From a virus, in the IMG/VR virus record IMGVR_UViG_3300042473_001540, positions 186,001-250,000 of that record: a stretch of DNA of 64,000 nt; one strand, 5' to 3'. Below are positions 1-64,000 of the stretch, piece by piece. Within the stretch, counting starts at the first letter, position 1, and every line of letters begins with the position of its first letter. The notes beneath the pieces were generated by a model. That model was not told where the DNA came from. It saw only the letters and a program-made list of their open reading frames with translations, and did not search any database. The translations under genes were made by a program, and so were the position numbers.

Positions 1-264
1 GAAGAGCTGCTGGAGTATGAGCCCATGGGTGGCGGCGGAACCGACATTTCTGTGGTTATTAGATCACTCAAGGAAATGAATGTTGAGCCCAAGGTATTGA
101 TCATCTTCACAGATCTTGAATCAAGTGAGTTTGGCGAGCCCAATTTCTGTCCCGTTGTTTGGCTTGTCAACAATCCTTGGAACAAGAATATCGTTCCGCC
201 GTTTGGTACCTGGGTGCGGTTCACAAAAGAAGAAGGGGTGGCTGAAACAGGAGATGCAGGCTAG
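1..264 (+). CDS. VWA-like domain protein, C-terminal part (5' end outside window)
   Basis: The frame is open from base 1 (EELLEYEP before the first internal Met), so only the last 87 residues are visible. The segment GGGGTD, then a hydrophobic strand ending in IIFTDLES, then PVVWLV matches the C-terminal half of phage and bacterial VWA-like metallopeptidase-associated proteins (DUF2201 type), where G-G-T-D and T-D contribute to a MIDAS-like metal site. The partner is normally a MoxR-type AAA ATPase, which would lie to the left and cannot be seen. The gene ends at a strong hairpin terminator. Family assignment is by motif only. Confidence 0.6.
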   Translation, partial: EELLEYEPMGGGGTDISVVIRSLKEMNVEPKVLIIFTDLESSEFGEPNFCPVVWLVNNPWNKNIVPPFGTWVRFTKEEGVAETGDAG

Positions 265-275
265 ATAATTGCCTC

Positions 276-305
276 AATAGGCGGAAGTTATTTCCGCCTA
301 TTTTT
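276..305. terminator. Hairpin terminator, 11-bp stem, likely bidirectional
   Basis: AATAGGCGGAA and TTCCGCCTATT form a perfect 11-bp stem around a 5-base loop, followed by a T-run on the plus strand. It terminates the VWA-like gene. The stop codon of the minus-strand homing endonuclease lies in the loop, so the hairpin also forms the end of that gene. Confidence 0.85.
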
Positions 306-1223
306 AGCACTTGCAGACATTTTTCTTTTTGACTCGTCAGAATGTTTGAGACCTTGTCTGCTTTCACTGATTTTCTTTTTTGTCTCATCCGAAAGCTTGC
401 GACCTTTGTTATTTTCGCTGATTTTCCTTTTTGTTTCTTCAGATTGAGTTTTACCCTTTTTAATCTCGCTCATTTTCTGTTTTGACAAATCGCTGTGTTT
501 CTTTCCTTTGAACGGGTTAACCATTCCGTTGGTGTAATTCTGCTTGTTTTTTTGACGTGATTTTTCTTTTACTTCTTCGCTGCGCGGAATGCCACGGAGT
601 TTACTGACCTTGCCCATATTGATTTGGGATAATAAGGCTCTAGTTTGCTCGGATACAATACGACCCTTCAATTTAGCTGCGCGTTTAGCCACTAATTCTA
701 GTGGCTGTTTTTTACCTTTCAAAGCTTCTGATCTTTTTCTATTGGACTCCTCTGAGGGAGTTCTGCCTTTGCTACTTTCTCCTATCTTCTTGCAGGTTTC
801 TGGTGAATGTTTTCTGCCTGTCCTGACTTGTGATACCATCTTTCTGCACTTCTCATATAGAGATGCAGTAACAAAATGTGAATTTGTTCGATAACCTACC
901 ATATAATTCAGTGCATAAATCATTTTAGCTTTCGCTGAGTCAGTAGATACTATATAAATCAATAGTTGATGACATAACAAATGTTCTCTTGCTGTGAGGC
1001 GAACTAAATTCGAAGGGTCATTTGAATTTCCTTCAATCCATCCTCTTGTACCCTTCCGATTACGATGTAAAAAGAAAGAGTCAGGGACTATGTGATGTTG
1101 TTCTGTATACCCAACAAGTTGACGAATTCTTGCTGATTCAATTATACTGTAATACCATTGAGTGTATTTGTTGTCTAAATACGGATGGTTGATAGGCAAA
1201 GATACCCTAGGCAATAATTTCAT
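288..1223 (-). CDS. HNH-type homing endonuclease with NUMOD3 repeats
   Basis: This is a free-standing selfish endonuclease of 311 residues. The N-terminal part carries an HNH-like core (QHHIVP, then NLVRLTAREHLLCHQ). The C-terminal half is a run of NUMOD3-type DNA-binding repeats of the form GRKLSDETKKKISE / GLKHSDESKRKMS. A longer frame opens at 1319, but ATG 1223 is preferred because AAGGAG sits 8 bases upstream of it. The gene is on the strand opposite its neighbours and its 3' end merges into the terminator of the upstream gene, as expected of a mobile gene inserted at an intergenic hairpin. A TAAATA-type late motif lies upstream. Confidence 0.85.
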   Translation of the reverse strand: MKLLPRVSLPINHPYLDNKYTQWYYSIIESARIRQLVGYTEQHHIVPDSFFLHRNRKGTRGWIEGNSNDPSNLVRLTAREHLLCHQLLIYIVSTDSAKAKMIYALNYMVGYRTNSHFVTASLYEKCRKMVSQVRTGRKHSPETCKKIGESSKGRTPSEESNRKRSEALKGKKQPLELVAKRAAKLKGRIVSEQTRALLSQINMGKVSKLRGIPRSEEVKEKSRQKNKQNYTNGMVNPFKGKKHSDLSKQKMSEIKKGKTQSEETKRKISENNKGRKLSDETKKKISESRQGLKHSDESKRKMSASAKNRRK

Positions 1224-1287
1224 GCTGAATGCTCCTTCATAGCGTTTAGAGCGGTCGGAGAGGTTAGAGGCTCGCGGACCGCAATTG

Positions 1288-1295
1288 TATTTAGT
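1288..1295 (-). promoter_or_regulatory. Late-promoter-like motif ACTAAATA
   Basis: Reads ACTAAATA on the minus strand, about 65 bases upstream of the homing endonuclease start. It matches the T4-type late motif seen at other sites in the window. Confidence 0.4.
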
Positions 1296-1302
1296 GTCAA
1301 TT

Positions 1303-1330
1303 TTGACACGTACACACATAATTGTACAAA
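1303..1330 (+). promoter_or_regulatory. Putative sigma70-type promoter
   Basis: TTGACA, 16-bp spacer, TACAAA. The -35 box is one arm of a 7-bp inverted repeat (GTGTCAA / TTGACAC). The -10 ends 7 bases before ATG 1338, so the transcript could be leaderless. Confidence 0.5.
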
Positions 1331-1337
1331 CTCTGCT

Positions 1338-1607
1338 ATGAGCACCAACATATCAACCCAACTTGAAGAACTGGCTGTGGGCATTGTCACCAGAGTCAGT
1401 GAAATGCTGTATGTGGCCAGCAAAGATCTTGAGCCCAGCAAGCGGGAAAAGATCGTAGAGATGATTGAAAACCAACTGCCTACAGTGGTTGTCAACACTC
1501 TCTTCCGAACAGAGGCTCTTCACACACCAAAAGGCATTGATCATCTCAGAGAGAATATCGAAGATTATTCAATGCAGTTCACACAAATGTTCATCAGGAA
1601 CGATTGA
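1338..1607 (+). CDS. Small phage protein of unknown function (89 aa)
   Basis: Not recognised. An 89-residue, largely helical acidic protein with no Cys, membrane segment or signal peptide. It begins MSTNISTQLEELAVG and has a repeated hydrophobic heptad-like pattern through residues 5-60, suggesting a small helical bundle. It lies just after a TTGACA promoter and before a CTTAAATA late motif, so it forms its own short transcription unit. Confidence 0.6.
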   Translation: MSTNISTQLEELAVGIVTRVSEMLYVASKDLEPSKREKIVEMIENQLPTVVVNTLFRTEALHTPKGIDHLRENIEDYSMQFTQMFIRND

Positions 1608-1608
1608 G

Positions 1609-1616
1609 CTTAAATA
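1609..1616 (+). promoter_or_regulatory. Late-promoter-like motif CTTAAATA
   Basis: CTTAAATA directly after the stop of the 1338-1607 gene, upstream of the 1670-1930 and exonuclease genes. Same octamer as at 4559, 23080 and 37409. Confidence 0.5.
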
Positions 1617-1669
1617 GGGGTGTGACCCAACCCCTCACTGTTTGTCTCAAATTTCCACGAGACTGTTCC

Positions 1670-1930
1670 ATGACACTGCTAAGAATAGCAGTACTGGAAA
1701 CTCAAATCACAAACACATATGAAAATGTAGGTTTCCGCAAACAGGAAACAATTTATGACATTGACGTCACCATAGAGTTTAACTCAGTTGGTGACCAAAT
1801 ACATTGGGAATTTACCAATTCCTCCTTGACACAAGTGGCTGGCATGTTATTTTGGCCCCATGAGCAAGAAAACAACAGCTTATTTTTCCATAGACATCGA
1901 AACCGATGGACCCTGTCCAGGACTCAATAG
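1670..1930 (+). CDS. Small protein of unknown function overlapping the exonuclease start
   Basis: Not recognised. From ATG 1670 it gives 86 residues (MTLLRIAVLETQ...), with alternating hydrophobic residues that suggest a beta-rich fold. The last 24 codons overlap the DEDD exonuclease in another frame, which is unusually long for this genome, so its real 3' end or its reality is uncertain. An alternative start at 1604 exists, but no ribosome binding site distinguishes the two. Confidence 0.4.
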   Translation: MTLLRIAVLETQITNTYENVGFRKQETIYDIDVTIEFNSVGDQIHWEFTNSSLTQVAGMLFWPHEQENNSLFFHRHRNRWTLSRTQ

Positions 1931-2438
1931 TATGTTGAGCTTGGGTTGTGTGGCTTTTGATGAACAGGGCAACAATCTTGACACCTACTATGTGAACTTG
2001 AATCTGTTGCCTGAGGCCAAACCAGACCCCAAAACAATGGATTTCTGGGCACAACATCAAAAATATTATGATGAGACGCGAGTGTGGTGTCAAAGCCCAG
2101 AGGAGGCTATGCCCCATTTCAGTCAGTGGGTGGCAAGTTTTCCTGGTAGTCCAGTGGCAGTGTGCATGCCCAGTGGATTTGACTTCACTTGGGTGTATTA
2201 CTATCTCATGCGTTTCACAGGGAAAAGTGTGTTCAGTTTCAGTGTGTTAGACATGAAGACCATGGCCATGTGCATGCTGCGGCTGCCTTACCGTGAGAGT
2301 GTGAAAAGGAATTGGCCACGACATTGGTTTAGCAAGTTGCCGCACACTCACAACGCTCTTGCAGATTCGCTCGAGCAGGCTGAGACCTTCAAACTCATGC
2401 TGAAGGATTTGATGGGAAGTGATGATGAGAAAGCTTGA
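1860..2438 (+). CDS. DEDDh 3'-5' exonuclease (RNase T / epsilon type)
   Basis: Predicted 3'-5' exonuclease of 192 residues. Motif I is the D-I-E-T-D near residues 12-16 (FSIDIETDG). A middle Asp lies in the CMPSGFDFTW region. The C-terminal motif HNALADSLEQA supplies the His and last Asp of the DEDDh class. The start must be ATG 1860 because motif I begins only ten residues later. Phage members act in nucleotide scavenging, RNA trimming or repair; the substrate cannot be read from sequence. It heads a translationally coupled cluster with three paralogous genes downstream. Confidence 0.85.
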   Translation: MSKKTTAYFSIDIETDGPCPGLNSMLSLGCVAFDEQGNNLDTYYVNLNLLPEAKPDPKTMDFWAQHQKYYDETRVWCQSPEEAMPHFSQWVASFPGSPVAVCMPSGFDFTWVYYYLMRFTGKSVFSFSVLDMKTMAMCMLRLPYRESVKRNWPRHWFSKLPHTHNALADSLEQAETFKLMLKDLMGSDDEKA

Positions 2439-2721
2439 CCGATGGCAGTGCATTGATGCTGGTGGGCACTGGCGCTACCCATTAGCCGACAATTTCCTCA
2501 ACCATCATTTGGAGAACATTTTCCACCAGTATGGTGGTCGCAAAGGGTGGCTACAACACTATTTTCCTGAACTTTGGTGTTGGCTAGAGTTGAATGTGCC
2601 GCATTATGAGTGGGATATAGGCTACAAGATACCTTTTGAAACCCTTGATTTGTTGCTGGTCTATAATGTGAGACCTCTGTTTGAAGCTGCCTGGGAGGAT
2701 CAGATCCTTGACACCGTTTGA
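2422..2721 (+). CDS. Unknown protein, member 1 of a three-gene paralogous set
   Basis: About 99 residues, unknown function. It shares with the next two genes the order basic/aromatic N-terminus, PLA(D/N)N..., a helix ending FPELWCWLELN, then a C-terminal helix with EAAW. GTG 2419, ATG 2422 and ATG 2425 are adjacent; ATG is chosen. It overlaps the exonuclease end by 17 bases, which suggests coupled translation. Confidence 0.65.
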   Translation: MMRKLDRWQCIDAGGHWRYPLADNFLNHHLENIFHQYGGRKGWLQHYFPELWCWLELNVPHYEWDIGYKIPFETLDLLLVYNVRPLFEAAWEDQILDTV

Positions 2722-3013
2722 CTACAACCCCCCTTATAGTCGAGGAGATGGTGTGTTTGTGTATCCATTGGCTAACAATCTCACCAAACATGAAAAAGTC
2801 CTGGCTACAAGGAACGCACACTCAAGACTTCTGTTGTTTCAAGAAAATTTCCCTGATCTCTATACCTGGTGTATCTTGAATTTAGATGGTGAAGAGTGGG
2901 ACTTAGTGACTGCCTGGGACACAAGCACCAATTGGCAATTTGAGCTGCTGTTGGGAGAAAGGGCCTTTGAGAGATTTCAAGCTGCTTGGGGAGAAGATGA
3001 TGAGGCAGCTTGA
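2708..3013 (+). CDS. Unknown protein, member 2 of a three-gene paralogous set (TTG start)
   Basis: About 101 residues. It shares VYPLANN and FPDLYTWCILN with its neighbours. No ATG exists where the paralogs start: the base aligned with their ATG is ATC. GGAGG lies 10 bases before TTG 2708, so TTG is the likely start. It ends in an acidic tail overlapping the next gene by 17 bases. The three copies look like a tandem duplication that has diverged strongly. Confidence 0.6.
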   Translation: MTPFDYNPPYSRGDGVFVYPLANNLTKHEKVLATRNAHSRLLLFQENFPDLYTWCILNLDGEEWDLVTAWDTSTNWQFELLLGERAFERFQAAWGEDDEAA

Positions 3014-3311
3014 TCCCATTCGTGCCACTCGGCGTTTTGCCAATGGTTTTTTCTATACTCTCTCTGATGATCTTGATGAGAATGAAACAACACAAGTTAC
3101 TAAAGATGAAACTGAGAGAATGCGGTTTTTCCAGACACATTGGCCTGATCTCTACACCTGGCTGATGTTGAACAGTAATGAGGAACACTTGAGTTTGTAT
3201 TACAGAGGGATCTATCCCAATGTGAGTTTTATATTGGCAATCTATTTTGATGATGCACTCTATTTCAACAGTGCATTCAGGAATCGAATAGAGTTTGTAG
3301 ATATACTATAA
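2997..3311 (+). CDS. Unknown protein, member 3 of a three-gene paralogous set
   Basis: About 104 residues, unknown function. It starts MMRQLDPI, like member 1 (MMRKLDRW), and carries WPDLYTWLMLN. The C-terminal third differs from the other two. GGGGAGAAG precedes the double ATG at 2997/3000. It closes the exonuclease-led cluster; more than 500 bases without a convincing gene follow. Confidence 0.65.
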   Translation: MMRQLDPIRATRRFANGFFYTLSDDLDENETTQVTKDETERMRFFQTHWPDLYTWLMLNSNEEHLSLYYRGIYPNVSFILAIYFDDALYFNSAFRNRIEFVDIL

Positions 3312-3852
3312 ACACCTGATTATACAATTGGGTATTTCCTGGTTGGCTCAGAGAACATACTCTCCCTGAGCAAGTCAGGGAGATAAAAGCTTTCCCGGCA
3401 GTACGCAGAGACTGGGTTTTGATGCTGTATGTCTACAGAAGTGGTTACTCGGTACTTCTTGATCCTTGGGGATCCACATCCTATCTCGAACAAAAATTGT
3501 TCAGTAGCGGCAAAAAACTGGAGGAGACCCAATCAACCTCCAGTTTTCCTGATCGTTGTCAATGCACAGACAGAGCGATCCATTTGAACACAGTGCCTCA
3601 CACTGCGAAGATGATTTGAGCCTATTCTGTGACTGGGCTTGTTATTCCGGGTTCGCGCTGGAGAGTTTCTTTGCATAACAGACAGCGGTGCTTCCCGGTC
3701 CGGTGGGCAGAGTTCCACCGACTTGTTTGCGTTCCTGACAGGTCACCTGTCCCTTCCGCCAGCGGATGCCATTTACCGCCATATCAATACTGCTGTTGCT
3801 CATATGTTAAGCTCCAAGGCGCATTCATGCTATCAAAATCACCAACTTTTCT
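3312..3852. other. About 540 bases without a convincing gene
   Basis: Short frames exist on both strands, but none has a ribosome binding site, a recognisable domain or the composition of its neighbours. The stretch holds one strong hairpin (3514-3547) and ends at the promoter for the membrane-protein pair. It may hold a non-coding RNA or a decayed gene. One frame ends in FLLTW at 3865, reminiscent of the small LTW paralogs found elsewhere, but nothing upstream in that frame resembles the family. Confidence 0.5.
3514..3547. terminator. Hairpin, 11-bp perfect stem, probable terminator
   Basis: AAAACTGGAGG pairs with CCTCCAGTTTT around a 12-base loop. The A-run on one side and T-run on the other would allow termination in either direction. 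Confidence 0.65.
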
Positions 3853-3879
3853 GTTGACTTGGTAGGAGAGTGTTATATT
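3853..3879 (+). promoter_or_regulatory. Putative sigma70-type promoter
   Basis: TTGACT, 15-bp spacer, TATATT, upstream of the TTG-started membrane protein at 3906. Confidence 0.5.
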
Positions 3880-3905
3880 GTTGAGTCAATGAGAAAGGAC
3901 TCCAA

Positions 3906-4265
3906 TTGAATATAGTGGCCTTATTTTTGTCAGTGTTCTTTTGGTCACAAGTGGCTATAATGGCCATTTGTGTGGGCCTCATGCTTCCCCTGATAATTTG
4001 GTATGAGTGGCGCAAGGGCAACGATCTCACATATGAACAGTTTTTCAAACTGTTGATTTTGTTCTCTGCAATGGGCGCCACCGGACTTGGGTTGGTATTG
4101 TTGGCGCTTATCTTGTGGAAATTTCCACCAGACAGTGTGGAATTGTTGGGCCAATATCAACCCAACAGCATTTACGAGCCAGTTGGCTCTCAAACCCTTA
4201 TGCTGCCAGGCAGCCGGAGTGCCAAAACAATGCGAGCATTGCTTAGCTCAAGTGAGGATTCTTGA
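3906..4265 (+). CDS. Two-helix membrane protein with SRSAKT C-terminal motif, copy 1
   Basis: 119 residues. Two strong membrane segments (about residues 4-32 and 46-72) are separated by a short charged loop with EWRKGNDL. A soluble tail follows, ending GSRSAKTMRALLSSSEDS. The TTG start at 3906 is supported by AAAGGA 7 bases upstream and the lack of an ATG. The next gene encodes a shorter protein with the same plan and C-terminal motif, so the two are paralogs. Function unknown; phage inner-membrane proteins of this size are often early host-takeover or exclusion factors, which is only inference here. Confidence 0.7.
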   Translation: MNIVALFLSVFFWSQVAIMAICVGLMLPLIIWYEWRKGNDLTYEQFFKLLILFSAMGATGLGLVLLALILWKFPPDSVELLGQYQPNSIYEPVGSQTLMLPGSRSAKTMRALLSSSEDS

Positions 4266-4267
4266 AC

Positions 4268-4558
4268 ATGGACGCAGTTATTTTTTGGATAGTAATGTAT
4301 TTTGGAACAGGTTTCTTAGTTGGAGTGATAGGTGGAGCTGTTTCAATTTGGGAAAAATGGCGGCAAGGCGATGATGTACTGCTATGCGATCTCTTTGATC
4401 TCGTTGGGGCAATGATGGTATGCTTGTTCGTATGGCCGGCCGTAATCTGGATGGTGATTGTAGACGTCACAAAAAGCAAGTTCAAAATCAACAAAAACAG
4501 CGTTGTGCTCAAAGGTAGCAGGAGTGCCAAAACCTATCGAGCATTGACTGAGGAATAG
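4268..4558 (+). CDS. Two-helix membrane protein with SRSAKT C-terminal motif, copy 2
   Basis: 96 residues. Membrane segments lie at about residues 3-26 and 40-63, with the loop EKWRQGDDV matching EWRKGNDL in the gene before it. The C-terminus is LKGSRSAKTYRALTEE. GAGGA sits 9 bases before ATG 4268, and the stop of copy 1 lies between. The conserved positively charged tail, probably cytoplasmic, suggests a binding site for a soluble partner. Confidence 0.7.
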   Translation: MDAVIFWIVMYFGTGFLVGVIGGAVSIWEKWRQGDDVLLCDLFDLVGAMMVCLFVWPAVIWMVIVDVTKSKFKINKNSVVLKGSRSAKTYRALTEE

Positions 4559-4566
4559 CTTAAATA
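4559..4566 (+). promoter_or_regulatory. Late-promoter-like motif CTTAAATA
   Basis: Directly follows the TAG stop of the membrane protein. It ends 4 bases before ATG 4571, so a transcript from it would be nearly leaderless. Confidence 0.5.
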
Positions 4567-4570
4567 TCTC

Positions 4571-5170
4571 ATGAAGATAAATGAGATCACACAACGCATA
4601 GTTTGGCACAGCAGCCATGTTCCTGATATTCAAGAGTTTAGGTTTTTAACACATCTTGGAACCTGGGCTGCTGCTGTTGAACGTGCGTTGCAAAAAGATT
4701 TTTATACCGACATGCTCATGGCCGATCTGGGCCCAAAAACCTACATGTATCAAGTCAACATAGATGCCTGTGAGCGAGGCATTAGAATCAAGGACGATCC
4801 TGATTATGGTGATCCCTGGGATCACATTGCCTACAACTGGGATCGCATGCCAACGGAAATACAAACCAACATATCAAAAGATGCTCCTTATCATGAGCTG
4901 GCAGAAAAGCTTCCTGATATGTTCAAAAGCCTAGGCATTGACTATCTTTGGTACTACAACCGAATTGAAAGTCCACGCAGCAAAAGCTATATTGCACTCA
5001 ACCCCAAATGTTTCAAAATAATAGACATTCATGCATACGCTCCGCGCGAGCTACTTTTAGCTGATCCGAGAGTGATTGATTTACAGGTAAGGCGCGGAAT
5101 GTGGGCCAAATCAACAGCTCAGAAAATCAAAAGCATCCTTCGAGCCCGAGACCCAAACATCAAATTTTAG
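4571..5170 (+). CDS. Possible ADP-ribosyltransferase-like (ART-PolyVal type) protein
   Basis: 199 residues. The N-terminal part WHSSHVPDIQEFRFLTHLGT...AA follows the pattern H-x-S/T...F...H-x-G-T..A, and the C-terminal part has IDYLWYYNRIESPRSKSYIA followed by LNP. That combination (Y-x-N-x-x-E-x-x-x-S-x-S-Y-I, then N-P) is typical of the phage and polyvalent-protein ART-like domain. If correct it would transfer ADP-ribose to a host target, but I cannot confirm the catalytic triad, and a structural non-enzymatic role is possible. It is the only full-length gene behind the late-type motif. Confidence 0.4.
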   Translation: MKINEITQRIVWHSSHVPDIQEFRFLTHLGTWAAAVERALQKDFYTDMLMADLGPKTYMYQVNIDACERGIRIKDDPDYGDPWDHIAYNWDRMPTEIQTNISKDAPYHELAEKLPDMFKSLGIDYLWYYNRIESPRSKSYIALNPKCFKIIDIHAYAPRELLLADPRVIDLQVRRGMWAKSTAQKIKSILRARDPNIKF

Positions 5171-5171
5171 G

Positions 5172-5199
5172 TTGACTCTAGTGTAAACTTTGTTACTGT
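5172..5199 (+). promoter_or_regulatory. Putative sigma70-type promoter overlapping an inverted repeat
   Basis: TTGACT, 16-bp spacer, TACTGT. The -10 lies in the palindrome GTTACT-gt-AGTAAC (5192-5205). Confidence 0.5.
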
Positions 5200-5217
5200 A
5201 GTAACAGTAACAGTAAC
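5200..5217 (+). repeat. Three tandem AGTAAC hexamers
   Basis: AGTAAC is repeated three times immediately after the -10 of the promoter, and the first unit also pairs with GTTACT upstream. It could be an operator or simply slippage; nothing else in the window matches it. Confidence 0.7.
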
Positions 5218-5230
5218 AGGAACATTTCAC

Positions 5231-5416
5231 ATGTTTGACCATAAGCAACAAGTTTTAGCTGCACTCGAGGCAGCACGAGCGAGAATTGATTCAGAGGATT
5301 GGCATGGAGAATGTGTATGCCTTCACAGGACACTAGGACGATGCCCTTGCCATGAGGATCATCAAACTCTGTTGATTCAGTTGGAAGCTGCCATCAAAAC
5401 CATGCAAACTGTTTGA
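5231..5416 (+). CDS. Small Cys/His-containing protein, unknown (61 aa)
   Basis: 61 residues with a helical N-terminus and a central CVCLHRTLGRCPCHEDH segment. Four Cys and two His within 17 residues would suit a single zinc-binding knuckle. It starts at ATG 5231 with AGGAA 8 bases before and lies 12 bases ahead of the nucleotidyltransferase gene. Function unknown. Confidence 0.6.
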   Translation: MFDHKQQVLAALEAARARIDSEDWHGECVCLHRTLGRCPCHEDHQTLLIQLEAAIKTMQTV

Positions 5417-5428
5417 CAGGAGACTGGG

Positions 5429-6316
5429 ATGCTGCTGCACACATTAGTTGACCGAAAACTCATACACCCGCCCAAGTGGTTGCCCGACAACACTCAATTT
5501 CTGGGCTATGCTGGTAGTGCTGCCTATGGTGTCAGCAACGACACGAGTGACATGGACTGCTTTGGCTTCTGCATCCCGCCCCGTGAGATTGTGTTCCCCT
5601 TCACCGACGGCGGCAGGGTGTATGGCTTTGGCACACAGGAACAGCGGTTTCGAGTGTGGAGCGAGCATCACATTCAGCTGCCGGATCAACGGAAAGAGTT
5701 GGACTTTTCTATTTATAATATCGTTGATTTTATGCAACTGGCGATGGAAAATAATCCAAATGTTTTGGACGTTCTCTTTCTTCCCCGCCGCTGCATTCTC
5801 CACAGCACCAAAATCGCAGAGCATGTGAGAGAGCATAGGAAAGAGTTCCTCCACAAAGGAGCTATGGGAAAACTTCGGGGATACGCATTTTCACAAATTT
5901 CAAAAATTCGCAACAAAACCAACAGCAGCAATCCCAAAAGAGCTGCCACTATTGCTGAACACGGATGGGATCTGAAGTTTGGAGTGCATGTAGTGAGGCT
6001 CATGCTGCAATGCGAGCAGATCCTGGTAGAGCATGACCTTGACATTGAGCGCAACAGCGAGGTGCTCAAGAGCATTCGGCGAGGTGAGTGGACACTAGAG
6101 CAGCTGGACAGTTGGTTTGATGTCAAGGAAAAATCTCTAGAGACACTACATGCCAACAGCACGTTGCGAGATAAGCCAGATGAGAAGAGGATCAAACATC
6201 TACTTCTTGACTGTTTGTCAATGCACTATGGCCCTCTCACCACCGGTGTCAAGCGAGAAACTGGTGTTGATCAACTGGTAAATGAGCTGCAAACTGTGCT
6301 GGATAGATATCGATAA
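5429..6316 (+). CDS. Nucleotidyltransferase of the DNA polymerase beta superfamily
   Basis: 295 residues. The N-terminal catalytic motif is GSAAYGVSNDTSDMDCFGF (about residues 30-48), which fits G-S-x-x-Y-G-x(5)-S-D-x-D of the predicted nucleotidyltransferases widespread in large phages (COG3541 type). The helical C-terminal half includes the typical KFGVHVVRLM segment. It would transfer a nucleotide to RNA, protein or a small molecule; the substrate is unknown. CAGGAG lies 9 bases before ATG 5429. Whether it belongs with the RNA-repair genes elsewhere in the window is open. Confidence 0.8.
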   Translation: MLLHTLVDRKLIHPPKWLPDNTQFLGYAGSAAYGVSNDTSDMDCFGFCIPPREIVFPFTDGGRVYGFGTQEQRFRVWSEHHIQLPDQRKELDFSIYNIVDFMQLAMENNPNVLDVLFLPRRCILHSTKIAEHVREHRKEFLHKGAMGKLRGYAFSQISKIRNKTNSSNPKRAATIAEHGWDLKFGVHVVRLMLQCEQILVEHDLDIERNSEVLKSIRRGEWTLEQLDSWFDVKEKSLETLHANSTLRDKPDEKRIKHLLLDCLSMHYGPLTTGVKRETGVDQLVNELQTVLDRYR

Positions 6317-6324
6317 GGTCTAGG

Positions 6325-6352
6325 TTGACAAGATCGTCAACCGTGCTATATT
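6325..6352 (+). promoter_or_regulatory. Early sigma70-type promoter
   Basis: TTGACA, 16-bp spacer, TATATT with TGC just before the -10. It drives the 6377-8413 run of genes. Confidence 0.8.
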
Positions 6353-6376
6353 CCCTACACAAAAAAGGAGCCACAC

Positions 6377-6721
6377 ATGAGTTACCTCCGTAAGCGTATG
6401 ATGGAGCAAACCGAACTTTTGCGCACTGTGGACTTCAGCACAGTAGCTAATTACCAGGTGATGAAACGAGTGTATCACCAGCTGGTGAGCCAGCACCATT
6501 TCCCAGGCGATCTAGCCGCCGAAATCTCCGCTAGCATGCAGATCAATGTAAGTGATGCTGCACTACTTGATGAGGAGTTCATCACAGCCATCATCACCAG
6601 CACATGTGTGGCAGCGAGCCGACTGTATCGCCAACTGGAGATTGATTTTGGAGTCAATCGTGCCAACGTGATGCTGACGAGCCTCACCGGTCAGTTCAGC
6701 ATCACTTACGACGTGCCATGA
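6377..6721 (+). CDS. Unknown phage protein (114 aa)
   Basis: Not recognised. A 114-residue, mainly helical soluble protein starting MSYLRKRMMEQ, with AAAGGAG 8 bases before the ATG. First gene of an operon: its stop overlaps the next start as ATGA. Confidence 0.65.
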   Translation: MSYLRKRMMEQTELLRTVDFSTVANYQVMKRVYHQLVSQHHFPGDLAAEISASMQINVSDAALLDEEFITAIITSTCVAASRLYRQLEIDFGVNRANVMLTSLTGQFSITYDVP

Positions 6722-6927
6722 TCCTTGACGTTGCCATGCTGGTGATTGCAGCTGGCTTTTGGTACACAGGCTACCTTCTGTGGACCATGAGGCAGGGGTT
6801 CAAAGCGTCAGCAAGCTTGGCTCTGCTATGTGGGTTTTTCAGCTTCTTGGCCTTTTGGGCAGTGGTTGAGTGGTTGCCGTTGGCAGCGGGCCTGTTTTGT
6901 CTATTCACTCTAGTCATGTTGAGTTGA
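6718..6927 (+). CDS. Small membrane protein (69 aa)
   Basis: 69 residues, almost wholly hydrophobic, with three predicted membrane segments (about 3-20, 28-46, 48-67). The start overlaps the preceding stop by 4 bases. No family recognised; position suggests co-expression with its two neighbours. Confidence 0.7.
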   Translation: MILDVAMLVIAAGFWYTGYLLWTMRQGFKASASLALLCGFFSFLAFWAVVEWLPLAAGLFCLFTLVMLS

Positions 6928-6930
6928 GCC

Positions 6931-7464
6931 ATGGATGACAAGTTTCGCAAGATACTGGAACGAGCGCTGCATCCCAGCACCATGGAGGGCGAGTGGGACT
7001 CGGCTTTCCGTGCAGCACGTCGCATGGTTGGGGCCAGCAGCTTGGACAAGCTGTTGGGTGCTGCCTCGCAGCCACAGGTGCGGGAGGTGGTGCGTGAACG
7101 TGTGGTGTATCGGGAACCCAACTACAGCCACAGCATGGAAGTCAGTCTCAAGATCTCTGCTCGTTGGCAGCACAGCTTCATGGAAACCATCTGGAAGGAC
7201 GCCCAGAGTGGTGGCTTGAAGATTGAGATCTTGCACCTGCGATGCCGAGACAAAACCTTGAACAGCGGCTTGGACATGCGCGTGAAGGTGCACGGTAGTG
7301 CAAGTGGTTTGGCATGGTGGAATGGTCGAGTGGACGATTATTTAGCGGAGATGAACAGCAAGAACAAGAACAACACGAGGCCTACAGGTCCAGATGTAGC
7401 TGGTGAAACCATCCCCAAAAAGCCTGGATTTTGGCAGCGTTTGGCGAACGTCCTTCGGGGATAA
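6931..7464 (+). CDS. Unknown protein with DUF2786-like N-terminus (177 aa)
   Basis: The N-terminal 35 residues (kilERALHPSTMEGEWDSAFRAAR) resemble the short helical DUF2786-type segment found in phage and bacterial proteins with a zincin-like or unknown partner domain. The middle is beta-rich, with SMEVSLKISARWQ and a WWNGRVDDY motif. The C-terminal 30 residues are basic and Pro-rich, ending in a short amphipathic helix. No catalytic motif is evident. Confidence 0.6.
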   Translation: MDDKFRKILERALHPSTMEGEWDSAFRAARRMVGASSLDKLLGAASQPQVREVVRERVVYREPNYSHSMEVSLKISARWQHSFMETIWKDAQSGGLKIEILHLRCRDKTLNSGLDMRVKVHGSASGLAWWNGRVDDYLAEMNSKNKNNTRPTGPDVAGETIPKKPGFWQRLANVLRG

Positions 7465-7467
7465 CCG

Positions 7468-7725
7468 GTGAGGAAGCTCACTCCAGATACTGCGGTGAAC
7501 CGCCGGCAATTTCCCTACTTTGTGCGAGTCGTCAACGTGAGTAATTTTTCGCACTACACGGAAATTTGCAGCTGGACTAAACAGCGTTGGGGCTCACCAA
7601 GTAGACTCCACAAAGACGCATTGTGGGCATGTCAGATTGAAACAAGCACTGCTGGAGAGCAGGAGATGTGGATTTGGTTCCGGCATGAAGATGACATGGT
7701 GCTGTTCTCTCTCACTTGGTGCTAG
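7468..7725 (+). CDS. LTW-family small protein (85 aa)
   Basis: First member in this window of a large paralogous family defined here by its C-terminus. It ends MWIWFRHEDDMVLFSLTWC, matching W-x-F-x3-D-D-x3-F-x-L-T-W, and carries the upstream N-terminal strand plus W-rich helix (CSWTKQRWG). GTG start at 7468, 3 bases after the preceding stop. It heads a tandem block of four family members. Confidence 0.7.
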   Translation: MRKLTPDTAVNRRQFPYFVRVVNVSNFSHYTEICSWTKQRWGSPSRLHKDALWACQIETSTAGEQEMWIWFRHEDDMVLFSLTWC

Positions 7726-7731
7726 GGCAAC

Positions 7732-7941
7732 ATGACAGACGTTGAAAGAGAACTAATCAACCTTGGGTTTGATATCCTCAAAGGCTGGCACAGTTGTCGA
7801 CTGAGCAGTCCGTTGCCTGATCAAAAATCCGTTTACAACTGGCTCAACACTACAGATGGCGGACGCTATTGGGTTGGTGTCATCTCCATTTATTTTGAAC
7901 GAGAAGAAGACATGATCCTGTTCCAGCTCACATGGTGTTGA
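7732..7941 (+). CDS. LTW-family small protein, WHSC subgroup (69 aa)
   Basis: Shares WHSCRL, NWLNTTDGGRYW and IYFEREEDMILFQLTWC with the next two genes, which makes these three the closest paralogs in the family. ATG 7732. Function unknown; no membrane segment. Confidence 0.7.
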   Translation: MTDVERELINLGFDILKGWHSCRLSSPLPDQKSVYNWLNTTDGGRYWVGVISIYFEREEDMILFQLTWC

Positions 7942-7957
7942 TTGGTAGGAAGAATAA

Positions 7958-8179
7958 ATGATCGATATTGATCAACAATACCCCAGCGACTACCACACTA
8001 ACCACACTAAAATCCAGGAATGGCATAGCTGTTCTATTCGCCAATTTGTTGGGCCTGATCGACATACCATCCTCCAGTGGCTCAAAACAACAGATGGTGG
8101 CCGCTTTTGGGAGGGCGGAACTCGAGTATGGTTTGAGAGAGAAGAAGACATGATCTTGTTCACGCTCACGTGGTCATAG
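7958..8179 (+). CDS. LTW-family small protein, WHSC subgroup (73 aa)
   Basis: WHSCSIRQF, WLKTTDGGRFW and VWFEREEDMILFTLTWS align without gaps to the previous gene except in the loop. The N-terminal 20 residues, rich in His, Thr and Asn, are not shared. Confidence 0.7.
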   Translation: MIDIDQQYPSDYHTNHTKIQEWHSCSIRQFVGPDRHTILQWLKTTDGGRFWEGGTRVWFEREEDMILFTLTWS

Positions 8180-8182
8180 CCC

Positions 8183-8413
8183 GTGCACGATATCGACAAC
8201 GACTATCTCGCCAAAGGTCACAACCAGAGACGTGACTACAGCATGCTGGACCAATGGCATCTCTGCCAAGTGAATTTCTCCGCCGTTAACGGAGACAAGA
8301 TGTTTAGTTGGCTTGACGCAGCACCTGGGGAACGGTATTATTGGACACGAGCTGGTAACATTTGGTTTGAGAGGGAAGAAGACATGCTCTTGTTCAAGCT
8401 CACATGGTGTTGA
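8183..8413 (+). CDS. LTW-family small protein, WHSC subgroup (76 aa)
   Basis: WHLCQVNF, SWLDAAPGERYYW and IWFEREEDMLLFKLTWC. The only start in register is GTG 8183, 3 bases after the previous stop. Last gene before a terminator hairpin. Confidence 0.7.
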   Translation: MHDIDNDYLAKGHNQRRDYSMLDQWHLCQVNFSAVNGDKMFSWLDAAPGERYYWTRAGNIWFEREEDMLLFKLTWC

Positions 8414-8512
8414 GGGATGCAAGCCGGCAAAGTGTCAGAGCATGGCACGCTTTTGCTCCCTGTTGCCATTCAAAGACGTGATAGTGATCAGCTGTTTCCA
8501 TCGTGCATAAAG

Positions 8513-8534
8513 CCTTGTTTGCTGTCAAACAAGG
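8513..8534 (+). terminator. Hairpin abutting the next promoter
   Basis: CCTTGTTTG pairs with CAAACAAGG (9 bp) around a 4-base loop, ending one base before the TTGACA at 8536. It would end the 6377-8413 transcript. Confidence 0.6.
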
Positions 8535-8535
8535 G

Positions 8536-8563
8536 TTGACACCCTGCCTAAATCTGCTATACT
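8536..8563 (+). promoter_or_regulatory. Early sigma70-type promoter
   Basis: TTGACA, 16-bp spacer, TATACT preceded by TGC. Confidence 0.8.
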
Positions 8564-8590
8564 CACCACACAAGGAAAGAGGACAAGTTG

Positions 8591-8971
8591 ATGAGCAACA
8601 AGCGAGCACTAGTTAAGCTGGGTCAGTTTATGATGCAGAGTGCTAGTAATTTTAAGTGCGATGTGACCTTCAACAAGTGGGCACGAGTAGGACAAGCACT
8701 TACTGAGCTGGACAGAATTTTTGCGCCGCAACTGCGCGAGTTTCCTGTAGAGGACCAACTGGTGGTGAAGTCTGCTGCGGCTGTGATGATGGGCAAGCTT
8801 GAAATGCCTGATATGCTGGTGCCTCGCGAGAGTATTCCTCGACGCACGCGTCGTGCTCGCATGACCCGGGTTATGAGCAAGAAGGAGCCCAAGGCTGCCA
8901 AGCCAACACTGTCCCAAGACAGTGTGGCGCCTCGCAAGCGTGGTCGACCCCGTAAAGTGGTGGCTGCATGA
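8591..8971 (+). CDS. Basic protein with C-terminal AT-hook (126 aa)
   Basis: 126 residues. The first 80 are helical. The C-terminal third is strongly basic and ends RKRGRPRKVV, a canonical AT-hook (G-R-P flanked by R/K) that binds the minor groove of AT-rich DNA. A second basic cluster (RRTRRARMTR) precedes it. It is therefore probably a DNA-binding or nucleoid-acting early protein. GAGGA precedes ATG 8591. The stop overlaps the next start (ATGA). Confidence 0.7.
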   Translation: MSNKRALVKLGQFMMQSASNFKCDVTFNKWARVGQALTELDRIFAPQLREFPVEDQLVVKSAAAVMMGKLEMPDMLVPRESIPRRTRRARMTRVMSKKEPKAAKPTLSQDSVAPRKRGRPRKVVAA

Positions 8972-9177
8972 GCCACTCTCTGCAAGCGGGCTGCGATGAA
9001 AACACCCTCAACCATATCACAATGGTGCTGAGTGAGCTGAGCAAGCATTTTGATGTGAGTTTCCGTCATGCAGCAATGCGAGCTGTGGGGTTGGAACTGA
9101 TCTCTCAGGACCAATGGGTGGCACTCCAAGAACTAGCCAAGAGCGAAGCTGTTCATCAAGCTTTGATGAAAGAATAG
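8968..9177 (+). CDS. Small helical protein, unknown (69 aa)
   Basis: 69 residues, helical, starting MSHSLQAGCDENTLNH. No motif recognised. Its ATGA overlap with the AT-hook gene suggests coupled synthesis and perhaps a shared process. Confidence 0.6.
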   Translation: MSHSLQAGCDENTLNHITMVLSELSKHFDVSFRHAAMRAVGLELISQDQWVALQELAKSEAVHQALMKE

Positions 9178-9188
9178 GAAAACTGCAC

Positions 9189-9347
9189 ATGCGAGTTTTG
9201 TATCTAGACTGGGACCCTGCCACTCGGTGCTACTTTGCTGTTACCAGCCAGGGCAGCCGCATTACATTGAAAAGCTCAACTGAGCCTGACGCAGATGCTG
9301 AGGCTTCTCAACTGGAAGCTGATGAAATGGTTCACGATGAGTTCTGA
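9189..9347 (+). CDS. Small acidic protein, unknown (52 aa)
   Basis: 52 residues from ATG 9189 (MRVLYLDWDP), with GGAAA 7-11 bases before. The first half is beta-like; the second half is an acidic helix (EPDADAEASQLEADE). A longer frame to 9114 overlaps the previous gene and is not preferred. Confidence 0.5.
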   Translation: MRVLYLDWDPATRCYFAVTSQGSRITLKSSTEPDADAEASQLEADEMVHDEF

Positions 9348-9576
9348 ACGAAAAGTGCTGTATCAGCGGAATACTATGGGCTATTGGATCTTGCAGCATC
9401 CATCAGGTTTGTATCCTGCTGATACAGCACAGGGTTTTTGGAGTAATCACCAGGTGGAAGCCATGAGATTCCTCACAAAAGAGGAAGCCAACGCCTGTGC
9501 TGAGTATCTCTCCACGAGCGTTATAAGCGGTATCAAATGTGACAGTCTCTTGGTGGAGCCGCTGTTTCAGATGTGA
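9337..9576 (+). CDS. Unknown small protein (79 aa)
   Basis: 79 residues from ATG 9337, overlapping the previous stop by 11 bases. It contains GYWILQHPSGLYPAD and a short helix FLTKEEANACAEYL, the common small alpha/beta pattern in which a displayed protein feature is followed by a T-K-E-E-A helix. No function assigned. It ends tail-to-tail with the GT25 gene, overlapping by 10 bases. Confidence 0.55.
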   Translation: MSSERKVLYQRNTMGYWILQHPSGLYPADTAQGFWSNHQVEAMRFLTKEEANACAEYLSTSVISGIKCDSLLVEPLFQM

Positions 9577-10295
9577 ACATCAGGGTTGTAGTTGGCATTG
9601 TGACAGAGATCATGCCACTGAGTTTGAGTGTCATCTCTATAAGCTTTGCCACCACCCTTCTCTTCTACAGCTAACATTGGGTAGATAAGGGCCCTGCGGC
9701 CGCTTTTGGTGATAGTCCAGTCAGCATTGTTTGAAATGCTATAATGAGGATCAATCAAAGTTTTCCATTGGTGAACTGGGTCCTCAAATGTGTCTACAGC
9801 CCATTGAGCATGACGTCGGCGTATCATATACATTTGAGTACCATAAACATTGAATTCAAAGCTGTGATACGTGTAGGGCTGACTGATAATTGGCATAGTG
9901 GCCTCTACTCTAGAGATGGTTTCAGGCCTTAGGTATCCCAGCATCAATATATCCAAATCAAGCTTCTGGAAATTGGCTACCACACAAGGCAATTCTTCAG
10001 CAAAGTCTCGGCGGATCATAACATCATCCTCCACTACTATACAAATTTCGTCACCTGAATAGATAAACTTTTTGAGAATCTTCATGTGACCAGCCATGCA
10101 ACTCCAAGCCAGCTCGCTCCATTTGTTTTCTTTTTTGATCCTTTCTTTTTGCCAGTTATCTGGTGCCAGTGTGGGGTGCGATGCAGCAACACTCTCCACA
10201 AGAGAGATGTCTAGCCCCACTTGCTCAAACCGGTGTCGCATGCGTTCTGCTTTGCTGAGATTGCGAAAAGTTAGGCAATAGATCGTGGGAATCAT
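9567..10295 (-). CDS. Glycosyltransferase family 25-like protein
   Basis: 242 residues. The start MIPTIYCLTFRNLSKAERM is the usual GT25 N-terminal strand with R-x-x-R, and the body holds GEIACAGHM-like SELAWSCMAGHMKILK and the acidic metal/nucleotide-sugar site VVEDDVMIRRDF. GT25 enzymes add galactose or glucose to lipopolysaccharide, collagen or capsule. In phages they modify host surface glycans, virion proteins or hypermodified bases. It is the only minus-strand gene in this early region, which suggests separate acquisition. Confidence 0.75.
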   Translation of the reverse strand: MIPTIYCLTFRNLSKAERMRHRFEQVGLDISLVESVAASHPTLAPDNWQKERIKKENKWSELAWSCMAGHMKILKKFIYSGDEICIVVEDDVMIRRDFAEELPCVVANFQKLDLDILMLGYLRPETISRVEATMPIISQPYTYHSFEFNVYGTQMYMIRRRHAQWAVDTFEDPVHQWKTLIDPHYSISNNADWTITKSGRRALIYPMLAVEEKGGGKAYRDDTQTQWHDLCHNANYNPDVHI

Positions 10296-10337
10296 AATCC
10301 ATAGTAGTTGACGTTGTGGAAAATCACAAATAACTTG

Positions 10338-10365
10338 TTGACAAAGATGTCGTCTGTCCTACACT
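10338..10365 (+). promoter_or_regulatory. Early sigma70-type promoter
   Basis: TTGACA, 16-bp spacer, TACACT. It ends 8 bases before ATG 10374. Confidence 0.65.
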
Positions 10366-10373
10366 GGAAGGAT

Positions 10374-10811
10374 ATGGAGAATCTTACAATGGGTAAATCA
10401 ACAAGTTGTGGTGTGGTGATAACTGACGGGAACAAGTTGGTTGTTGGGCATGTAACACGTGGTAAATGGTGGGACCTACCTAAAGGAGGCATGAACCCTG
10501 GAGAAAGCTTTCTTGAAGCTGCACTGAGGGAACTAAATGAAGAAACTGGTTTGGTAGTGGAAGACACCTCAGCCCTTACGCCTCTGGGCGTGTTCCTATA
10601 TAAGCCAAAAAAGGATCTAGTGCTGTATCTTTGGAAGGTCGAACAAATGCCAGACCCCACTTCCCTAGTCTGCAAGAGCACGTTTAAAGACTCCAAAGGT
10701 CGTGATGTCAAAGAATTGGATCAATTTAAAGTAGTCACCTGGCAAGAAGCTGCAAACTTAGTCAATCCAGATATGCAAAAAGTATTGAAAAAAGTAGAGA
10801 AGGAAATTTAA
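10374..10811 (+). CDS. Nudix hydrolase
   Basis: About 145 residues. The complete Nudix box G-x5-E-x7-R-E-L-x-E-E-x-G-L is visible (GGMNPGESFLEAALRELNEE, then TGL), so it should hydrolyse a nucleoside diphosphate linked to another group. The substrate (dNTP, NDP-sugar, NAD or RNA cap) cannot be told. Starts at 10374 or 10389 are both possible. It overlaps the next gene by one base. Confidence 0.9.
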   Translation: MENLTMGKSTSCGVVITDGNKLVVGHVTRGKWWDLPKGGMNPGESFLEAALRELNEETGLVVEDTSALTPLGVFLYKPKKDLVLYLWKVEQMPDPTSLVCKSTFKDSKGRDVKELDQFKVVTWQEAANLVNPDMQKVLKKVEKEI

Positions 10812-11107
10812 TGACACGAGATCAATTTGTTGAAAAACTGTTGTCTGGTGAAGTCAACCTAGTGTTTGAGAAACGAGATGGCTCTCACCGAAAAATGAAG
10901 GCCACATTATCTGAACAACTTGTGCCGCAAGTATCCACGACGCAAGTATCAACCAATAGAAAGTCAAAGGGGCAAAACTTGAATCTAGTGGTCCTCTGGG
11001 ATCTAGATAAGGGAAATTGGCGCAGTCTGAGGTTTGATAGTCTGCTGTCTGTTAATGGAATAGACATGTCTCAACTCATCAAAAATACTGAACGCTCCAC
11101 AAATTGA
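10811..11107 (+). CDS. SH3-like beta-barrel small protein (DUF2693-like)
   Basis: 98 residues. It has the pattern of the widespread phage family: LLSGEVNLVFEKRDGSHRKM, a P-containing linker, then LVVLWDLDKGNWRSLRFD. This family is predicted to adopt an SH3 beta-barrel. Role unknown; it often accompanies replication and repair genes. Start shares a base with the Nudix stop. Confidence 0.7.
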   Translation: MTRDQFVEKLLSGEVNLVFEKRDGSHRKMKATLSEQLVPQVSTTQVSTNRKSKGQNLNLVVLWDLDKGNWRSLRFDSLLSVNGIDMSQLIKNTERSTN

Positions 11108-11214
11108 GATTGAGGTATGTGTTTTGAGCATGCCTGTCTGGTAGCTATGCAACTTGTTGATCGCATAAATCTAGTGTAAATATTGCAGTGCAACATAGAG
11201 AAAGAGAGAAAGCA

Positions 11215-11394
11215 ATGTTTACTACACTTATCCGCGCTATTTTTGGCGACGTTTCAACCCACAACAGCAACATGAACCTGCGTTGGTCCAGCAACACTGA
11301 ACTAGCCAATTATTTCCGCGCAGAGTACAAGGAAAATGCTCCAGAAGCATATGACTACTTCATGTGCACAGGCAAGGGCAACTTTGCTGGCTGA
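11215..11394 (+). CDS. Unknown small protein (59 aa)
   Basis: 59 residues from ATG 11215, with a GAAAGAGAG purine tract upstream. A weak promoter (TTGTTG 11154, 17 bp, TAAATA 11177) precedes it. It contains LRWSSNTELANYFRAEYK, a short alpha/beta motif seen in small phage proteins, but no function is assigned. A rho-independent terminator follows. Confidence 0.55.
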   Translation: MFTTLIRAIFGDVSTHNSNMNLRWSSNTELANYFRAEYKENAPEAYDYFMCTGKGNFAG

Positions 11395-11420
11395 GTGCTA
11401 GCCCACATCTAAGATAGTGC

Positions 11421-11448
11421 AAAAAGCCCGGTGTATTCCGGGCTTTTT
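11421..11448 (+). terminator. Rho-independent terminator
   Basis: AAAAAGCCCGG pairs with CCGGGCTTTTT, followed by CC and at once TTGACA. Classic GC stem with flanking A and T runs. Confidence 0.9.
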
Positions 11449-11450
11449 CC

Positions 11451-11480
11451 TTGACATCGTAAGCAGCTATTTGGTAGTGT
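11451..11480 (+). promoter_or_regulatory. Putative promoter after the terminator
   Basis: TTGACA, 18-bp spacer, TAGTGT, 13 bases before the next ATG. Confidence 0.5.
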
Positions 11481-11492
11481 GATTACACTGGC

Positions 11493-11693
11493 ATGACACT
11501 TTCTCATTGTTACAACACACGGCTAATCAGGATGAGTATTCAAGAAGCCAACAGTCGTATCTGTTGGTGTGCTGATAATTTTGGTGACCGGGATATCAAG
11601 TGGACTGTGCGATGCCACGACAGAAGTCGTTATGAATGGTGGTTTACAAATAAGGATGATTTAATTTGGTTTGGCCTTGTTTGGGAAAGTTGA
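11493..11693 (+). CDS. LTW-family small protein, WC subgroup (66 aa)
   Basis: Shows the full plan of this subgroup: an N-terminal strand, then ICWCADNFGD (W-C-x3-F-G), then WWFTNKDDLIWFGLVWES. The C-terminus is a diverged LTW (L-V-W). ATG 11493 retains the shared N-terminal strand; ATG 11532 would lose it. Confidence 0.65.
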   Translation: MTLSHCYNTRLIRMSIQEANSRICWCADNFGDRDIKWTVRCHDRSRYEWWFTNKDDLIWFGLVWES

Positions 11694-11754
11694 CTGAACA
11701 ACAGGGTGTGTTAAGTTTCAGATTGTTGAAACACTCGTGTATGGAGTAGGAAAA

Positions 11755-12033
11755 ATGAACACTCGCGTTTCTGAGTCTCAGCGTCGGGAAAATTCTCGAG
11801 CTATTGCTCGTAGGGATAAATGGCGTCAACAATATGTGGTTGTGGTGAAGGCTATTCGTGAACTCAAAAGCCAAACTCGCGGCCGGCCATATGATCCGGT
11901 GATCAAAGTGCAACTGCGTACAATGAGGCAGCTGGCTTGCGACATGATGTTTGAACGGACGCATTACATCCGTTTTGATCTGGTGAATACAGCATATCCT
12001 TATGCAGCTACAACACTGGAACAAGCTGCATGA
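11755..12033 (+). CDS. Basic helical protein, unknown (92 aa)
   Basis: 92 residues from ATG 11755 with GGAGTAGGAAAA upstream. The N-terminal half is highly basic (SQRRENSRAIARRDKWRQQ), suggesting nucleic-acid binding. No domain recognised. Ends ATGA into the next gene. Confidence 0.6.
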   Translation: MNTRVSESQRRENSRAIARRDKWRQQYVVVVKAIRELKSQTRGRPYDPVIKVQLRTMRQLACDMMFERTHYIRFDLVNTAYPYAATTLEQAA

Positions 12034-12545
12034 ACAAAGAAACTGTGTTAATGCAGGAGGTAATTGTAAATTATCACCCGCAATTCGCTGACAGCACTCA
12101 ACTTCGTGAGATCGGCATGTTGCGGCCAGAGATTTTCAAGGTGGAAATGCTGATTGAAGAATGTCTGGCGGCATGGGGTCCTTACAACTTGGTCAGAGGG
12201 GATCATCAAGATTTCAGTGATGGAAGTGATTGTAAAACTGCAAGTATTCGATCAGAACCGGTTAAAGCTGGTACAGCATCTCATAAAGGTGAAATCTCAG
12301 GTGTACAAACCAGTGCTGGTGTTGTCAAGCAGGGAGCATTACGGTGTGTAGTTTATAACCCTTGCGAAAACAATATCTTGTATTTTTACTTACCCAAAGA
12401 GTTTTGGACACAAAATATCAATCGGCATCCCACAACTGGTATGGGACGGATCTTTTTCACGTATAATCGTAACACAATGGTAATTCCCAAACTTATTCAA
12501 TATCAAGTGAATAATTTTGAAGAATTAGCAAGGACCACAGGGTAA
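12030..12545 (+). CDS. Unknown conserved-looking phage protein (171 aa)
   Basis: 171 residues. The C-terminal half (LRCVVYNPCENNILYFYLPK, then FWTQNINRHPTTGMGRI, then YQVNNFEELAR) has the form of a widespread uncharacterised phage domain. The N-terminal half is a short helix (EMLIEECLAAWG) and a low-complexity linker. Function unknown. Confidence 0.55.
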   Translation: MNKETVLMQEVIVNYHPQFADSTQLREIGMLRPEIFKVEMLIEECLAAWGPYNLVRGDHQDFSDGSDCKTASIRSEPVKAGTASHKGEISGVQTSAGVVKQGALRCVVYNPCENNILYFYLPKEFWTQNINRHPTTGMGRIFFTYNRNTMVIPKLIQYQVNNFEELARTTG

Positions 12546-12550
12546 CAAGC

Positions 12551-12736
12551 ATGCAGAACCTGGGTGCAGAACTTTGGCCCCACAGAGTTGAAACTCTGGG
12601 GGGCAGTGATCAAGCTGGCATGCGTGGTTGGCTTGAGCGGAACGTGGACTGCACTGCTTGGTTCTTTGCAGCAGCCAATGTTGTGTATTTTTCGCACAAA
12701 GAAGATGCTATGCGATTCAGTTTGATTTGGACATGA
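12551..12736 (+). CDS. LTW-family small protein (61 aa)
   Basis: Ends VVYFSHKEDAMRFSLIWT. The N-terminal half is short, and the W-C motif is replaced by GMRGWLERN. Its stop overlaps the next start as ATGA, within the codons for the final Trp-Thr. This coupling recurs throughout the family. Confidence 0.65.
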   Translation: MQNLGAELWPHRVETLGGSDQAGMRGWLERNVDCTAWFFAAANVVYFSHKEDAMRFSLIWT

Positions 12737-12945
12737 AGTATTGGGCAGCAACCACGTTGGATGAGCCCAGACGTCAGGAAATGTCACGCTGGTGCAACCA
12801 AAGTTTTGGCTACACTGGGTGGATGGTTCACCCCCAGTTTGGGCAATGTGAGGAAGAATGCTATCTCAAATGGAGTTTTTGGTATCAAGCGGATGTTGTT
12901 CTTTTCACCTTGGTTTGGGATGTCGCTGCCAATGAAGATAAGTGA
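12733..12945 (+). CDS. LTW-family small protein, WC subgroup (70 aa)
   Basis: MKYWAATTLDE, then SRWCNQSFG, then WSFWYQADVVLFTLVW, with a 7-residue extension (DVAANEDK). Starts inside the stop of the preceding member and overlaps the next by 14 bases. Confidence 0.65.
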   Translation: MKYWAATTLDEPRRQEMSRWCNQSFGYTGWMVHPQFGQCEEECYLKWSFWYQADVVLFTLVWDVAANEDK

Positions 12946-13133
12946 ACCAACGTGGGACAAAATTATAGCCTATTACCAAACAAAATCTCACATAGATGAT
13001 TATAATTGGGCGAGCTTCAAACAGTGGGTATGTACAACCTATAACGTTGATAAAGTCTATTTGGGTGTTGAGGTTGAACTTGTTTTTTATCTCCCAAGAA
13101 GATGAGGCTGTGTTCGCATTAAGTTGGCTATAA
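12932..13133 (+). pseudogene. LTW-family copy split by a +1 shift in a T6 run
   Basis: In frame from ATG 12932 the protein stops at 13105 after VELVFYLPRR, without the signature. Skipping one T of the run at 13083-13088 continues as FISQEDEAVFALSWL and stops at 13133, directly before the next ATG at 13134. The shifted frame therefore restores both the family C-terminus and the tight packing. Causes could be a real mutation, a homopolymer sequencing error or programmed frameshifting. Confidence 0.7.
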
Positions 13134-13331
13134 ATGGGCCCTACACCGTGGAGCCACTTGCCTTATGAAGTTACCTTGCCCATCAACTCAGTTCACAATC
13201 TGTTGAAGATCAGCATCTGGTGCAACAACAACTTTGGTGACCAACCCATCAAATGGATGTATATTGGGCAAGGTCGCTGGTTGTTTCCTTCAGAGGAGCA
13301 AGCTGCTGAGTTTGCGTTGATTTGGACATGA
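13134..13331 (+). CDS. LTW-family small protein, WC subgroup (65 aa)
   Basis: LPYEVTLPINSVHNLL, then SIWCNNNFGDQP, then RWLFPSEEQAAEFALIWT. This copy shows the subgroup plan clearly: strand, W-C-x3-F-G helix, signature. ATG immediately follows the TAA of the shifted upstream copy. Confidence 0.65.
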   Translation: MGPTPWSHLPYEVTLPINSVHNLLKISIWCNNNFGDQPIKWMYIGQGRWLFPSEEQAAEFALIWT

Positions 13332-13381
13332 ACAAAATTTGACAGCAGCGATAGCTACCTGTTTTGGCTGCTGACCGTCAG

Positions 13382-13410
13382 TTGACACAAACCAAATTGG
13401 CCTGCATAAA
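13382..13410 (+). promoter_or_regulatory. Putative promoter
   Basis: TTGACA, 17-bp spacer, CATAAA. Confidence 0.5.
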
Positions 13411-13423
13411 TTGGAGTATGACA

Positions 13424-14476
13424 ATGGAAACTCTCAAACTACTGGCGGCCAATTTGCGTTGCACTGATGCAGATTTTGAAGCAAAATACGCTGATTTATT
13501 GAATCAAATCAACGTTGAACTGGACCAACGCGAGTTGAAGAAGCAGCTGGCCACTTATGCAGCTTCCTTAGGCAAAGAAAACAGTGTGCTGGATTTGAGC
13601 AGCAGTGTTGTTGGCCTCGAAGGCAAGATTGCATTTTGTTTGAACCATGGTGCTGAGTTGAACGCAAGCAGTCTCACCCGAGTGGTGTTGCTGCTGGACC
13701 GCCTGGCAGAGCAAACTGAGCGAGCTACTCCCACATGGCAAAATTTGCCCATTACTAGCCAAACACGGCAGCGGGATCAGTATGTTAACTGTTACAGTCG
13801 AATTGACAACCTCAAAACACAAACGTTACAAGGCACTCGAACAATACGTGAGGTGGCAGCAGGTGTGCGAGACATTGTATCAGCGTATGCACCCAGCAAC
13901 AGCGGAGTTCATCGTCAGTTATTGACTCATTACAAAGACTGTTTGCATGAAGCCCAAAGTGACCCCACTGTCAGCAATTGGGTGCCTGTGTTACGAACAG
14001 TGGTTGAAACCCTCACACTACTTAACAGCAATCGTGGCAGCATCAAACAAGGCAAGCGAACTGCACGGGCTAGGTTGATGAGCAGCACTGTTGACACTAG
14101 AGATCGCCAAGGAGAAGCTGCTGCCACTCGTATCAAAGTGAAGTCAACAGACACTGATTTGGGTATCACGTCAGTGGATCCCACTAATGTGGTTGGTGCT
14201 GAACTGGCCGTAGTCTACAACACCAAAACTCATCACGTGGAAGTGTATCGAGCCAGTGGAGAGCAAAAGCTCAGTGTGCAAGGGGCTCGCATCACCAATT
14301 TTGACCCTGCCTTGAGTCAAGGGCGAGCTTTGCGTGAGCCCGACAGTTGGCTGCCACGATTTACCAGCATTACCACAGTTCGACGTGCAGAAGTGTTGAT
14401 GACCAGCCTCAAGGGCAAAAAGTGGGCACTCTCTGGCAAACTAAACAGCAACCATCTTATCCTGAAAACTCTCTAA
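13424..14476 (+). CDS. Unknown protein (350 aa), helical N-terminus and beta C-terminus
   Basis: Not recognised. Residues 1-215 are helical with many heptad-like repeats, possibly a coiled-coil or bundle. A basic linker (GKRTARARL) follows, then a beta-rich C-terminal domain of about 100 residues containing AELAVVYNTKTHHVEVYRA and a terminal KGKKWALSGKL. GGAG lies 7 bases before ATG 13424, which decides the start over ATG 13418. The largest unknown in the early region. Alternation of helical and beta modules might suggest a structural or scaffold role, but that is a guess. Confidence 0.6.
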   Translation: METLKLLAANLRCTDADFEAKYADLLNQINVELDQRELKKQLATYAASLGKENSVLDLSSSVVGLEGKIAFCLNHGAELNASSLTRVVLLLDRLAEQTERATPTWQNLPITSQTRQRDQYVNCYSRIDNLKTQTLQGTRTIREVAAGVRDIVSAYAPSNSGVHRQLLTHYKDCLHEAQSDPTVSNWVPVLRTVVETLTLLNSNRGSIKQGKRTARARLMSSTVDTRDRQGEAAATRIKVKSTDTDLGITSVDPTNVVGAELAVVYNTKTHHVEVYRASGEQKLSVQGARITNFDPALSQGRALREPDSWLPRFTSITTVRRAEVLMTSLKGKKWALSGKLNSNHLILKTL

Positions 14477-14536
14477 AAAATCTTGCATTAGTGAAACGCC
14501 CTGTTACAACTGTTGGGCATATAGAGGAACAACGCT

Positions 14537-14842
14537 GTGGAACCCAAAGACCAACCAAACCCATTTGGTAAGTGGACCATTATTGGTGGGAATTTTCCAC
14601 CGGAATGGAAAGATGACCCAGAAATGGCTCGGATCATGCAAGCACTCTTGGAGGCTAGCATCATTGCTGCTCAGCGCGAAGAGGCTCTTGAACGACTTAT
14701 GGGGGTCCAGCAGGATCCGGATCCTGAACTGGATGATGCCATTACTGACATTATCCTTGACGATGTGCAGGAATATCCTGAGGCACTGGGTTGGATCATG
14801 GGCGCATATCGCAAGGGTGAAGAACTGGGCTGGAAACGCTAA
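14537..14842 (+). CDS. Acidic helical protein, unknown (101 aa)
   Basis: 101 residues. An N-terminal Pro-rich segment (PKDQPNPFG) precedes an acidic helix-rich body with DPDPELDDAITDIILDD. The GTG start at 14537 is backed by AGAGGAA 8-12 bases before it. Function unknown; the strong acidity would suit a DNA-mimic or binding inhibitor, which is speculative. Confidence 0.6.
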   Translation: MEPKDQPNPFGKWTIIGGNFPPEWKDDPEMARIMQALLEASIIAAQREEALERLMGVQQDPDPELDDAITDIILDDVQEYPEALGWIMGAYRKGEELGWKR

Positions 14843-14850
14843 AACCACTG

Positions 14851-14879
14851 TTGACAACCCCGTAACCCCCTGCTACTTT
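14851..14879 (+). promoter_or_regulatory. Early promoter, leaderless transcript predicted
   Basis: TTGACA, 17-bp spacer, TACTTT preceded by TGC. The -10 ends 6 bases before ATG 14886, so transcription should begin at or near the start codon. Confidence 0.7.
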
Positions 14880-14885
14880 AGGCAC

Positions 14886-15122
14886 ATGAACAACAAACCC
14901 AAACCCACTCCCGCCCGTCTTGTGCGCAGCCTCATCACCCTGCTGGGTACACCTCGAATCCTGTTCAGCGACCGCATTCAAAATGGTCGCAGCATCAAGG
15001 TATGGGGGTGGGATGAACGCCTCTACAGCGAGGCCAGCATGATCCTTGCGCGGCATGGCTACCGTGTGCGCAAGGTAAAGACCTCGTTTGGCAGCACTCG
15101 TCTTCACGTGTTTGAGAAATAG
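14886..15122 (+). CDS. Basic small protein, unknown (78 aa)
   Basis: 78 residues from ATG 14886 (MNNKPKPTPARLV). Strongly basic, with RHGYRVRKVKTSFGSTRLHV near the end, suggesting nucleic-acid contact. A longer frame upstream overlaps the preceding gene and is rejected because the promoter sits inside it. Confidence 0.55.
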   Translation: MNNKPKPTPARLVRSLITLLGTPRILFSDRIQNGRSIKVWGWDERLYSEASMILARHGYRVRKVKTSFGSTRLHVFEK

Positions 15123-15133
15123 GAAAACCGGTT

Positions 15134-15505
15134 ATGACCGATGATCTCGGAAACCTTTCTGACAATGACTTCAAGCGCCTAGTGCACCTGGTGAACGAGA
15201 TCATCCACCTAAGCCACGAAGGTGCTCGAGAAGGGCAAGCTCGGGCACACGACATCTACGCACTGTCACGAGATGCACGCGACATCTTGATCCTGGACGA
15301 AACCAGTCGGGAAGCTATGCGACGCCTCACAAATACTGAACGTCCCACCATGTATGGGGTCACCATCAGCAAGTCTGTGGAAGACTATGTTCGTGCTGGC
15401 ATGAAGATCAATGCCATCAAAGAGCTGCGAACTGAAACGGCTCTGGGCCTGAAAGAGGCCAAGGACGTTGTGGAGGCTTTTGCCAGCACAATTACGCCCT
15501 TTTAG
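15134..15505 (+). CDS. Protein with ribosomal L7/L12 C-terminal-like motif (123 aa)
   Basis: The C-terminal 35 residues include MKINAIKELRTETALGLKEA followed by KDVVEAF. This is the hallmark first helix-turn-helix of the bL12 C-terminal domain (consensus K-x-x-V-I-K-x-V-R-x-x-T-G-L-G-L-K-E-A-K-x-x-V-E), the part that contacts elongation factors. The rest of that domain is missing and the N-terminal 85 residues are an unrelated helix. It might compete for or recruit translation factors. AGGAAA precedes ATG 15134. Confidence 0.75.
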   Translation: MTDDLGNLSDNDFKRLVHLVNEIIHLSHEGAREGQARAHDIYALSRDARDILILDETSREAMRRLTNTERPTMYGVTISKSVEDYVRAGMKINAIKELRTETALGLKEAKDVVEAFASTITPF

Positions 15506-15517
15506 GCACATCTTTGG

Positions 15518-15545
15518 TTGACAACACTCAATATCCTGCTATGTT
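15518..15545 (+). promoter_or_regulatory. Early sigma70-type promoter
   Basis: TTGACA, 16-bp spacer, TATGTT preceded by TGC. Confidence 0.7.
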
Positions 15546-15569
15546 GCGCTGGTAAATGGAGTACATGAC

Positions 15570-16157
15570 ATGACCAACAAGCCTCAGAAGATCGTTGTTC
15601 ACAAGCACGCCGCCAAGCGGTTGTTTCATGTGAGCATTCACAATGTTGACAGCAAGGCTGCTAACACCACTTGGCAGGGTATTGCAGGCAAGAGCCGTTA
15701 TGCATATGAACAGGGCTTGGTAGGCAACTACAAGAACGATCGCGTTCTCACTGGTGGGCTGATGCTGGCTTTTGTCAACACCCAATATGAGGGTTGGGAA
15801 ACACAGGACGTGGAGGGCGAGTTTCCCAACATGATCCGTGCTGCTGAACACAAGGAACAGGTGGCGGATCAGCTGATCCAGGAGGGTCTTACAAACGTTG
15901 GTGTGCGCAATGTGAACAGCAAGCGCGATCCCAGCAGTGATGGCATGGGCAGCAACTGGAACGCCAAGTTCAACCCCAACCGGATGACAATGGCCAAGGT
16001 GAACGAGAAGATTGACTGGATCAACACAAGCCTGCAGATGAACATCTCTCGAGACGTTCGGAGCCGGGCACTGCGGGCAGTGATTGGTGCTAACGGCAAT
16101 GTGGACAGCATGGCTGGCCTGCTCCGCTTCATCCGACAGGAAATGGGCCTGGTTTGA
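15570..16157 (+). CDS. Unknown protein (195 aa)
   Basis: Not recognised. The basic N-terminus (MTNKPQKIVVHKHAAKRLF) is followed by NTTWQGIAGKSRYAYEQGLVG and a helical C-terminal half with RVRSRALRA-like VRSRALRAVIG. GGAG is 8 bases before ATG 15570. Stop overlaps the next start (TGATG). Confidence 0.6.
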   Translation: MTNKPQKIVVHKHAAKRLFHVSIHNVDSKAANTTWQGIAGKSRYAYEQGLVGNYKNDRVLTGGLMLAFVNTQYEGWETQDVEGEFPNMIRAAEHKEQVADQLIQEGLTNVGVRNVNSKRDPSSDGMGSNWNAKFNPNRMTMAKVNEKIDWINTSLQMNISRDVRSRALRAVIGANGNVDSMAGLLRFIRQEMGLV

Positions 16158-16450
16158 TGGCTGCTGTTTATCGGATCCTGCATGTGCCTACTAGCATGTA
16201 TTTTTGCCCCAGCAGGGAAGTGCGAGTCAAGCTCGCAGACCTACCCAGCTATTATGGCAGCGGCACGATTGCAGTAAAGAGCAATCTCAGCAAAACTGGT
16301 AAGACCTATCTCAAACTGCCTACCATCAAGCAAATTGGCCAAAGATACTACACTCACTTGTTCAATTCTGTGACAGACATGGCTCCTGGAACACATTACT
16401 GTGTGAGGGCTGTGGTGGTGGATGAGTGGGTGGTTGAGGAAATGGCATAA
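16157..16450 (+). CDS. Small beta-rich protein, unknown (97 aa)
   Basis: 97 residues from ATG 16157. It opens with AVYRILHVPTSMYFCPSREV, a pattern found in small phage proteins where a strand is followed by P-T-x-x-Y-F/Y-x-P. The rest contains KTGKTYLKLP and a C-terminal beta strand. No function assigned. Confidence 0.55.
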   Translation: MAAVYRILHVPTSMYFCPSREVRVKLADLPSYYGSGTIAVKSNLSKTGKTYLKLPTIKQIGQRYYTHLFNSVTDMAPGTHYCVRAVVVDEWVVEEMA

Positions 16451-16459
16451 AGTTTTTGG

Positions 16460-16488
16460 TTGACACATAGCTACACCTAGTCTAATGT
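16460..16488 (+). promoter_or_regulatory. Early sigma70-type promoter
   Basis: TTGACA, 17-bp spacer, TAATGT. Confidence 0.65.
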
Positions 16489-16519
16489 GCGTTGATAAGA
16501 CAGTTTTTGTGAGGACGAG

Positions 16520-17731
16520 ATGAGCAAGTTCAGTTGCCCTGTGGTGCGTGTGGCCGCAGTCGAAGAACATCCGAATGCGGATCGCCTTTCTCTTGTGCGC
16601 CTTGAAGGCCTCGGTTATCTCTGCATCGCAAACAAACTAGAGGATGGTAGCCCGCGCTACAAGCCCGGTGACTGGGTCGTATACATTCCCTCAGCCTCGG
16701 TGCTGCCTGAATGGCTGCTCAAGGACATGGGATTTTGGAACGAAGACGCTGGTAAGGGTGTGCTGGCAGGCAGTGATGGCAACCGTGTGAAGCCACTCAA
16801 GCTGCGTGGTATTTTCAGCGAAGGTGTGCTGTATGGGCTCATTGCATATGGTGATGACGATTGCCTTTCTGCTGATTTTGGGTCGGCGACGGATGTACAT
16901 GTAGTAGGCAAAGACAGTCTTGAATATCCAGTCAAGCTAGGCGAGGATGCTGCTGCAATCTTGGGCATCACCAGGTGGGAGCCGCCCATTCCCGCTGCGA
17001 TGTCTGGTGAAGTTGCCAGTGTTGCTGAGGCTGCTCTTACCTACGATTTTCAGCGTTGGGAGAGCGTGCCTGACATCTTCGAACCTGGTGAGGTGGTGGT
17101 GGCCCAAGAAAAAATTCATGGATCTTGTACCATCATCCAGTACTTCCCAGGCATGGACCATCCCGAGATGTTCCCCGACCATGCAGGCTACCGCAGCATC
17201 ACTGTCAGCAGCAAGGGACTAGGCGGTCAGGGTTTGGTGTTCAAGAACAACGAAGCCAACGCCAACAACCTCTATGTGCGGGCACTTGGCACACTGCTAG
17301 CCGACCATGACCTCGCCGGGCTCCTCCACAGGATGAGCAAGGTGGACGGCGGTGCTCATCCGGTGGCTATCCTGGGAGAAGTTTTCGGCAAGGGCGTGCA
17401 GGACCTCGACTACGGCACCACTAAGCCCACGTTCCGGGTGTTCGACATGCGGATCGGGCGGGAGTGGCTAAGTCCCGATGCCGTGGCCTACTGGGCAAAG
17501 GACCTGCCCTGTGTACCTACCCTCTACACTGGCCCCTTTGACCAAACTGCCATTGAGGCTGTGAGAGACGGTGTCACAACGGTGGGTGGCACCAATGTGC
17601 GGGAAGGTGTGGTGGTGCGCAGCCTGGTTCCCACCGAGCATCCCCTGCACGGTAGGAAAATCTGCAAATTCATCTCTCCGGCGTATCTGCTCCGCCGAGT
17701 GAAGAACGGCGAGGCAACGGAGTTCAACTGA
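16520..17731 (+). CDS. RNA ligase, Rnl5 (DraRnl-like) type
   Basis: 403 residues. The N-terminal module (VRVAAVEEHPNADRL, then YKPGDWVVYIPSASVLPEWL) is the OB-like domain that precedes the ligase core in Deinococcus DraRnl homologs. The nucleotidyltransferase core follows with motif I K198-I-H-G (VVAQEKIHGSCTI), the FGKGVQDLDYG region, EGVVVRS (motif IV-like) and RKICKFISPAYLLRR with the motif V lysines. It should adenylylate and seal RNA 3'-OH/5'-phosphate nicks. A second copy of its last 29 codons occurs at 18149-18235, showing that a paralog once followed it. Confidence 0.85.
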   Translation: MSKFSCPVVRVAAVEEHPNADRLSLVRLEGLGYLCIANKLEDGSPRYKPGDWVVYIPSASVLPEWLLKDMGFWNEDAGKGVLAGSDGNRVKPLKLRGIFSEGVLYGLIAYGDDDCLSADFGSATDVHVVGKDSLEYPVKLGEDAAAILGITRWEPPIPAAMSGEVASVAEAALTYDFQRWESVPDIFEPGEVVVAQEKIHGSCTIIQYFPGMDHPEMFPDHAGYRSITVSSKGLGGQGLVFKNNEANANNLYVRALGTLLADHDLAGLLHRMSKVDGGAHPVAILGEVFGKGVQDLDYGTTKPTFRVFDMRIGREWLSPDAVAYWAKDLPCVPTLYTGPFDQTAIEAVRDGVTTVGGTNVREGVVVRSLVPTEHPLHGRKICKFISPAYLLRRVKNGEATEFN

Positions 17732-17813
17732 TGCGCTACGATCTACTGGAGGTCTACTGCTGCCTATGCCCAAGTCCCTAGACATATTGATCCCAGAAAC
17801 AGAAACTTTCTGG

Positions 17814-17841
17814 TTGACAATGTCCGGAACTGTGCTAATAT
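17814..17841 (+). promoter_or_regulatory. Early sigma70-type promoter
   Basis: TTGACA, 16-bp spacer, TAATAT preceded by TGC. A second -10-like TATAAT lies at 17846. Confidence 0.7.
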
Positions 17842-17868
17842 GACGTATAATACATAAAGGACTAACAA

Positions 17869-18141
17869 ATGAGCGATCTCCCCAAGCCTATGTTTGCTAA
17901 CGTTGGCCGCGCGTATGTGGCTGCTGCCGCGTTGGGTCTAGACACTAGCAATCTCAGTCGTGATCGTGCTGATACTGTGCTCCGCGCGCTGGTCAAAATG
18001 CCTGGTTGGCTGGAACAAAACCTGGATGTGTATCAGATGTGGATGGCTGATGTTGACCCCTGGCATTGCTTCATCCGTGACCTGAGCGCGTACACCAAGC
18101 AAGTGCGGGCTCACACGAAAGCTACCACGCGGGCCAAGTGA
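17869..18141 (+). CDS. Unknown helical protein (90 aa)
   Basis: 90 residues starting MSDLPKPMFANVGRAYVAAA, helical, with a basic tail (RAHTKATTRAK). It has its own early promoter and lies between the Rnl5 gene and the Rnl5 remnant. Since the remnant begins only 7 bases after its stop, this gene and its promoter appear to occupy the place of the body of a lost ligase copy. Confidence 0.6.
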   Translation: MSDLPKPMFANVGRAYVAAAALGLDTSNLSRDRADTVLRALVKMPGWLEQNLDVYQMWMADVDPWHCFIRDLSAYTKQVRAHTKATTRAK

Positions 18142-18148
18142 GTATCGA

Positions 18149-18235
18149 CTGCATAGCAGGAAAATCTGCAAGTTCCTCTCTCCGTCATATCTTCTCCGAC
18201 GGGTGAAGAACGGTGAAACAACAGAGTTCAACTGA
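18149..18235 (+). pseudogene. Remnant of a second Rnl5-type RNA ligase (C-terminal 29 codons)
   Basis: Translates as LHSRKICKFLSPSYLLRRVK and NGETTEFN, then stop. The intact ligase ends LHGRKICKFISPAYLLRRVK, NGEATEFN, stop. Only 4 of 28 residues differ, while many third codon positions differ, so the copy diverged as a working protein before its 5' part was lost. Homology stops sharply at 18149. Confidence 0.85.
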
Positions 18236-18247
18236 GTCGGGGCCACG

Positions 18248-18526
18248 ATGACCGAAAACTATATTCTCTTGAAATGGGGCACACTCAAGGGCTATCGGGT
18301 AGCTGACAACCCTGTGGCGCAAGGTTTGATTAAACAGTACATGGAGTTGGGTGCCAGCGCCATGCACCAACAGGACACTCCCGAACAAAAACAAATCATA
18401 TGCGAACTGCTGCCTGCTCTGGCGTGCCCGCGCCGTGCCTTCCCCAACCCATACGACCCCACAGGGCTGCTGCACTGGATCGCAACCCAGGAGCCGGTCA
18501 TTCTCGGACGCGACCCCGCTGGCTAG
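18248..18526 (+). pseudogene. Phage hypothetical truncated at the GC-rich junction
   Basis: The first 55 or so residues (ILLKWGTLKGYRVADNP, then LGASAMHQQDTPEQKQIICE) match a common small phage protein with the L-K-W-G-T-L-K-G signature. From about 18410 the frame runs into GC-rich DNA and ends in an unrelated tail to 18526. The normal C-terminus of this family is missing. Confidence 0.7.
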
Positions 18527-19697
18527 CCGGCTGGCCATTTCAGGATGCCGCCATGTCACGCCGCTTTCTCGTTACCGGAGGTGCCGGCTTCGTCGGCAGC
18601 CATCTCGTCGCCGCCCTGCTGGACCAAGGCGCGGAGGTGGTGGTGTTCGACAACCTGCGCACCGGCCATCGCGAAGCCGTGCTCCCCGGCGCCACGCTGG
18701 TCACCGGCGCGCTGGAGGACCCCGATGCGATCGCGTCCGTGCTGGCGCAGGGGCCGTGGCATGCGGTGTTCCACTTCGCCGCGCTGTCGCTGGTGGGCGA
18801 TTCCATGCGCGACCCGATCGGCTATCTCTCGGCCAATGTCGGCAACGGCCTGCGCCTGTTGGAGGCCTGCGTGAAGCACGGCGTGCCCCGCTTCGTGTTC
18901 TCCTCCACCGCCGCCCTGTTCGGCACGCCAGACCGCATGCCGATCGACGAGGAAACCGCGATCGACCCCGGCTCACCCTACGGCGAAAGCAAATGGATGA
19001 TGGAGCGCGCGCTGGGCTGGGCCGAACGCATCCACGGCATGCGCTCCGCCTGCCTGCGCTACTTCAACGCCGCCGGCGCCGACCCGCAGGGCCGCCTGGG
19101 CGAGGACCACACGCCGGAAACCCATCTGATCCCGTTGGCCATCGACGCCATGCTCGGCCGTCGCGCCGAACTCGCCGTGTTTGGCACCGATTACGACACG
19201 CCGGACGGCACCTGCATCCGCGACTACATCCATGTCACCGACCTCGCCGCCGCCCACCTCGCGGCGCTGGAGCGGCTGGACCACGCCAGCGTCACCTACA
19301 ACCTCGGCACCGCCGCCGGGCATTCGGTGCTGGAGGTGATCCAGAGCGTGGAGCGCGTCAGCCGCCGCCCGGTGCCGCACCGCTTCGCCCCACGCCGCCC
19401 TGGCGACCCCGCCCGCCTTGTTGCCAGCCCGGCGCGGATCATGCGCGAAACCGGCTGGCAGCCGCGCCTCGCAGCACTGGATGACATCGTCGCCACCGCC
19501 CTGGCCTGGCGCGAAGCCCATCCGCGCGGCTACGGCGGATGAGTTACCGCATCCCGGCGCATCGGCCTGTGCGTGTTCTCAGAAGTGCATTTTTCACCTA
19601 CTTATGTCCTCATCCGCCCAGCCGCCGCAGCGAGGACCGCCACGCCATGAGCCAGCCTGCCGCGACCACGGTCGCCAAGAACCTGGGCGCATGACGC
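18415..19697 (+). other. GC-rich foreign segment carrying galE
   Basis: About 1.3 kb of visibly GC-rich DNA with strong G/C third positions, unlike everything else in the window. The left edge lies inside a truncated phage gene. The right edge lies inside a truncated LTW-family gene. No target-site duplication, terminal repeats or transposase could be seen. Either a horizontal insertion that replaced phage DNA or a chimeric assembly join. Edge positions are approximate (plus or minus 15 bases). Confidence 0.75.
18553..19542 (+). CDS. galE: UDP-glucose 4-epimerase (GalE), bacterial-type
   Basis: 329 residues, full length. Rossmann motif TGGAGFVGSHLV at residues 8-19, the SS-T-AALFG segment, catalytic Y-G-x-S-K (SPYGESKWMMERAL) and CLRYFNAAGADP are all present. 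It interconverts UDP-glucose and UDP-galactose for surface polysaccharide synthesis. Codon usage is that of a GC-rich bacterium rather than of this phage. No phage-type promoter precedes it, so expression from this position is doubtful. Confidence 0.9.
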   Translation: MSRRFLVTGGAGFVGSHLVAALLDQGAEVVVFDNLRTGHREAVLPGATLVTGALEDPDAIASVLAQGPWHAVFHFAALSLVGDSMRDPIGYLSANVGNGLRLLEACVKHGVPRFVFSSTAALFGTPDRMPIDEETAIDPGSPYGESKWMMERALGWAERIHGMRSACLRYFNAAGADPQGRLGEDHTPETHLIPLAIDAMLGRRAELAVFGTDYDTPDGTCIRDYIHVTDLAAAHLAALERLDHASVTYNLGTAAGHSVLEVIQSVERVSRRPVPHRFAPRRPGDPARLVASPARIMRETGWQPRLAALDDIVATALAWREAHPRGYGG

Positions 19698-19832
19698 TGG
19701 AAGTCCTGCATGGAGTTTCCCAACCAAGAAACTTATCTGCAATGTTTGCTCACATGGAGTTGACGGCATCTGTGAGTCTGTTGCGTGTGATACAATGTAC
19801 CAACACCCTCTCTATGGACGGAGATAAAAAGG
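19543..19832. other. Right junction region without an intact gene
   Basis: Bases 19543 to about 19697 continue the GC-rich foreign DNA, with a possible 15-codon frame beginning at 19647. From there the sequence returns to phage composition, with a gene fragment at 19698-19763. Bases 19764-19832 show no gene. Confidence 0.6.
19698..19763 (+). pseudogene. C-terminal fragment of an LTW-family gene
   Basis: Translates as WKSCMEFPNQETYLQCLLTW then Ser and stop, matching the family signature F-x-N-x-E-x4-x-L-L-T-W-S. No start or N-terminal half is present because the GC-rich segment abuts it. Confidence 0.75.
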
Positions 19833-19860
19833 TTGACACAGTCTGTCTGTGCTGTATATT
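19833..19860 (+). promoter_or_regulatory. Early sigma70-type promoter
   Basis: TTGACA, 16-bp spacer, TATATT preceded by TG. Confidence 0.8.
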
Positions 19861-19884
19861 GAAGCTACACAAGGAGAACAACAA

Positions 19885-20367
19885 ATGGAAGCCACGCCTG
19901 ATCTAGCTGTCTACGTGCTGGCCCGAACTGATCTGCCCAGTATGAACCCAGGAAAGCTGGCTGCACAAGTACATCATGCTGGAACCCAGATGATGAGCCT
20001 ATTTGCAGATCATCCACTAGTTCAACAGTATGTTGCCGACGGTGTCTCACAAGGTGCCTACTACTTCAACACCACAATTGTGCTGGGTGCCACAATGGAC
20101 CAGCTTCATGGTCTGAGATGCACTTATGGTTGGGAATACCACCTCACTGTCAAGGGGTCAGTCGTCGACCCCAGCTACCCATTTTTTGTGGAAAATCAAG
20201 AGGTAGCTGATCTTGTTGCAGCTAATGGCAAGGCAGCTGTCATCAAAACCATGGATGATGGGCGTGTGCTGATGACTCGCCAAGAGACCACTTGCATTTG
20301 GTGCCTTGTGGATCGCAACAAGCCCGAAGTTTCAGACATTCTAGGCCATCTCAAACTCTATCCCTAA
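19885..20367 (+). CDS. Pth2-like peptidyl-tRNA hydrolase fold protein
   Basis: 160 residues. The N-terminal segment VYVLARTDLPSMNPGKLAAQ followed by VHHA is the Pth2/PTH2-family signature (V-R-x-D-L-x-M-x-x-G-K-x-A-A-Q-x-x-H-A) containing the catalytic Lys and Gln/His region. The rest has the expected strands and a W-C-L-V-D-R-N-K-P-E-V helix. Pth2 enzymes release peptidyl groups from stalled peptidyl-tRNA. The DP or drop-off-rescue substrate of a phage version is unknown. AAGGAG sits 8 bases upstream of ATG 19885, and the promoter is strong. Confidence 0.7.
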   Translation: MEATPDLAVYVLARTDLPSMNPGKLAAQVHHAGTQMMSLFADHPLVQQYVADGVSQGAYYFNTTIVLGATMDQLHGLRCTYGWEYHLTVKGSVVDPSYPFFVENQEVADLVAANGKAAVIKTMDDGRVLMTRQETTCIWCLVDRNKPEVSDILGHLKLYP

Positions 20368-20385
20368 CAACAAAGGACACTGCCT

Positions 20386-20514
20386 GTGCTATTGCTGATT
20401 GAACTCATCGGTGCTCTGGTGCTCATTGGCGTATGTGCCTATGGTGCCAGCAAACTGATCGAAAGTTTCTACGATCGCAACCGAACCCCTCCCGACCGCA
20501 AGGACCCCAACTGA
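20386..20514 (+). CDS. Single-helix membrane microprotein (42 aa)
   Basis: GTG start 20386 with AAAGGA 8 bases before. One membrane helix (LLLIELIGALVLIGVCAYG) is followed by a charged tail rich in R, D, P (SFYDRNRTPPDRKDPN). It lies between Pth2 and the SPFH gene and ends 1 base before the latter. It may be a small membrane partner of the SPFH protein. Confidence 0.65.
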   Translation: MLLLIELIGALVLIGVCAYGASKLIESFYDRNRTPPDRKDPN

Positions 20515-20515
20515 T

Positions 20516-21436
20516 ATGTGGAATCAACCTCCGCGTGACTCCAATCCTCGAATCAACCCTCTACAGGAGACTCCCCGAGTGAACGCTCGATTCATCGCTA
20601 CCATGGTAGGTGGCGCAATGGCTGCTCTGCTGGCACTCACAGTGATCCTCGGCAGCTGGTACACAGTTGATGAGCGTCAGCGCGGTGTGCTGCTCCGCAA
20701 CGGCAAGCTGGTGAGCGTGGTGCAGCCAGGGCTGGGATTCAAAATCCCCTTCATCGACAATGTGGTGCTCATGAGCACCGAGACCGTCCTGCTGCGACTG
20801 GACAAGGAAGCGGTCTACAGCCGAGACCAGCAACCTGCAACTATCACCTTCTCGGTGAGCTGGCGTGTGAGCGAAGACAATGTGGACGATGTCTACAAGG
20901 AGTTTGGCGGGCTCCGAGGAGTTCAAGACCGTGTGATCCTGCCGGGTGTGCGTGACGAGCTCAAGAACGTAATGGGTCGCTACAACGCAGTCACAGCGAT
21001 TCAGGATCGCACCCGACTGGGCACAGATGTCAAGGCGGCCATTGTGGCCAACATCAAAGGGCCGTTTGTGATCGAGAATCTGGCTATTGAAAACATTGAT
21101 TTCAGTGACGCTTACGAAAAATCCATCGAACAGCGAATGCTCGCGGAGGTGGCTGTTGAAAGAGATCGACAGGATGCGATCCGAGAGAAGGTGCAGGCTG
21201 AAATTGTTGTAACCAAAGCGCAGGCCGAAGCTGATGCAGTCAAGGCACGAGCTGGAGCTGAAGCTGAAGCTATCCAACTGCGCGGCGAAGCTGAAGCCAA
21301 GGCCATCCGGGCCCGAGGCGATGCACTTCGCGCGAACGCAGAGCTAGTCACACTTACGGCTGCAGAGCGATGGGACGGTAAGCTCCCTACCACTATGGTC
21401 CCAGGTGCAGCACTGCCCTTTGTGCATGTGAAGTAA
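20516..21436 (+). CDS. SPFH/band-7 (prohibitin/HflK-like) membrane protein
   Basis: 306 residues. A short cytoplasmic N-terminus, one membrane helix (about 25-45), then the SPFH domain: VDERQRGVLLRNGKLVSVVQ, PGLGFKIPFIDNV and the VSWRVSEDNVDDVY strand. The C-terminal third is an Ala/Glu-rich coiled coil (repeated A-E-A-x-A-I/V-K). Such proteins form ring-like scaffolds on the inner membrane and regulate FtsH-type proteases. Phage copies are known in large genomes but without a settled role. A strong terminator follows. Confidence 0.85.
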   Translation: MWNQPPRDSNPRINPLQETPRVNARFIATMVGGAMAALLALTVILGSWYTVDERQRGVLLRNGKLVSVVQPGLGFKIPFIDNVVLMSTETVLLRLDKEAVYSRDQQPATITFSVSWRVSEDNVDDVYKEFGGLRGVQDRVILPGVRDELKNVMGRYNAVTAIQDRTRLGTDVKAAIVANIKGPFVIENLAIENIDFSDAYEKSIEQRMLAEVAVERDRQDAIREKVQAEIVVTKAQAEADAVKARAGAEAEAIQLRGEAEAKAIRARGDALRANAELVTLTAAERWDGKLPTTMVPGAALPFVHVK

Positions 21437-21442
21437 TCAAAC

Positions 21443-21470
21443 AGAAAGGTGGGTGAAAGCTCACCTTTCT
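21443..21470 (+). terminator. Hairpin terminator, 9-bp stem
   Basis: AGAAAGGTG pairs with CACCTTTCT. Two bases later the next TTGACA promoter begins. Confidence 0.75.
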
Positions 21471-21472
21471 CC

Positions 21473-21500
21473 TTGACAAAAGTGTCAAACCCGCTAAATT
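21473..21500 (+). promoter_or_regulatory. Early sigma70-type promoter
   Basis: TTGACA, 16-bp spacer, TAAATT. Confidence 0.65.
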
Positions 21501-21534
21501 ACAGATGTTGATAAACCAAGTGAGCTATCCACAC

Positions 21535-21690
21535 ATGACCGAAGATCAGATTGAGCGTACCGTGGAACGTGCAACAGATCGCCTGGACGAGCGTTATATG
21601 CGAGGGGAGATCAGCCGGGCACGCTATGCTGATGAAGCTGACAAGCTGAGTACATGGGCTGAACGCGAGTATCGCAGGGCGCGTCGGTGA
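21535..21690 (+). CDS. Small charged helical protein (51 aa)
   Basis: 51 residues (MTEDQIERTVERATDRLDER). It is a single charged helix with the common small-phage-protein motif R-x-x-x-G-x-I-S-x-x-x-Y-x-x-E. A start at 21505 would add ten residues and leave almost no leader. Function unknown. Confidence 0.55.
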   Translation: MTEDQIERTVERATDRLDERYMRGEISRARYADEADKLSTWAEREYRRARR

Positions 21691-22028
21691 AATTGGGACA
21701 ACACCTACACCAACGCCAAATGCTGTTGGATCAAGAGCTGTTGAGAACCACGTTGTTGGCAGTGCAACGTGAGCGAGAACGTGTGCATGACCAGCACTAT
21801 GATCTGGAACGCTTTAAAAGCCAGATCATCAGTTGTGTTTTGGAAAATCGGCCCATGCTCATGTTTACTCCTGGAAATAACTGGACTGACCCTCAAAATC
21901 CTGAACACCCTCCACGTTTTGTGTGCCATCGAGACCACAAGTTATGGCAAGAGTTCCTAGTTTGGTTGGAAAGTGAACACATGGAAATCCAATACCATGG
22001 ATGGAATTTCACTGTGATAGCCAAGTGA
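21687..22028 (+). CDS. Unknown small protein (113 aa)
   Basis: 113 residues from GTG 21687, overlapping the previous stop as GTGA. The N-terminal 50 residues are a charged helix, the C-terminal half has WTDPQNPEHPPRF and ends in a beta strand (YHGWNFTVIAK) where an LTW signature might have been. Unknown function. Confidence 0.55.
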   Translation: MKLGQHLHQRQMLLDQELLRTTLLAVQRERERVHDQHYDLERFKSQIISCVLENRPMLMFTPGNNWTDPQNPEHPPRFVCHRDHKLWQEFLVWLESEHMEIQYHGWNFTVIAK

Positions 22029-22309
22029 CAGAAGACAGAGTCTTCCACAATGCGCTGCTTTTGTTTCCCAAAGATCTTTTCTGCTGCTCTGTTACACTTG
22101 GCGAGGAATACTACCGCCAACAATACGAAATCTTGGATTGGCTACGCCAACAAGGACCTGGTGACACTGGAATTGGTGATCCACCACAAGGTGAGTGCGT
22201 TTGGGCATATACACAGCTTTTTGGATACCAGTATATCGCTTTCCCCACTAGGGAACTGGTGACGCATTTTCAGCTGGTTTGGCAAAACAACACAGGACAT
22301 AGTGGTTGA
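22025..22309 (+). CDS. LTW-family-like protein (94 aa)
   Basis: From GTG 22025 (GTGA overlap). Ends YIAFPTRELVTHFQLVWQNN plus a short tail, a diverged but recognisable signature (F-x3-E-L-x3-F-x-L-V-W). The N-terminal half contains ILDWLRQQG in the position of the family W-helix. Confidence 0.55.
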   Translation: MTEDRVFHNALLLFPKDLFCCSVTLGEEYYRQQYEILDWLRQQGPGDTGIGDPPQGECVWAYTQLFGYQYIAFPTRELVTHFQLVWQNNTGHSG

Positions 22310-22334
22310 CACGGATGTGCAGACTCTGTATGTT
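22306..22334 (+). promoter_or_regulatory. Early sigma70-type promoter inside the end of the previous gene
   Basis: TTGACA, 17-bp spacer, TATGTT. The ribosome site AAAGGAG at 22346 and ATG 22359 follow. Confidence 0.65.
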
Positions 22335-22358
22335 GTGGGTGTTGCAAAGGAGACGGAT

Positions 22359-23084
22359 ATGCGAATTGATGTGCCCAGCATCGTAAATGATCCCCAGATG
22401 AGAACCTTGCCCTATTGGCTGGAGGTATATCCCAATCAGGATCAAGCTCGCCGGGCTCGAGCACTGGCTCGCAAGGCGTATGATCGCACACGGCTAGCTG
22501 AGGTGCAGCGTTGGCGCTGCTGCTGGTGTCACTGCGAGATGCGTGGCGAACAAGGCTTCAAGAACAGTGCCACCATTGAGCACATCACTCCTCGCAGTTG
22601 TGGTGGCACTGACCACATCACCAACTTGGCTGTGGCGTGTGGCCGATGCAACAACCGTCGAGGCAACACGCCCTGGGAAGATTTCCTGCAGGCTATGGAA
22701 ATGAGTCGGCCCGCGCCTGAGACTGGCAGCTTTCGCTCACTGGCTTTTGAACGTAAGATGCGCCGAGAGGCTGCTGAGCAGAACAAGCGCATCAAGCAGT
22801 TGACTCATTTGGTGCGCAACCACGAGGTGCAAGCCACTGCTACTCAAACGCGACGCGAACAGTGCAAGTCACTGGAAGCCCAATACTCAGACATGCTGCC
22901 AGGATTGCAGCTGGCTGGTTTCCAACGAGCCAAGAGGATGCGTCGCGAAGTTGACCGTCAACTGGCACTGCAAGCCCTCTCACAAAAGGTCAGCAACCCT
23001 TTTGAAGTGGACAGTCGGCCCTGGCGCATCTACGAGCGTATGCGTAACAAGCAGAGTGTTGACACACTGCAAGCAGCCGCTTAA
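22359..23084 (+). CDS. HNH endonuclease (241 aa)
   Basis: ATG 22359 is chosen over GTG 22302 because of AAAGGAG 6 bases upstream and a promoter inside the longer frame. The HNH core is CCWCHCEM, IEHITPRSCGG, then NLAVACGRCNNRRG. Two C-x-x-C pairs hold zinc, and the H and N residues form the beta-beta-alpha-metal site. The C-terminal 120 residues are basic and helical, probably for DNA binding. It may be a homing-type nuclease or serve genome processing. Confidence 0.85.
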   Translation: MRIDVPSIVNDPQMRTLPYWLEVYPNQDQARRARALARKAYDRTRLAEVQRWRCCWCHCEMRGEQGFKNSATIEHITPRSCGGTDHITNLAVACGRCNNRRGNTPWEDFLQAMEMSRPAPETGSFRSLAFERKMRREAAEQNKRIKQLTHLVRNHEVQATATQTRREQCKSLEAQYSDMLPGLQLAGFQRAKRMRREVDRQLALQALSQKVSNPFEVDSRPWRIYERMRNKQSVDTLQAAA

Positions 23085-23087
23085 ATA
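23080..23087 (+). promoter_or_regulatory. Late-promoter-like motif CTTAAATA containing the upstream stop codon
   Basis: The TAA stop of the HNH gene lies inside CTTAAATAAGG. The next ATG is 5 bases downstream. Confidence 0.55.
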
Positions 23088-23092
23088 AGGTT

Positions 23093-23386
23093 ATGAAAAG
23101 GTTCCTTGTTGCATTCATGTTGCTGTCCTCCAGTCCCTGTTGGGCGCAAGGATACCACTACCGCCCCTATGGCTATACTCCTGCGCCTCACTACCGCCAC
23201 CATCACCATAACCACGGTGGCGGAAACTGGGTAGCCCCTCTTGTAGGGGGCATTGTTGGCGGTGCAGTGTTGGGCGCTATCATTGCACCAAACATCTATG
23301 CTCCTGCACCAGAGCCCATTTGCACTGATAGGCTAGTGGGATATGATGTTTATGGTCGTGCCGTTGTGGAACGTTTTTGTAGGTAA
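23093..23386 (+). CDS. Secreted or lipid-facing Gly-zipper protein with signal peptide
   Basis: 97 residues. A signal peptide is clear (MKRFLVAFMLLSSSPCWAQG, cleavage after AQ or WA). A His/Tyr/Pro-rich segment (HYRHHHHNHGG) follows, then a glycine-zipper helix (PLVGGIVGGAVLGAIIAP) that could oligomerise in membrane, and a C-terminal Cys pair. It may act in the periplasm or outer membrane at late times, given the late-type motif. The His run could bind metal. Confidence 0.7.
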   Translation: MKRFLVAFMLLSSSPCWAQGYHYRPYGYTPAPHYRHHHHNHGGGNWVAPLVGGIVGGAVLGAIIAPNIYAPAPEPICTDRLVGYDVYGRAVVERFCR

Positions 23387-23430
23387 AGTGTGCCTGCAGC
23401 CAGCACATCAATCATCCGAAAACAAACCAG

Positions 23431-23458
23431 TTGACAACCTTGCAAAACCTGCTATAAC
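23431..23458 (+). promoter_or_regulatory. Early sigma70-type promoter
   Basis: TTGACA, 16-bp spacer, TATAAC preceded by TGC. Confidence 0.8.
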
Positions 23459-23485
23459 TCACGCAACGCAACAGAGGATACAGCA

Positions 23486-24388
23486 ATGAGTCACTTCACC
23501 GTTATGGTTATTGGGCCTGACCATGAAGCCCAGCTTGCTCCCTACCACGAGTTTGAATGCACTGGTGTGGCAGACCAGTATGTGGTGGATGTGGACGTCA
23601 CTGACAAGTTCCTTGCCGATATGAAAGATGCGGAGGAACATGCAGAGGAAGACCAATCTGCCCTTGACTATGCGCTGGAATATTACGGTTTTGAAGACCA
23701 GGTAGTTGAAGATGAGAGCGAAGTTGATCGAGAGGGTGAGCACAAGTTTGGATTTGTGGTGGTCCGGGACGGTGAGCTCGTCCGGGCTGTGAAGCGCACC
23801 AACCCCAACAAGCAGTGGGACTGGTACGAGGTTGGTGGGCGATGGACTGGCACGCTCAAGCTCAAGCCTGGTGCAAAGGGTGTGCAAGGCCGCCCTGGAC
23901 TGGGAACCCAAGGAGCAAAACAAGGGTATGCTGACCAGGCGAGGATGGGAGACATCGACTGGGCAGGCATGCGTGACGAGGCAGGCGAGAAGGCCGGAGT
24001 CTATTGGGATCGGGTGCGGGCACTTGCTCCAAATGTTTGGGAAAGCTGGGACAGTGTGATTTCACGCTTCCCCAGGGACACTGACGGTGCTCGAAATTTC
24101 TATCATAACCAAACGGGCAGGCAGGCCCTGCACCAAGCCAAAGACTTGTTTTGGTGTGAGGACTCGGTGCTGGTCGGCCGTGAAGAGTATGTGCAAACTG
24201 CTCGAGACAGTGCTGGCATGACCTTTGCATTTGTCAAGGACGGTGCGTGGATGGAGCGCGGCAGCATGGGCTGGTGGGGCATGAGCACAGACGACATGCC
24301 CAAGAGTGAGTGGTATGCTCGGATGAATGAGATGATCAACGGACTGCCCGAGGACACACTGATCACCATTGTTGACTGCCACATCTAG
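23486..24388 (+). CDS. Conserved phage protein of unknown function (300 aa)
   Basis: Begins MSHFTVMVIGPDHEAQLAPY, then HEFECTG, a start shared by a widely distributed uncharacterised phage family. The second part has WDWYEVGGRWTG and a long C-terminal half with several W residues (MGWWGMS). The protein is acidic in residues 30-90. Sole gene of its transcription unit with its own strong promoter. Function unknown. Confidence 0.7.
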   Translation: MSHFTVMVIGPDHEAQLAPYHEFECTGVADQYVVDVDVTDKFLADMKDAEEHAEEDQSALDYALEYYGFEDQVVEDESEVDREGEHKFGFVVVRDGELVRAVKRTNPNKQWDWYEVGGRWTGTLKLKPGAKGVQGRPGLGTQGAKQGYADQARMGDIDWAGMRDEAGEKAGVYWDRVRALAPNVWESWDSVISRFPRDTDGARNFYHNQTGRQALHQAKDLFWCEDSVLVGREEYVQTARDSAGMTFAFVKDGAWMERGSMGWWGMSTDDMPKSEWYARMNEMINGLPEDTLITIVDCHI

Positions 24389-24400
24389 CCAAAAAACGGG

Positions 24401-24428
24401 TTGACAGCCCTGAAAATCGTGCTATACT
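24401..24428 (+). promoter_or_regulatory. Early sigma70-type promoter
   Basis: TTGACA, 16-bp spacer, TATACT preceded by TGC. Confidence 0.8.
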
Positions 24429-24456
24429 GCCCACAGTAGCTGGAAAGGCGCTGAAC

Positions 24457-25674
24457 ATGCACTACACGTTTCCCGAGATCACGCACCTGGATCAAGTGCT
24501 GGAAGCTGTCCAGGGTGTGGAAGGCTTCATTGTAGCCCAGCGGCCCTGGGGCACTGTGGTCAACTACATTCAGATGGGCCCGGACATGTTCCCCGAGGTC
24601 CATACTGCTGGAGGCAGCGCCAGCATGCGCGAGCGGCAGACTCGACTCAAGGCTATCCGCCGGGAGTGTAGGGGGCTGCTGTTCAGCCTTGATGGAAAGT
24701 TGGTGAGCCGCGCATTTCAGAAGTTTTGGAACGTGGGCGAACGGCGCGAGACTTTGATTGAAAACATCGATCTCACTCAGCCACACATCATCCTTGAGAA
24801 GTTGGATGGAAGTATGATTCGTGCTCTACCTCTAGGTAAGGGCTACTGTCTTGCAACCAAGATGGGGCCCACTGCTGTAGCAGCACAGGTTGAGCCGTTC
24901 GTGGCAACTCGAGACAACTATGACCGATTTATCCGAGACACACTGGAGCAGGGATACACTGCCTGTTTCGAGTGGTGTACTCGTCAACAAAAGATTGTGT
25001 GTGATTATCCAGTTGATCGACTGGTGCTGACTGCTGTGCGTCACATCAACTCGGGTGAGTATCTCACCTACTCTCAGATGCAGGAACTGGCGGCCGAGTA
25101 TGAGCTGGATCTAGTCAAGGCCTATCCTGGTACTGTGGCTAGCATGGAGCAGCTCGTTCGGGAGACGCATGAGCTGGAAGGCGAGGAGGGGTGGATCATC
25201 CGGTGGGATGATGGACATATGGCCAAGTTGAAATCGGCCTGGTATGTGCGTATCCACCGTGCCAAGGATGCTCTCACGCAGGAGAAGAACCTCATCGACC
25301 TCATGCTGGCGGAAAAGCTGGACGACGTCAAGAGCTTTCTGCCTGTGGAGGACCTGGCTCGCATCGACGCCTACGAGAACGCCTTCTGGACGGGTGTGGG
25401 GCAAACTGCCTACATATGGAAGGACCAGTATGTCAAGCTCCGGCGGCAGTTTGGTGACGATAGAAAGCGGTTTGCACTGGAGGCAGCACCGGGTCTTGAG
25501 CCCAACCTGCGTAGTGCTGTGTTCAAGGTCTGGGCCCGTGAGGGCCACGTGGACTGGCGTGAGCTGGTGTGCGATGTGATCCGCAAATGCACTGGCACGC
25601 AGACCCGGGTGGACGAGGCACGCTCACTGTTCCGTGCGCCGCGGTGGAGCCAGCAAAGTGTGGGAGACGAATGA
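24457..25674 (+). CDS. RNA ligase, T4 Rnl1-like
   Basis: 405 residues. The core is complete. Upstream R-G-L-L-F (ECRGLLFSLDG) and FQKFWNVGE precede motif I K115-L-D-G-S (IILEKLDGSMI). Motif III-like FEWC and motif IV EGEEGWIIRW follow, then motif V MAKLKSAWYV. A C-terminal domain of about 130 residues corresponds in position to the tRNA-recognition domain of Rnl1. T4 Rnl1 reseals tRNA cut in the anticodon loop by host PrrC. It heads an operon with a small protein and four LTW paralogs. Confidence 0.85.
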   Translation: MHYTFPEITHLDQVLEAVQGVEGFIVAQRPWGTVVNYIQMGPDMFPEVHTAGGSASMRERQTRLKAIRRECRGLLFSLDGKLVSRAFQKFWNVGERRETLIENIDLTQPHIILEKLDGSMIRALPLGKGYCLATKMGPTAVAAQVEPFVATRDNYDRFIRDTLEQGYTACFEWCTRQQKIVCDYPVDRLVLTAVRHINSGEYLTYSQMQELAAEYELDLVKAYPGTVASMEQLVRETHELEGEEGWIIRWDDGHMAKLKSAWYVRIHRAKDALTQEKNLIDLMLAEKLDDVKSFLPVEDLARIDAYENAFWTGVGQTAYIWKDQYVKLRRQFGDDRKRFALEAAPGLEPNLRSAVFKVWAREGHVDWRELVCDVIRKCTGTQTRVDEARSLFRAPRWSQQSVGDE

Positions 25675-25865
25675 TGGCCTACAAAGGTGACACGGTGAAG
25701 TTTCGAGTGAGCAGTCCCAACGGCACTTGGCGCACAGTCTCCACGCTGGAAGAGGCTGAGCAAGAGATCAAAACTCTGGTGGACACCTATGGTGTGGCCT
25801 GGGCCGCAGTGGATAGGATTGAGACCACAAGGATCCTTGTTCGGCAAGTCAAGGCTGATGAGTGA
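25674..25865 (+). CDS. Unknown small protein (63 aa)
   Basis: 63 residues from ATG 25674 (or 25671, within the ligase stop). It has a compact beta-beta-alpha-beta pattern (KFRVSSPNGTWRTVSTLEEA) seen in small phage proteins. It lies between the ligase and the LTW cluster, so it probably shares the ligase transcript. Confidence 0.6.
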   Translation: MAYKGDTVKFRVSSPNGTWRTVSTLEEAEQEIKTLVDTYGVAWAAVDRIETTRILVRQVKADE

Positions 25866-26085
25866 CTCTTACCTTGTAACTTTGGTAGCGCCTATGTGCG
25901 ATGATTTTGATCAAGTGTGTGATTGGTGCATGCAACAATGGCCGTGTAAGGAGCGGCGCTGGCATATACACTGGGCTGGATTAACAACTAGAGGCAAGGG
26001 GTGGCAAATCACTTGCAGTTTCTGGCACCAAGATGATCTCACCATGTTCCTGCTCACATGGGCGCACCTGGTTGAATCTAGATAA
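25858..26085 (+). CDS. LTW-family small protein, WC/HLV subgroup (75 aa)
   Basis: Plan: SYLVTLVAPMCDD strand, CDWCMQQWP, then CSFWHQDDLTMFLLTWAHLV and ESR. The four copies in this cluster share an extra C-terminal H-L-V-(D/E). Starts in the end of the preceding gene. Confidence 0.7.
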   Translation: MSDSYLVTLVAPMCDDFDQVCDWCMQQWPCKERRWHIHWAGLTTRGKGWQITCSFWHQDDLTMFLLTWAHLVESR

Positions 26086-26098
26086 ACAGGCGATAGTG

Positions 26099-26338
26099 AT
26101 GGCTATACTGCCCTACACAGCCACATTGGTAGCACCCAAACTCCGGGAGCTTGACCAAGTTCAGGAATGGTGCCTACAAATGTGGCCTTGTACTCATCGA
26201 GCCACATGGTATCAAGATAATATGACAATGCAAGTATTTGCAAGGTTTGAATTCAAATGCACCTGGAGTTTTCAGTTTCGAGAAGATCTCACCATGTTCC
26301 TGCTGACCTGGAGTCATTTGGTGGACAGCCATGAGTGA
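26099..26338 (+). CDS. LTW-family small protein, WC/HLV subgroup (79 aa)
   Basis: PYTATLVAPKLRELDQVQEW, then CLQMWP, then WSFQFREDLTMFLLTWSHLV and DSHE. Very close to its neighbours in the C-terminal 25 residues, variable in the middle. ATG 26099 is used; GTG 26096 is adjacent. Confidence 0.7.
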   Translation: MAILPYTATLVAPKLRELDQVQEWCLQMWPCTHRATWYQDNMTMQVFARFEFKCTWSFQFREDLTMFLLTWSHLVDSHE

Positions 26339-26585
26339 TGCATATGTTGTGACAGTGATGGCTTACTCACTTGAAGAATTTATCCCAGTTTACAACTGGT
26401 GCTGCCGCATGTGGGGCGATACAAGCTTGTATCAGACTTGGTGTATGGGTTGGGCTAATTCAGATCTTTTGCGTGGAGTATATGTTTGCGATTGGGCTTT
26501 TCAACACAAGGATGATCTCATCATGTTTTTACTGACTTGGGGTCATTTGGTTGACTCTAGCCAAGAGGCAGAAAGTTGTGAATGA
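26331..26585 (+). CDS. LTW-family small protein, WC/HLV subgroup (84 aa)
   Basis: SDAYVVTVMAYSLEEFIPVY, then NWCCRMWG, then WAFQHKDDLIMFLLTWGHLV and DSSQEAESCE. Overlaps the previous gene by 8 bases and the next by 8. Confidence 0.7.
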   Translation: MSDAYVVTVMAYSLEEFIPVYNWCCRMWGDTSLYQTWCMGWANSDLLRGVYVCDWAFQHKDDLIMFLLTWGHLVDSSQEAESCE

Positions 26586-26854
26586 CAAGTTCAAGATAAC
26601 ATTGAGTGCCCACACAAAGGGAGAACTCGAAGCTGTGAATCTATGGTGCCAACAGTTGTGGCCAGGTGAGTGCGGGACAGTATGGGACAGCGGATGGCCA
26701 CTACCTACAACTTTTTTTTAGAGCAGGTGGCATCACTGCGTGGCGTTGCAGTTGGTGGTTGACACGCAGGGAAGATCATGCTATGTTCCTGTTGACATGG
26801 GCACATTTGGTAGAGCCGCCCCAGAATTACACAAGGTATCCTCAAAGTGAATAA
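26578..26854 (+). pseudogene. LTW-family copy split by a +1 shift in a T8 run
   Basis: From GTG 26578 the frame reads MNDKFKITLSAHTKGELEAV, NLWCQQLWP... and stops at 26721 just after a run of eight T (26712-26719). Skipping one T continues as RAGGITAWRC, then SWWLTRREDHAMFLLTWAHL and a tail, ending at 26854. Both halves match the neighbouring paralogs in order. Same direction of shift as at 13083-13088. Confidence 0.75.
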
Positions 26855-26866
26855 GGACAACAAACG

Positions 26867-27250
26867 ATGACCCCGGCACAGAAAATCAAACAGCGAATCC
26901 TTCTCGATCTTGTTAACCAGGGTTCACTCAGCATTGACCCTGCTGCTATCACATCAGACAATGTGGACGAGCTTTACGAGGAGCAAGATGCCTGGGACAT
27001 TGAGTGTGACTTTCGCCAAGGCGAAGTTGAAACTGGTATTCCCTGCGAATATTCCCGGCACTACGAAAGCCAGAGCGTGGCTGCCCAGATGGCAGATGGT
27101 TCCTGGGTAGGCTGGACCTACTGGTATGGTGGCGGCAAGCATGGTGAACCCGAATCCATTCCTTGGATGAGCGAGGCCTACGAACTAGACGTCAAGGAAG
27201 AGGAGAAGTTGGTGATTGTTCAAACGTTCTCAAAGAAGGGAAAAGAATGA
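26867..27250 (+). CDS. Conserved phage protein of unknown function (127 aa)
   Basis: 127 residues. The central CEYSRHYESQSVAAQMADGS, then WVGWTYWYGGGKHGEPE and a C-terminal EEEKLVIVQTFSKK form a pattern common to many uncharacterised phage proteins. First gene after the LTW cluster, with AAGGA before ATG 26867. Ends ATGA into the next gene. Confidence 0.65.
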   Translation: MTPAQKIKQRILLDLVNQGSLSIDPAAITSDNVDELYEEQDAWDIECDFRQGEVETGIPCEYSRHYESQSVAAQMADGSWVGWTYWYGGGKHGEPESIPWMSEAYELDVKEEEKLVIVQTFSKKGKE

Positions 27251-27459
27251 ACCAGGATCTCAAAACTCGGCATATAGCACTGGCCTTGGCTCGAGCTGAT
27301 GATGAATACCGTGGCTTTGAGCCTTTTCCGGAACCTCCCCTGGATGCTGATGCGGACTGGTATCATGATCACGTGGATGGATGGCCATGGTATAAGCACA
27401 TGGCAGAAAGGCTGTTGACGCAACCCAACCTCTGTGCTATCCTACAAAACAATACATGA
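27247..27459 (+). CDS. Unknown acidic small protein (70 aa)
   Basis: 70 residues from ATG 27247 (ATGA overlap). Acidic, with EPFPEPPLDADADWYHDHVD. The C-terminal part contains the next promoter within its codons. Confidence 0.55.
   Translation: MNQDLKTRHIALALARADDEYRGFEPFPEPPLDADADWYHDHVDGWPWYKHMAERLLTQPNLCAILQNNT
27415..27443 (+). promoter_or_regulatory. Early sigma70-type promoter inside a gene end
   Basis: TTGACG, 17-bp spacer, TATCCT preceded by TGC. Confidence 0.55.
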
Positions 27460-27468
27460 GGTAAATCC

Positions 27469-27723
27469 ATGCAATACCTGCTCACCCAAGAAGAGTATGA
27501 CGCACTCCGAGCTCGACAGGAGCATGAACTCAAGCTGAGTAGAGCCAAGCTTCAGAAACTCTGCACCAGGATTGCGGACACTATGCCTGTGAAGTGGGGA
27601 TGGAGCAAGGACGAGGAAGCCAAGCCCTGGGGTTGTATCCACTCTCAGCAAGAAGAATGGTATTGCGATAGCTGTCCTGTGCAGGAAATCTGTCCTGAGC
27701 CCCACAAAGAGTGGAGCAAGTGA
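27469..27723 (+). CDS. Cys-motif phage protein (84 aa)
   Basis: 84 residues. A helical first half (LTQEEYDALRARQEHELKLS) and a C-terminal WYCDSCPVQEICPEPHKEWS. The C-D-x-C-P-V-x-x-I-C-P motif with a preceding Cys (WGCIH) resembles a widespread phage family likely to bind zinc or an iron-sulfur group. Function unknown. Confidence 0.65.
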   Translation: MQYLLTQEEYDALRARQEHELKLSRAKLQKLCTRIADTMPVKWGWSKDEEAKPWGCIHSQQEEWYCDSCPVQEICPEPHKEWSK

Positions 27724-27980
27724 CAGCACTCCTACTCACCATCGCACTGGTCACAGGACTATGCTATCTGGTCAGCTTGTATCTGTCATTGTGGGTTGGT
27801 GTGTTTATGATCCTATGGATACTGTTCAGCATCGGCTGGTTTTTCCGAACCTGGGCAGTCAAGGACAAGGATGGCCCGGAAACCATGTTTGATCGGATAG
27901 TGATCTCAAGCATAATACCAGTTGCCATGCTGTTTGGATTTTTGAATAATCTCCTACAAAAAAGGTTGGGATTGCCCTGA
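27720..27980 (+). CDS. Membrane protein with three helices (86 aa)
   Basis: From GTG 27720 (GTGA overlap; GTG 27711 also possible). Hydrophobic segments at about residues 1-20, 22-44 and 62-80. No family recognised. Stop overlaps the next ATG (TGATG). Confidence 0.6.
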   Translation: MTALLLTIALVTGLCYLVSLYLSLWVGVFMILWILFSIGWFFRTWAVKDKDGPETMFDRIVISSIIPVAMLFGFLNNLLQKRLGLP

Positions 27981-28249
27981 TGAAATCAGATATTATCAAT
28001 CGCCTCACAGATCAAGCTGATGAGCATGCCAGTGACTATGTTGGCAGTCTACGCCAGCGTGGTCTTCAAGTGCTGCCCGAATACTACGAGCAAGCGTTCA
28101 GGAATAAGTTTGCTGAACTGATTGTGAGAGAATGTGCTGACATTGTGGACCGGATGGATGAGGGTCGCAATGAATACTTCCAGCGACTGGACGGGACCAA
28201 GGTCGTCACCGGAGACGTATTGAAACACTATTTTGGTATCCGGGAATAA
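27980..28249 (+). CDS. Conserved small phage protein, unknown (89 aa)
   Basis: 89 residues. The pattern FRNKFAELIVRECADIVDRM, followed by a variable spacer and V-x-x-x-x-L-K-x-x-F-G, is found in many small T4-type phage proteins of unknown role. Mostly helical. Confidence 0.65.
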   Translation: MKSDIINRLTDQADEHASDYVGSLRQRGLQVLPEYYEQAFRNKFAELIVRECADIVDRMDEGRNEYFQRLDGTKVVTGDVLKHYFGIRE

Positions 28250-28254
28250 CCAAC

Positions 28255-28563
28255 ATGCTGTGCTATAACCCAGCCCACCCACACCATCACAATCAAACAT
28301 TGTGGTGTGTGTATGGGTTTGAAAGCTTTCCTGAAATTATCTGCTGCAAGATTGTCCCCCATCCCGAGTTTGGGCCCATCATCTGGGGCTACAGCGTCTA
28401 CCGGGGCGTGCCAGGGTTCCGCACGCTGGGCCAAAATGTCATCAACTGGCAGAGGGGATTGGAAGAGCGGTTTGGCCACACCATGTTTGAATTCTATACC
28501 ACGCAAGAAGAGGCCTTGGAGAGGCTGCGGGAGCTTACCACCCCAGCGGCAGAGGCAGTGTGA
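28255..28563 (+). CDS. Unknown protein (102 aa)
   Basis: 102 residues. His- and aromatic-rich N-terminus (NPAHPHHHNQTLWCVYGF), beta-rich middle, C-terminal helix (TTQEEALERLRELT). Possibly metal-binding through H/C residues. No family recognised. Confidence 0.55.
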   Translation: MLCYNPAHPHHHNQTLWCVYGFESFPEIICCKIVPHPEFGPIIWGYSVYRGVPGFRTLGQNVINWQRGLEERFGHTMFEFYTTQEEALERLRELTTPAAEAV

Positions 28564-28566
28564 CTT

Positions 28567-28779
28567 ATGCACTTGATGCGCACCTGGCTGTTGAATCTCA
28601 GTGATGAAGAAATCACCCAGGCTATTGACAGTTGGTTTGATCGGGAGATTTGGGATCAAACTCCCGACAAGCTGCGATGGATAGTGATTGATCTTGATCT
28701 CTACGAACAAGCCGTGCATTTGCAAAAGTGTAACTTTGATCGTGCATATGCCCAACTCACCTGGAAAGGACCCAGCTAG
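28567..28779 (+). CDS. Unknown protein, possibly a remote LTW relative (70 aa)
   Basis: 70 residues. The end FDRAYAQLTWKGPS resembles an eroded LTW signature and ITQAIDSWFDREIW fills the helix position, but the E/D-D pair is missing. Stop and the next GTG share one base. Confidence 0.45.
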   Translation: MHLMRTWLLNLSDEEITQAIDSWFDREIWDQTPDKLRWIVIDLDLYEQAVHLQKCNFDRAYAQLTWKGPS

Positions 28780-29057
28780 TGCTCTATACCGTAGCTGTGA
28801 GTTATTTTGCCACAGGCGAGGGACATACCTTGAGCCTGTGGATTGGCGTTGCTAGAGACCCCCAGGATGCCCGAGAAAAGTTTCAGCAGGCTGTGCCCAA
28901 TGGCAGTTTTTGGGTGCAGGGTGCAGAAACTTTTGAAGGTGTCAATCGTGAGCATGTGGCATGCAAGTATCTGCTCACACCATTGGCACTCACAAATCTA
29001 GAGGATCCTCATTGCATGCGTGAGTTTTCTGCTCAGCTGCATTTCAACTACAGTTGA
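28779..29057 (+). CDS. Unknown protein (92 aa)
   Basis: 92 residues from GTG 28779. The pattern SLWIGVARDPQDAREKFQQA, then GSFWVQGAETFEG is that of small phage proteins with a strand-helix-strand core (G-x-A-x-D-x-x-x-A-R-E-x-F). Function unknown. Confidence 0.55.
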   Translation: MLYTVAVSYFATGEGHTLSLWIGVARDPQDAREKFQQAVPNGSFWVQGAETFEGVNREHVACKYLLTPLALTNLEDPHCMREFSAQLHFNYS

Positions 29058-29082
29058 CATAGTGACAGACATGTGCTACTGT
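29054..29082 (+). promoter_or_regulatory. Early sigma70-type promoter
   Basis: TTGACA, 17-bp spacer, TACTGT preceded by TGC. Confidence 0.7.
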
Positions 29083-29108
29083 GCAAGCTGCACAATAAGG
29101 TGTGTTCA

Positions 29109-29315
29109 ATGTTTAGGATTGAAAAACGGCTCAGCAGTTTCTTCCGCAAAAACAGCTTGCGTGGTGCTCCATTCAAGCAATGGACCTTGCACAAAACCTA
29201 TGACAGGCTAGCTGATGCAGTTCAAGCCTATGATACGATGATCTCCAAACCCGGATACGGTATGAATTGGCGCATTGTATCTGGAGATACTGTAGTCAAA
29301 CAAAAGAACAAATAG
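29109..29315 (+). CDS. Basic small protein, unknown (68 aa)
   Basis: 68 residues from ATG 29109, with AAGGTG upstream. Basic and aromatic (LSSFFRKNSLRGAPFKQW), followed by ADAVQAYDTMISKPGYGMNW and a strand typical of small phage proteins in which a helix with A-x-x-A-x-D is followed by W-R-I. Function unknown. Confidence 0.55.
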   Translation: MFRIEKRLSSFFRKNSLRGAPFKQWTLHKTYDRLADAVQAYDTMISKPGYGMNWRIVSGDTVVKQKNK

Positions 29316-29331
29316 ACATGGTAGCCGTATT

Positions 29332-29412
29332 ATGAATTGGGAAAGTTTGTTGTTCCTTCTGCTGAGCATGTTGTTTGCCAGCTTGGTTGTGTTGACCACA
29401 TTATTCCCATAG
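29332..29412 (+). CDS. Membrane microprotein (26 aa)
   Basis: ATG 29332 to TAG 29412 gives MNWESLLFLLLSMLFASLVV then LTTLFP, a single hydrophobic helix. No clear ribosome binding site, so it is tentative. A start with an acidic residue and a Leu-rich helix is typical of real phage membrane peptides. Confidence 0.4.
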   Translation: MNWESLLFLLLSMLFASLVVLTTLFP

Positions 29413-29428
29413 CACAAGGATTGAAGAA

Positions 29429-29704
29429 ATGAGCCAAGACTTGGACGACGATTGGGATTGGGAAGAATTTTTCCGTCAATTTCCCTGTGGTGCGGCTGTG
29501 ATTTTTGGTAACCATGTGGTGCATGCTGAGGGGTATCCTGAACCAGTCTCGGACATTGACGAAACTGAATTGCGCAAAGAGTTGGCAGAAGATCACGAGC
29601 TGGAACTGACCCTTCTCCGAGATTACTCAGTCATACGATTGGAAGGAGATAACTGGCGCCAGTTGATGCAGCAGTATGCAGGTGCAGATGGCACGCAGAA
29701 ATAA
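29429..29704 (+). CDS. Acidic protein, unknown (91 aa)
   Basis: 91 residues, very acidic N-terminus (MSQDLDDDWDWEEFFRQF) and a middle segment DIDETELRKELAEDHELELT. AAGGA 10 bases before ATG 29429. No family recognised. Confidence 0.6.
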   Translation: MSQDLDDDWDWEEFFRQFPCGAAVIFGNHVVHAEGYPEPVSDIDETELRKELAEDHELELTLLRDYSVIRLEGDNWRQLMQQYAGADGTQK

Positions 29705-29927
29705 GACGCCACAACGGATCAAACCCCGCCGAGGATGGCACCGCGTGGTGTTGCCCAATGTACCCAATCCTTGGCGTGAGTTACTGACGGGCATGCCATC
29801 AACTGTGTCAAAGATTGACGACTGGCTGGCAGAAAACACCTCTGGCAAATGTGAGCAGTTTCGCTACAACACATGGGACTTCAAACGCCAAGAAGATGCC
29901 CTGTTGTTTACCTTGACGTGGGGATAG
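29688..29927 (+). CDS. LTW-family small protein (79 aa)
   Basis: First of five contiguous family members. A basic N-terminus (RRNKTPQRIKPRRGWHR) is unique to this copy. KIDDWLAENT fills the helix position, and it ends TWDFKRQEDALLFTLTWG. ATG 29688 overlaps the preceding gene by 17 bases. Confidence 0.65.
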   Translation: MARRNKTPQRIKPRRGWHRVVLPNVPNPWRELLTGMPSTVSKIDDWLAENTSGKCEQFRYNTWDFKRQEDALLFTLTWG

Positions 29928-29928
29928 C

Positions 29929-30264
29929 ATGGAAATAAAAATCACCAAACAAACTGTCCTTGCCCCTGTGCGTAAGTTGAGCGCAACTTGGACAATGGAA
30001 AAACCACAAACATTGAAACACACTGTGAGCGATGAGATCGAGCAACTTATCCAGGAAGAGATCAACAGTGAAATTTTAGCCGAAATATATCGAGTCCAAG
30101 GATGGTATCTTGTACCCCTCACTGCTCACAGCGTCTGGACAAAAGGCGCAGTGACGCCATGGCTCTTGGAACATTACCCAGATGGTGGTTACTATCTCTT
30201 CACTGGTGGTTGCATGTTCCGGGACAAAGAGATGGCTGTGGAGTTTGAGCTCACATGGACATAA
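29929..30264 (+). CDS. LTW-family protein with a capsid-like N-terminal module (111 aa)
   Basis: The C-terminal 50 residues are LTW-family (VTPWLLEHYP, then MFRDKEMAVEFELTWT). The N-terminal 60 contain VRKLSATWTMEKPQTLKH and IEQLIQEEINSEILAEIYR. This order (R-K-L-x-A-T-W-T-x-E, then E-I-x-x-E-I-L-x-E-I) resembles a conserved segment of T4-type major capsid protein gp23. If so, this is a fusion of a capsid fragment to a family domain, which could interfere with or regulate capsid assembly. The capsid match is from memory and unverified. Confidence 0.5.
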   Translation: MEIKITKQTVLAPVRKLSATWTMEKPQTLKHTVSDEIEQLIQEEINSEILAEIYRVQGWYLVPLTAHSVWTKGAVTPWLLEHYPDGGYYLFTGGCMFRDKEMAVEFELTWT

Positions 30265-30467
30265 TACCCAAGTTCAGTTTCCTGCATCGTGTGGAATATC
30301 GGGATCTGCCCGAAGACCCGAGAGTTATGAACTATGGAGAATCTCGCACACAAATGATCATATGGTGCTGGAAAAATCTTCCTTTGAGCGATTGGTCGCA
30401 TGACCCCTTGGGTATTGATTTCAAGCATCAAGAAGGTCTCATGCAGTTTATGTTAACGTGGACATGA
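30255..30467 (+). CDS. LTW-family small protein (70 aa)
   Basis: MIIWCWKNLPLSDWSHD in the helix region, then IDFKHQEGLMQFMLTWT. The ATG lies in the final LTW codons of the preceding gene (ACATGG). Confidence 0.65.
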   Translation: MDIIPKFSFLHRVEYRDLPEDPRVMNYGESRTQMIIWCWKNLPLSDWSHDPLGIDFKHQEGLMQFMLTWT

Positions 30468-30685
30468 TTGTTACCAAGTGCTTGCCCGGCGGTGGATGGT
30501 ATGCCGAAGTCATGCTGGACGATAGTGAATGGCCACCAATTGATGAAAATGACCAATGGTTAGACAGACCCATTCGACGTTGGGTAAGAGAACACACTGA
30601 GGGAGCACATTTTTTCAGTTTTAGGGGAACAATACTGTTCAGTAACGAAAGTGATCTCACAGCGTTTGTGGTCTCTTGGTCATAA
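30464..30685 (+). CDS. LTW-family small protein (73 aa)
   Basis: ATGA overlap with the previous copy. IRRWVREHTEGAHF in the helix region and ILFSNESDLTAFVVSWS at the end, so L-T-W has drifted to V-S-W. Confidence 0.6.
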   Translation: MIVTKCLPGGGWYAEVMLDDSEWPPIDENDQWLDRPIRRWVREHTEGAHFFSFRGTILFSNESDLTAFVVSWS

Positions 30686-30933
30686 CACGTAGAGTGGCCC
30701 GCTTTTTGGAAAAGGAGAAGGATCCTCTCTACCCTTATCCGGTTGTGTTTGACAACATGGAAGTCTCTGAGGCTGAAATACTTCGAGCCTGGCTAAGACA
30801 GCATGGTGGCCGAGAAAACGAGGATTGGGCTTGGACTCATGGATGGTGGGGAGATACCGTTCACTGTTTTAGGTTTCGAGATCCTTGCACAGCAGAGTTT
30901 TTCCGCTTGACTTGGCACCCAACAAGCGTATAG
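30676..30933 (+). CDS. LTW-family small protein (85 aa, TTG start)
   Basis: ILRAWLRQHGG, then CFRFRDPCTAEFFRLTWHPT. No ATG is available; TTG 30676 lies within the Ser-Trp codons ending the previous gene. Carries a short extension after LTW. Confidence 0.55.
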   Translation: MVITRRVARFLEKEKDPLYPYPVVFDNMEVSEAEILRAWLRQHGGRENEDWAWTHGWWGDTVHCFRFRDPCTAEFFRLTWHPTSV

Positions 30934-30940
30934 TTGCAGT

Positions 30941-31108
30941 ATGAAATACGACTCAGATATATGGTGTTGTGAGATTCTGCTGGCACGCTATCAGCAAGGA
31001 TGTTTACAACATACCAATCTATCTTCTTGCCCTGATTTTTTGGTGAATTGGGCAGCACAATCTCAATTGTTTTGTAGGCAGTGGAAAACAAAAAATGAAC
31101 ACCAATAA
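30941..31108 (+). CDS. Unknown Cys-rich small protein (55 aa)
   Basis: ATG 30941 to TAA 31108: MKYDSDIWCCEILLARYQQG, then CLQHTNLSSC..., five Cys in total. It overlaps the next gene by 14 bases, as is usual here. No family recognised. Confidence 0.5.
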   Translation: MKYDSDIWCCEILLARYQQGCLQHTNLSSCPDFLVNWAAQSQLFCRQWKTKNEHQ

Positions 31109-31523
31109 TCCCAAAACTGTTTGGCACGAGGATGGAACCAGCCCAGTTCCTGGCTCGCGTGTATTTGTTTTTGGCAGCAATCTCGCTGGCATTCACGGTG
31201 CCGGAGCGGCCCGGGAGGCTGCCGCTAAATTTGGTGCCCTGTATGGTTGCGGCCATGGCTGGCAACCTCTCAATCAAAGCTATGCCATTCCCACCAAGGA
31301 CCGTCGAATCCACACCCTAGCTTTGGATGAGATCAAACTCTATATTGATGAATTTGTGCGACTCACACAAAGCCCGTTTGTTATGAATAGTGGTTATTGG
31401 GTCACCCGAGTGGGCTGTGGCCTAGCTGGTTACCAAGACCACGACATTGCACCATTGTTCCGTGGCGCAGTAAATTGCAGTTTTCCTTTGCCTTGGCGCC
31501 AGTATTTGGAGCTTGAGACTTGA
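31095..31523 (+). CDS. Macro-like phage protein (A1S_2505-like)
   Basis: 142 residues. VFVFGSNLAGIHGAGAAREA, AIPTKD, and VTRVGCGLAGYQDHDIAPLF form the full pattern of a family frequent in phages that resembles macro domains (G-S-N-x-x-G-x-H-G-x-G-A-A and G-C-G-x-A-G-Y). Macro domains bind or hydrolyse ADP-ribose derivatives. In this window an ADP-ribosyltransferase candidate is also present, so a writer/eraser relation is possible but unproven. Confidence 0.7.
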   Translation: MNTNNPKTVWHEDGTSPVPGSRVFVFGSNLAGIHGAGAAREAAAKFGALYGCGHGWQPLNQSYAIPTKDRRIHTLALDEIKLYIDEFVRLTQSPFVMNSGYWVTRVGCGLAGYQDHDIAPLFRGAVNCSFPLPWRQYLELET

Positions 31524-31828
31524 TTGACATAGCTTTTCCTAATAGCCGCATTGGGCACTACATGCGGGTCACAAAGAGGTCTGGAAAGTGGGTGATGCAA
31601 CAAAGCTACATTGCACTGATTCACAAAATCGCCACCACCGAAGACTGCTATTACCTTGACTTCTACAAAAGCCGAGATAATGCCACAATGCTGGAGTGGT
31701 GCCAAAACGCATGGGGTCCGCCAGAGGTTGGTGAAACATGGTGGCAAAAGCTCACTGGGCAAGCTCAACTCACACTTGTGATACGTGGCGAAGAGCGTGT
31801 CACGCAATGGCAACTAACCTGGGAGTAA
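31520..31828 (+). CDS. LTW-family-like protein (102 aa)
   Basis: TTG start overlapping the previous stop (TTGA), or ATG 31562. Ends LVIRGEERVTQWQLTWE, with MLEWCQNAWG in the W-C helix position, which places it in the WC subgroup with a longer middle. Confidence 0.55.
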   Translation: MIDIAFPNSRIGHYMRVTKRSGKWVMQQSYIALIHKIATTEDCYYLDFYKSRDNATMLEWCQNAWGPPEVGETWWQKLTGQAQLTLVIRGEERVTQWQLTWE

Positions 31829-31832
31829 GCCA

Positions 31833-32120
31833 ATGAGCAGTGAATATCAGCATTTGAAAACTCTTGCATCGGAAATTTTCCGGCTGATGGGCGAGGAGAG
31901 TTTCACAGAGATAGACAGCATCTTGAGCAATATGCAGCCTACACTTCAAACAGAAGTAGAGATGGTGGCACTGCTACGCTACAGTTTTACAGCTCGGCAT
32001 CATCTCACCTGTTACCATATCTATCTTGACGCAGTAGCACAGGAATTGCTGCGTCGTGGCAAAGATGTGGAGAGGATTTTGCAGGGACTGCCCTTCTACA
32101 GCATCGATAGGTATCCATGA
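31833..32120 (+). CDS. Helical protein, unknown (95 aa)
   Basis: 95 residues, all helical (LKTLASEIFRLMGEESFTEI...). The paired helices with A-x-x-x-L-R-R-G at the end resemble small phage helical bundles. Stop overlaps the next ATG. Confidence 0.6.
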   Translation: MSSEYQHLKTLASEIFRLMGEESFTEIDSILSNMQPTLQTEVEMVALLRYSFTARHHLTCYHIYLDAVAQELLRRGKDVERILQGLPFYSIDRYP

Positions 32121-32383
32121 GTCAGCAGGCTGCGCAGACTAGGGAGGCACATTTGTTGAATCACCAACCAGTTGACTGGGCAGATGATGTGATGGGGTTT
32201 CCCTACGCAGTCGCATGCAAGGTCACAGTGGTGGATTTGTGGCTTCGAACCAACTGGTGCAAGCAAAACATTGGCTGCTGGTTGGTAGATTGGACTCACA
32301 CATATGATAACCACCGGCAGGTGTATTGGTACTGTTTCTCTAGTCAGGAGCAATTGACACAGTTTCAACTCACATGGTGTTGA
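32117..32383 (+). CDS. LTW-family small protein (88 aa)
   Basis: YAVACKVTVVDLWL strand, TNWCKQNIG (W-C helix), YWYCFSSQEQLTQFQLTWC. ATGA overlap with the gene before. Confidence 0.65.
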   Translation: MSQQAAQTREAHLLNHQPVDWADDVMGFPYAVACKVTVVDLWLRTNWCKQNIGCWLVDWTHTYDNHRQVYWYCFSSQEQLTQFQLTWC

Positions 32384-32408
32384 ACGTTTCACAAGAAGGA
32401 AGGAACAG

Positions 32409-32651
32409 GTGATTCGTATGGTTTTGCAGAAAATTTATCAACAAAATCAATGGTATGATAGCTTAAGTGGACATTACGTGCACCCCTACAAAGTTCCTGT
32501 TGTTTCTCACGCCCCAAGCGGTTGCATTCGCCCGGGACATCTATTGGGTTATACTTTTCTCAGGCACTCCTATGTTCCTCTATCTCATGTGGGGCTTATG
32601 GCACTGTGGCGCTTTCCGTATGTGATCAAGAACAAGCGTCAGCAACGTTGA
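32409..32651 (+). CDS. Unknown basic protein (80 aa)
   Basis: 80 residues from GTG 32409, with GGAAGGA just upstream. Rich in His, Tyr and Pro (SGHYVHPYKVPVVSHAPSG), basic end (KNKRQQR). No family recognised. Confidence 0.55.
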   Translation: MIRMVLQKIYQQNQWYDSLSGHYVHPYKVPVVSHAPSGCIRPGHLLGYTFLRHSYVPLSHVGLMALWRFPYVIKNKRQQR

Positions 32652-32678
32652 CACACAACAACAATCCGTTACTATAAT
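32648..32678 (+). promoter_or_regulatory. Early sigma70-type promoter
   Basis: TTGACA, then TACTAT after 16 bp or TATAAT after 19 bp. Confidence 0.6.
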
Positions 32679-32697
32679 ATTACAAAAGGAGACTACT

Positions 32698-33069
32698 ATG
32701 CGAATTCAGGTGCCATTCAAGCCAGGCTACCGTTTCTGGAGCCCGCGTGTGCTCCGTCGAAGCGAGCTGGTCACCATCACGCATGAGTGCAAGGAGTATT
32801 CTCGGCGAGAAGAAACTCTTGAGATCAGTGCCCGGCACAAGGAGATCACCAGTGTTGAAATCACACTGAACCAAACTGGTGAGTCCAAGTTTCGCTATTG
32901 GGCTGTGACTGTGGGAAAGACAATGGCTATACACACTCTTGTTGATCCCTATTCGGGATTCAGCAATGAGCAAGATGCAACAGAGTTCGCTCGTCTCTGG
33001 CGAGATACACAGAGCACTGAATATTTTGGTAGCCCAATTGGCGAGTGCCATGATTACGACCATGAGTGA
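32698..33069 (+). CDS. Unknown protein, distant LTW relation possible (123 aa)
   Basis: Beta-rich start (MRIQVPFKPGYRFWSPRVLR), EYSRREETLEISARHKEI, then GFSNEQDATEFARLWRDTQ. That last stretch matches the family pattern F-x-N-E-x-D-A-x-x-F-x-x-x-W but sits before a 20-residue tail. AAAGGAG precedes ATG 32698. Confidence 0.5.
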   Translation: MRIQVPFKPGYRFWSPRVLRRSELVTITHECKEYSRREETLEISARHKEITSVEITLNQTGESKFRYWAVTVGKTMAIHTLVDPYSGFSNEQDATEFARLWRDTQSTEYFGSPIGECHDYDHE

Positions 33070-33262
33070 CGAAGTCATCAATTATGTGATTGCACGTCCT
33101 TGGGATACTCAAGAGCCCAACAATCTCTGCATCTATCACTTGCACAGTGAAGTGCATCGTGGCACAATAGAGGATGCAATGCTGACCTTGTCTCGTGTGC
33201 AACAGAGTAATCCTGGTTTTGAATATGAGGTATATGAGGTGTTTTACAGGAAGTTAAGTTGA
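33062..33262 (+). CDS. Small beta-alpha-beta protein, unknown (66 aa)
   Basis: 66 residues from ATG 33062. The pattern (VIARPWDTQEPNNLCIYHLH, a helix ending TLSRVQQ, then YEVYEVFYRKL) is typical of tiny phage proteins in which a helix is packed on a two-stranded sheet. Stop overlaps the next ATG. Confidence 0.55.
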   Translation: MSDEVINYVIARPWDTQEPNNLCIYHLHSEVHRGTIEDAMLTLSRVQQSNPGFEYEVYEVFYRKLS

Positions 33263-33537
33263 TGGGTTGGTTTGATAACTGCACAAAGGTTTGTCTATCG
33301 GGCCAAATACCCTGTAACTGTGATTTCATGCCGGGTCAGCAGGTGTTTCTCACAAGCAAGGACAGAGATCGTCATGCTGAAGACTATGCAAGTAGGAAAA
33401 CCAATTGGAGTGCGCCTTTTGAACCTTGGGTTGTGGAAACATGGCGCAGGTGTAGTGAAGCAACAGGCGCAGACAAAGTTGCCCAGAAAGTGCGTGACCG
33501 TTTGACCAACAGGCCTGTCTTTGCCAAACGACCTTAA
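33262..33537 (+). CDS. Unknown Cys-containing protein (91 aa)
   Basis: 91 residues. N-terminal CTKVCLSGQIPCNCDF (four Cys in 13 residues) suggests a zinc or disulfide site. The rest is basic with EPWVVETWRRCSEATG. Unknown function. Confidence 0.55.
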   Translation: MGWFDNCTKVCLSGQIPCNCDFMPGQQVFLTSKDRDRHAEDYASRKTNWSAPFEPWVVETWRRCSEATGADKVAQKVRDRLTNRPVFAKRP

Positions 33538-33817
33538 TACCTGCTGTATTTTTGAATTTCCTATGGGAGGTGTTACCAGCTGGGTAGTGCGGTTGCCCAA
33601 CAGCACCAACGGCCACGAACCCCAAGTAGTCAATTGGCTAATTGAGAGATTTGGCATCGACGATCACGAATATTGGACAAAAATCTTCAACCAGAAGAGA
33701 GAGACGCCCAACAGCCTTTGGAAACGAGGCAGCATCTGCACCTATGTGTATCAGGAATACTGGTTCACCAACAGAGATGATGCATTTGAGACCTATTTGG
33801 TGTTCTCAAAAATTTAA
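33521..33817 (+). CDS. LTW-family-like diverged protein (98 aa, TTG start)
   Basis: VVNWLIERFGIDD corresponds to the helix, and EYWFTNRDDAFETYLVFSKI to the signature with L-V-F in place of L-T-W. The TTG at 33521 overlaps the previous gene by 17 bases; ATG 33563 would remove the N-terminal strand. Confidence 0.5.
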   Translation: MPNDLNTCCIFEFPMGGVTSWVVRLPNSTNGHEPQVVNWLIERFGIDDHEYWTKIFNQKRETPNSLWKRGSICTYVYQEYWFTNRDDAFETYLVFSKI

Positions 33818-33832
33818 ATTGAAAGGAAAATT

Positions 33833-34489
33833 ATGTTAGATACTATGGCAGATGTGATGCGCACAGCCTACGAGAGAGGTTGGATCACCACAAGAGACGG
33901 AAATGTAAGCATGCGACGAGCAGTACAAAACTGCATGTATATTACACCAACAGGAGTTCGCAAACAGGTTCTCACCAGCGAGAGCATGATCAAGCTGTAT
34001 TTTCCTGAAGACCGGATGAGTTCAGATGCATGGAGCAGGATGACTCGTGCTGATGACCTTTACCAACAGCGAATCATTGGCTTGCGTCCCAGTGGTGAAC
34101 TGCCCTTCCACTATTGGCTACAAGTTAACACGCCTACTTCAAATCGTGTTGTGTTGCATCTTCATCCCACTCACATTGTGGCTGCAATGTATGCTGGTAT
34201 GGATCTACAACAGATTGTACGTGATTTTCCTGAGCTTGAGAACCACACAACTGTAGGCCCAACTGTGGGCAAAGTACAAGCGCAAAGCACAGATCTTGGC
34301 TCAGCTGTTGCCCAAGCTTTTGATGTGCAACCTGATGGAGGCATCAATAGCCACATAATTGGGTTGCACATGCATGGCGTAGTAGCAGTGGATGTGGATC
34401 CTTGGTCAGCCTATGGTCACATCGAGAGATTGAACCATGTGTGTGAGATTGTGTTGGCTGCTGGAGGAATGCGTGACCAAACCCGTTGA
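33833..34489 (+). CDS. Class II aldolase/adducin-like protein
   Basis: 218 residues. Zinc ligands are visible as H109-L-H111-x-x-H114 (VVLHLHPTH) and HMHGVV (about residue 176). The pattern GNVSMR, TPTGVRK, PSGELPFH also fits the L-fuculose-phosphate aldolase family. It would cleave or isomerise a sugar phosphate, or be a methylthioribulose dehydratase type. Substrate unknown. AAAGGAAA precedes ATG 33833. Confidence 0.75.
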   Translation: MLDTMADVMRTAYERGWITTRDGNVSMRRAVQNCMYITPTGVRKQVLTSESMIKLYFPEDRMSSDAWSRMTRADDLYQQRIIGLRPSGELPFHYWLQVNTPTSNRVVLHLHPTHIVAAMYAGMDLQQIVRDFPELENHTTVGPTVGKVQAQSTDLGSAVAQAFDVQPDGGINSHIIGLHMHGVVAVDVDPWSAYGHIERLNHVCEIVLAAGGMRDQTR

Positions 34490-34769
34490 GCATGACCTCA
34501 ACTCACTACCCCTTGGTCAAATCCACGAGGCCATGATTTGGTTTTACGACACATATGATGTACGAGAAGCTGAGGCTGACAAGTCTACTGGCGTAATAAA
34601 CGTTAAACTGCCTATTGACAACTTCTCTGAGGTGGCACTGACTTTGCACGAGCTGTGGCAGGAAACCTTCCTGCGCAGCCAGCACAGTGATCTCAAGGAC
34701 GAGTATCAACGCTATGAAAGTTTGCGTCTGTTGATCAAAAGCTTGACTGAAAAAACAATTCGCGTATAA
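34473..34769 (+). CDS. Unknown helical protein (98 aa)
   Basis: 98 residues from GTG 34473, overlapping the aldolase end by 17 bases. Charged helix-rich protein with the end LRLLIKSLTEKTIRV. Contains a strand INVKLPIDNF. No family recognised. Confidence 0.5.
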   Translation: MTKPVEHDLNSLPLGQIHEAMIWFYDTYDVREAEADKSTGVINVKLPIDNFSEVALTLHELWQETFLRSQHSDLKDEYQRYESLRLLIKSLTEKTIRV

Positions 34770-34797
34770 CAAGACAACACTGCACTCAGGAAGCATC

Positions 34798-35898
34798 ATG
34801 TTTGAAAATGTAGATTTTGGCATTCGAGAAGATCATTTTGGCCATGGGCTGTGTAGCCGGATGCGGTTGGAGTTTCTCAGCCAGCAAACCGGCGCGACAA
34901 TGGTAGTGTGTCGAGCTGTGAAGCTGGAAATGCGCCGCAACATCGTAGACGTGTTCACTGGTATGGAAAGCCTCCTAAACAAGACTTTTCCTGAGGCAGA
35001 GGGCACTTGGCAGTTTGTGCAAGTAGATCCTGACTACTGGATGATCCAGAATAGCAGTATGTTCATTATTGGTGAGCAGCGCAGTGCAAACAGCCGACGC
35101 AGTTGGGGGTATGATGAAGGCAGCGTTCGTGTGAACCGTGCCAGCATCGAGGCATATGGAACTCCAGACCGGGTTAACCAGCTGCTGACTGCTGTGGAAG
35201 ACACGTTCCAAGATCGCACTTTTACCAAAATCACGTGGTATTACAAGGATGGTTCTTCGGTGGACTATCGCAGCCTCTACGTTGATCAGGACAACCAGAT
35301 TCAAAACAGCTTTTATCCTTGGTTCACACAAGGTGTTGATGCCTTCATTGAAGATTACCTGACTAGCACAGGCACAGTGCTACTCCTCTATGGGCCACCT
35401 GGAACTGGCAAAACCAGCTTTCTCAAGCATCTCATTTGTAGCCGGCGCATGAATGCGATCGTCAGCTACGATGAAGACATCCTGCGTGATGATCGCTTTT
35501 TCATTGACTTTTTGGCTGATGATGAGCACAACATCATGATCATCGAGGATGCTGACCTGCTGCTGAGCAATCGAGAAAGTGAACAGAACAAGATCATGAG
35601 CAAGTTCTTGAATGTCAGTGATGGCATTGTGAAGGTGGCCAGCAAGAAGATGGTGTTCACTACCAATATTAGCCAACTAAACAAGGTGGACCCAGCTTTG
35701 CTACGCAAGGGGCGTTGCTACAGTGCAGTGGAGTTCCGCAACATGAGTCCAAATGAGGCTGCCCTTGCTGCTGAGTCTGCTGGTGAACCCCAGCAAAACT
35801 GGAAAGGTAAGGAGCATTGGACACTAAGTGAAGTTTTCAATCGCGATATTGCCACAGCAGAAGTTACGCCTACAATGGGATTTGGTTTCCGGGTTTGA
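34798..35898 (+). CDS. BCS1-like AAA+ ATPase
   Basis: 366 residues. An N-terminal substrate or partner domain of about 190 residues (beta-rich, with VCRAVKLEMRRNIVDVF) is followed by one AAA domain. Visible are Walker A GPPGTGKTS at residues 199-207, Walker B NIMIIEDADLL, sensor-1 FTTNIS, and the arginine finger LLRKGRC. It remodels or unfolds a protein complex. The BCS1-like arrangement is typical of phage AAA proteins of unknown target. Confidence 0.8.
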   Translation: MFENVDFGIREDHFGHGLCSRMRLEFLSQQTGATMVVCRAVKLEMRRNIVDVFTGMESLLNKTFPEAEGTWQFVQVDPDYWMIQNSSMFIIGEQRSANSRRSWGYDEGSVRVNRASIEAYGTPDRVNQLLTAVEDTFQDRTFTKITWYYKDGSSVDYRSLYVDQDNQIQNSFYPWFTQGVDAFIEDYLTSTGTVLLLYGPPGTGKTSFLKHLICSRRMNAIVSYDEDILRDDRFFIDFLADDEHNIMIIEDADLLLSNRESEQNKIMSKFLNVSDGIVKVASKKMVFTTNISQLNKVDPALLRKGRCYSAVEFRNMSPNEAALAAESAGEPQQNWKGKEHWTLSEVFNRDIATAEVTPTMGFGFRV

Positions 35899-35913
35899 AA
35901 ATCATAGGAAATC

Positions 35914-35921
35914 TATAAATA
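35914..35921 (+). promoter_or_regulatory. T4-type late promoter TATAAATA
   Basis: Exact T4 late consensus, followed by AAGG, 24 bases before ATG 35945. Confidence 0.75.
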
Positions 35922-35944
35922 AGGAACTATTACCAAGGCAGGCA

Positions 35945-36151
35945 ATGAAAACAATAGCAGTAATATTTCTTTCATATGTAGGCGCGTTGTGCGCCTTTGC
36001 TGCTAGTGGTTTTCTTGCCAGCTGGGCATATCAGTTAAATGGATGTATATGGACCTCAAGCGGTGTGTTTGGGGTCAGTTTTTTGGCTATTGTAACTGGA
36101 TTTGCTGGTGTAATTACAAACTTGTTTGACTTCTCCGACTGGTTCCGTTGA
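35945..36151 (+). CDS. Small membrane protein with two helices (68 aa)
   Basis: 68 residues (MKTIAVIFLSYVGALCAFAA...). Hydrophobic segments at about 4-28 and 38-60. AAGG upstream of the ATG. Its late promoter suggests a function at assembly or lysis, e.g. spanin- or holin-accessory; this is inference from position and size only. Confidence 0.65.
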   Translation: MKTIAVIFLSYVGALCAFAASGFLASWAYQLNGCIWTSSGVFGVSFLAIVTGFAGVITNLFDFSDWFR

Positions 36152-36175
36152 CAGCCAAAAGTTTCATGCTATAGT
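36148..36175 (+). promoter_or_regulatory. Early sigma70-type promoter, leaderless transcript predicted
   Basis: TTGACA, 16-bp spacer, TATAGT preceded by TGC, overlapping the end of the previous gene. The -10 ends 5 bases before ATG 36181. Confidence 0.7.
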
Positions 36176-36180
36176 TAAGC

Positions 36181-37413
36181 ATGAAAAAGTTATCCTTACA
36201 TAGTATAGTAGTTTTGATTGGTCCCACTAAGAGTGGCAAAAGCACATGGGCCCAAAACCAGTTTGACGCTGATGAAATCATAAGCCTTTCTTCAATCAAG
36301 AAAGAGTTGACAGGCAACAATTCAACAGTGGATATTTTGCCAAATATTTGGCACGAACTCTATCGTAGAGTTGATATTCGTATCGCCAACGGGCAACGTG
36401 CAGTAGTTGATTCCACTAATCTAAAAGACAAGGACAGATTTACTTTTCTTGATATTGCCGAAAAGTATGGTGTGGAAGTCTATTACAAACCTTTTGACCT
36501 TGAATGGGGCACAATACAGCAAAACTCTGGTTCTTGTTATGACTTTGACTCTTTGAGAAAAAGCTATAGTATATGGAAAAATGCTCGCACACAGGTGTTA
36601 CAGGGCGATAATAAACGAGCTGTTGTGCTGTGTGGTGACGAAACCACTGTTGGATTTCCAAATGAATTGCAGAGTGCAAGGATTTTAGCAGTAGGCGATG
36701 TTCATGGCAATTTTCCAGCTATGCAGCAGGCAGTGCAAATGGCACAACAGTTACACGCAAAGCTAGTGTGGCTGGGAGATATTGTGGACTATGGCGCCAA
36801 TAATCTCAAATGTTTGAAACTTGCATATGACACTGTTCGAGACGGGCAAGCACTTATGATTTGGGGAAATCACGAAAGAAAAATTGATCGCTGGATTAGG
36901 AGCGACTTGGGTGAAACCTTTAATGGCAAACTTAGCGAGTCAAATCTATCTACTATAAGAGAAATCAACAGTTTGAATGACTTGCGGAAAAAGAAGTTTC
37001 TTGCAGCTTGGACAGCACTAAGAAACTGGAGTTTTAACCACCTAACAGTGGGAAAATTTTTGTTTACTCATGGTGCAGCAACACCTGCCATGTGGGCCAA
37101 CAAGGATCGCAGATTGCAAGGTGTTTGTGCAAATATGGCCTATTTTGGTGAGGTAGACACTGTTTCACCGACCAAGAATGATGGATATCCAAACCGTATC
37201 TGGAATTGGGTTCAAAACATACCTGCTGATCATACTGTTGTTGTAGGGCATGATTGGCTTGATCGTGTCAGTTACAACGTTGTGGAAAAAGCAAATTCTT
37301 GTGGCGGCCGGGCATTTGTTACAGATTGTGGTAGCAGCAAAGGCGGTCGTTTGGGTGCACTTTTTGTTGATCAACATAGCAAAGAAGTTTTGCCTTACTA
37401 TTTTGACACTTAA
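36181..37413 (+). CDS. Polynucleotide kinase-phosphatase (Pnkp-like, calcineurin-type phosphatase)
   Basis: 410 residues, two domains. Residues 1-165: P-loop 5'-kinase with Walker A G14-x4-G-K-S21 (GPTKSGKST) and VVDSTNLKDKDR, the kinase lid region. Residues 170-410: metallophosphatase with GDVHGNF, GDIVDYG, WGNHERK, THGAA and VGHDW, all five motifs of the calcineurin-like family. The order kinase-phosphatase is that of bacterial Pnkp, but the C-terminal ligase domain of that enzyme is absent; two stand-alone ligases are encoded elsewhere in the window. It would heal 2',3'-cyclic-phosphate and 5'-OH RNA ends. Confidence 0.85.
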   Translation: MKKLSLHSIVVLIGPTKSGKSTWAQNQFDADEIISLSSIKKELTGNNSTVDILPNIWHELYRRVDIRIANGQRAVVDSTNLKDKDRFTFLDIAEKYGVEVYYKPFDLEWGTIQQNSGSCYDFDSLRKSYSIWKNARTQVLQGDNKRAVVLCGDETTVGFPNELQSARILAVGDVHGNFPAMQQAVQMAQQLHAKLVWLGDIVDYGANNLKCLKLAYDTVRDGQALMIWGNHERKIDRWIRSDLGETFNGKLSESNLSTIREINSLNDLRKKKFLAAWTALRNWSFNHLTVGKFLFTHGAATPAMWANKDRRLQGVCANMAYFGEVDTVSPTKNDGYPNRIWNWVQNIPADHTVVVGHDWLDRVSYNVVEKANSCGGRAFVTDCGSSKGGRLGALFVDQHSKEVLPYYFDT

Positions 37414-37416
37414 ATA
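37409..37416 (+). promoter_or_regulatory. Late-promoter-like motif CTTAAATA containing the upstream stop codon
   Basis: Holds the TAA of the Pnkp-like gene; 25 bases before ATG 37442. Confidence 0.6.
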
Positions 37417-37441
37417 TCATAGCAGTTAAAAAAGGTGTGTT

Positions 37442-38023
37442 ATGAATGCCACTCTGGTACTCAATGCTGATTACAGTCCTTTAGGTGTAGCTCCGTTGAG
37501 CACACTCAATTGGAAAGAAGCTATCAAGCTGATTTATCTTTCTCAAGTTAATGTAATAGAGCAGTATGACGATTGGTTTGTTCATAGCCCCAGCGTAACT
37601 ATGCAAGTGCCCAGTGTTGTTGTTTCAAAAACCTATGTTAAGAGCAGTAGGACTGTGAAGTTCAATAAACAAAATTTGTGTATACGAGACAACTATACTT
37701 GTCAGTATTGTAATCAAATATTTGAGCTGAAAAGCCTTACTATTGAGCACGTTATTCCACGATGCTGTGGAGGCAAAACAACCTGGACTAACGTTTCAAT
37801 GGCTTGTTCTAGATGCAACACCCGAAAAGGACATCGATTAGATATACATCCACAAATCTTACCTTACAGACCCAGTATTGGTGAAATTATAAGCAAAGTT
37901 AAAAGACAGCCAGTTGTTGTGCCCAACAGCAACTGGCTGCCTTACATTGGGTGGACACCCAGTTTGGTTTCAGTACGAGAGCCTTACAAAAATATTGACA
38001 CGGTTGCATCAAAACACACATAG
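37442..38023 (+). CDS. HNH endonuclease (193 aa)
   Basis: The N-terminal VLNADYSPLGVAPLSTLNWK and the HNH core (CQYCNQIF, IEHVIPRCCGG, ACSRCNTRKG) are those of the widespread McrA-like or COG1403 HNH proteins. Zinc C-x-x-C pairs and the H-V-I-P catalytic His are present. AAAGGTG precedes ATG. With a late-type motif upstream it may act in late DNA processing or packaging rather than homing. Confidence 0.85.
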   Translation: MNATLVLNADYSPLGVAPLSTLNWKEAIKLIYLSQVNVIEQYDDWFVHSPSVTMQVPSVVVSKTYVKSSRTVKFNKQNLCIRDNYTCQYCNQIFELKSLTIEHVIPRCCGGKTTWTNVSMACSRCNTRKGHRLDIHPQILPYRPSIGEIISKVKRQPVVVPNSNWLPYIGWTPSLVSVREPYKNIDTVASKHT

Positions 38024-38049
38024 TGATACACCCCTATAGGAGAATACCA

Positions 38050-38274
38050 ATGAGTGAAACAACAGAGGCAACAATGCCTCCCACATCTGCCTCTGGAGCA
38101 GCAGAAATAACCATTACTGATTTAAAAAATGTTTTAGTCCTTATTGATTTGTGCACCCAACGAGGTGCTTTTCGAGGACCTGAATTGAGTTCTGTTGCAG
38201 CTTTATACGACAAGATTCAAGGCTTTGTTGGTGTGGCTGAAGAAGGCAAAAACACTAAACCAACCGGCATTTAA
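38050..38274 (+). CDS. Conserved small phage protein, unknown (74 aa)
   Basis: 74 residues from ATG 38050, with GGAG 9 bases before. A Thr/Ala-rich N-terminus is followed by ITDLKNVLVLIDLCTQRGAF, then RGPELSSV...YDKIQGFV. This helix pair is common to T4-type phages of aquatic bacteria and of unknown role, often near structural genes. Confidence 0.7.
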   Translation: MSETTEATMPPTSASGAAEITITDLKNVLVLIDLCTQRGAFRGPELSSVAALYDKIQGFVGVAEEGKNTKPTGI

Positions 38275-38282
38275 GGAGCACA

Positions 38283-38999
38283 ATGATGTTTGACAATATG
38301 TACCGACACACAGGCCAGCTAAACAACACTGGCAAAAATGTAGTAGTTGTATTCATGCAACTGCCAGAAGATCCTGCACATGCATTAGTAATTGACACAG
38401 ATGCATTGCCTGACATGTATAATGAGGCTCTCAGGAAGGTTGTCGAAAGCACTGAAGGACAGCAAGCCAAGAATCTTGCTGACGTTTTGGCCCGTCGTCC
38501 CAGCCCAGATGGCAGTTCCAGTAACATGCTAGCTAAGTTTCACCAAAGCAATAGACTGCAAAAAACACCTGTATCTAATGTCACAATGGTTCCTCGCCGC
38601 GGAGTTCGTTGGCCTCTCTCTGATGTAATTGCAGCAATGGCATCACAGGAAACTGTTCCACAAGGCTTTAATGACCTAGACCCTGAAACAAAGGCTATGG
38701 TGGCTGCCGATCTCAGGAAGTTCAATGTTCATGCTGTGAACTCAGAAAATGACAACACCGGGCAGATAAAAGCACAGGCTGCCAATCTCTTGGAAATGGC
38801 ACGCATGTTGGAAACAGATGCACATAGCAAAAGAGAACAAGCATACCGGATTGATCCCAGTCTTAGGCCCGCAAAACGTAATCAACCAGCCGCAACAGCA
38901 GCACCTGTGGAGATAGCAGCACCTGTGGAGATAGCAGCTGACCCTCTTCCGGTTGTGCCTACTCTTAAGAAACCAAGTAAGGCTAAGCGAGCTGCCTAA
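38283..38999 (+). CDS. Conserved phage protein, unknown (238 aa)
   Basis: 238 residues (MMFDNMYRHTGQLNN...). Residues 1-60 look like a folded beta-alpha domain with VVVVFMQLPEDPAHALVIDT; the middle is Pro/Arg-rich; the C-terminal 60 are low complexity with the duplicated A-P-V-E-I-A unit and a basic end (KKPSKAKRAA). AAGGAG precedes the double ATG. Position between late-type motifs suggests a virion or morphogenesis role. Confidence 0.55.
   Translation: MMFDNMYRHTGQLNNTGKNVVVVFMQLPEDPAHALVIDTDALPDMYNEALRKVVESTEGQQAKNLADVLARRPSPDGSSSNMLAKFHQSNRLQKTPVSNVTMVPRRGVRWPLSDVIAAMASQETVPQGFNDLDPETKAMVAADLRKFNVHAVNSENDNTGQIKAQAANLLEMARMLETDAHSKREQAYRIDPSLRPAKRNQPAATAAPVEIAAPVEIAADPLPVVPTLKKPSKAKRAA
38898..38933 (+). 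repeat. 18-base perfect tandem duplication inside a gene
   Basis: GCAGCACCTGTGGAGATA occurs twice in a row, adding six residues (A-P-V-E-I-A) to the low-complexity tail of the 38283-38999 protein. Confidence 0.9.
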
Positions 39000-39026
39000 G
39001 TAAAAATCTCAAGAGCTGGACAAACT

Positions 39027-39034
39027 GATAAATA
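39027..39034 (+). promoter_or_regulatory. Late-promoter-like motif GATAAATA in a hairpin loop
   Basis: GATAAATA lies between AAGAGCTGGA (39011-39020) and TCCAGTTCTT (39042-39051), which pair over 10 bases with one G-U. Confidence 0.6.
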
Positions 39035-39060
39035 AAGGAACTCCAGTTCTTGAGGTAGCT

Positions 39061-39426
39061 ATGGCAAAGAAGAAAACAACTGAAGACTTGGAATGGGAGT
39101 CTATATTCAACAGTATCTCTTTTAATACTGAACCTCCCGCCAAATATATAAAAGATGCTGTAGTACGCACGAGATACGGAAAGCGCATCAAATTATCAGG
39201 CAAAGAATTTGTTTCTGTAATGGAACAAGAGCGTATGATGGATCCTGAAGATGCGCTTATTGAAAGCTGCAAGGTAACCTTGGACTTTGATCGACTCAAG
39301 CAAGATATCTCACGTTTTGCCAACAGTGTGCTCAAGAAGGCCAGCAGTCGTTACAAAAAAAGTCGTGCACAAACAAGTCAAGCAGCTAAGTTACGCAAAC
39401 TCTTATCTCAGCAGAAACAAAGTTAA
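39061..39426 (+). CDS. Basic conserved phage protein, unknown (121 aa)
   Basis: 121 residues: acidic middle and a basic C-terminus (RYKKSRAQTSQAAKLRKLLS). NTEPPAKYIKDAVVRTRYGK is typical of a T4-type phage protein of unknown role. A late-type motif lies 26 bases upstream. Possibly a virion or DNA-binding late protein. Confidence 0.6.
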   Translation: MAKKKTTEDLEWESIFNSISFNTEPPAKYIKDAVVRTRYGKRIKLSGKEFVSVMEQERMMDPEDALIESCKVTLDFDRLKQDISRFANSVLKKASSRYKKSRAQTSQAAKLRKLLSQQKQS

Positions 39427-39503
39427 TTTTATTTCCCAGCTGTTCAACTTGATTTAACCCAGTATCCTAGGACAAAATAGCAGTATAGGTATTGGAGATT
39501 GAG

Positions 39504-40436
39504 ATGACAACTTGGGAACAGGTGGCTGACGACAGCAGATACACAAAGGTACTTGACAAGGGCTTTGTGGGCTTGATTGACCACATGGGCAGTGATCAAG
39601 CCATTGTGCAAGCTGCTCGAGTCAGCTATGGCGAGGGCACAAAATCTGTAAATGAGGATCGCGGTTTGATCCGCTATCTCATGAGGCACATGCACTCGAC
39701 TCCATTTGAGATGGTGGAATTCAAGTTTCATCTCAAAATGCCAATCTTTGTAATGCGTCAACATGTGCGACACCGAATGGCCTCAATCAACGAATACAGT
39801 GGTCGTTATAGTGTTATGACGGATGAGTTTTATATTCCTGAACCAACTCGAATTCAAGCGCAAAGCAGTGACAACAAACAGGGCAGTGCCGGACAACTTG
39901 CAAAGCAAGAACTGGAAATAGCACTCAACACAATCCAGCGAGTAAGTGCTGAAAACTATCTAGACTATCTCAGCCTCATAAATGACCCCAATGGACGAGA
40001 CTATAAATTTGGTGAGCGTCAGGGCCTGGCACGCGAGCTGGCACGTATGGTGCTGCCAGTAAACAACTACACTGAATTGTATTGGAAAATTGACCTCAAA
40101 AACCTGTTTCACTATCTCAATCTCAGAATTGATTCTCACGCGCAATATGAGATCCAACAGTTGGCCTTACCTATTGCAGAGCATGTGAAACGCATTTGTC
40201 CAATTGCATGGGAAGCGTTTGAAGACTATTGGCAGCAAGCCACAACTGTGAGTAGGCTTGAAAAAAACCTATTGCAGGAGCTTATCAACTTCAGTAACGT
40301 ACAGAGCGTGAGTTTTGCAGACAGTTATGAGACTATGATCCAAACCGCAGGTAGCAAATCACAACTGCAAACACAGTTTGGAATGAGCAAACGTGAGTTG
40401 GCAGAATTTGAGAAGCAGTGGAAGCTGGCCCTTTAG
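39504..40436 (+). CDS. thyX: FAD-dependent thymidylate synthase ThyX
   Basis: 310 residues. The ThyX signature R-H-R-x7-S is present at residues 89-99 (RHRMASINEYSGRYS), with R-x-S-Y-G (ARVSYGEG) and RHMHSTPFEM earlier. It makes dTMP from dUMP using methylene-tetrahydrofolate and FAD/NADPH, supplying thymidine for phage DNA. GGAG 6 bases before ATG 39504 decides the start over TTG 39492. It converges on the tail fibre gene; the two stop codons overlap within one hairpin. Confidence 0.95.
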   Translation: MTTWEQVADDSRYTKVLDKGFVGLIDHMGSDQAIVQAARVSYGEGTKSVNEDRGLIRYLMRHMHSTPFEMVEFKFHLKMPIFVMRQHVRHRMASINEYSGRYSVMTDEFYIPEPTRIQAQSSDNKQGSAGQLAKQELEIALNTIQRVSAENYLDYLSLINDPNGRDYKFGERQGLARELARMVLPVNNYTELYWKIDLKNLFHYLNLRIDSHAQYEIQQLALPIAEHVKRICPIAWEAFEDYWQQATTVSRLEKNLLQELINFSNVQSVSFADSYETMIQTAGSKSQLQTQFGMSKRELAEFEKQWKLAL

Positions 40437-40445
40437 GCCAGCTTC
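40421..40445. terminator. Perfect 10-bp hairpin over both convergent stop codons
   Basis: GAAGCTGGCC and GGCCAGCTTC flank CTTTA. The loop holds overlapping stops of ThyX and the S74 protein. It likely ends transcription or stabilises mRNAs from both sides. Confidence 0.7.
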
Positions 40446-42205
40446 GCTTCTAGGGCTGCAAGTTTTTGACTTAGTTCTTGCACTGCTGCCCATAATATAG
40501 GTACTAACTTGCTGTTGTCTACTGACTGATAGACTGGATGGCCGTTTTCATCAACTTCATCTTTCTGGCCCTTAACAGCTTGTGGTACCACAGCTTGAAG
40601 TTCATGAGCTAAGAAGCCACTAGACCTTTCAGTCCGCATTGAGTCAACCCAGTTATAGGTTTTGGCATGAACTTTGCCTACTAAATCCAGGGCTTGGCTT
40701 AACGGAGCAATGTTTGTTTTGCGTCGATAATCAGATAGGCTGTTGTAATAGGTGCCGGCATCATCGAAAAGTATACTTCCTGACTCATATGCGTTTAGGA
40801 TTGATGTTGTATTGATTTTGAATGATATACCTTTTTGGACCGCAGGTGTTATTGGATAACTGCCCCAAAGATTTATCATAGTATTTGGCTGAGGGTTGAA
40901 GGGCTGACTTACGGTTGACCTGATGTTGATACCATCGGTGTTGGCTTGATTCATATTGATAGTAAGAAATGAATCATTGAACGCTGGGGAGGCAGTGGCA
41001 TTTGCTGCAATTGTTACGTCACCCAACCTCAAACCACGGTTTACAAACCGGGCAGTCTCAACACCAGATATGAAACAGCTTAGCTGATTTGACGCCACTT
41101 GGCCTAGTCCTGTTTGTAAATCACCTTTGAAAACATATTTCATAGGGCCATCAGATTCAGAAGGGGAGCCAGCACAGAATTTGTGAGAAAACACTGTCCA
41201 CAATTTTGTGTTCAAGCTACCAAGGTCAAATACGGCATCCACAGTAGGAATATTTGTAGCATCTTTCCGCATGAAAATTGTGGGACTGACGGGAGGCGTC
41301 CCAAGGGTATCAGCATTTAAGGCGCTTGTGGCTTTGCCATCAAAATTTGTGGCGTAGATAGTATTGTATTTGAAGCTGGTACTACCAAGGTTGTATAAGT
41401 TGTCATTTATTGGTAGATTTGTTTGGTCGCGACGCATGTAGCTTCCTGATGGTATGCCACCAAGGAAAACGCTGTTTTGGGCCAACAAAGTGCTTGTGCT
41501 TTCGCCATAAAATTTGGCATTGGGCAATGTGGGATTTAAGGTTATTCCTGGATAGACACTTGTGAACCCTTGTAATGGATTGGTTGGTGTTGCTGCTGGA
41601 GCGAAAGTTGCATCATTACTTACTACTGCAACCAGTTGTCCACCTACAGTCAATCTCAATACCTTATGGATTGCATTTAAGGTGTCTGTTACCAACAGTG
41701 CATCAACATTTGTATAGACTGGTATGCTGGGACTATTTGCATCGTTGCCGTCAGCGGCACCCAGCGGACCAACTAAGTTCCACTGTGATGAACCATACAC
41801 AAAAAGTTGTTTTTTAGTTTGATCATACAACAGCTCTCCGTCAACAGGATTTACAGGGCCAGGAGGAGAGGGAGGGCCTGGAGGAGTAGGACCAGGTGGT
41901 GTGGGTGGAGGTATGTTGGGTGTAGTTTGTACCGGGGCTGCACTTTTCCAGGCAGTGCCGTCATATACTTTCAATTGAGCGTTGGCAACGTCATACCATA
42001 ATTGACCAACTCTTGGATTACTGGGCCCAGATAATGGTGCCCCAGCAAAGTTTTCCAACATCCATACTAAGTTTTCAACAACAGGCTCACCGTAATTGGG
42101 ATAATTACGCCCAGGCAACCGCAACGAAGTTGCGGTTGTGTTGATTGTCTTGTCAGGAATGGATGCAATCGGAGTTCCGCTGTAACTGTTGATCACATAT
42201 GTCAT
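40433..42205 (-). CDS. Tail fibre-like protein with C-terminal S74 chaperone domain
   Basis: 590 residues from ATG 42205 (a frame to 42244 exists, but the late promoter lies within it). N-terminal repeats of the form GQLWYDVANAQLKVYDGTAW, a Pro-rich linker near residues 90-115 and beta-rich middle repeats are followed by the S74 intramolecular chaperone (SDYRRKTNIAPLSQALDLV, then GFLAHELQAVVPQAV). The chaperone trimerises and then cuts itself off at the conserved Ser in SDYRRK. It therefore encodes a host-recognition fibre or spike. Confidence 0.85.
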   Translation of the reverse strand: MTYVINSYSGTPIASIPDKTINTTATSLRLPGRNYPNYGEPVVENLVWMLENFAGAPLSGPSNPRVGQLWYDVANAQLKVYDGTAWKSAAPVQTTPNIPPPTPPGPTPPGPPSPPGPVNPVDGELLYDQTKKQLFVYGSSQWNLVGPLGAADGNDANSPSIPVYTNVDALLVTDTLNAIHKVLRLTVGGQLVAVVSNDATFAPAATPTNPLQGFTSVYPGITLNPTLPNAKFYGESTSTLLAQNSVFLGGIPSGSYMRRDQTNLPINDNLYNLGSTSFKYNTIYATNFDGKATSALNADTLGTPPVSPTIFMRKDATNIPTVDAVFDLGSLNTKLWTVFSHKFCAGSPSESDGPMKYVFKGDLQTGLGQVASNQLSCFISGVETARFVNRGLRLGDVTIAANATASPAFNDSFLTINMNQANTDGINIRSTVSQPFNPQPNTMINLWGSYPITPAVQKGISFKINTTSILNAYESGSILFDDAGTYYNSLSDYRRKTNIAPLSQALDLVGKVHAKTYNWVDSMRTERSSGFLAHELQAVVPQAVKGQKDEVDENGHPVYQSVDNSKLVPILWAAVQELSQKLAALEAKLA

Positions 42206-42230
42206 ATTGCTTGCCTCAGAGTATTTCTGA

Positions 42231-42238
42231 TATTTATG
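42231..42238 (-). promoter_or_regulatory. Late promoter CATAAATA
   Basis: CATAAATATC on the minus strand, 25 bases before the fibre gene start. Confidence 0.65.
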
Positions 42239-42268
42239 CAGCAAATGACCTTGCTAGCCACAAAAAGC

Positions 42269-42853
42269 TTAGGCTGTTTGAATACGGATAGTATAAACCA
42301 CTTCAATTTCGCGATTCAAAGATTTTTGAACTGGTGAAAATACTACATGGCTTATCAACAATCCTGTATCTGCAACTGCTTTTTTGGTTTTCAAGCCCAA
42401 CTCATTGAACACGTAAGGACTTGACACATCTGTTGCTGTATCAAATGCATCTTGGCCAGCTGGTTCACCCAAGCCCAAAACACATGTGATTTTCACATCA
42501 GTATATACTGTACCAGGTCTGTGAATAACTTTGATAAAGTTACGAGTGGGGTCACTGTTGTCTGGACTGAGATCATTTACAACTTTGTAATATGTTTCGT
42601 TGTATAGTTGTGCATCAAGGCCCTGTACATTGGGTGGGAGATAAATTACTGTTCCTACACCAGAAACAACAGCAGCACCATTGCCGAACACCATTTCTTG
42701 AATATAACCTTCGGGGCGATAAGCCAACCCTTGTGCCAATGCAATGCTGAAATTCTCAAAATTGATGGCATTGTATTTGTCTACCAAAACTTCCTTGGTA
42801 TGAAAGTCGCGGATCAAAACGTGTCCTGTAATATTATTCAAGGGAGTTTCCAT
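42269..42853 (-). CDS. Probable virion structural protein (194 aa)
   Basis: Starts METPLNNITGHVLIRDFHTK and is beta-rich throughout (VLVDKYNAINFENFSIALAQ, IYLPPNVQG). In position it lies between the giant tail protein and the fibre gene, where T4-type phages of aquatic hosts encode a small structural protein of this layout. No ribosome binding site is evident before ATG 42853. Not identified further. Confidence 0.6.
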   Translation of the reverse strand: METPLNNITGHVLIRDFHTKEVLVDKYNAINFENFSIALAQGLAYRPEGYIQEMVFGNGAAVVSGVGTVIYLPPNVQGLDAQLYNETYYKVVNDLSPDNSDPTRNFIKVIHRPGTVYTDVKITCVLGLGEPAGQDAFDTATDVSSPYVFNELGLKTKKAVADTGLLISHVVFSPVQKSLNREIEVVYTIRIQTA

Positions 42854-42989
42854 TTTTAGGAGAGCCTTTTGTCTAGGATTATTTTGTTTGAGTTTAAATC
42901 TTTTATCAGTAGATGACTGCTTACTACTAATTTTTGACAGTCATCTACTTTTGTATCAACTATTTTTTCTGTCTGCTGTTCCATGGCTA

Positions 42990-42997
42990 TATTTATG
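42990..42997 (-). promoter_or_regulatory. Late promoter CATAAATA containing the giant gene stop
   Basis: CATAAATATAG on the minus strand; the TAA inside it is the stop of the 4017-residue gene. Confidence 0.65.
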
Positions 42998-45900
42998 CTG
43001 GTATCGACCCAGGTTGTGACAACAAAAATTGAGCTTGGTAAGTGCTGCTATATTGTAGCCCTAGTCCACCATAAGGCCACTGATACCCACCTGGGATAAC
43101 TTGCCGCACACTACCATCTCGCACTACGCTGGTAGTTGGGTGAGACATAGCTGTTGTTTTCCAGTCTTGTTTGAAGATTATAAGTCCAATATTTTTATTG
43201 CCTGCAGGAGGTGGTTCAAAAATTGGAGCCAATGTCTGAGAGGGGAATTGCAGATAAAATCCAGGGGCTGCATTTGAGGGGTTGCTTACTAGCATCCAAT
43301 CGTTTTGGAGCTTGCCATCCACAATAACATACGCATTTACCATTCCTGCTTGCCATTCTCCTGCGTTTGTAATAGTTACAGGATACAAATCACTGTTGCC
43401 TGTGCTACTCCAATACTGTGCCACAAATTTATCACTAATGCCGCCAGGTGTTCCCAGTGTGCCACGATTGATTTTTCTCAAAACAGCTTGGTTAGGAAAT
43501 GCAGTTGAGGCCGCAGGAGCTTTGTCAAAATATTCAATTCTTTCACCCTCAATCCAAATAACCCCAGGTCGTTTGTCATCAGGTTCAAGAAGAGTGTCGC
43601 CATTTGCTACAAAAATTTCCTGATCATTCCAGTTCAACACCTGAGTAAGAACGGTCCTGTCCTGATTCCCAAGGCGTAGGTATTGTGTGTCGTTATACAC
43701 ATTTGTCACAGCACGGAATGCAACACCATCTTTGCTGGGCAACGCTGTGGGATAATAGGCTTGAATCTCATCAGCTGCTGTCAAAGTGTAATGATTTCCT
43801 AACTTTAGGTACCAACTGTTTCCGGTTTTGACTATGGTATAGTCTAAAATCCAGCTTAAGCTACTGCCGTTGAGCCATACTTGCACACTTTGGAACTCCA
43901 ACGGAGTATTGGTGAATAGGTATTGGTTGCTGGAATCACCTGTCCAGACATCGTTATAAAAGGCACTTGCGCTGTCTTCACCCCAAGTTCTTACAACAAT
44001 AGTATCGCCGTCAACCACCGCCCAACTTGCCAAAAGTAGGTTTGTTCCTTGGATTTGATAATCATAGTTTTGGGCGACTGGATCAGCCACTTCAATGTAA
44101 ATGAAACTTTTATCTGATGGCGCTGTAGTGAATATTATTTGATTTCCAGCCAATGTATATTCTGTGTTAGGCAATACTGAGGCATTTAACCAAACTTGAA
44201 TAAATGACCCAGGATCTGGGAAAATAGCCAAATTATATGCTGTTGTGTTGTTGTCACCAATTGCACTCAAAAGGTAGGGTGGCTTCAATCGCTTGCCGTT
44301 ACTGTAGACCAGTGCATTGTTACTTTGTGCAGGATTGAATCCGCTCAAGGGATTATTTGGTGTATTCAAATTCAGCGGATACGTGAGCAATGGCAAGGTT
44401 ACTACCAAACTCTGTAATTTTTGTAGACTTTGATATTGACTGCTGTATACCAAAATTACAATAGTGTCGCCAGGCAAAGGTGTAAATCCCAGTCCAATTT
44501 GACGATTGTCGGCAGGGTTTACACCAAAACTCACTGTAGGCACTCCATTCCAAGTCATCAGAATAGTGTTAGCGCCTATGGGTTGATCCATTGTGATCAC
44601 AAAACTTGTGATGTCAAAAACAACAGTTTTAGTTTCTTGAATATGGCTGGAATAGTTAGCAATGCTGAACCCTGTGCCAGTACCAGGTGCTCCACCACTT
44701 ATGGTTACACCCACTTGTTGGAGGCCAACATTCTTATTCAAATAACTACCACGAGTCAACGGCAAGATGCTGGCTACTCCCCATTGTGGAGTAATCAACC
44801 CTCCTATACCTGTTCCATTTGTATACCATTCATTTTGACTTATGCTGGGCTGAGTATAATAGCCTTGATTTACAATACTCACAGCAGTAATTTGTCCAGC
44901 TACACCACCAAAAGCAGTAGTGCTGTCAACCTTGATTACCAAAGTTTGCGTTCCGCTCCCGTATTTGAAATACAAGAGATCTCCTACCTTGTAGCCAGAT
45001 CCTGGCTGATTTACATTTACAGCAGTTGCACGTATTGCAGTGACTAACACTGTTGTAGATGTGTAGCTCTGTGATGTATCACTTAACACGATAGTATCGT
45101 TCAAGTTGTAATCAATTCCTTGATTTACTATGCTCCAATTTCCGAGACCAGGGGTTGCTCCACCAAAACCAAAGCTGGTAATTACAACTGATCCCACTGG
45201 CGGGAAAACAAAAACAATGCTATTGCTGCTGGGATCATATACATAATCAGAGGTTGGTCCTAGAGTTTTCAAAATTCCGCCTACACTGACAATAATGTCA
45301 GCAGCACTGAACACTGGTTGGCCAATATAAAATCTATCAGTAATGCTGTCGCCAAGCCAACTTTCAGACAACACATTCCCAAAGCCCACTGTGGGTTGAT
45401 TGGCAACATCTATTATCAAGGTTTCTTTTCCTTGAAGCGGGAACAACTCTTCAGGATGATTGCCTTCCACATGTGGTCGACTCAACCCCTGTCCATCATA
45501 TACAGCATCAAGCGTGCCTCCTAGGGCACTTTCAAATGTGCTGCCTGCTTCTGCTACCCAAATGTTGGGTTTGGCTACAGCACTAAGTGGCGCCAGTGCA
45601 AATTCAAGACTTGTGCCGCCCCAACGTAGGACAAAGGTGGCATTTACGCCTGAACCGCCAGAGGCTTGCACTGCTGTTCCACTGGGAGTCAGTGTGTATG
45701 CCCCTGGAAAGACCACCTCAATTTTCAAAATTGCACCTGTCAAACTTGTGTTGACTACTTTCAGCTGAGCAGGAATAGTATAAGTGCCTCCAGATACAGA
45801 GAGTATATCATTTACACTATATCCTAATCCTTGATTAGCAACATCCACAGCAGTTATCCAGTTTTTGACTGTCCAATTGAGAGGAGTGTTTTGAAGATTA

Positions 45901-48900
45901 CCATTTACCCAAACACGCAAGTCATTTGGAGCTTGTGGGGCCTGAGGCAGGGCAAACTTTGTTTGCAGCCCGTCCCCTTTGAATACCCAATATTGTGGCC
46001 TTGCTCCACCATTTATGTATTGATCAAATAACCGATCAACTTCTTGGCTAGTGTTGTCCCAGCCCAATACGCCATCCCACACTGGCTCGCCCCAACGACC
46101 ATTTAGATTGAAATCCAAACCATCCAACACTGTTCCTTTGGGAGCACATCCACTGATCAGTAAGGGATCATTTGGAGGAGGCATGCTAGGAGTGGGCTGA
46201 TACAACTGTTGAATTCTGTCTGCTGCTCCGTTATCCAGTTGATATCCAACCAATTCAAATATGCCTTGATTGAACACAAACAAACTCCAAAGCCCAATGT
46301 TGTCGTAAATTACTTTGATTATTTCTCCATTAGGCAAGTTTGTCAGAGCTTTCATTTCTTCGATAGTGTCAATAAACCTATTTGGCACAGTATTCTCGCT
46401 GTATCCAGGACTGTAATAGTCTTCTGCGGGCACACACGCCAGTCGGTCCAACACAATTTTTGTCCTTGTGCTGCGTACACTGAGGTTTGCTATATCAAAT
46501 ACAGTCACAGTAACAATATCTCCAACACCTGGTGTGAAGTTGAGTTCAACGAGAGTGCTGTCGTCTAAATTTATCTCATAATCATTAGTTAATAAGTTGT
46601 TCCATCGAACTTGTGTAAATTGCCAAGTTATGGGATTTGTCATGCTTACTATTTGAGAAATGCCGTCACCAATAAATGTCTTACGCTCAAGATAGCTAGA
46701 TGCGTATACATACGCCTGCACAACATCGTTAGTGTTAGGCACAAAGACCAAATCAATTATTGAGTTGTCTCCAGGACGCAAATTCCAAGCTTGAGAAAGC
46801 TTGCTATTCCAGTATACCAAAACATTTTCAGGTTTGGTGCTAGTGCTTAGTTGAAGAGATTTGGTTGATCCGTTACCAGTTAAGGTCACTGTTTCAATCA
46901 ATGCACCACTGCTGGCTTTGTAGTTGTCGTACCACGGCTTGTATATGGTATCTCCGGACAAAATCGCAAGATCAACTGGGTTACTGACATTCAAGATTGA
47001 AACATTATTGTTCAGGTCAATATAGGGAGGGTTATCCAAATCGCTGCTGTTGCTTTCCCAATAGTCCGAGACCACTCTGTAATCCACAAATTGGCGTATG
47101 ACAACGTGGTAGGGTTTAACCTCTTGAATATATTTTTCCAAGCTGTCTATTTTACTTGGGTCATAATAGGCTGAACTCAAGAGTTGTTGGCTGAAACCTT
47201 TCAAATTGATAAAGCTTGTTTTGAAACACCAATCTACGAAATTTTGTTCAGCCAGCACATGGCTCACTAGCTCAAAAAATACCATGTTACGTTCATTTAC
47301 ATCACTGTCAACTTTCAAAAGTCCCACAGCTTTGTTGTTTTCAGGCCACAATCCCTGCAAAATATAGCTCAATTCTAGGCGTGTATCATACTCCCAACCT
47401 TGATAATCAACTGCATAACTTCCTCCACTGAAGCCCATGCTGTACTTTTCGTAGTCATAGAGATTGTCACTGAGTTGTAGATTGCCGTTTTGTACACCTA
47501 CTACGGTCCATAAGGTTTCAGAATCAGGCGTGTATTCAAAAAGATTCCAACGGCCATTGCCTGTATTCAACACTTTGACCAAAGTTCCAGAGTCAACCAC
47601 AAGAGTGTCACGGTCAGCCAAAGTGGCAACAGTAGCCCCAATCAGGGTGTCGGCACTGATGCCGCTGGCATACCAATCTACCAAGTACCAAACTTGGTTA
47701 GTGTCCCATGCTTGCATACGCTCTAATGAAAACTGGTTTTGTCCTTGATAAAGCCAAATGGTCCAGCGGTTGTTGGTGGCAGCACTTACATCTACCAAAA
47801 CTTTGTTACCAGGTATTAGGCTGGGAATCAAAGCATCTCTTGCCGCCAAAGTAGCTACGTAATAATCCCAATTGCAGGGCAATATGCCTTTTACTGGCCG
47901 TACAATTTGCCACTCTAGGGGATCAATTCCCAATTTCAAAATGTTCTTGTTGTTTTGAATATAGGTTGTTGGCAATAGCTGTGATGCACCTTCCAAAACC
48001 AACACTTGTGCATCTATTAGGTTGTCATCTATGCTGTCAAAATCTGCAGACCTCATCAAGATCCATGGATTGTTGAGCGAGCCAATGTCCACTACATCAT
48101 AAATTCCATTTTGATTAGGTGTTTGTGTGACAATAGAGCTGGTAAGAGTAACTGGATTTTGATTTTTAACAATTATTCGGTCTCCCAAATTTACTGTTAT
48201 ACCATCAACAACCAATGCACTATAAGATGAGCCATTATAGGTTAAGGTAGCACCCTTGCCATTTTCCCCAGGATAGTAAACAGTGTCTAGAGCAGTTGTG
48301 GTTGCCACTCGAGCATTGGCTTTGGTATTTTTTTGGAGAGGCTGTGGCTCTACGCTCTGAAAATACTGTAACCAGCCAAGCCTGTCAGGGTCATCCAATG
48401 GCGGCACACTGCTGCTGCTAAGGAGGCTGTTGATTTTTTTAACAAAAGCTCTCCTAGCAGTAATACCATCCTTGAACCAACTTTGTGAAGGTCGTGTCAG
48501 CATGCCATACTTGCTCATTTCAGGCAGTCGCAAATTGGGAACACTGTTGCCTACGTTGTTGAATTCCACAAGACTATCACACATTTTGCTCCACAAATCT
48601 AGTGTAGGTGTGCTCAAAGGATCGTTGGGTCTCAACAATGTCCACTCTTTGTAGATTTTATCTACATTTTCTCTACTTGTATAATTCACTTGCCAGACAG
48701 TGTTGTTTTCATCCAAGAAACTGCCAATGTTTGCTAACAATGCGCCTGTGCTGCTGATTGCGGCCCACCAGCTTTGGTTTTGTGTTTGTGGACTTTCAAC
48801 AATTTGACTCAAAGATGCAACACTTATCTTGCGATCTGGCACGTTGGGCACTGTGGTTTTGTTTTTTACCCAAAAGTAATAGGCATTTGTGTATTGGCCG

Positions 48901-51900
48901 CTTTCATTACGCTCACTTGCCAACACGTAGGGATAATCAGCACCTTTTACTGATCCTGTAGGGGTTTGATCTCCCCCTGTGGCTGCTGAGTTGCCCGCTG
49001 TAACAGCGCCTGCCCAAGATGAAGGAGGCACAAGGCTTCGTATCCATTCATAAATGTCAATGCTGATTCCTGGAGCAATTTGTCCCCAATGTCTCCGGCG
49101 GTAGCTGTCTGTTCCAATTTCATAATCAATAAACCTTGTTGTGCTTAAATCCCACCAAGTTTGCCCCACTTGGTTTGGGCCCCACGCTGTAGAGGGGTCA
49201 ACTTGATACAATCTTGAATCTCCAGCATTATAGCTCGCTGGATCCCAGTGTGTGCGATATGTTACTTCCTCATTTACAAGCCCTGGCAATGCACCTTTGC
49301 TGGGGTCCCAAATATTCAAATGAGCTAGTGTTTGTAATGTTGTTTTGTTATAAAGTGTGCTGGTCAATAATAGGCTGGTGTCAACTTTCTTGTCTTCTCT
49401 GCGATATTCAAACCAGACACCATATTTTTGATAGACTTTCCAAGGTTCATCTTGATTACCATCAACATAGGCAAAATCTCTTTGTGTCCAACCACCAGGA
49501 GGGGTTGCGTTATTGAATGCAGCATATGTGGGAAATCTTATACTCCAGTATTGTAACACTTGTCCATTGGCACCAGTAGCAGAGGTGGTTGCCTGCACAT
49601 CAAAAGTATTCCTAGTGACATTGAAAACTGAAAAAGTACCATCCAGTCTACCATTTACCCCTGTAACTCCGCTCAATACAAGGATGTTGCCATTTTGCAG
49701 ATTGTGAGGCAAGCTGGTTGATATTGTTGTTTGATTCAATGTTACAGGAGTAGTTTGTTGAATTTGCCAGGCTGGCCGGCATACTTTGTAAATGTTCCAT
49801 CCAATAGCAGTGTCAATAAATTGCCAAACTCTGTCATGTGCCTGCAAGGGAGTATTTTTAGTTTCAAGAGTTTGAGAGAGACTAAACAACTCTGCTTGAT
49901 CTTTGACATAATAAGTGGCCTCGGAAAATAACACGTATCCGCTGTTTGGCAAATCCCCTGGGGCTGAACCGTAGTGGCTTCTCAATGAGAAGTTTGGCGT
50001 TGCCTCACTTTTATACAAGACTCTACTGTCTTTGGGGGTTATTGTAATTGTGTCGTCATAAGCCAAATCTTCAATAGAGCCAGAGAAAAACTCAACCAAC
50101 TGCGGATTACTTCTCACTTCAGTTTGCAGTAGCAGCACGTCAATGCCGTGAATAAGTTCGTTGCTGCCATAAGTACCCAAACGGAAAGCGTACTCTTCGT
50201 AGTAGCTAAAGCTTTCATTGGCATCAACCAGTTGAGTGTTTCGCAACAAACTATCAATAGTGCCTTTTGTGCCTTTTTGTTTGATCATGCCTTGATAAAA
50301 TTGAAACTGTGTGGTTTCATCCACAAGGAGATTGGTCAAATATTCGCGTTGTTGATAGCCCACTAAGTGAGTAGCCAACATGTTATATCTTTTAGGCAAG
50401 GCTTGCGACAGTGCGCTGGTGGCATTTGTATGCATCCCTGTGCTGTCGCTGTAATTGTAGGGAGTTGGCACATCTATGTTGTATAACTTGCGAATATCGT
50501 CAACAGTTTTTTCAAAGTTAGCTAAGATCTGGTTATTGACAATTATCCGATCACCAATGGTAGATGTGGTTTGTGTTACTAGATAACCAGGCGCCTCAAG
50601 ACGGCCTGCCCAGTCCATGCTCTTGTAAGTCTGTATCTTGAATCGGCTTTGTCTTACGTCAAACAGTGGGTCATACACAATATCGCCAAAAATTGTTTTG
50701 TTTTGGAACAGGAGTGCATGTTCAAGGCCAGTAGTGTAGAGTCTAATGCCAAAAATGCCTTGATCATTCAAAGGTCTTACTGAAACTTGATCATCAATGC
50801 GCAAGAAATCTATATTTTGGACTTGAATTGGTCGTCCGCCACGATCTAAAATCGTGTAGCTGCCATTTACTATGCCGCCGATGTTTTGAATAGTTCCAAA
50901 ACTTGTGACAAATTTTGTTTTGAGTGCCAAAGGACTCAAGGCAATGTAATTGCCTGCTGCCCAAGGTCCTTGACTCCAGAACAAGAACTCTCGGCCGCTC
51001 AGGCTCCAATCTTGCAATTGGCCAGTGGTGCTGGAATATTCATCAAAAATCCAACCTTGGCTGACTTGCCAACGCCCCAAGCTTACCAAAAAGTCAAATA
51101 CATCTTGCTGTGTAGGCAAAATGGTACCATACGGCACTTTTTTAACAGATGGCAACCCCAGCTTGTATTCAATAACCTTGATTTTGTCTACAATCACTGT
51201 TGTTTTTGGACCAGTAAGGTTACTGGGAATTACATAAAAGTTGGGATCATAGCTGTCGTATCCAATGACTCGGTAACCCTCAGATCCTCTATATTCCACA
51301 ATTACGCCGCTATAGAAGAACTCTTTTAAGCTGGCACTGCGTATGAGATTGTTGGTCACATCTTCTTGGGGGATCAACAAACTGTCGTTGGAGCTTAGAC
51401 CAAAGCTGTCAACCAAAAGCTTAACACTTGTGCCATCAATAAATCCTCCAGCTCTGTATCCTAGAGTTACATCACTGTTGCGGATAACATTACCAAAATA
51501 TTCTGTGACGGAACGACTGTCATTTATCAAATACTCACTTATCCAGTGTTGAATGCCGCATGATCCATAATAGCTTAAGTCACTGCTTAAGGTTGTTACA
51601 TTTTGTGGATCTTCACGATGAACAAAAATGTCACTGTTGCTGATTCTTTTCCTGTAATCCTTCCAAACCCATTGACTGTTGGTTTGTGTGGCAAAAATCT
51701 GTTGGGCCCGTGGGCCGTCCCAGAGGTATTCAATAAATTGCGCTGGCTTGGCCAGATATCCTATCTGCGCCCAAATTTGGTCACTGTCAACTGCTGTAAG
51801 CCAGACATTTTCCAAAGGACCGCGGTCCCCAAATTTCCAATCGGCCCGGGCTTCAATTTCGCTAGGCAATGTGGTGACTATGCGAGCTGGACCAGGAGGC

Positions 51901-54900
51901 AACAGTTGCCCAAATTCGTCCACTGGCAAATATTGCATCAACCCAGGACGAGCATACGCCGGATCAATTCCCTGTCGTTGTCCTTGGCGTATCCTGCCAT
52001 CTCTTAAATCATACCACAATTGGGTGTTGCCACTGGTGTAAGGTGCGGCACCATATTCTGCATTCCACCAAAGTGGTTGCTGACTGAAGCCCAACATTTC
52101 CCAAGGGCAAGAGTTGGGGCGATCAGTATCAAAAAAGAGAAAATAGATACCGCGCCAATGACCAGGCACTGGGTTGTTTTCTTGATCAGTGCAACTGCTG
52201 TAATTCCAACTAAAGGGATCATCTATTTTGTAGGTTGTGTTCTTAAATGCATCCAACTGATTTGTTGTTAACCAACGTTCAAAAACTGGATACAACATTG
52301 TTAACTGATCTTTGTAAGAGTAGTTTGTGGTTCTCCACTTGCCAGAAAATATCGTTTTGATATCAAGCTTTTGCACACTGTCAGGATTTCTGTAGCTGGC
52401 TGGCAGAGAGTTGAACAAATTTACTTCCAATTGCATCCAAGCTCTAGCCACAGGATGCGTCAACAGTTGAGGATCAACGGTGCTTGATTGCTGGTCAGCT
52501 ATTGTTCCCAAGTCAGCACCGTTAAAATCTTGTAATACAACAACTGCACCATTGTGGCATCGGAGACTCAAGGGACTGTTGGGCTGGGTGACATCAAAAA
52601 ATGCTGTTGGCACAAAACTGGGGGTGACTCCCAGCCGGGCTGCGCTTGCTGGGACAAATGTGGGTGTTATTGACTTTTCACTGCAATATCGGCCAGGAAC
52701 GCCGTCAAAGCCGCTCATTGCCCAAGGACTGCTAAGTGTTTTGCCGACATTTATGGATTTCAATGCCTTATCTAGCCATTCACTAATGGGATTGGCCAAA
52801 GTCAGGCCTCCACTGTTGAATAAGTTAACTAAACTGTTGATGTATTTGTTGTAAAAGCGGAGATATTCTTTTTGTGACCATTGCATAACACCAATGGGAT
52901 CCAACAATGCATTACTGCTGGTCAAAGCAGATGTTTGTGCTATGCTGTTCAAAATCATGGTTTTCAACAAAGGTGCACGATGTTGAAGTATTACGGTTCC
53001 AAGACTTTGGTTTTGTGCAGTATCACGCCAATTATTTGCACCAATTATATTGCCAATAATATTTGATTGGTTACCAATAACAGTAATCAAATGATTGATG
53101 ATATTTTGCCTTGTGATCGTAGAGACCTCAAGGTTATTGGGATTGGCTTCAAGATTTTTAGGAATTTCAAAATAGCCAGTTGTTGCTATGTTGGTAATGT
53201 TTTGCCATGTTTTTACCACTACATTGGAATTGGGCTGCACACTGTTTGCTAGAGTCAAAACTTTGCCACTTACAGTGTATTGATCAGGAGTCAACAATAC
53301 ACCGCTTACTTCAACATTTATTGCACTAGGACCAGGAGCACCTGTCCCAGGTGCTTGATCCAATGTGAATGTTTTTTGACTTTCTTGTGTATAAAATTGA
53401 TTCACCACATATTGTCTACTCAACACAGGGCTTTTGAACCAATTGTTTTGATACACTGGTTGAGTAGTAACAGGATCAACAGTTTGCCAAAACTTGAATC
53501 CGCTGATGTCTACTCTTAAATTATTGGGTTGGTATGTCCAAGTGTTTTGACTCAATGTGTTTTCAAATGTTAATTCATTTGCTGAAACCAGCAAAGAGCC
53601 TTGGTTTATTGCAGCCAGTTGACTTGGATCATAAGAGAACAATGATGATCCACTAAAGCTGCTGAGCGGATAAATGCTGGGATCACTCAAACTGTTGCCG
53701 TCAATGTCAAATAATTCAAATAAGGGACTTTGACTGTCCACAGTTTGTTTCCAGCTTTGTGCACTTACCCAACTGTTCGTGCTGCTTTGAAATCTCAAAT
53801 AAGTGTCAAAAAATCTGTTAAGAGGATTTCCGCTGGCCACATACAGACTGTCATTGTTTTTGGGCGCACCTGTAACATCACTCTGGTTTGGCAATAATTG
53901 TAAGGTCAGCTTGTTATCGCTGCGCAATCCGCTAACTCGATAAATTCGATTATTGGCTTGACCGTCTACTAAGTTGGTGAACAAAATTGTCATGCCATCG
54001 TCAAGACTTATGCCGTCGACCAATAAGGGATTGCTGTTGCTTTGGCTTCGTCCAATCAAACTGCCTAAGTCAGTGGTGAAGCTATCAACTACTGTAACCC
54101 TACCTCTACCAATAGTGCCAAAATTCCAGAGTTTAGTGGTTTTGTCAAAACATATGATAGGATACTTGGCAACTAGCGCGTTAACATCTTGCAAGAGTGT
54201 TTGGCTTTGCACCAATACATCTCTATGGAACCAACGGTTTCTGATACTCCAGGGATTTTGGTTACTGCTGCCGCGATGCATAACAACATACGCAGGTGTA
54301 ACCAACTTATCAACGCCGTCCCAAGGAGTGCTGTCGTATTCTTTGGGATTGTCCCAGCGTATCTTGATACTGCTGTCTGTGTCGTCAACAAAGTAAATTT
54401 TTCTGCCCACGCCTTCAATAATCAACTCACGATCTCTAAGAGCTATATCCAAGTCAAGAGTAGGTTTGATTTTTAGCCCAGTGGAAAACACAAGGGGGTG
54501 TGTGGCGCCATTTATTATAGATGAAGGATTATTGGCAATTGCGTATGTGCCAGCATATACATATGCTGATTCATTACTAACAGAGCTTAGGTCTGTTATG
54601 TCCAATAGCGTAATAGTATCTGGTCCATCACTTAACCAAACATATTCTTGAAAATTCAACCACATGTCCACATCACATGGTAAACCAAAGCTGTAGTATT
54701 CTTGTTCAAACAAGCGATTATGATCGTTAACCAACGCACCTTGACTGCGCAACTTGTTCAACAAATCTTCATAAAACAAAATGTGCGAAACTGTGTCACT
54801 GCCTTGGCTGCGGCTTATTGCTGTTGCCTCAACTTGATAATCTTGGCGGGATTTAGAGGTCTCTACGACATAAAAATCCTTTTTGGGATTATACCAACTG

Positions 54901-55046
54901 GGCATTCGACCAATATAGTTGTTCAAATATTCAACTTTTTCAGGTTGAAACAAATGGTCAGCTGTGGCTGCGAAAAATTTACGAAGGATATCGGTTTGTA
55001 ATACCTCGGGTAGCAGATCGCTTATTCTACGTTTTGTATCGCTCAT
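42993..55046 (-). CDS. Giant tail/baseplate structural protein (4017 aa)
   Basis: The largest gene of the window (12 kb). It follows gp6 with an ATGA overlap, the position of gp7 in T4, but is four times longer. Residues 1-450 (ISDLLPEVLQTDILRKFFAA, YNPKKDFYVVE) form a baseplate-like start; the middle (to about 2500) is rich in W/Y and Gly loops. The C-terminal 1200 residues are tandem beta modules of two kinds: V-x-V-N-G...D-Y-x-(V/I)...P-x-x-G-D (e.g. VQVWLNGSSLSWILDYTIV), and G-x-G-Y-x-x-x-D. No catalytic motif is seen. It probably spans several baseplate positions or forms long fibres. Confidence 0.75.
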   Translation of the reverse strand: MSDTKRRISDLLPEVLQTDILRKFFAATADHLFQPEKVEYLNNYIGRMPSWYNPKKDFYVVETSKSRQDYQVEATAISRSQGSDTVSHILFYEDLLNKLRSQGALVNDHNRLFEQEYYSFGLPCDVDMWLNFQEYVWLSDGPDTITLLDITDLSSVSNESAYVYAGTYAIANNPSSIINGATHPLVFSTGLKIKPTLDLDIALRDRELIIEGVGRKIYFVDDTDSSIKIRWDNPKEYDSTPWDGVDKLVTPAYVVMHRGSSNQNPWSIRNRWFHRDVLVQSQTLLQDVNALVAKYPIICFDKTTKLWNFGTIGRGRVTVVDSFTTDLGSLIGRSQSNSNPLLVDGISLDDGMTILFTNLVDGQANNRIYRVSGLRSDNKLTLQLLPNQSDVTGAPKNNDSLYVASGNPLNRFFDTYLRFQSSTNSWVSAQSWKQTVDSQSPLFELFDIDGNSLSDPSIYPLSSFSGSSLFSYDPSQLAAINQGSLLVSANELTFENTLSQNTWTYQPNNLRVDISGFKFWQTVDPVTTQPVYQNNWFKSPVLSRQYVVNQFYTQESQKTFTLDQAPGTGAPGPSAINVEVSGVLLTPDQYTVSGKVLTLANSVQPNSNVVVKTWQNITNIATTGYFEIPKNLEANPNNLEVSTITRQNIINHLITVIGNQSNIIGNIIGANNWRDTAQNQSLGTVILQHRAPLLKTMILNSIAQTSALTSSNALLDPIGVMQWSQKEYLRFYNKYINSLVNLFNSGGLTLANPISEWLDKALKSINVGKTLSSPWAMSGFDGVPGRYCSEKSITPTFVPASAARLGVTPSFVPTAFFDVTQPNSPLSLRCHNGAVVVLQDFNGADLGTIADQQSSTVDPQLLTHPVARAWMQLEVNLFNSLPASYRNPDSVQKLDIKTIFSGKWRTTNYSYKDQLTMLYPVFERWLTTNQLDAFKNTTYKIDDPFSWNYSSCTDQENNPVPGHWRGIYFLFFDTDRPNSCPWEMLGFSQQPLWWNAEYGAAPYTSGNTQLWYDLRDGRIRQGQRQGIDPAYARPGLMQYLPVDEFGQLLPPGPARIVTTLPSEIEARADWKFGDRGPLENVWLTAVDSDQIWAQIGYLAKPAQFIEYLWDGPRAQQIFATQTNSQWVWKDYRKRISNSDIFVHREDPQNVTTLSSDLSYYGSCGIQHWISEYLINDSRSVTEYFGNVIRNSDVTLGYRAGGFIDGTSVKLLVDSFGLSSNDSLLIPQEDVTNNLIRSASLKEFFYSGVIVEYRGSEGYRVIGYDSYDPNFYVIPSNLTGPKTTVIVDKIKVIEYKLGLPSVKKVPYGTILPTQQDVFDFLVSLGRWQVSQGWIFDEYSSTTGQLQDWSLSGREFLFWSQGPWAAGNYIALSPLALKTKFVTSFGTIQNIGGIVNGSYTILDRGGRPIQVQNIDFLRIDDQVSVRPLNDQGIFGIRLYTTGLEHALLFQNKTIFGDIVYDPLFDVRQSRFKIQTYKSMDWAGRLEAPGYLVTQTTSTIGDRIIVNNQILANFEKTVDDIRKLYNIDVPTPYNYSDSTGMHTNATSALSQALPKRYNMLATHLVGYQQREYLTNLLVDETTQFQFYQGMIKQKGTKGTIDSLLRNTQLVDANESFSYYEEYAFRLGTYGSNELIHGIDVLLLQTEVRSNPQLVEFFSGSIEDLAYDDTITITPKDSRVLYKSEATPNFSLRSHYGSAPGDLPNSGYVLFSEATYYVKDQAELFSLSQTLETKNTPLQAHDRVWQFIDTAIGWNIYKVCRPAWQIQQTTPVTLNQTTISTSLPHNLQNGNILVLSGVTGVNGRLDGTFSVFNVTRNTFDVQATTSATGANGQVLQYWSIRFPTYAAFNNATPPGGWTQRDFAYVDGNQDEPWKVYQKYGVWFEYRREDKKVDTSLLLTSTLYNKTTLQTLAHLNIWDPSKGALPGLVNEEVTYRTHWDPASYNAGDSRLYQVDPSTAWGPNQVGQTWWDLSTTRFIDYEIGTDSYRRRHWGQIAPGISIDIYEWIRSLVPPSSWAGAVTAGNSAATGGDQTPTGSVKGADYPYVLASERNESGQYTNAYYFWVKNKTTVPNVPDRKISVASLSQIVESPQTQNQSWWAAISSTGALLANIGSFLDENNTVWQVNYTSRENVDKIYKEWTLLRPNDPLSTPTLDLWSKMCDSLVEFNNVGNSVPNLRLPEMSKYGMLTRPSQSWFKDGITARRAFVKKINSLLSSSSVPPLDDPDRLGWLQYFQSVEPQPLQKNTKANARVATTTALDTVYYPGENGKGATLTYNGSSYSALVVDGITVNLGDRIIVKNQNPVTLTSSIVTQTPNQNGIYDVVDIGSLNNPWILMRSADFDSIDDNLIDAQVLVLEGASQLLPTTYIQNNKNILKLGIDPLEWQIVRPVKGILPCNWDYYVATLAARDALIPSLIPGNKVLVDVSAATNNRWTIWLYQGQNQFSLERMQAWDTNQVWYLVDWYASGISADTLIGATVATLADRDTLVVDSGTLVKVLNTGNGRWNLFEYTPDSETLWTVVGVQNGNLQLSDNLYDYEKYSMGFSGGSYAVDYQGWEYDTRLELSYILQGLWPENNKAVGLLKVDSDVNERNMVFFELVSHVLAEQNFVDWCFKTSFINLKGFSQQLLSSAYYDPSKIDSLEKYIQEVKPYHVVIRQFVDYRVVSDYWESNSSDLDNPPYIDLNNNVSILNVSNPVDLAILSGDTIYKPWYDNYKASSGALIETVTLTGNGSTKSLQLSTSTKPENVLVYWNSKLSQAWNLRPGDNSIIDLVFVPNTNDVVQAYVYASSYLERKTFIGDGISQIVSMTNPITWQFTQVRWNNLLTNDYEINLDDSTLVELNFTPGVGDIVTVTVFDIANLSVRSTRTKIVLDRLACVPAEDYYSPGYSENTVPNRFIDTIEEMKALTNLPNGEIIKVIYDNIGLWSLFVFNQGIFELVGYQLDNGAADRIQQLYQPTPSMPPPNDPLLISGCAPKGTVLDGLDFNLNGRWGEPVWDGVLGWDNTSQEVDRLFDQYINGGARPQYWVFKGDGLQTKFALPQAPQAPNDLRVWVNGNLQNTPLNWTVKNWITAVDVANQGLGYSVNDILSVSGGTYTIPAQLKVVNTSLTGAILKIEVVFPGAYTLTPSGTAVQASGGSGVNATFVLRWGGTSLEFALAPLSAVAKPNIWVAEAGSTFESALGGTLDAVYDGQGLSRPHVEGNHPEELFPLQGKETLIIDVANQPTVGFGNVLSESWLGDSITDRFYIGQPVFSAADIIVSVGGILKTLGPTSDYVYDPSSNSIVFVFPPVGSVVITSFGFGGATPGLGNWSIVNQGIDYNLNDTIVLSDTSQSYTSTTVLVTAIRATAVNVNQPGSGYKVGDLLYFKYGSGTQTLVIKVDSTTAFGGVAGQITAVSIVNQGYYTQPSISQNEWYTNGTGIGGLITPQWGVASILPLTRGSYLNKNVGLQQVGVTISGGAPGTGTGFSIANYSSHIQETKTVVFDITSFVITMDQPIGANTILMTWNGVPTVSFGVNPADNRQIGLGFTPLPGDTIVILVYSSQYQSLQKLQSLVVTLPLLTYPLNLNTPNNPLSGFNPAQSNNALVYSNGKRLKPPYLLSAIGDNNTTAYNLAIFPDPGSFIQVWLNASVLPNTEYTLAGNQIIFTTAPSDKSFIYIEVADPVAQNYDYQIQGTNLLLASWAVVDGDTIVVRTWGEDSASAFYNDVWTGDSSNQYLFTNTPLEFQSVQVWLNGSSLSWILDYTIVKTGNSWYLKLGNHYTLTAADEIQAYYPTALPSKDGVAFRAVTNVYNDTQYLRLGNQDRTVLTQVLNWNDQEIFVANGDTLLEPDDKRPGVIWIEGERIEYFDKAPAASTAFPNQAVLRKINRGTLGTPGGISDKFVAQYWSSTGNSDLYPVTITNAGEWQAGMVNAYVIVDGKLQNDWMLVSNPSNAAPGFYLQFPSQTLAPIFEPPPAGNKNIGLIIFKQDWKTTAMSHPTTSVVRDGSVRQVIPGGYQWPYGGLGLQYSSTYQAQFLLSQPGSIPA

Positions 55047-58000
55047 TTCAATCTCAATTCAGTTTGATTTAGGCTGGGAACAATTAAAATGTCAGTGACC
55101 CTGGCACTGCTGATGAAAATTTCATCAGGTTGACATTTTATTTCAAATAAATCACCAAAACTACTGTTTTGGTTTTGTGGAACAATCACTAAGGAATTCA
55201 AGATAGCCGGATTTTGTTGGTGAATGTATGCCGCAAGCTCAGTGAAAAAGAAGCTTTGACCAAAATCCCAGTTAGCGATACTGAAATAGTTGTCAATGTC
55301 TCGAATAATCCGGGCTTTTATTTCACTGTCTGTAATGCTTACACCAGAGTTCTTAACTACCTTAAATGATACTCGCAGTTCAGGATCAGCACTTTGTCCA
55401 AACAACAGCTTGTATTTGACTGGATGCCAAATCAATTGATCAGTCATCATTTTGTATGTGTCAAATTCAGCGAAAGTAATACGCAAGTCTTCAGGTGCTG
55501 GTGGCTGAGGCATAGGGTCTGTGGTTTTGCCTCTGGCAATCCAATTGCGCATAGCTGTATCATAGCTGCTGGTCAAAACATATGTGTCGATTATGTTCAT
55601 GATTGCAGGGTCAACTCTTTTGCCTTTGTCTATAAAGTGTTGCCAACAATAATTGAGATCATTACGGCCCACTGCGGCTTTGTATGACGGTGTTACGTCA
55701 ATTAAGCTGTTGTTACTAAATTGGTATTTGAAGAACAGCTTTTGATCTCTAACATACGCTACCTCGCCATCGTTCCAACTCAGTGGGTTTGGTGGGTATT
55801 TGGTGCTCATGGAAATGAGATCGGTGAATATCTTATCAACAGTTGTGGGGGTCAAATAATCAAAACCATTTATTACTGTTGTTTTCCAAAAAACATAGGG
55901 AAAACTGCTGCCAGTTATTAGGCCTGTATCAAGGTCAATTTGTTGTTCTCGATCAGGGTCTACAATCACTTTGAATTCATCAGGATTGTCAACAATGCCA
56001 TCAAAATTAGAGTCTTGAAACCTTACTTGCACTCTGCGGGGCTCAATATAGCCATCTGGATACAATTGCTGTGATGCAATAGGCCAAAACCAGTCTTGAG
56101 AAAAGCTGAGATTGGTAGCTAAGTTGGTATTGACACGCAATATTTTAACAAAATCCTGGTTGGCTAACCCTGTATTACTACTGATTACAGGTGAGGTGTT
56201 GATTGTATAAAACCTTACATCATTTACACTTTCAAAAACATATTTCAGGCCACGACTGGTGATGTACCAGCCAAAGCCAGGCACATACTTCAATTGAATA
56301 AGCCAACTGGCATCTAAATTTTGATTAGCTGTGTTGCCTTGCTGTGCAAGAGAGAAGTCTGCGTCAACAGCCAAATTACTGGTGGAAATAATTTGCCACA
56401 TGCCAGTTAGTTGGATATAACTGATGCCGAAGGAAAGTTTTTCATCCAAGGCATTTTTGACTGCGTCTTTTTCAGCACTCAAGAGCACGTCTTTGAAACT
56501 GGGTATTACACTGCTTAGCATCGTTCCATTGGGCACAAAGCTACTGATAATTGCATTACCAGCACTGCTGACACTGTTGCCTTCGTCCACGAGATAGCTG
56601 CTGGTTCCGTTGGCAAAAAACAAATAGCTGCCTTTCCGGATCCCATATGTTGTATCTGGTAATGCCAAAACAAAGTCAACTGTTTGAGTATAAAAGTGAG
56701 CATTGGGAAATACAGTGTTACTGGGGTTTTGGTTTGTCCATTGAATATTGCCACCACCGCGTTTTGGATATTTGGCTAGATAAAAGTCCCGCATATCGGT
56801 GTTGATTTTTCGTGAATCAACACTGCCTTGAATCAAGGGTTGAATGTAGGTGTCAAGGATTTGTGTGTTGTTGACATTTAAACTGTTGGGCACTTCAATG
56901 TAGGTTTCATGTTCTTCTTCAAACAAGATTCCATCGTCTGAAAACACTTTTGAATTTTGATAAGTGCTAGTGGGATCATTTATATCAATGTAACGACTTT
57001 GGCCACTGTAAACACGGTTTACACTCTTGATCTTCAATGCTTGACTGCTGATCAAAGGGTAGACGTTGTAATCCTCTCCATTGACCATTCTGTTTTGGGA
57101 ATAAAACACTGCTGGAGCACGTTCGCGTATAAATGCATTGCTTTCCCTGCTCAGGCTGTTGGCTACACTGCTTTGTAAATCAAATTGCATTTGCAGCAGA
57201 TTTTGCGATGTACCATCGTTATCGCGATAATAACTCAGGCTCAAAGGAACACTGGATATATCTTGTGGTAAGATAGTATAGGTTAAATTGTTACTGGTCC
57301 GGAAGTAGACCCGTATCCGGCCAACTGGTATGTTACCAAAATTACCGTCACTAAATTTGATACTGATACTGTCTGTGCCACTTATGTCGCGTGTAATAAC
57401 TTGAAAAATATCTCTAGTAGATCGATTCAAGGAATTGTAAGCTATATTTGTGCCAAACAAGGCAGGTACTTTGGTCCATTCAACCAGTGTATTGCCCTGG
57501 TCATCAACTGTTTCAACCCACACATCACTTTCATTTACATTTAAGGCTGTTAAATCAAGAACACGATTACTCAAAGGCTCTGACAGAACAAAATCTGTAA
57601 ATGATAGGGTTCCTTGTTTGAACAAGCCAAAAAATCCTGTATCAGGACTGGCATTGCCATTGCCATCGTTGCGATACAATACGCTCCAAGGCTGTATATA
57701 ATTGGGAGTCTTTTCCCTATAATACCCAGCTGATCCCACAGTGATGCTACCACTTACACTGTTGACAAAATCAGTATTGACAAACTCAAAATTCATTTGT
57801 TGTCCGTTCACCACTCCGGTGAAGGGAAATGCAAGAGTGCGGGTCACTGTATTATCTAGGTCATATCGCTCAACAGTGAGTCCGTTAACTGCCCCGCTTT
57901 TTACAGGCTGACCAAAAGGATTGACCTTGCTGAAGCTGGCATTTAAGACCAAGATAAATTGTTCAAACCAATCAGGGTTGTTTGCATCATTCCAAATAAC

Positions 58001-58423
58001 AGGCACATTGGCTAGATTGAAACCATTGGAGTCATAGATATTTTGATCAGTGATTACTTGAGTTAACTTAACCAAACCCTGTGCAGCAATACAGCGTCGT
58101 GGGTTGTAGGAAATCAGCCTGGCAAGGCGAAAAATACTGTCACGTCGGGTAGCAGTATCGATGAAATTTTCCCGAATATTCAGATCCAAACGGAATGCCA
58201 AACTGGATGCCAAATAAGCCAAAAGTTCAATTATTGCGACAAATTCGCTGCTTTCAATCCAGTCGTTGAAATCTTCTGGATAATTCAAGCGGATGTAATC
58301 AATCAAAGCTTGGCGGATAGTATCATAGTCATAGGCATTAAAATTTACCTGACTCATGGCTTGATACAGCACACGCCAATCTTGTCCAAGGAATAAATTA
58401 TTTTGTCGGAGGCTTTGACTCAT
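55043..58423 (-). CDS. Baseplate wedge protein, T4 gp6-like (J family)
   Basis: 1126 residues, larger than T4 gp6 (660). The N-terminal domain has LRLNYPEDFNDWIESSEFVA-type sequence, IIELLAYLASSLAFRLDLNI and RRDSIFRLARLISYNPRR, the classic J/gp6 start. The C-terminal part has VKNSGVSITDSEIKARIIRD and the FDIGQSFFFTEL-type NWDFGQSFFFTELAAYIHQQ. It forms the inner ring of the baseplate and joins wedges. Its start lies 30 bases after a CTTAAATA motif. Confidence 0.9.
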   Translation of the reverse strand: MSQSLRQNNLFLGQDWRVLYQAMSQVNFNAYDYDTIRQALIDYIRLNYPEDFNDWIESSEFVAIIELLAYLASSLAFRLDLNIRENFIDTATRRDSIFRLARLISYNPRRCIAAQGLVKLTQVITDQNIYDSNGFNLANVPVIWNDANNPDWFEQFILVLNASFSKVNPFGQPVKSGAVNGLTVERYDLDNTVTRTLAFPFTGVVNGQQMNFEFVNTDFVNSVSGSITVGSAGYYREKTPNYIQPWSVLYRNDGNGNASPDTGFFGLFKQGTLSFTDFVLSEPLSNRVLDLTALNVNESDVWVETVDDQGNTLVEWTKVPALFGTNIAYNSLNRSTRDIFQVITRDISGTDSISIKFSDGNFGNIPVGRIRVYFRTSNNLTYTILPQDISSVPLSLSYYRDNDGTSQNLLQMQFDLQSSVANSLSRESNAFIRERAPAVFYSQNRMVNGEDYNVYPLISSQALKIKSVNRVYSGQSRYIDINDPTSTYQNSKVFSDDGILFEEEHETYIEVPNSLNVNNTQILDTYIQPLIQGSVDSRKINTDMRDFYLAKYPKRGGGNIQWTNQNPSNTVFPNAHFYTQTVDFVLALPDTTYGIRKGSYLFFANGTSSYLVDEGNSVSSAGNAIISSFVPNGTMLSSVIPSFKDVLLSAEKDAVKNALDEKLSFGISYIQLTGMWQIISTSNLAVDADFSLAQQGNTANQNLDASWLIQLKYVPGFGWYITSRGLKYVFESVNDVRFYTINTSPVISSNTGLANQDFVKILRVNTNLATNLSFSQDWFWPIASQQLYPDGYIEPRRVQVRFQDSNFDGIVDNPDEFKVIVDPDREQQIDLDTGLITGSSFPYVFWKTTVINGFDYLTPTTVDKIFTDLISMSTKYPPNPLSWNDGEVAYVRDQKLFFKYQFSNNSLIDVTPSYKAAVGRNDLNYCWQHFIDKGKRVDPAIMNIIDTYVLTSSYDTAMRNWIARGKTTDPMPQPPAPEDLRITFAEFDTYKMMTDQLIWHPVKYKLLFGQSADPELRVSFKVVKNSGVSITDSEIKARIIRDIDNYFSIANWDFGQSFFFTELAAYIHQQNPAILNSLVIVPQNQNSSFGDLFEIKCQPDEIFISSARVTDILIVPSLNQTELRLK

Positions 58424-58453
58424 TCGATATGTGCCCTGTTTTATCTACTTGCG

Positions 58454-58461
58454 TATTTAAG
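58454..58461 (-). promoter_or_regulatory. Late-promoter-like motif CTTAAATA
   Basis: On the minus strand, 31 bases before the gp6 start and 30 bases after the gp25 stop. Confidence 0.6.
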
Positions 58462-58491
58462 CGAGTTTTAACCACACATATAACTTAAGAT

Positions 58492-58887
58492 TTAGATAAT
58501 AGTGGTTTCAACATTTCTGCGATCAAAATCAATTTGGAAAACTTCCACAATATCCAACGGTTGGTAGTAGAGATCCATCTGGAGTTGCAGGCCATTGTCA
58601 TATTCAGTAAGTTTGATATCTCGTATTTGAACTCGACCATCAGCTGCCACTATTTGATAGCAGTCGTCAATAATCATCTGCAGGTTGTCAGCCACCATGG
58701 GTTCAAATAACATGTCCCAAATTATTGATCCAAAGTCTGGGCGCATGACTCTTTCGCGTTTCCTTGTATAAAACGCATTAACCAAATCTCTCTTGATAAG
58801 ATCAAGATCAGTGTATTGTGTTTGTTTGATACTGGTGTCCACTGAACTATAACCAATGAACAATCGGGTGCGGGGTGCTACTGCCAT
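58492..58887 (-). CDS. Baseplate wedge protein, gp25-like
   Basis: 131 residues, the usual length. DLDLIKRDLVNAFYTRKRER, then MRPDFGSIIWDMLFEPM is the GPW/gp25 signature (helix, R-x-x-P-x-F-G-x-x-L/I-x-x-x-L-F-E). This lysozyme-like fold protein is a central wedge component next to gp6 in all contractile tails. First gene of the tail operon, with a late motif just upstream. Confidence 0.9.
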   Translation of the reverse strand: MAVAPRTRLFIGYSSVDTSIKQTQYTDLDLIKRDLVNAFYTRKRERVMRPDFGSIIWDMLFEPMVADNLQMIIDDCYQIVAADGRVQIRDIKLTEYDNGLQLQMDLYYQPLDIVEVFQIDFDRRNVETTII

Positions 58888-58893
58888 AATACT

Positions 58894-58901
58894 TATTTAG
58901 A
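58894..58901 (-). promoter_or_regulatory. Late-promoter-like motif TCTAAATA
   Basis: On the minus strand, 6 bases before the gp25 ATG. It is in the divergent gap with the phosphoribosyltransferase gene. Confidence 0.55.
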
Positions 58902-58940
58902 GAAGATTTGACACTCTAAAATCTTGCCACAAAATAAGTG

Positions 58941-59444
58941 ATGAATAAAAAACATTTGAGTTTTGATGATATTACTGTTCTTACCTACAGTCTTTGCGAT
59001 AATATAGAGGCGTCAGGTTGGCAGCCCTCGATTGTTGTTGGCATTACTAGGGGTGGCCTCCTTACAGCCAAAATGTTGAGTCATTATTGGAAAGTGCCTA
59101 TGTGCACAATTGATGTGAGCTTGCGGGACTATACCTTATGGAGCGAAGATTTCAATACCAATTTGGTAATTGAGGCATTCAATGGTCACAATCTTCTTGT
59201 GGTTGATGATATAAACGACAGTGGTGCAACAGGGATCAAGATCAAAAACACTTGGACCACTGTAGTGAACAGTTTGCCAGAACATCAATCATTATGGCCC
59301 AAAAACAATATCAAATTTGGCGTGCTGTTGGAAAATGAAGTCAGCTCTCACCAAAGTGACTTTTGGGGCTCAAAAATCAACAAGGAACAAGATCCCATTT
59401 GGTATGTTTTTCCTTGGGAGATCCAACGGGGCAAGGGTGATTGA
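58941..59444 (+). CDS. Phosphoribosyltransferase
   Basis: 167 residues. The PRPP loop is NLLVVDDINDSGATG, with two acidic residues followed by D-S-G-A-T-G as in type I PRTases. The N-terminal GITRGGLLTAKML supplies the second nucleotide-contacting loop. Related to xanthine/hypoxanthine and bacterial YdhG-type PRTases; used for base salvage or nucleotide pool tuning. A TTGACA lies at 58908 with a weak -10. ATG 58941 has no ribosome site and may be read from a leaderless transcript. Confidence 0.8.
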   Translation: MNKKHLSFDDITVLTYSLCDNIEASGWQPSIVVGITRGGLLTAKMLSHYWKVPMCTIDVSLRDYTLWSEDFNTNLVIEAFNGHNLLVVDDINDSGATGIKIKNTWTTVVNSLPEHQSLWPKNNIKFGVLLENEVSSHQSDFWGSKINKEQDPIWYVFPWEIQRGKGD

Positions 59445-59640
59445 AAAAACACACAATCTATTGTTTCCTTGGAGCGTGAGAATGAACTTTGATGTGGTGG
59501 ATTGGACACCTATGGACCATTGGTGTGTAGAGCATTTTGGCAATGAAGGTGTGTTGTGGAGCATTGGTTGGGAGAATGGCACGTGGGATTTTCAAAAATT
59601 TGAGGATGCAATGATGATGTGGCTGACATGGGTGAGATAA
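59437..59640 (+). CDS. LTW-family small protein, WC subgroup (67 aa)
   Basis: GTG 59437 (GTGA overlap) restores the shared start FPWSVRMNFDVVDW, then MDHWCVEHFG, WDFQKFEDAMMMWLTWVR. ATG 59482 would remove the N-terminal strand common to other copies. This isolated member lies far from the clusters. Confidence 0.65.
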   Translation: MIEKTHNLLFPWSVRMNFDVVDWTPMDHWCVEHFGNEGVLWSIGWENGTWDFQKFEDAMMMWLTWVR

Positions 59641-59954
59641 TTGAAGATTGGAGCGTTTCTGCAGATCTCTGCTGTCCGCTAAGCTTGGATCGTGATAGAT
59701 TGGATTGTGAACTGGCTTTGTTGAAGTATCGCACAACCCAAGAAGTTCAAGACAATCTCATACTTATCTATCTCAATATGCCAAGTTTGGGTTATCCCAT
59801 TGGCCAATTGGAGTTGGTTAAAGAGTGGCGCACTATTCTCTGTGAAGAGCTTGTGAAACGGAAACCCATTCATTGGCGTCATTTCTTGAAAAGCCGTATG
59901 GACAAAAACGCTGCTGAGAAAACATCAGTTGACGAGCCCAGCCCTTCAGCGTAA
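59628..59954 (+). CDS. Unknown helical protein (108 aa)
   Basis: From ATG 59628, inside the LTW codons of the previous gene (or GTG 59619). 108 residues. Contains EVQDNLILIYLNMPSLGYPI and a basic C-terminal helix. No family recognised. Confidence 0.55.
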   Translation: MGEIIEDWSVSADLCCPLSLDRDRLDCELALLKYRTTQEVQDNLILIYLNMPSLGYPIGQLELVKEWRTILCEELVKRKPIHWRHFLKSRMDKNAAEKTSVDEPSPSA

Positions 59955-59982
59955 GTTATCAAGGGACACGGAAGGAATGATT

Positions 59983-60435
59983 ATGACCAAAGGTGAGCTG
60001 CTAGGCAAGTGTTTGGTTTTTGCCACCAACGCACATGCTGGTCAGTTTGACAAGGGAGGTGCTCCATATTTGCTCCACGTCCTAAAGGTTATGCACTATT
60101 TGCGCACCGAGGACGAAGAGCTGCAATGCATTAGTTTGCTCCACGACGTGTGTGAAGATACTGATGCCACCTACGCTGATCTCAGAGATATTGGCTGCAC
60201 CGAGCGTGTGATTGCGGGCGTGAGGGCACTGACCAAAGTGCCGGGTGAAACACTCGACGAATACAAGGCTCGAGTTTTCGCCAACCCCGATGCCATGCGT
60301 GTGAAAAAGTGCGACCTGCGTCACAACTCGGATATCCGGCGCTTGAAAGGTGTCACAGAGAAGGACATTCGGCGCATGGCTCGCTACCATGAGTTTTACC
60401 TGGAGATTTGCGAGCGACTCAAGCTAGCTGATTGA
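59983..60435 (+). CDS. HD-domain (p)ppGpp hydrolase-like protein (Mesh1/SpoT type)
   Basis: 150 residues from ATG 59983, AAGGA 6 bases before. The whole SpoT-like hydrolase pattern is present: AHAGQFDKGGAPYLLHVLKV (first His), LLHDVCEDTDATYADL (HD and E-D), and VKKCDLRHNSDIRRL (last Asp). Mesh1-type small alarmone hydrolases cleave ppGpp to GDP or GTP. A phage copy would relieve the stringent response and keep host synthesis active. Substrate remains to be shown. Confidence 0.8.
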   Translation: MTKGELLGKCLVFATNAHAGQFDKGGAPYLLHVLKVMHYLRTEDEELQCISLLHDVCEDTDATYADLRDIGCTERVIAGVRALTKVPGETLDEYKARVFANPDAMRVKKCDLRHNSDIRRLKGVTEKDIRRMARYHEFYLEICERLKLAD

Positions 60436-60459
60436 CAATCCAATCAATACTGCTATAGT
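60432..60459 (+). promoter_or_regulatory. Early sigma70-type promoter
   Basis: TTGACA (overlapping the previous stop), 16-bp spacer, TATAGT preceded by TGC. Confidence 0.8.
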
Positions 60460-60480
60460 GCTGGGGAAAGGAACACGCTG

Positions 60481-61068
60481 ATGATCACCATTGTGAAAAA
60501 GTCCACACAAAATCGTCGAGCACTCTTGGGCCAAACTGGTAAACAGTTTGTGAGAATGTCGGGCGATGCCGTGCGCTCCATTGTGGAGAAAAATACTTTT
60601 GATCCCACTTTGGCTTTTTGGGTTCATTGGTACAATCAAGCACCTGCCCTTGATTTCGATGCAACTGCGCTCACACCAAAGCAATGCCAAGATTTGATTG
60701 AGCTTGTGACGTTGCAGACCAAAAAAGATCTTGAAAATATTCTCAAGTATCTTGATGAGATCAGGCTAGATCAAGAATATTGGCGCACCGTGTCAGAAAA
60801 GCTGAGCCAAGGGCTTGAACCACCCAACGCCCCATATTTCTTTTGGGACCCGCCTGTCGGCATCCCAGACTTCTCCCGGTGGACGCAAGCTGATGCGCCA
60901 AATCAAGAGTGGCTGGAACATGTAGACAATCGCCTCAAGAGACTGAAGGTAGTTGAGCGCGACTACCGCAAGTCAGCCAGGCTCCACCAGGATCGCTTGA
61001 ACGACACATACATTTGGGCAGATGTGCAGACCGAAACTGTGCGCACCACTGTCATCACTCCAGTTTGA
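60481..61068 (+). CDS. Unknown protein upstream of Thg1 (195 aa)
   Basis: Not recognised. 195 residues, mixed alpha, with PNAPYFFWDPPVGIPDFSRW and a basic helix near the end (RLKRLKVVERDYRKSARLHQ). It is co-transcribed with the Thg1-type gene, ending 7 bases before it, so it might partner that enzyme. Confidence 0.6.
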   Translation: MITIVKKSTQNRRALLGQTGKQFVRMSGDAVRSIVEKNTFDPTLAFWVHWYNQAPALDFDATALTPKQCQDLIELVTLQTKKDLENILKYLDEIRLDQEYWRTVSEKLSQGLEPPNAPYFFWDPPVGIPDFSRWTQADAPNQEWLEHVDNRLKRLKVVERDYRKSARLHQDRLNDTYIWADVQTETVRTTVITPV

Positions 61069-61075
61069 GGGTCAC

Positions 61076-61894
61076 ATGAGCAAGGACAGTCTTGGCGACA
61101 GGATGAAGCTGCTGGAACAGCAGGAAACTGATCGACGCTTCCTGTTCAGCTTGCCCATCTATGCGCGTATTGACGGACGGGGCTTCAGCAAGTTCACCAA
61201 GGACATGGAGCGACCTTACGACACTGGCATGACCACTAGCATGATCGAAACCACTCGAACCTTGGTGGAGAAAACCCAAGCTACTCTCGGGTATGTTCAA
61301 AGTGACGAGATCAGCTTGGTGTGGGTGCCCACAGGCAATGGCCATGGTTGGTTTGATGGCAAGATAACCAAGATGACCAGTGTGCTGGCTGGCCTGGCCA
61401 CAGCAGCATTCATTGAGAATGTTATTCAGTATTTTCCCAACTGGCAGCAGCTGGTGCTCCGCCTGCCGCACTTTGATGCAAGAGTCATCAGCATGCCCAG
61501 TTTGAGTGAGACGGCGAACATGTTACTTTGGCGCAATCTTGATTGTGCCAAAAATTCCGTGAGCATGGCTGCCCATCACTATCGCAGCCACAAAGAGCTG
61601 CAAGGCCTAGATCAAAAACAGCAACAGGAACTCATTTGGCAAAGTGGCGTCAACTGGAGCTCATATCCCGCAGCATTCAAGCGAGGAACTTGGGTACGTC
61701 GACGTGTAGTGCAACGCACGTTGAATGACTCTGAGCTGGGGTTGATTCCGGAAAACTACAGGCCAGATCCCGGCACACTGTTTGCCCGGAGCGAGGTGCA
61801 AAGCTATGATCTGCCTCCTCTCAATCGAGTCACAAACCGAGTGGCTGTGCTGTTTGAAGACGCACCGCCTGAATACAAAACAGATAACCCTTGA
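61076..61894 (+). CDS. Thg1-type 3'-5' RNA polymerase (tRNAHis guanylyltransferase-like)
   Basis: 272 residues from ATG 61076. The catalytic motifs are those of Thg1/TLP: ARIDGRGFSKFTK with metal-binding D33, and GYVQSDEISLVW with D77, E78. Yeast Thg1 has the same spacing (D29 and D76/D77). Thg1 proteins add nucleotides to a 5' end; in bacteria and phages TLPs repair 5'-truncated tRNA. A shortened C-terminus compared with eukaryotic Thg1 fits a TLP. One of several RNA-repair genes in the window. Confidence 0.85.
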   Translation: MSKDSLGDRMKLLEQQETDRRFLFSLPIYARIDGRGFSKFTKDMERPYDTGMTTSMIETTRTLVEKTQATLGYVQSDEISLVWVPTGNGHGWFDGKITKMTSVLAGLATAAFIENVIQYFPNWQQLVLRLPHFDARVISMPSLSETANMLLWRNLDCAKNSVSMAAHHYRSHKELQGLDQKQQQELIWQSGVNWSSYPAAFKRGTWVRRRVVQRTLNDSELGLIPENYRPDPGTLFARSEVQSYDLPPLNRVTNRVAVLFEDAPPEYKTDNP

Positions 61895-61918
61895 CATACT
61901 CTCTGCCACTGCTATAAT
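61891..61918 (+). promoter_or_regulatory. Early sigma70-type promoter
   Basis: TTGACA, 16-bp spacer, TATAAT (perfect -10) preceded by TGC. Confidence 0.85.
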
Positions 61919-61943
61919 CCGCGCATACAAAGGAGACAGGTTG

Positions 61944-62888
61944 ATGGGCAGCTGGAACGAAACTTGTGGGATCACACGCTTGCCCATCCATTCAGGCGAT
62001 CCTGTGGTGCTGATCATGTTGAGCCAGGTCACTGACTCTGGTGGTGCTGATGGCGCTTGCTATGCCAGCCACTACTGGAAGCCCTATGCGCTCCCGCTAC
62101 GTGCAGTCTACAACGACTACGGTGGTATTGAAGATGTGGGCACAGAGTGGAATCAACGCTGGATCCTGGGCAAAACTCGCGAAAGCATGGAGAGCATGCC
62201 AGAGGGAGAAAATCCCTACCACGAGCCCGCTGTGGATCCACTACAGCTTGACAGCATGGAAACCCTCATGGAGTGGATTCGATCTGATCGGGTGTGGGTG
62301 AGAGGTGCTCGCAATCCCCGGGGCGGTGGGCATCTCCTGGGCTGGACCATGTGCCACGCTTGGGCATGGGACCATCTAGCCCAGCAGAGTGAACACTGGA
62401 ATGGCGATGTGACCACACTGGAGATGAACTACAAGCGGGGTCAGGAACGCTACCGCAGCCTCTTCAAGCTGGCACAGGATCACCCGGATGGTATGAACTT
62501 TGAGATGGCTTATTGGCGCTGGCGGGACACCCACTCCCTACGGGATCACTGGGCTGCCTTGCTAACTGGAGGCAGCAGCTTTGAAAGCTATGGTGGTGCC
62601 ACAACTGGCATCCGCTCTTACGCTGATCTCATGCGGCTGTGGGCAGTGGCAGGACGTGACGTCGATCATCCCGAAGTTGACGACTTTCTCCGGGAGATGA
62701 GTGCCTTTCTGTTGGTATCAGACAACATGTGTGGACTGCGCATGACATGGCACCCGCAAACTGGCAAGGGCAGTCAGTGCGCCGAATACCCTCTCTACAA
62801 AAGTTTTTTTCTTCGCTGCCAGCAGCATGTGGACCTGATGCTGAACGGTGGCGACGATGATGACTGCGACACTGATGACACTCTATAA
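61944..62888 (+). CDS. Conserved phage protein, unknown (314 aa)
   Basis: From ATG 61944, with AAGGAG 11 bases upstream. Begins MGSWNETCGITRLPIHSGDP, a start shared by uncharacterised phage proteins. The body is Trp-rich with WGHLLG-like GGGHLLGWTMCHAWAWDH and an acidic end (DDDDCDTDDTL). Sole user of a near-perfect early promoter, so it is probably abundant. Function unknown. Confidence 0.65.
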   Translation: MGSWNETCGITRLPIHSGDPVVLIMLSQVTDSGGADGACYASHYWKPYALPLRAVYNDYGGIEDVGTEWNQRWILGKTRESMESMPEGENPYHEPAVDPLQLDSMETLMEWIRSDRVWVRGARNPRGGGHLLGWTMCHAWAWDHLAQQSEHWNGDVTTLEMNYKRGQERYRSLFKLAQDHPDGMNFEMAYWRWRDTHSLRDHWAALLTGGSSFESYGGATTGIRSYADLMRLWAVAGRDVDHPEVDDFLREMSAFLLVSDNMCGLRMTWHPQTGKGSQCAEYPLYKSFFLRCQQHVDLMLNGGDDDDCDTDDTL

Positions 62889-62912
62889 CCTCAAAAACAA
62901 GGAAACCGTGCT

Positions 62913-63329
62913 GTGAACAACCTCAGCCTTCTCATCTACCTTGCTGGCGTAACAGGCAGTATTGGTAGCTTTCTGGTATTTGTTGCTGTTCTGTTTGGAT
63001 TTGGAATAGCAGTCTGCGGTGTCGTTTGGGTCGTAAGTCTTGACGCTACCAATTTCCGCACTGTGGAATATGCCAATCACGTCAAAATCCACAGCTGGCG
63101 CTGGCTTTGGGCGTTTTTGGTGCTGATGATTTTTGTTGGTAGTGTGTCAGCACTGGTGCCCAGCCGACAGACAGTGCTGCTGATTGCTGGCAGTGAGATG
63201 GGCGAGCGAGTGCTCAATCACCCACGCTTCAACCAAGTTGTGGATCCTGGACTAGAGCTGGTGACAACCTGGATGCAAAAAGAAACGGCTGAGATCCGCC
63301 GGAGCATGGATCCTACCAAAAAGCAGTAA
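62913..63329 (+). CDS. Two-helix membrane protein (138 aa, GTG start)
   Basis: GTG 62913 with AAGGAAA 8 bases upstream. Membrane segments at about residues 4-44 (two close helices) and 65-88, then a soluble tail of 50 residues with a helix QVVDPGLELVTTWMQKE. Such organisation is common for phage membrane proteins of unknown role. Convergent with the last gene. Confidence 0.65.
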   Translation: MNNLSLLIYLAGVTGSIGSFLVFVAVLFGFGIAVCGVVWVVSLDATNFRTVEYANHVKIHSWRWLWAFLVLMIFVGSVSALVPSRQTVLLIAGSEMGERVLNHPRFNQVVDPGLELVTTWMQKETAEIRRSMDPTKKQ

Positions 63330-63333
63330 TAGG

Positions 63334-63972
63334 CTAGCCCAGCTGGCCCAGGCTGGTGACAAATCCCGGGCGCCCGGGCTGGTTGTGCAGGATGAACTCG
63401 CTTTGTCCTGCACGATCGGTTATCCAGATGATGCTGTTAACAGGTATGTCAGCTTGCAGGACTTTCTCAAGCTTGCGGTCTCTCTTTTGCAACAGCTCAG
63501 TGATCCAAGTTTGGTCTTCTCGGAACTGCTCCTCTAAATCGTCCCCATCAGTTATCATGTCACCATCGCTGTCAAAGATGTGATAATAATAAGGGTCTAG
63601 GTCAGGGTCATTGGTGGGCTCATCAGTGCGCACATATTGTTTCCCTCTCCAAGTGACTTTGCCCTTTTGGTTATACTCTTGCACTGCTTGTTGAATAGCC
63701 TGATCAGTTATGGGCTTGACCTTCATGAGCCTGGGATCTACTCCTGCAAACCAAGCTGCAACGCGGGGGTCACTTGTCCAGCTGAGTGTGTGCCGGGGAC
63801 CACCTTTGTCACCCACAGGGGTTTGAGCTCGATAGAGACGTATGGTGTCGCCAAACTTCCTCCGCAAGGCCGCTTGCACTGGCCTAAAACTCTGCTCCAG
63901 GCTGGCTCGGATCCGTTGGCCCCGCTCACTTGGCTGTGGGCTGTAGGCATCTTCCAGTTGAGCACTTTTCAT
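63334..63972 (-). CDS. ADP-ribosyltransferase candidate (R-S-QxE type)
   Basis: About 212 residues from ATG 63972; ATG 63987 is in the same frame, and the frame stays open to the window edge. It fits the R-S-E class: R in TIRLYRAQT, the S-x-S/T strand as SWTSDPRVAAWF, and the catalytic Q-S-E in TDRAGQSEFIL, following the usual L-x-x-x-I-P-x-x-x-I-I-W block. Q-x-E rather than E-x-E is typical of enzymes modifying Asn or nucleic acid. Phage ARTs such as T4 Alt and ModA modify host RNA polymerase. Confidence 0.65.
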   Translation of the reverse strand: MKSAQLEDAYSPQPSERGQRIRASLEQSFRPVQAALRRKFGDTIRLYRAQTPVGDKGGPRHTLSWTSDPRVAAWFAGVDPRLMKVKPITDQAIQQAVQEYNQKGKVTWRGKQYVRTDEPTNDPDLDPYYYHIFDSDGDMITDGDDLEEQFREDQTWITELLQKRDRKLEKVLQADIPVNSIIWITDRAGQSEFILHNQPGRPGFVTSLGQLG

Positions 63973-64000
63973 GATTCCGCCCCACATGCCCTTGTTTTGG

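Follow-up and report, generated by a model that had tools for sequence, protein, structure and literature searches.

A family of small, tandemly duplicated single-domain proteins in a T4-like group of jumbo phages

The window analyzed here, a 64-kb stretch of a jumbo phage record of 309,756 bases, contains 22 of the 34 members of one small-protein family found in that record. The 34 members were obtained by starting a profile from the clearest copies and running it iteratively on every stop-to-stop open reading frame (ORF) of the record at E ≤ 0.01, and a second profile search of the record returned 31 members at E ≤ 0.1. The proteins are about 60 to 110 amino acids (aa) long, are predicted to be small, soluble, and single-domain, and share the signature F-x3-E-D-x3-F-x-L-T-W. 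In addition to intact copies, the window holds one truncated copy and two frameshifted ones, of which one scored via its C-terminal part. A first-pass annotation had proposed at least 20 small paralogs with an LTW signature between positions 7468 and 33817 and at 59437. The family is real and those copies are present, but its extent is larger, with 12 further copies elsewhere in the genome at 28.7, 49.6-50.0 (minus strand), 84.5, 133-134.4, 262.3, 273.6, and 276.1-276.6 kb in record coordinates.

All copies in the window lie on the plus strand, and they include two four-copy tandem runs. The first run opens with an 85-aa ORF (7468..7725; profile E 1.3e-11), followed by members of 69 aa (7732..7941; E 2.3e-10), which is 54% identical to the next copy, 73 aa (7958..8179; E 5.9e-9), and 76 aa (8183..8413; E 5.7e-10). 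Downstream are a 66-aa member of the WC subgroup (11493..11693; E 1.1e-10), a 61-aa member (12551..12736; E 1.3e-7) that overlaps the start of the next by 4 bases, and that next member of 70 aa (12733..12945; E 7.3e-9). These precede a frameshifted copy (12932..13133), whose N- and C-terminal parts lie in different frames and whose C-terminal ORF, FFISQEDEAVFALSWL, scored no better than E 0.1, and a 65-aa member (13134..13331; E 5.9e-11). The truncated copy, which had been annotated as a fragment at 19698, is a C-terminal remnant (19695..19763), RWKSCMEFPNQETYLQCLLTWS, adjoining a GC-rich galE-type gene. A divergent member of about 94 aa (22025..22309; E 9.4e-6) separates it from the second run, which opens with a 75-aa member (25858..26085; E 2.9e-10) and continues with members of 79 aa (26099..26338; E 8.3e-10) and 84 aa (26331..26585; E 1.3e-11), the latter with 18 extra residues past LLTW. 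The run ends in the other frameshifted copy (26578..26854), with its N-terminal part starting at 26578 and its C-terminal part within 26666-26854 (C-terminal ORF E 1.6e-4); both copies called as shifted are indeed split between two frames.

The remaining copies begin with a 79-aa member (29688..29927; E 8.2e-11), a divergent member of 111 aa (29929..30264; E 2.2e-5), a 70-aa member that overlaps its neighbors on both sides (30255..30467; E 1.3e-10), a divergent member of 73 aa (30464..30685; E 1.9e-4), and an 85-aa member with a TTG start (30676..30933; E 1.2e-6). Beyond these lie a divergent member of 102 aa (31520..31828; E 3e-5), one of 88 aa (32117..32383; E 5.9e-10), and a 98-aa member with a TTG start (33521..33817), which the profile does find, as annotated, but as the weakest of the set (E 0.0029). 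Finally, an isolated member of 67 aa is found at 59437..59640 (E 2.9e-10).

These copies are one homologous family. When the window was scanned at the DNA level for F-x3-E-D-x3-F-x-L-T-W with one mismatch tolerated, there were 12 matches, every one on the plus strand, against a mean of 0.01 and a maximum of 1 in dinucleotide shuffles. Reversed and shuffled decoys gave one match below 0.01 with a looser model and zero matches at E ≤ 0.1 to separate models of the N- and C-terminal parts. Run separately on Sinorhizobium phage Phosso (PV764938), those two part models found the same ORFs in the correct order (9 of 11 shared at E ≤ 0.1, with 0.18 expected), and the copies thus align across the whole domain, beyond the C-terminal motif. 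An argument can be made that small tryptophan-rich ORFs look alike by chance or through profile drift, and a loose profile did drift: at its fourth iteration it drew in six tandem, tryptophan-rich RCC1-repeat proteins (104.8-113.6 kb of the record). These are not family members and were left out because a Pfam match showed no kinship, and the idea of a single ancient repeat origin from RCC1 proteins was dropped. Nevertheless, the motif counts, the nearly empty decoys, a structure model from the family alignment with a pLDDT of 92, and orthologs with dN/dS below 0.4 refute such a statistical illusion, to which we assign a negligible probability.

Structure prediction points to a common architecture. 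With the family alignment as input, AlphaFold modeled the 13134 member as one compact beta-alpha-beta-beta-alpha domain (pLDDT 92), and the divergent 7958 member has the identical predicted element order, E-H-E-E-H (pLDDT 75). The check set beforehand, a single shared fold, thus came out as predicted in two divergent members. In these models the signature forms the third and last strand together with the last helix. The first-pass annotation had described the last 18 residues as fixed while the N-terminal halves vary, but the W-C/L of helix 1 and the central W are conserved as strongly as the C-terminal tail. The signature appears constant because it belongs to the predicted core of a compact domain. 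Furthermore, the LTW ending is a flavor of the lineage of the window phage: members from Pseudomonas phage PA5oct (MK797984) and Agrobacterium phage Atu_ph07 (NC_042013) lack the final W.

This pattern bears on the earlier proposal of a fixed docking or degradation tail attached to variable N-terminal halves, in which all copies would share one partner, docking to it or being degraded through the constant C-terminal strand and helix. Some features of the alignment are compatible with a shared partner: further positions of helix 2, beyond the expected core, are hydrophobic and conserved (alignment columns 41, 42, and 45), so that an exposed common interface, self-association included, is possible. 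However, the signature segment is integral to the predicted fold, helix 1 and the central strand are equally conserved, and at least three residues follow the signature W in 11 of 33 own-genome members. Likewise, the presence of ClpP in a phage does not go with that of the family; the window phage has 34 copies without ClpP, and phage GAP32 has ClpP and zero copies. The residues past the motif and the failure of ClpP to track the family do not fit a C-terminal degron or Clp adaptor, and we consider the one-partner model, whether by docking or by degradation, rather unlikely.

Searches of known structures and families returned little. The best Foldseek match among PDB structures had an E value of 1.8, with probabilities of at most 0.21, and the best match of the sequence profile to PDB sequences had an E value of 0.4. 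Structure searches with both models retrieved some 40 "uncharacterized" proteins from uncultured Caudovirales, plus one from Atu_ph07, and a third fold search returned the same uncharacterized viral matches. Among Pfam, PHROGs, NCBIfam, and PADLOC profiles, no family attracted matches from two or more of the 53 members searched (best E 0.01); the PADLOC library, in which the search was empty, covers defense systems rather than antidefense. The family has no catalytic or known antidefense signature, and a literature search found no description of it.

The family is phage specific. Its carriers form a T4-like jumbo phage group related to Atu_ph07, Phosso, and PA5oct, and profile searches found 12 to 57 copies in most of the large uncultured jumbo phage contigs examined. 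There were 44 matches in Phosso, 7 weak matches in Atu_ph07, 3 to 5 copies in PA5oct, and zero copies in Rak2-type phages. In a motif scan of 84,980 bacterial and archaeal genomes, there were merely two isolated matches. The three named isolates were found only by searching their records with profiles; when members, singly or joined, served as tblastn queries against 50,697 phage records, no isolate was recovered. In these relatives, family genes are likewise clustered among hypothetical, nucleotide-metabolism, and Clp/chaperone genes, and they are annotated merely as hypothetical proteins; at least two copies in Atu_ph07 have no annotation at all.

The copies arose by tandem duplication and divergence, as had been suggested. 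At the syntenic spot of one of the four-copy runs, with syntenic flanks, the related contig L033 has a single copy, which is nearest to the 26099 member, and this difference shows tandem copy-number change. The nearest relative of a member lies in other phages for 21 of the 34 and in its own genome for 13, implying a paralog set that is old yet still changing. Orthologs are under purifying selection: in the two clear ortholog pairs, dN/dS is 0.36 for the 26099 member and 0.38 for the 29688 member, whose L033 ortholog is 76% identical, and the flanking genes have values of 0.19-0.23 in three cases and 0.59 in a fourth.

Within the genome, the family keeps clear of the structural genes and is interspersed with RNA-repair and nucleotide genes. 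Neighbors include RlaP, two RNA ligases, a kinase-phosphatase, Nudix, Thg1, and PTH2. Strand and neighborhood are compatible with early or middle expression; in a promoter scan, promoter-like sites were no commoner than chance. This setting is relevant to whether the proteins are part of the virion or, as with T4 internal proteins, are ejected together with the DNA. Atu_ph07, with 131 virion proteins detected, has many of unknown function (PMC6102473), and a weak candidate for the family, gp038, sits inside its virion-protein cluster (CDS 31-76). Yet gp255 and gp258 of the same phage are outside the main virion clusters, and the window genes are separated from the structural module and lie on the opposite strand. 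Similarly, no PA5oct member carries an "ESI-MS/MS" note although many of their neighbors do, with the caveat that virion proteomics readily overlooks small proteins. We regard a virion role as improbable.

Gene arrangement and composition could also suggest that the paralogs form mixed oligomers with one collective role, such as nucleic-acid coating, a compartment, or a scaffold, in which copy number provides dosage and variety. There are dozens of same-domain copies per genome, the genes are polycistronic and often overlap, as would suit coproduction, and the family domains are aromatic rich, with 5.7% tryptophan. This explanation seems quite unlikely, however, given the strong differences between members, with pairwise identity often 20-30% and pI from 4.2 to 10.3, and given that copy number among related phages runs from the few of PA5oct up to 57.

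Our preferred interpretation, held tentatively and at just short of an even chance, is that the members are putative early or middle accessory proteins in which one predicted fold presents varied surfaces to different host targets. Made early or in the middle of infection, each copy would have its own host protein, or its own variant of such a protein, as binding partner, and this binding would serve takeover of the cell or the blocking of its defenses. The folding core would consist of the helix 1 W-C/L, the central W, and the F-x3-E-D-A-x2-F-x-L-x-W of strand 3 and helix 2, leaving the variable first strand and loops as the working surface. New copies would arise through duplication as hosts change, and unused ones would decay, yielding the frameshifted and truncated copies. 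That overall selection on the family is purifying rather than diversifying weighs against this interpretation, as do the absence of a catalytic or known antidefense signature and the chance-level frequency of promoter-like sites. It is also conceivable, if unlikely, that this undescribed compact fold is an all-purpose binding scaffold multiplied and diversified by the jumbo phage group, with dozens of putative host targets per genome; that it would be the viral counterpart of a repertoire family is an equally speculative suggestion.

Comparable expansions have been described. Small genes are also tandemly duplicated in the arrays of jumbo phage 121Q (2017, PMC5646251), but those comprise other protein families; the arrays examined, two groups of small proteins with 15 and 7 members and an RCC1-like group of 18 ORFs, do not match ours. 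A profile search of the whole 121Q record gave 0 matches, the best ORF (E 0.018) lying outside the arrays. Our copies, in contrast, are diverged, scattered over many clusters, and spread across many phages. Bacillus phage G likewise carries one small domain, a zinc ribbon, in about 35 copies (Iyer et al. 2021, PMC7824862). The present family is instead a W/F-rich beta-alpha-beta-beta-alpha domain with no conserved metal-binding cysteine set, and it is common to many phages rather than one. With phage host-takeover and antidefense proteins in general, it shares being small, phage only, clustered, quickly diverging, and apparently nonstructural; it is unusual in the copy number of a single fold, and its targets are putative.

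Most jumbo phage genes lack an assigned function and are treated as orphans without relation to each other. Our findings reduce 34 orphans of one phage, and at least 44 annotated genes (about 6%) of Phosso, to one small domain, so that many separate unknowns collapse into one testable question, for which Phosso in Sinorhizobium offers a culturable model. In some giant phages, the genome thus expands through amplification of one scaffold, and a single minidomain makes up a sizeable part of the genomes that carry it. Should the copies indeed act on different host targets, this family would yield many new antidefense or host-takeover proteins.

The C-terminal signature described in the first-pass annotation is real: a DNA pattern for F-x3-E-D-x3-F-x-L-T-W, with one mismatch tolerated, matched 12 times in the window, compared with 0.01 in shuffles. 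When every ORF of the 309,756-base virus record, of which the window is bases 186001-250000, was searched with an iterated profile, 34 members were recovered at E ≤ 0.01. The window contributes 22 of the 34, a count that takes in the C-terminal part of one of two frameshifted copies; adding the other frameshifted copy, along with a truncated tail at 19695, raises the family's places there to 24. The other 12 members lie elsewhere in the genome and include 2 encoded on the minus strand. A minus-strand run at 47946-49995 of the whole record contains two clear and two marginal members; the remaining copies are on the plus strand.

The same annotation described variable proteins that share a constant tail. 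The tail is indeed conserved, but split profiles, helix 1, and fold models argue for the entire protein as the conserved unit. Specifically, profiles of the first 31 and last 16 alignment columns were kept separate and run on Phosso and Atu_ph07 stretches left out of profile building. Both matched 11 ORFs at E ≤ 0.1 versus 0.18 expected, with the correct N-then-C order in nine, and decoys gave no matches. In the family alignment, the W-C/L of helix 1, like a central W, is conserved to the same degree as the tail, whose conservation is inflated because most sequences were gathered via the C-terminal pattern. Structure prediction, proposed for several members, was consistent for two: AlphaFold2 with the family alignment predicted a beta-alpha-beta-beta-alpha order for the protein at 13134 (mean pLDDT, 92) and an identical order for that at 7958 (pLDDT, 75), with the signature as the predicted final strand and helix. 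Docking common to the copies is a possible reading. Structure comparison found no relatives in the PDB; its matches were one Atu_ph07 protein (probability, 0.99) and, from uncultured Caudovirales, some 40 proteins labeled "uncharacterized."

Baseplate genes of gp6 and gp25 type place the phage with the T4-like jumbo phages. They follow a structural protein of 4017 residues that is encoded on the minus strand (42993-55046). The phage's closest isolates in the collection are Sinorhizobium phage Phosso and Agrobacterium phage Atu_ph07 (gp6 identity, ~40%). A pattern scan of IMG/VR yielded 93 stretches and, after iteration, 288 nonredundant members. Thirteen of 15 contig records searched carry 12 to 57 copies at E ≤ 0.01, and the other two carry 5 and 1; two contigs that belong to the window's own phage have 28 matches each. 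Phosso has 44 matches, Atu_ph07 has 7 weaker ones, and PA5oct has 3 clear and 2 weak ones, while profile searches of GAP32, BF, Vibrio phage 2.275, CBB, XbC2, and 121Q returned none. Two family-like ORFs of Atu_ph07 are unannotated, one at ~347322-347696 (L126:1323-1697) and one at ~294067-294501 (L127:1068-1502), the latter overlapping gp392, annotated on the opposite strand. A stricter pattern found only two isolated places across 84,980 bacterial and archaeal genomes, and searches of Pfam, PHROGs, NCBIfam, PADLOC, and PDB sequences yielded no family.

Tandem runs of four (7468-8413), four (25858-26854), and five copies (29688-30933) have tiny gaps or overlaps. A related contig, L033, has a single copy in place of the 25858-26854 run, flanked by orthologues of the genes on either side of that run; several copies in the 29.9-32.4 kb cluster have no clear orthologue in L033. 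For 21 of the 34 members the closest relative is in another phage; thus, much of the repertoire predates this one. Two clear orthologue pairs gave dN/dS of 0.36 and 0.38, and flanking genes gave 0.19 to 0.23 for three and 0.59 for a fourth. Judging from these few short genes, members appear functional, under somewhat relaxed and overall not diversifying selection. Besides the two frameshifted copies there is the truncated one, which adjoins a GC-rich (~70%) stretch (18400-19690) with a host-like gene for an intact UDP-glucose epimerase-type protein, whose closest resemblance, at 74% DNA identity, is to galE from Azospirillum plasmids. This stretch, also present in same-phage contigs from other assemblies, points to a probable alphaproteobacterial host and recent gene capture.

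Phages G and 121Q carry tandem arrays of >30 similar genes (Hua et al. 2017, PMC5646251), and phage G has a zinc ribbon in ~35 copies (Iyer et al. 2021, PMC7824862); tandem small-gene amplification in jumbo phages was therefore already known. The 121Q arrays that we examined are families other than this one; they include two arrays of small paralogues, with 7 and 15 members (133.4-134.8 and 155.9-160.5 kb). Outside the window, positions 104764-113557 of the record encode six tandem ~450-aa proteins of RCC1-like repeats (WxWGxNxxGxLGDNT), and 121Q has an RCC1-like tandem group of 18 ORFs. In the freely accessible literature searched, we found no description of the family, its fold, size, or spread over the phage group.

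Family genes lie on the opposite strand to the structural module. Members could be virion proteins; those of PA5oct have no ESI-MS/MS note, though many neighbors do. An SPFH protein is among the neighbors, and an RNA-repair and tRNA set (RlaP, Nudix, two RNA ligases, PTH2, kinase-phosphatase, and Thg1; 5429-6316, 10308-10811, 16520-17731, 19849-20367, 24457-25674, 36181-37413, and 61022-61894) is interleaved with the small-protein clusters. In T4, such RNA-repair genes counter host tRNA-cutting defenses (the PrrC/Pnkp-Rnl1 pathway). Members are predicted to be soluble and mostly acidic, and we found no conserved catalytic pattern in them. Paralogues may form mixed oligomers. A constant core with a variable surface would suit a binding scaffold, and multiplying it could provide for several host targets. 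We infer that a binding scaffold multiplied against several host targets is the most economical model for the family.
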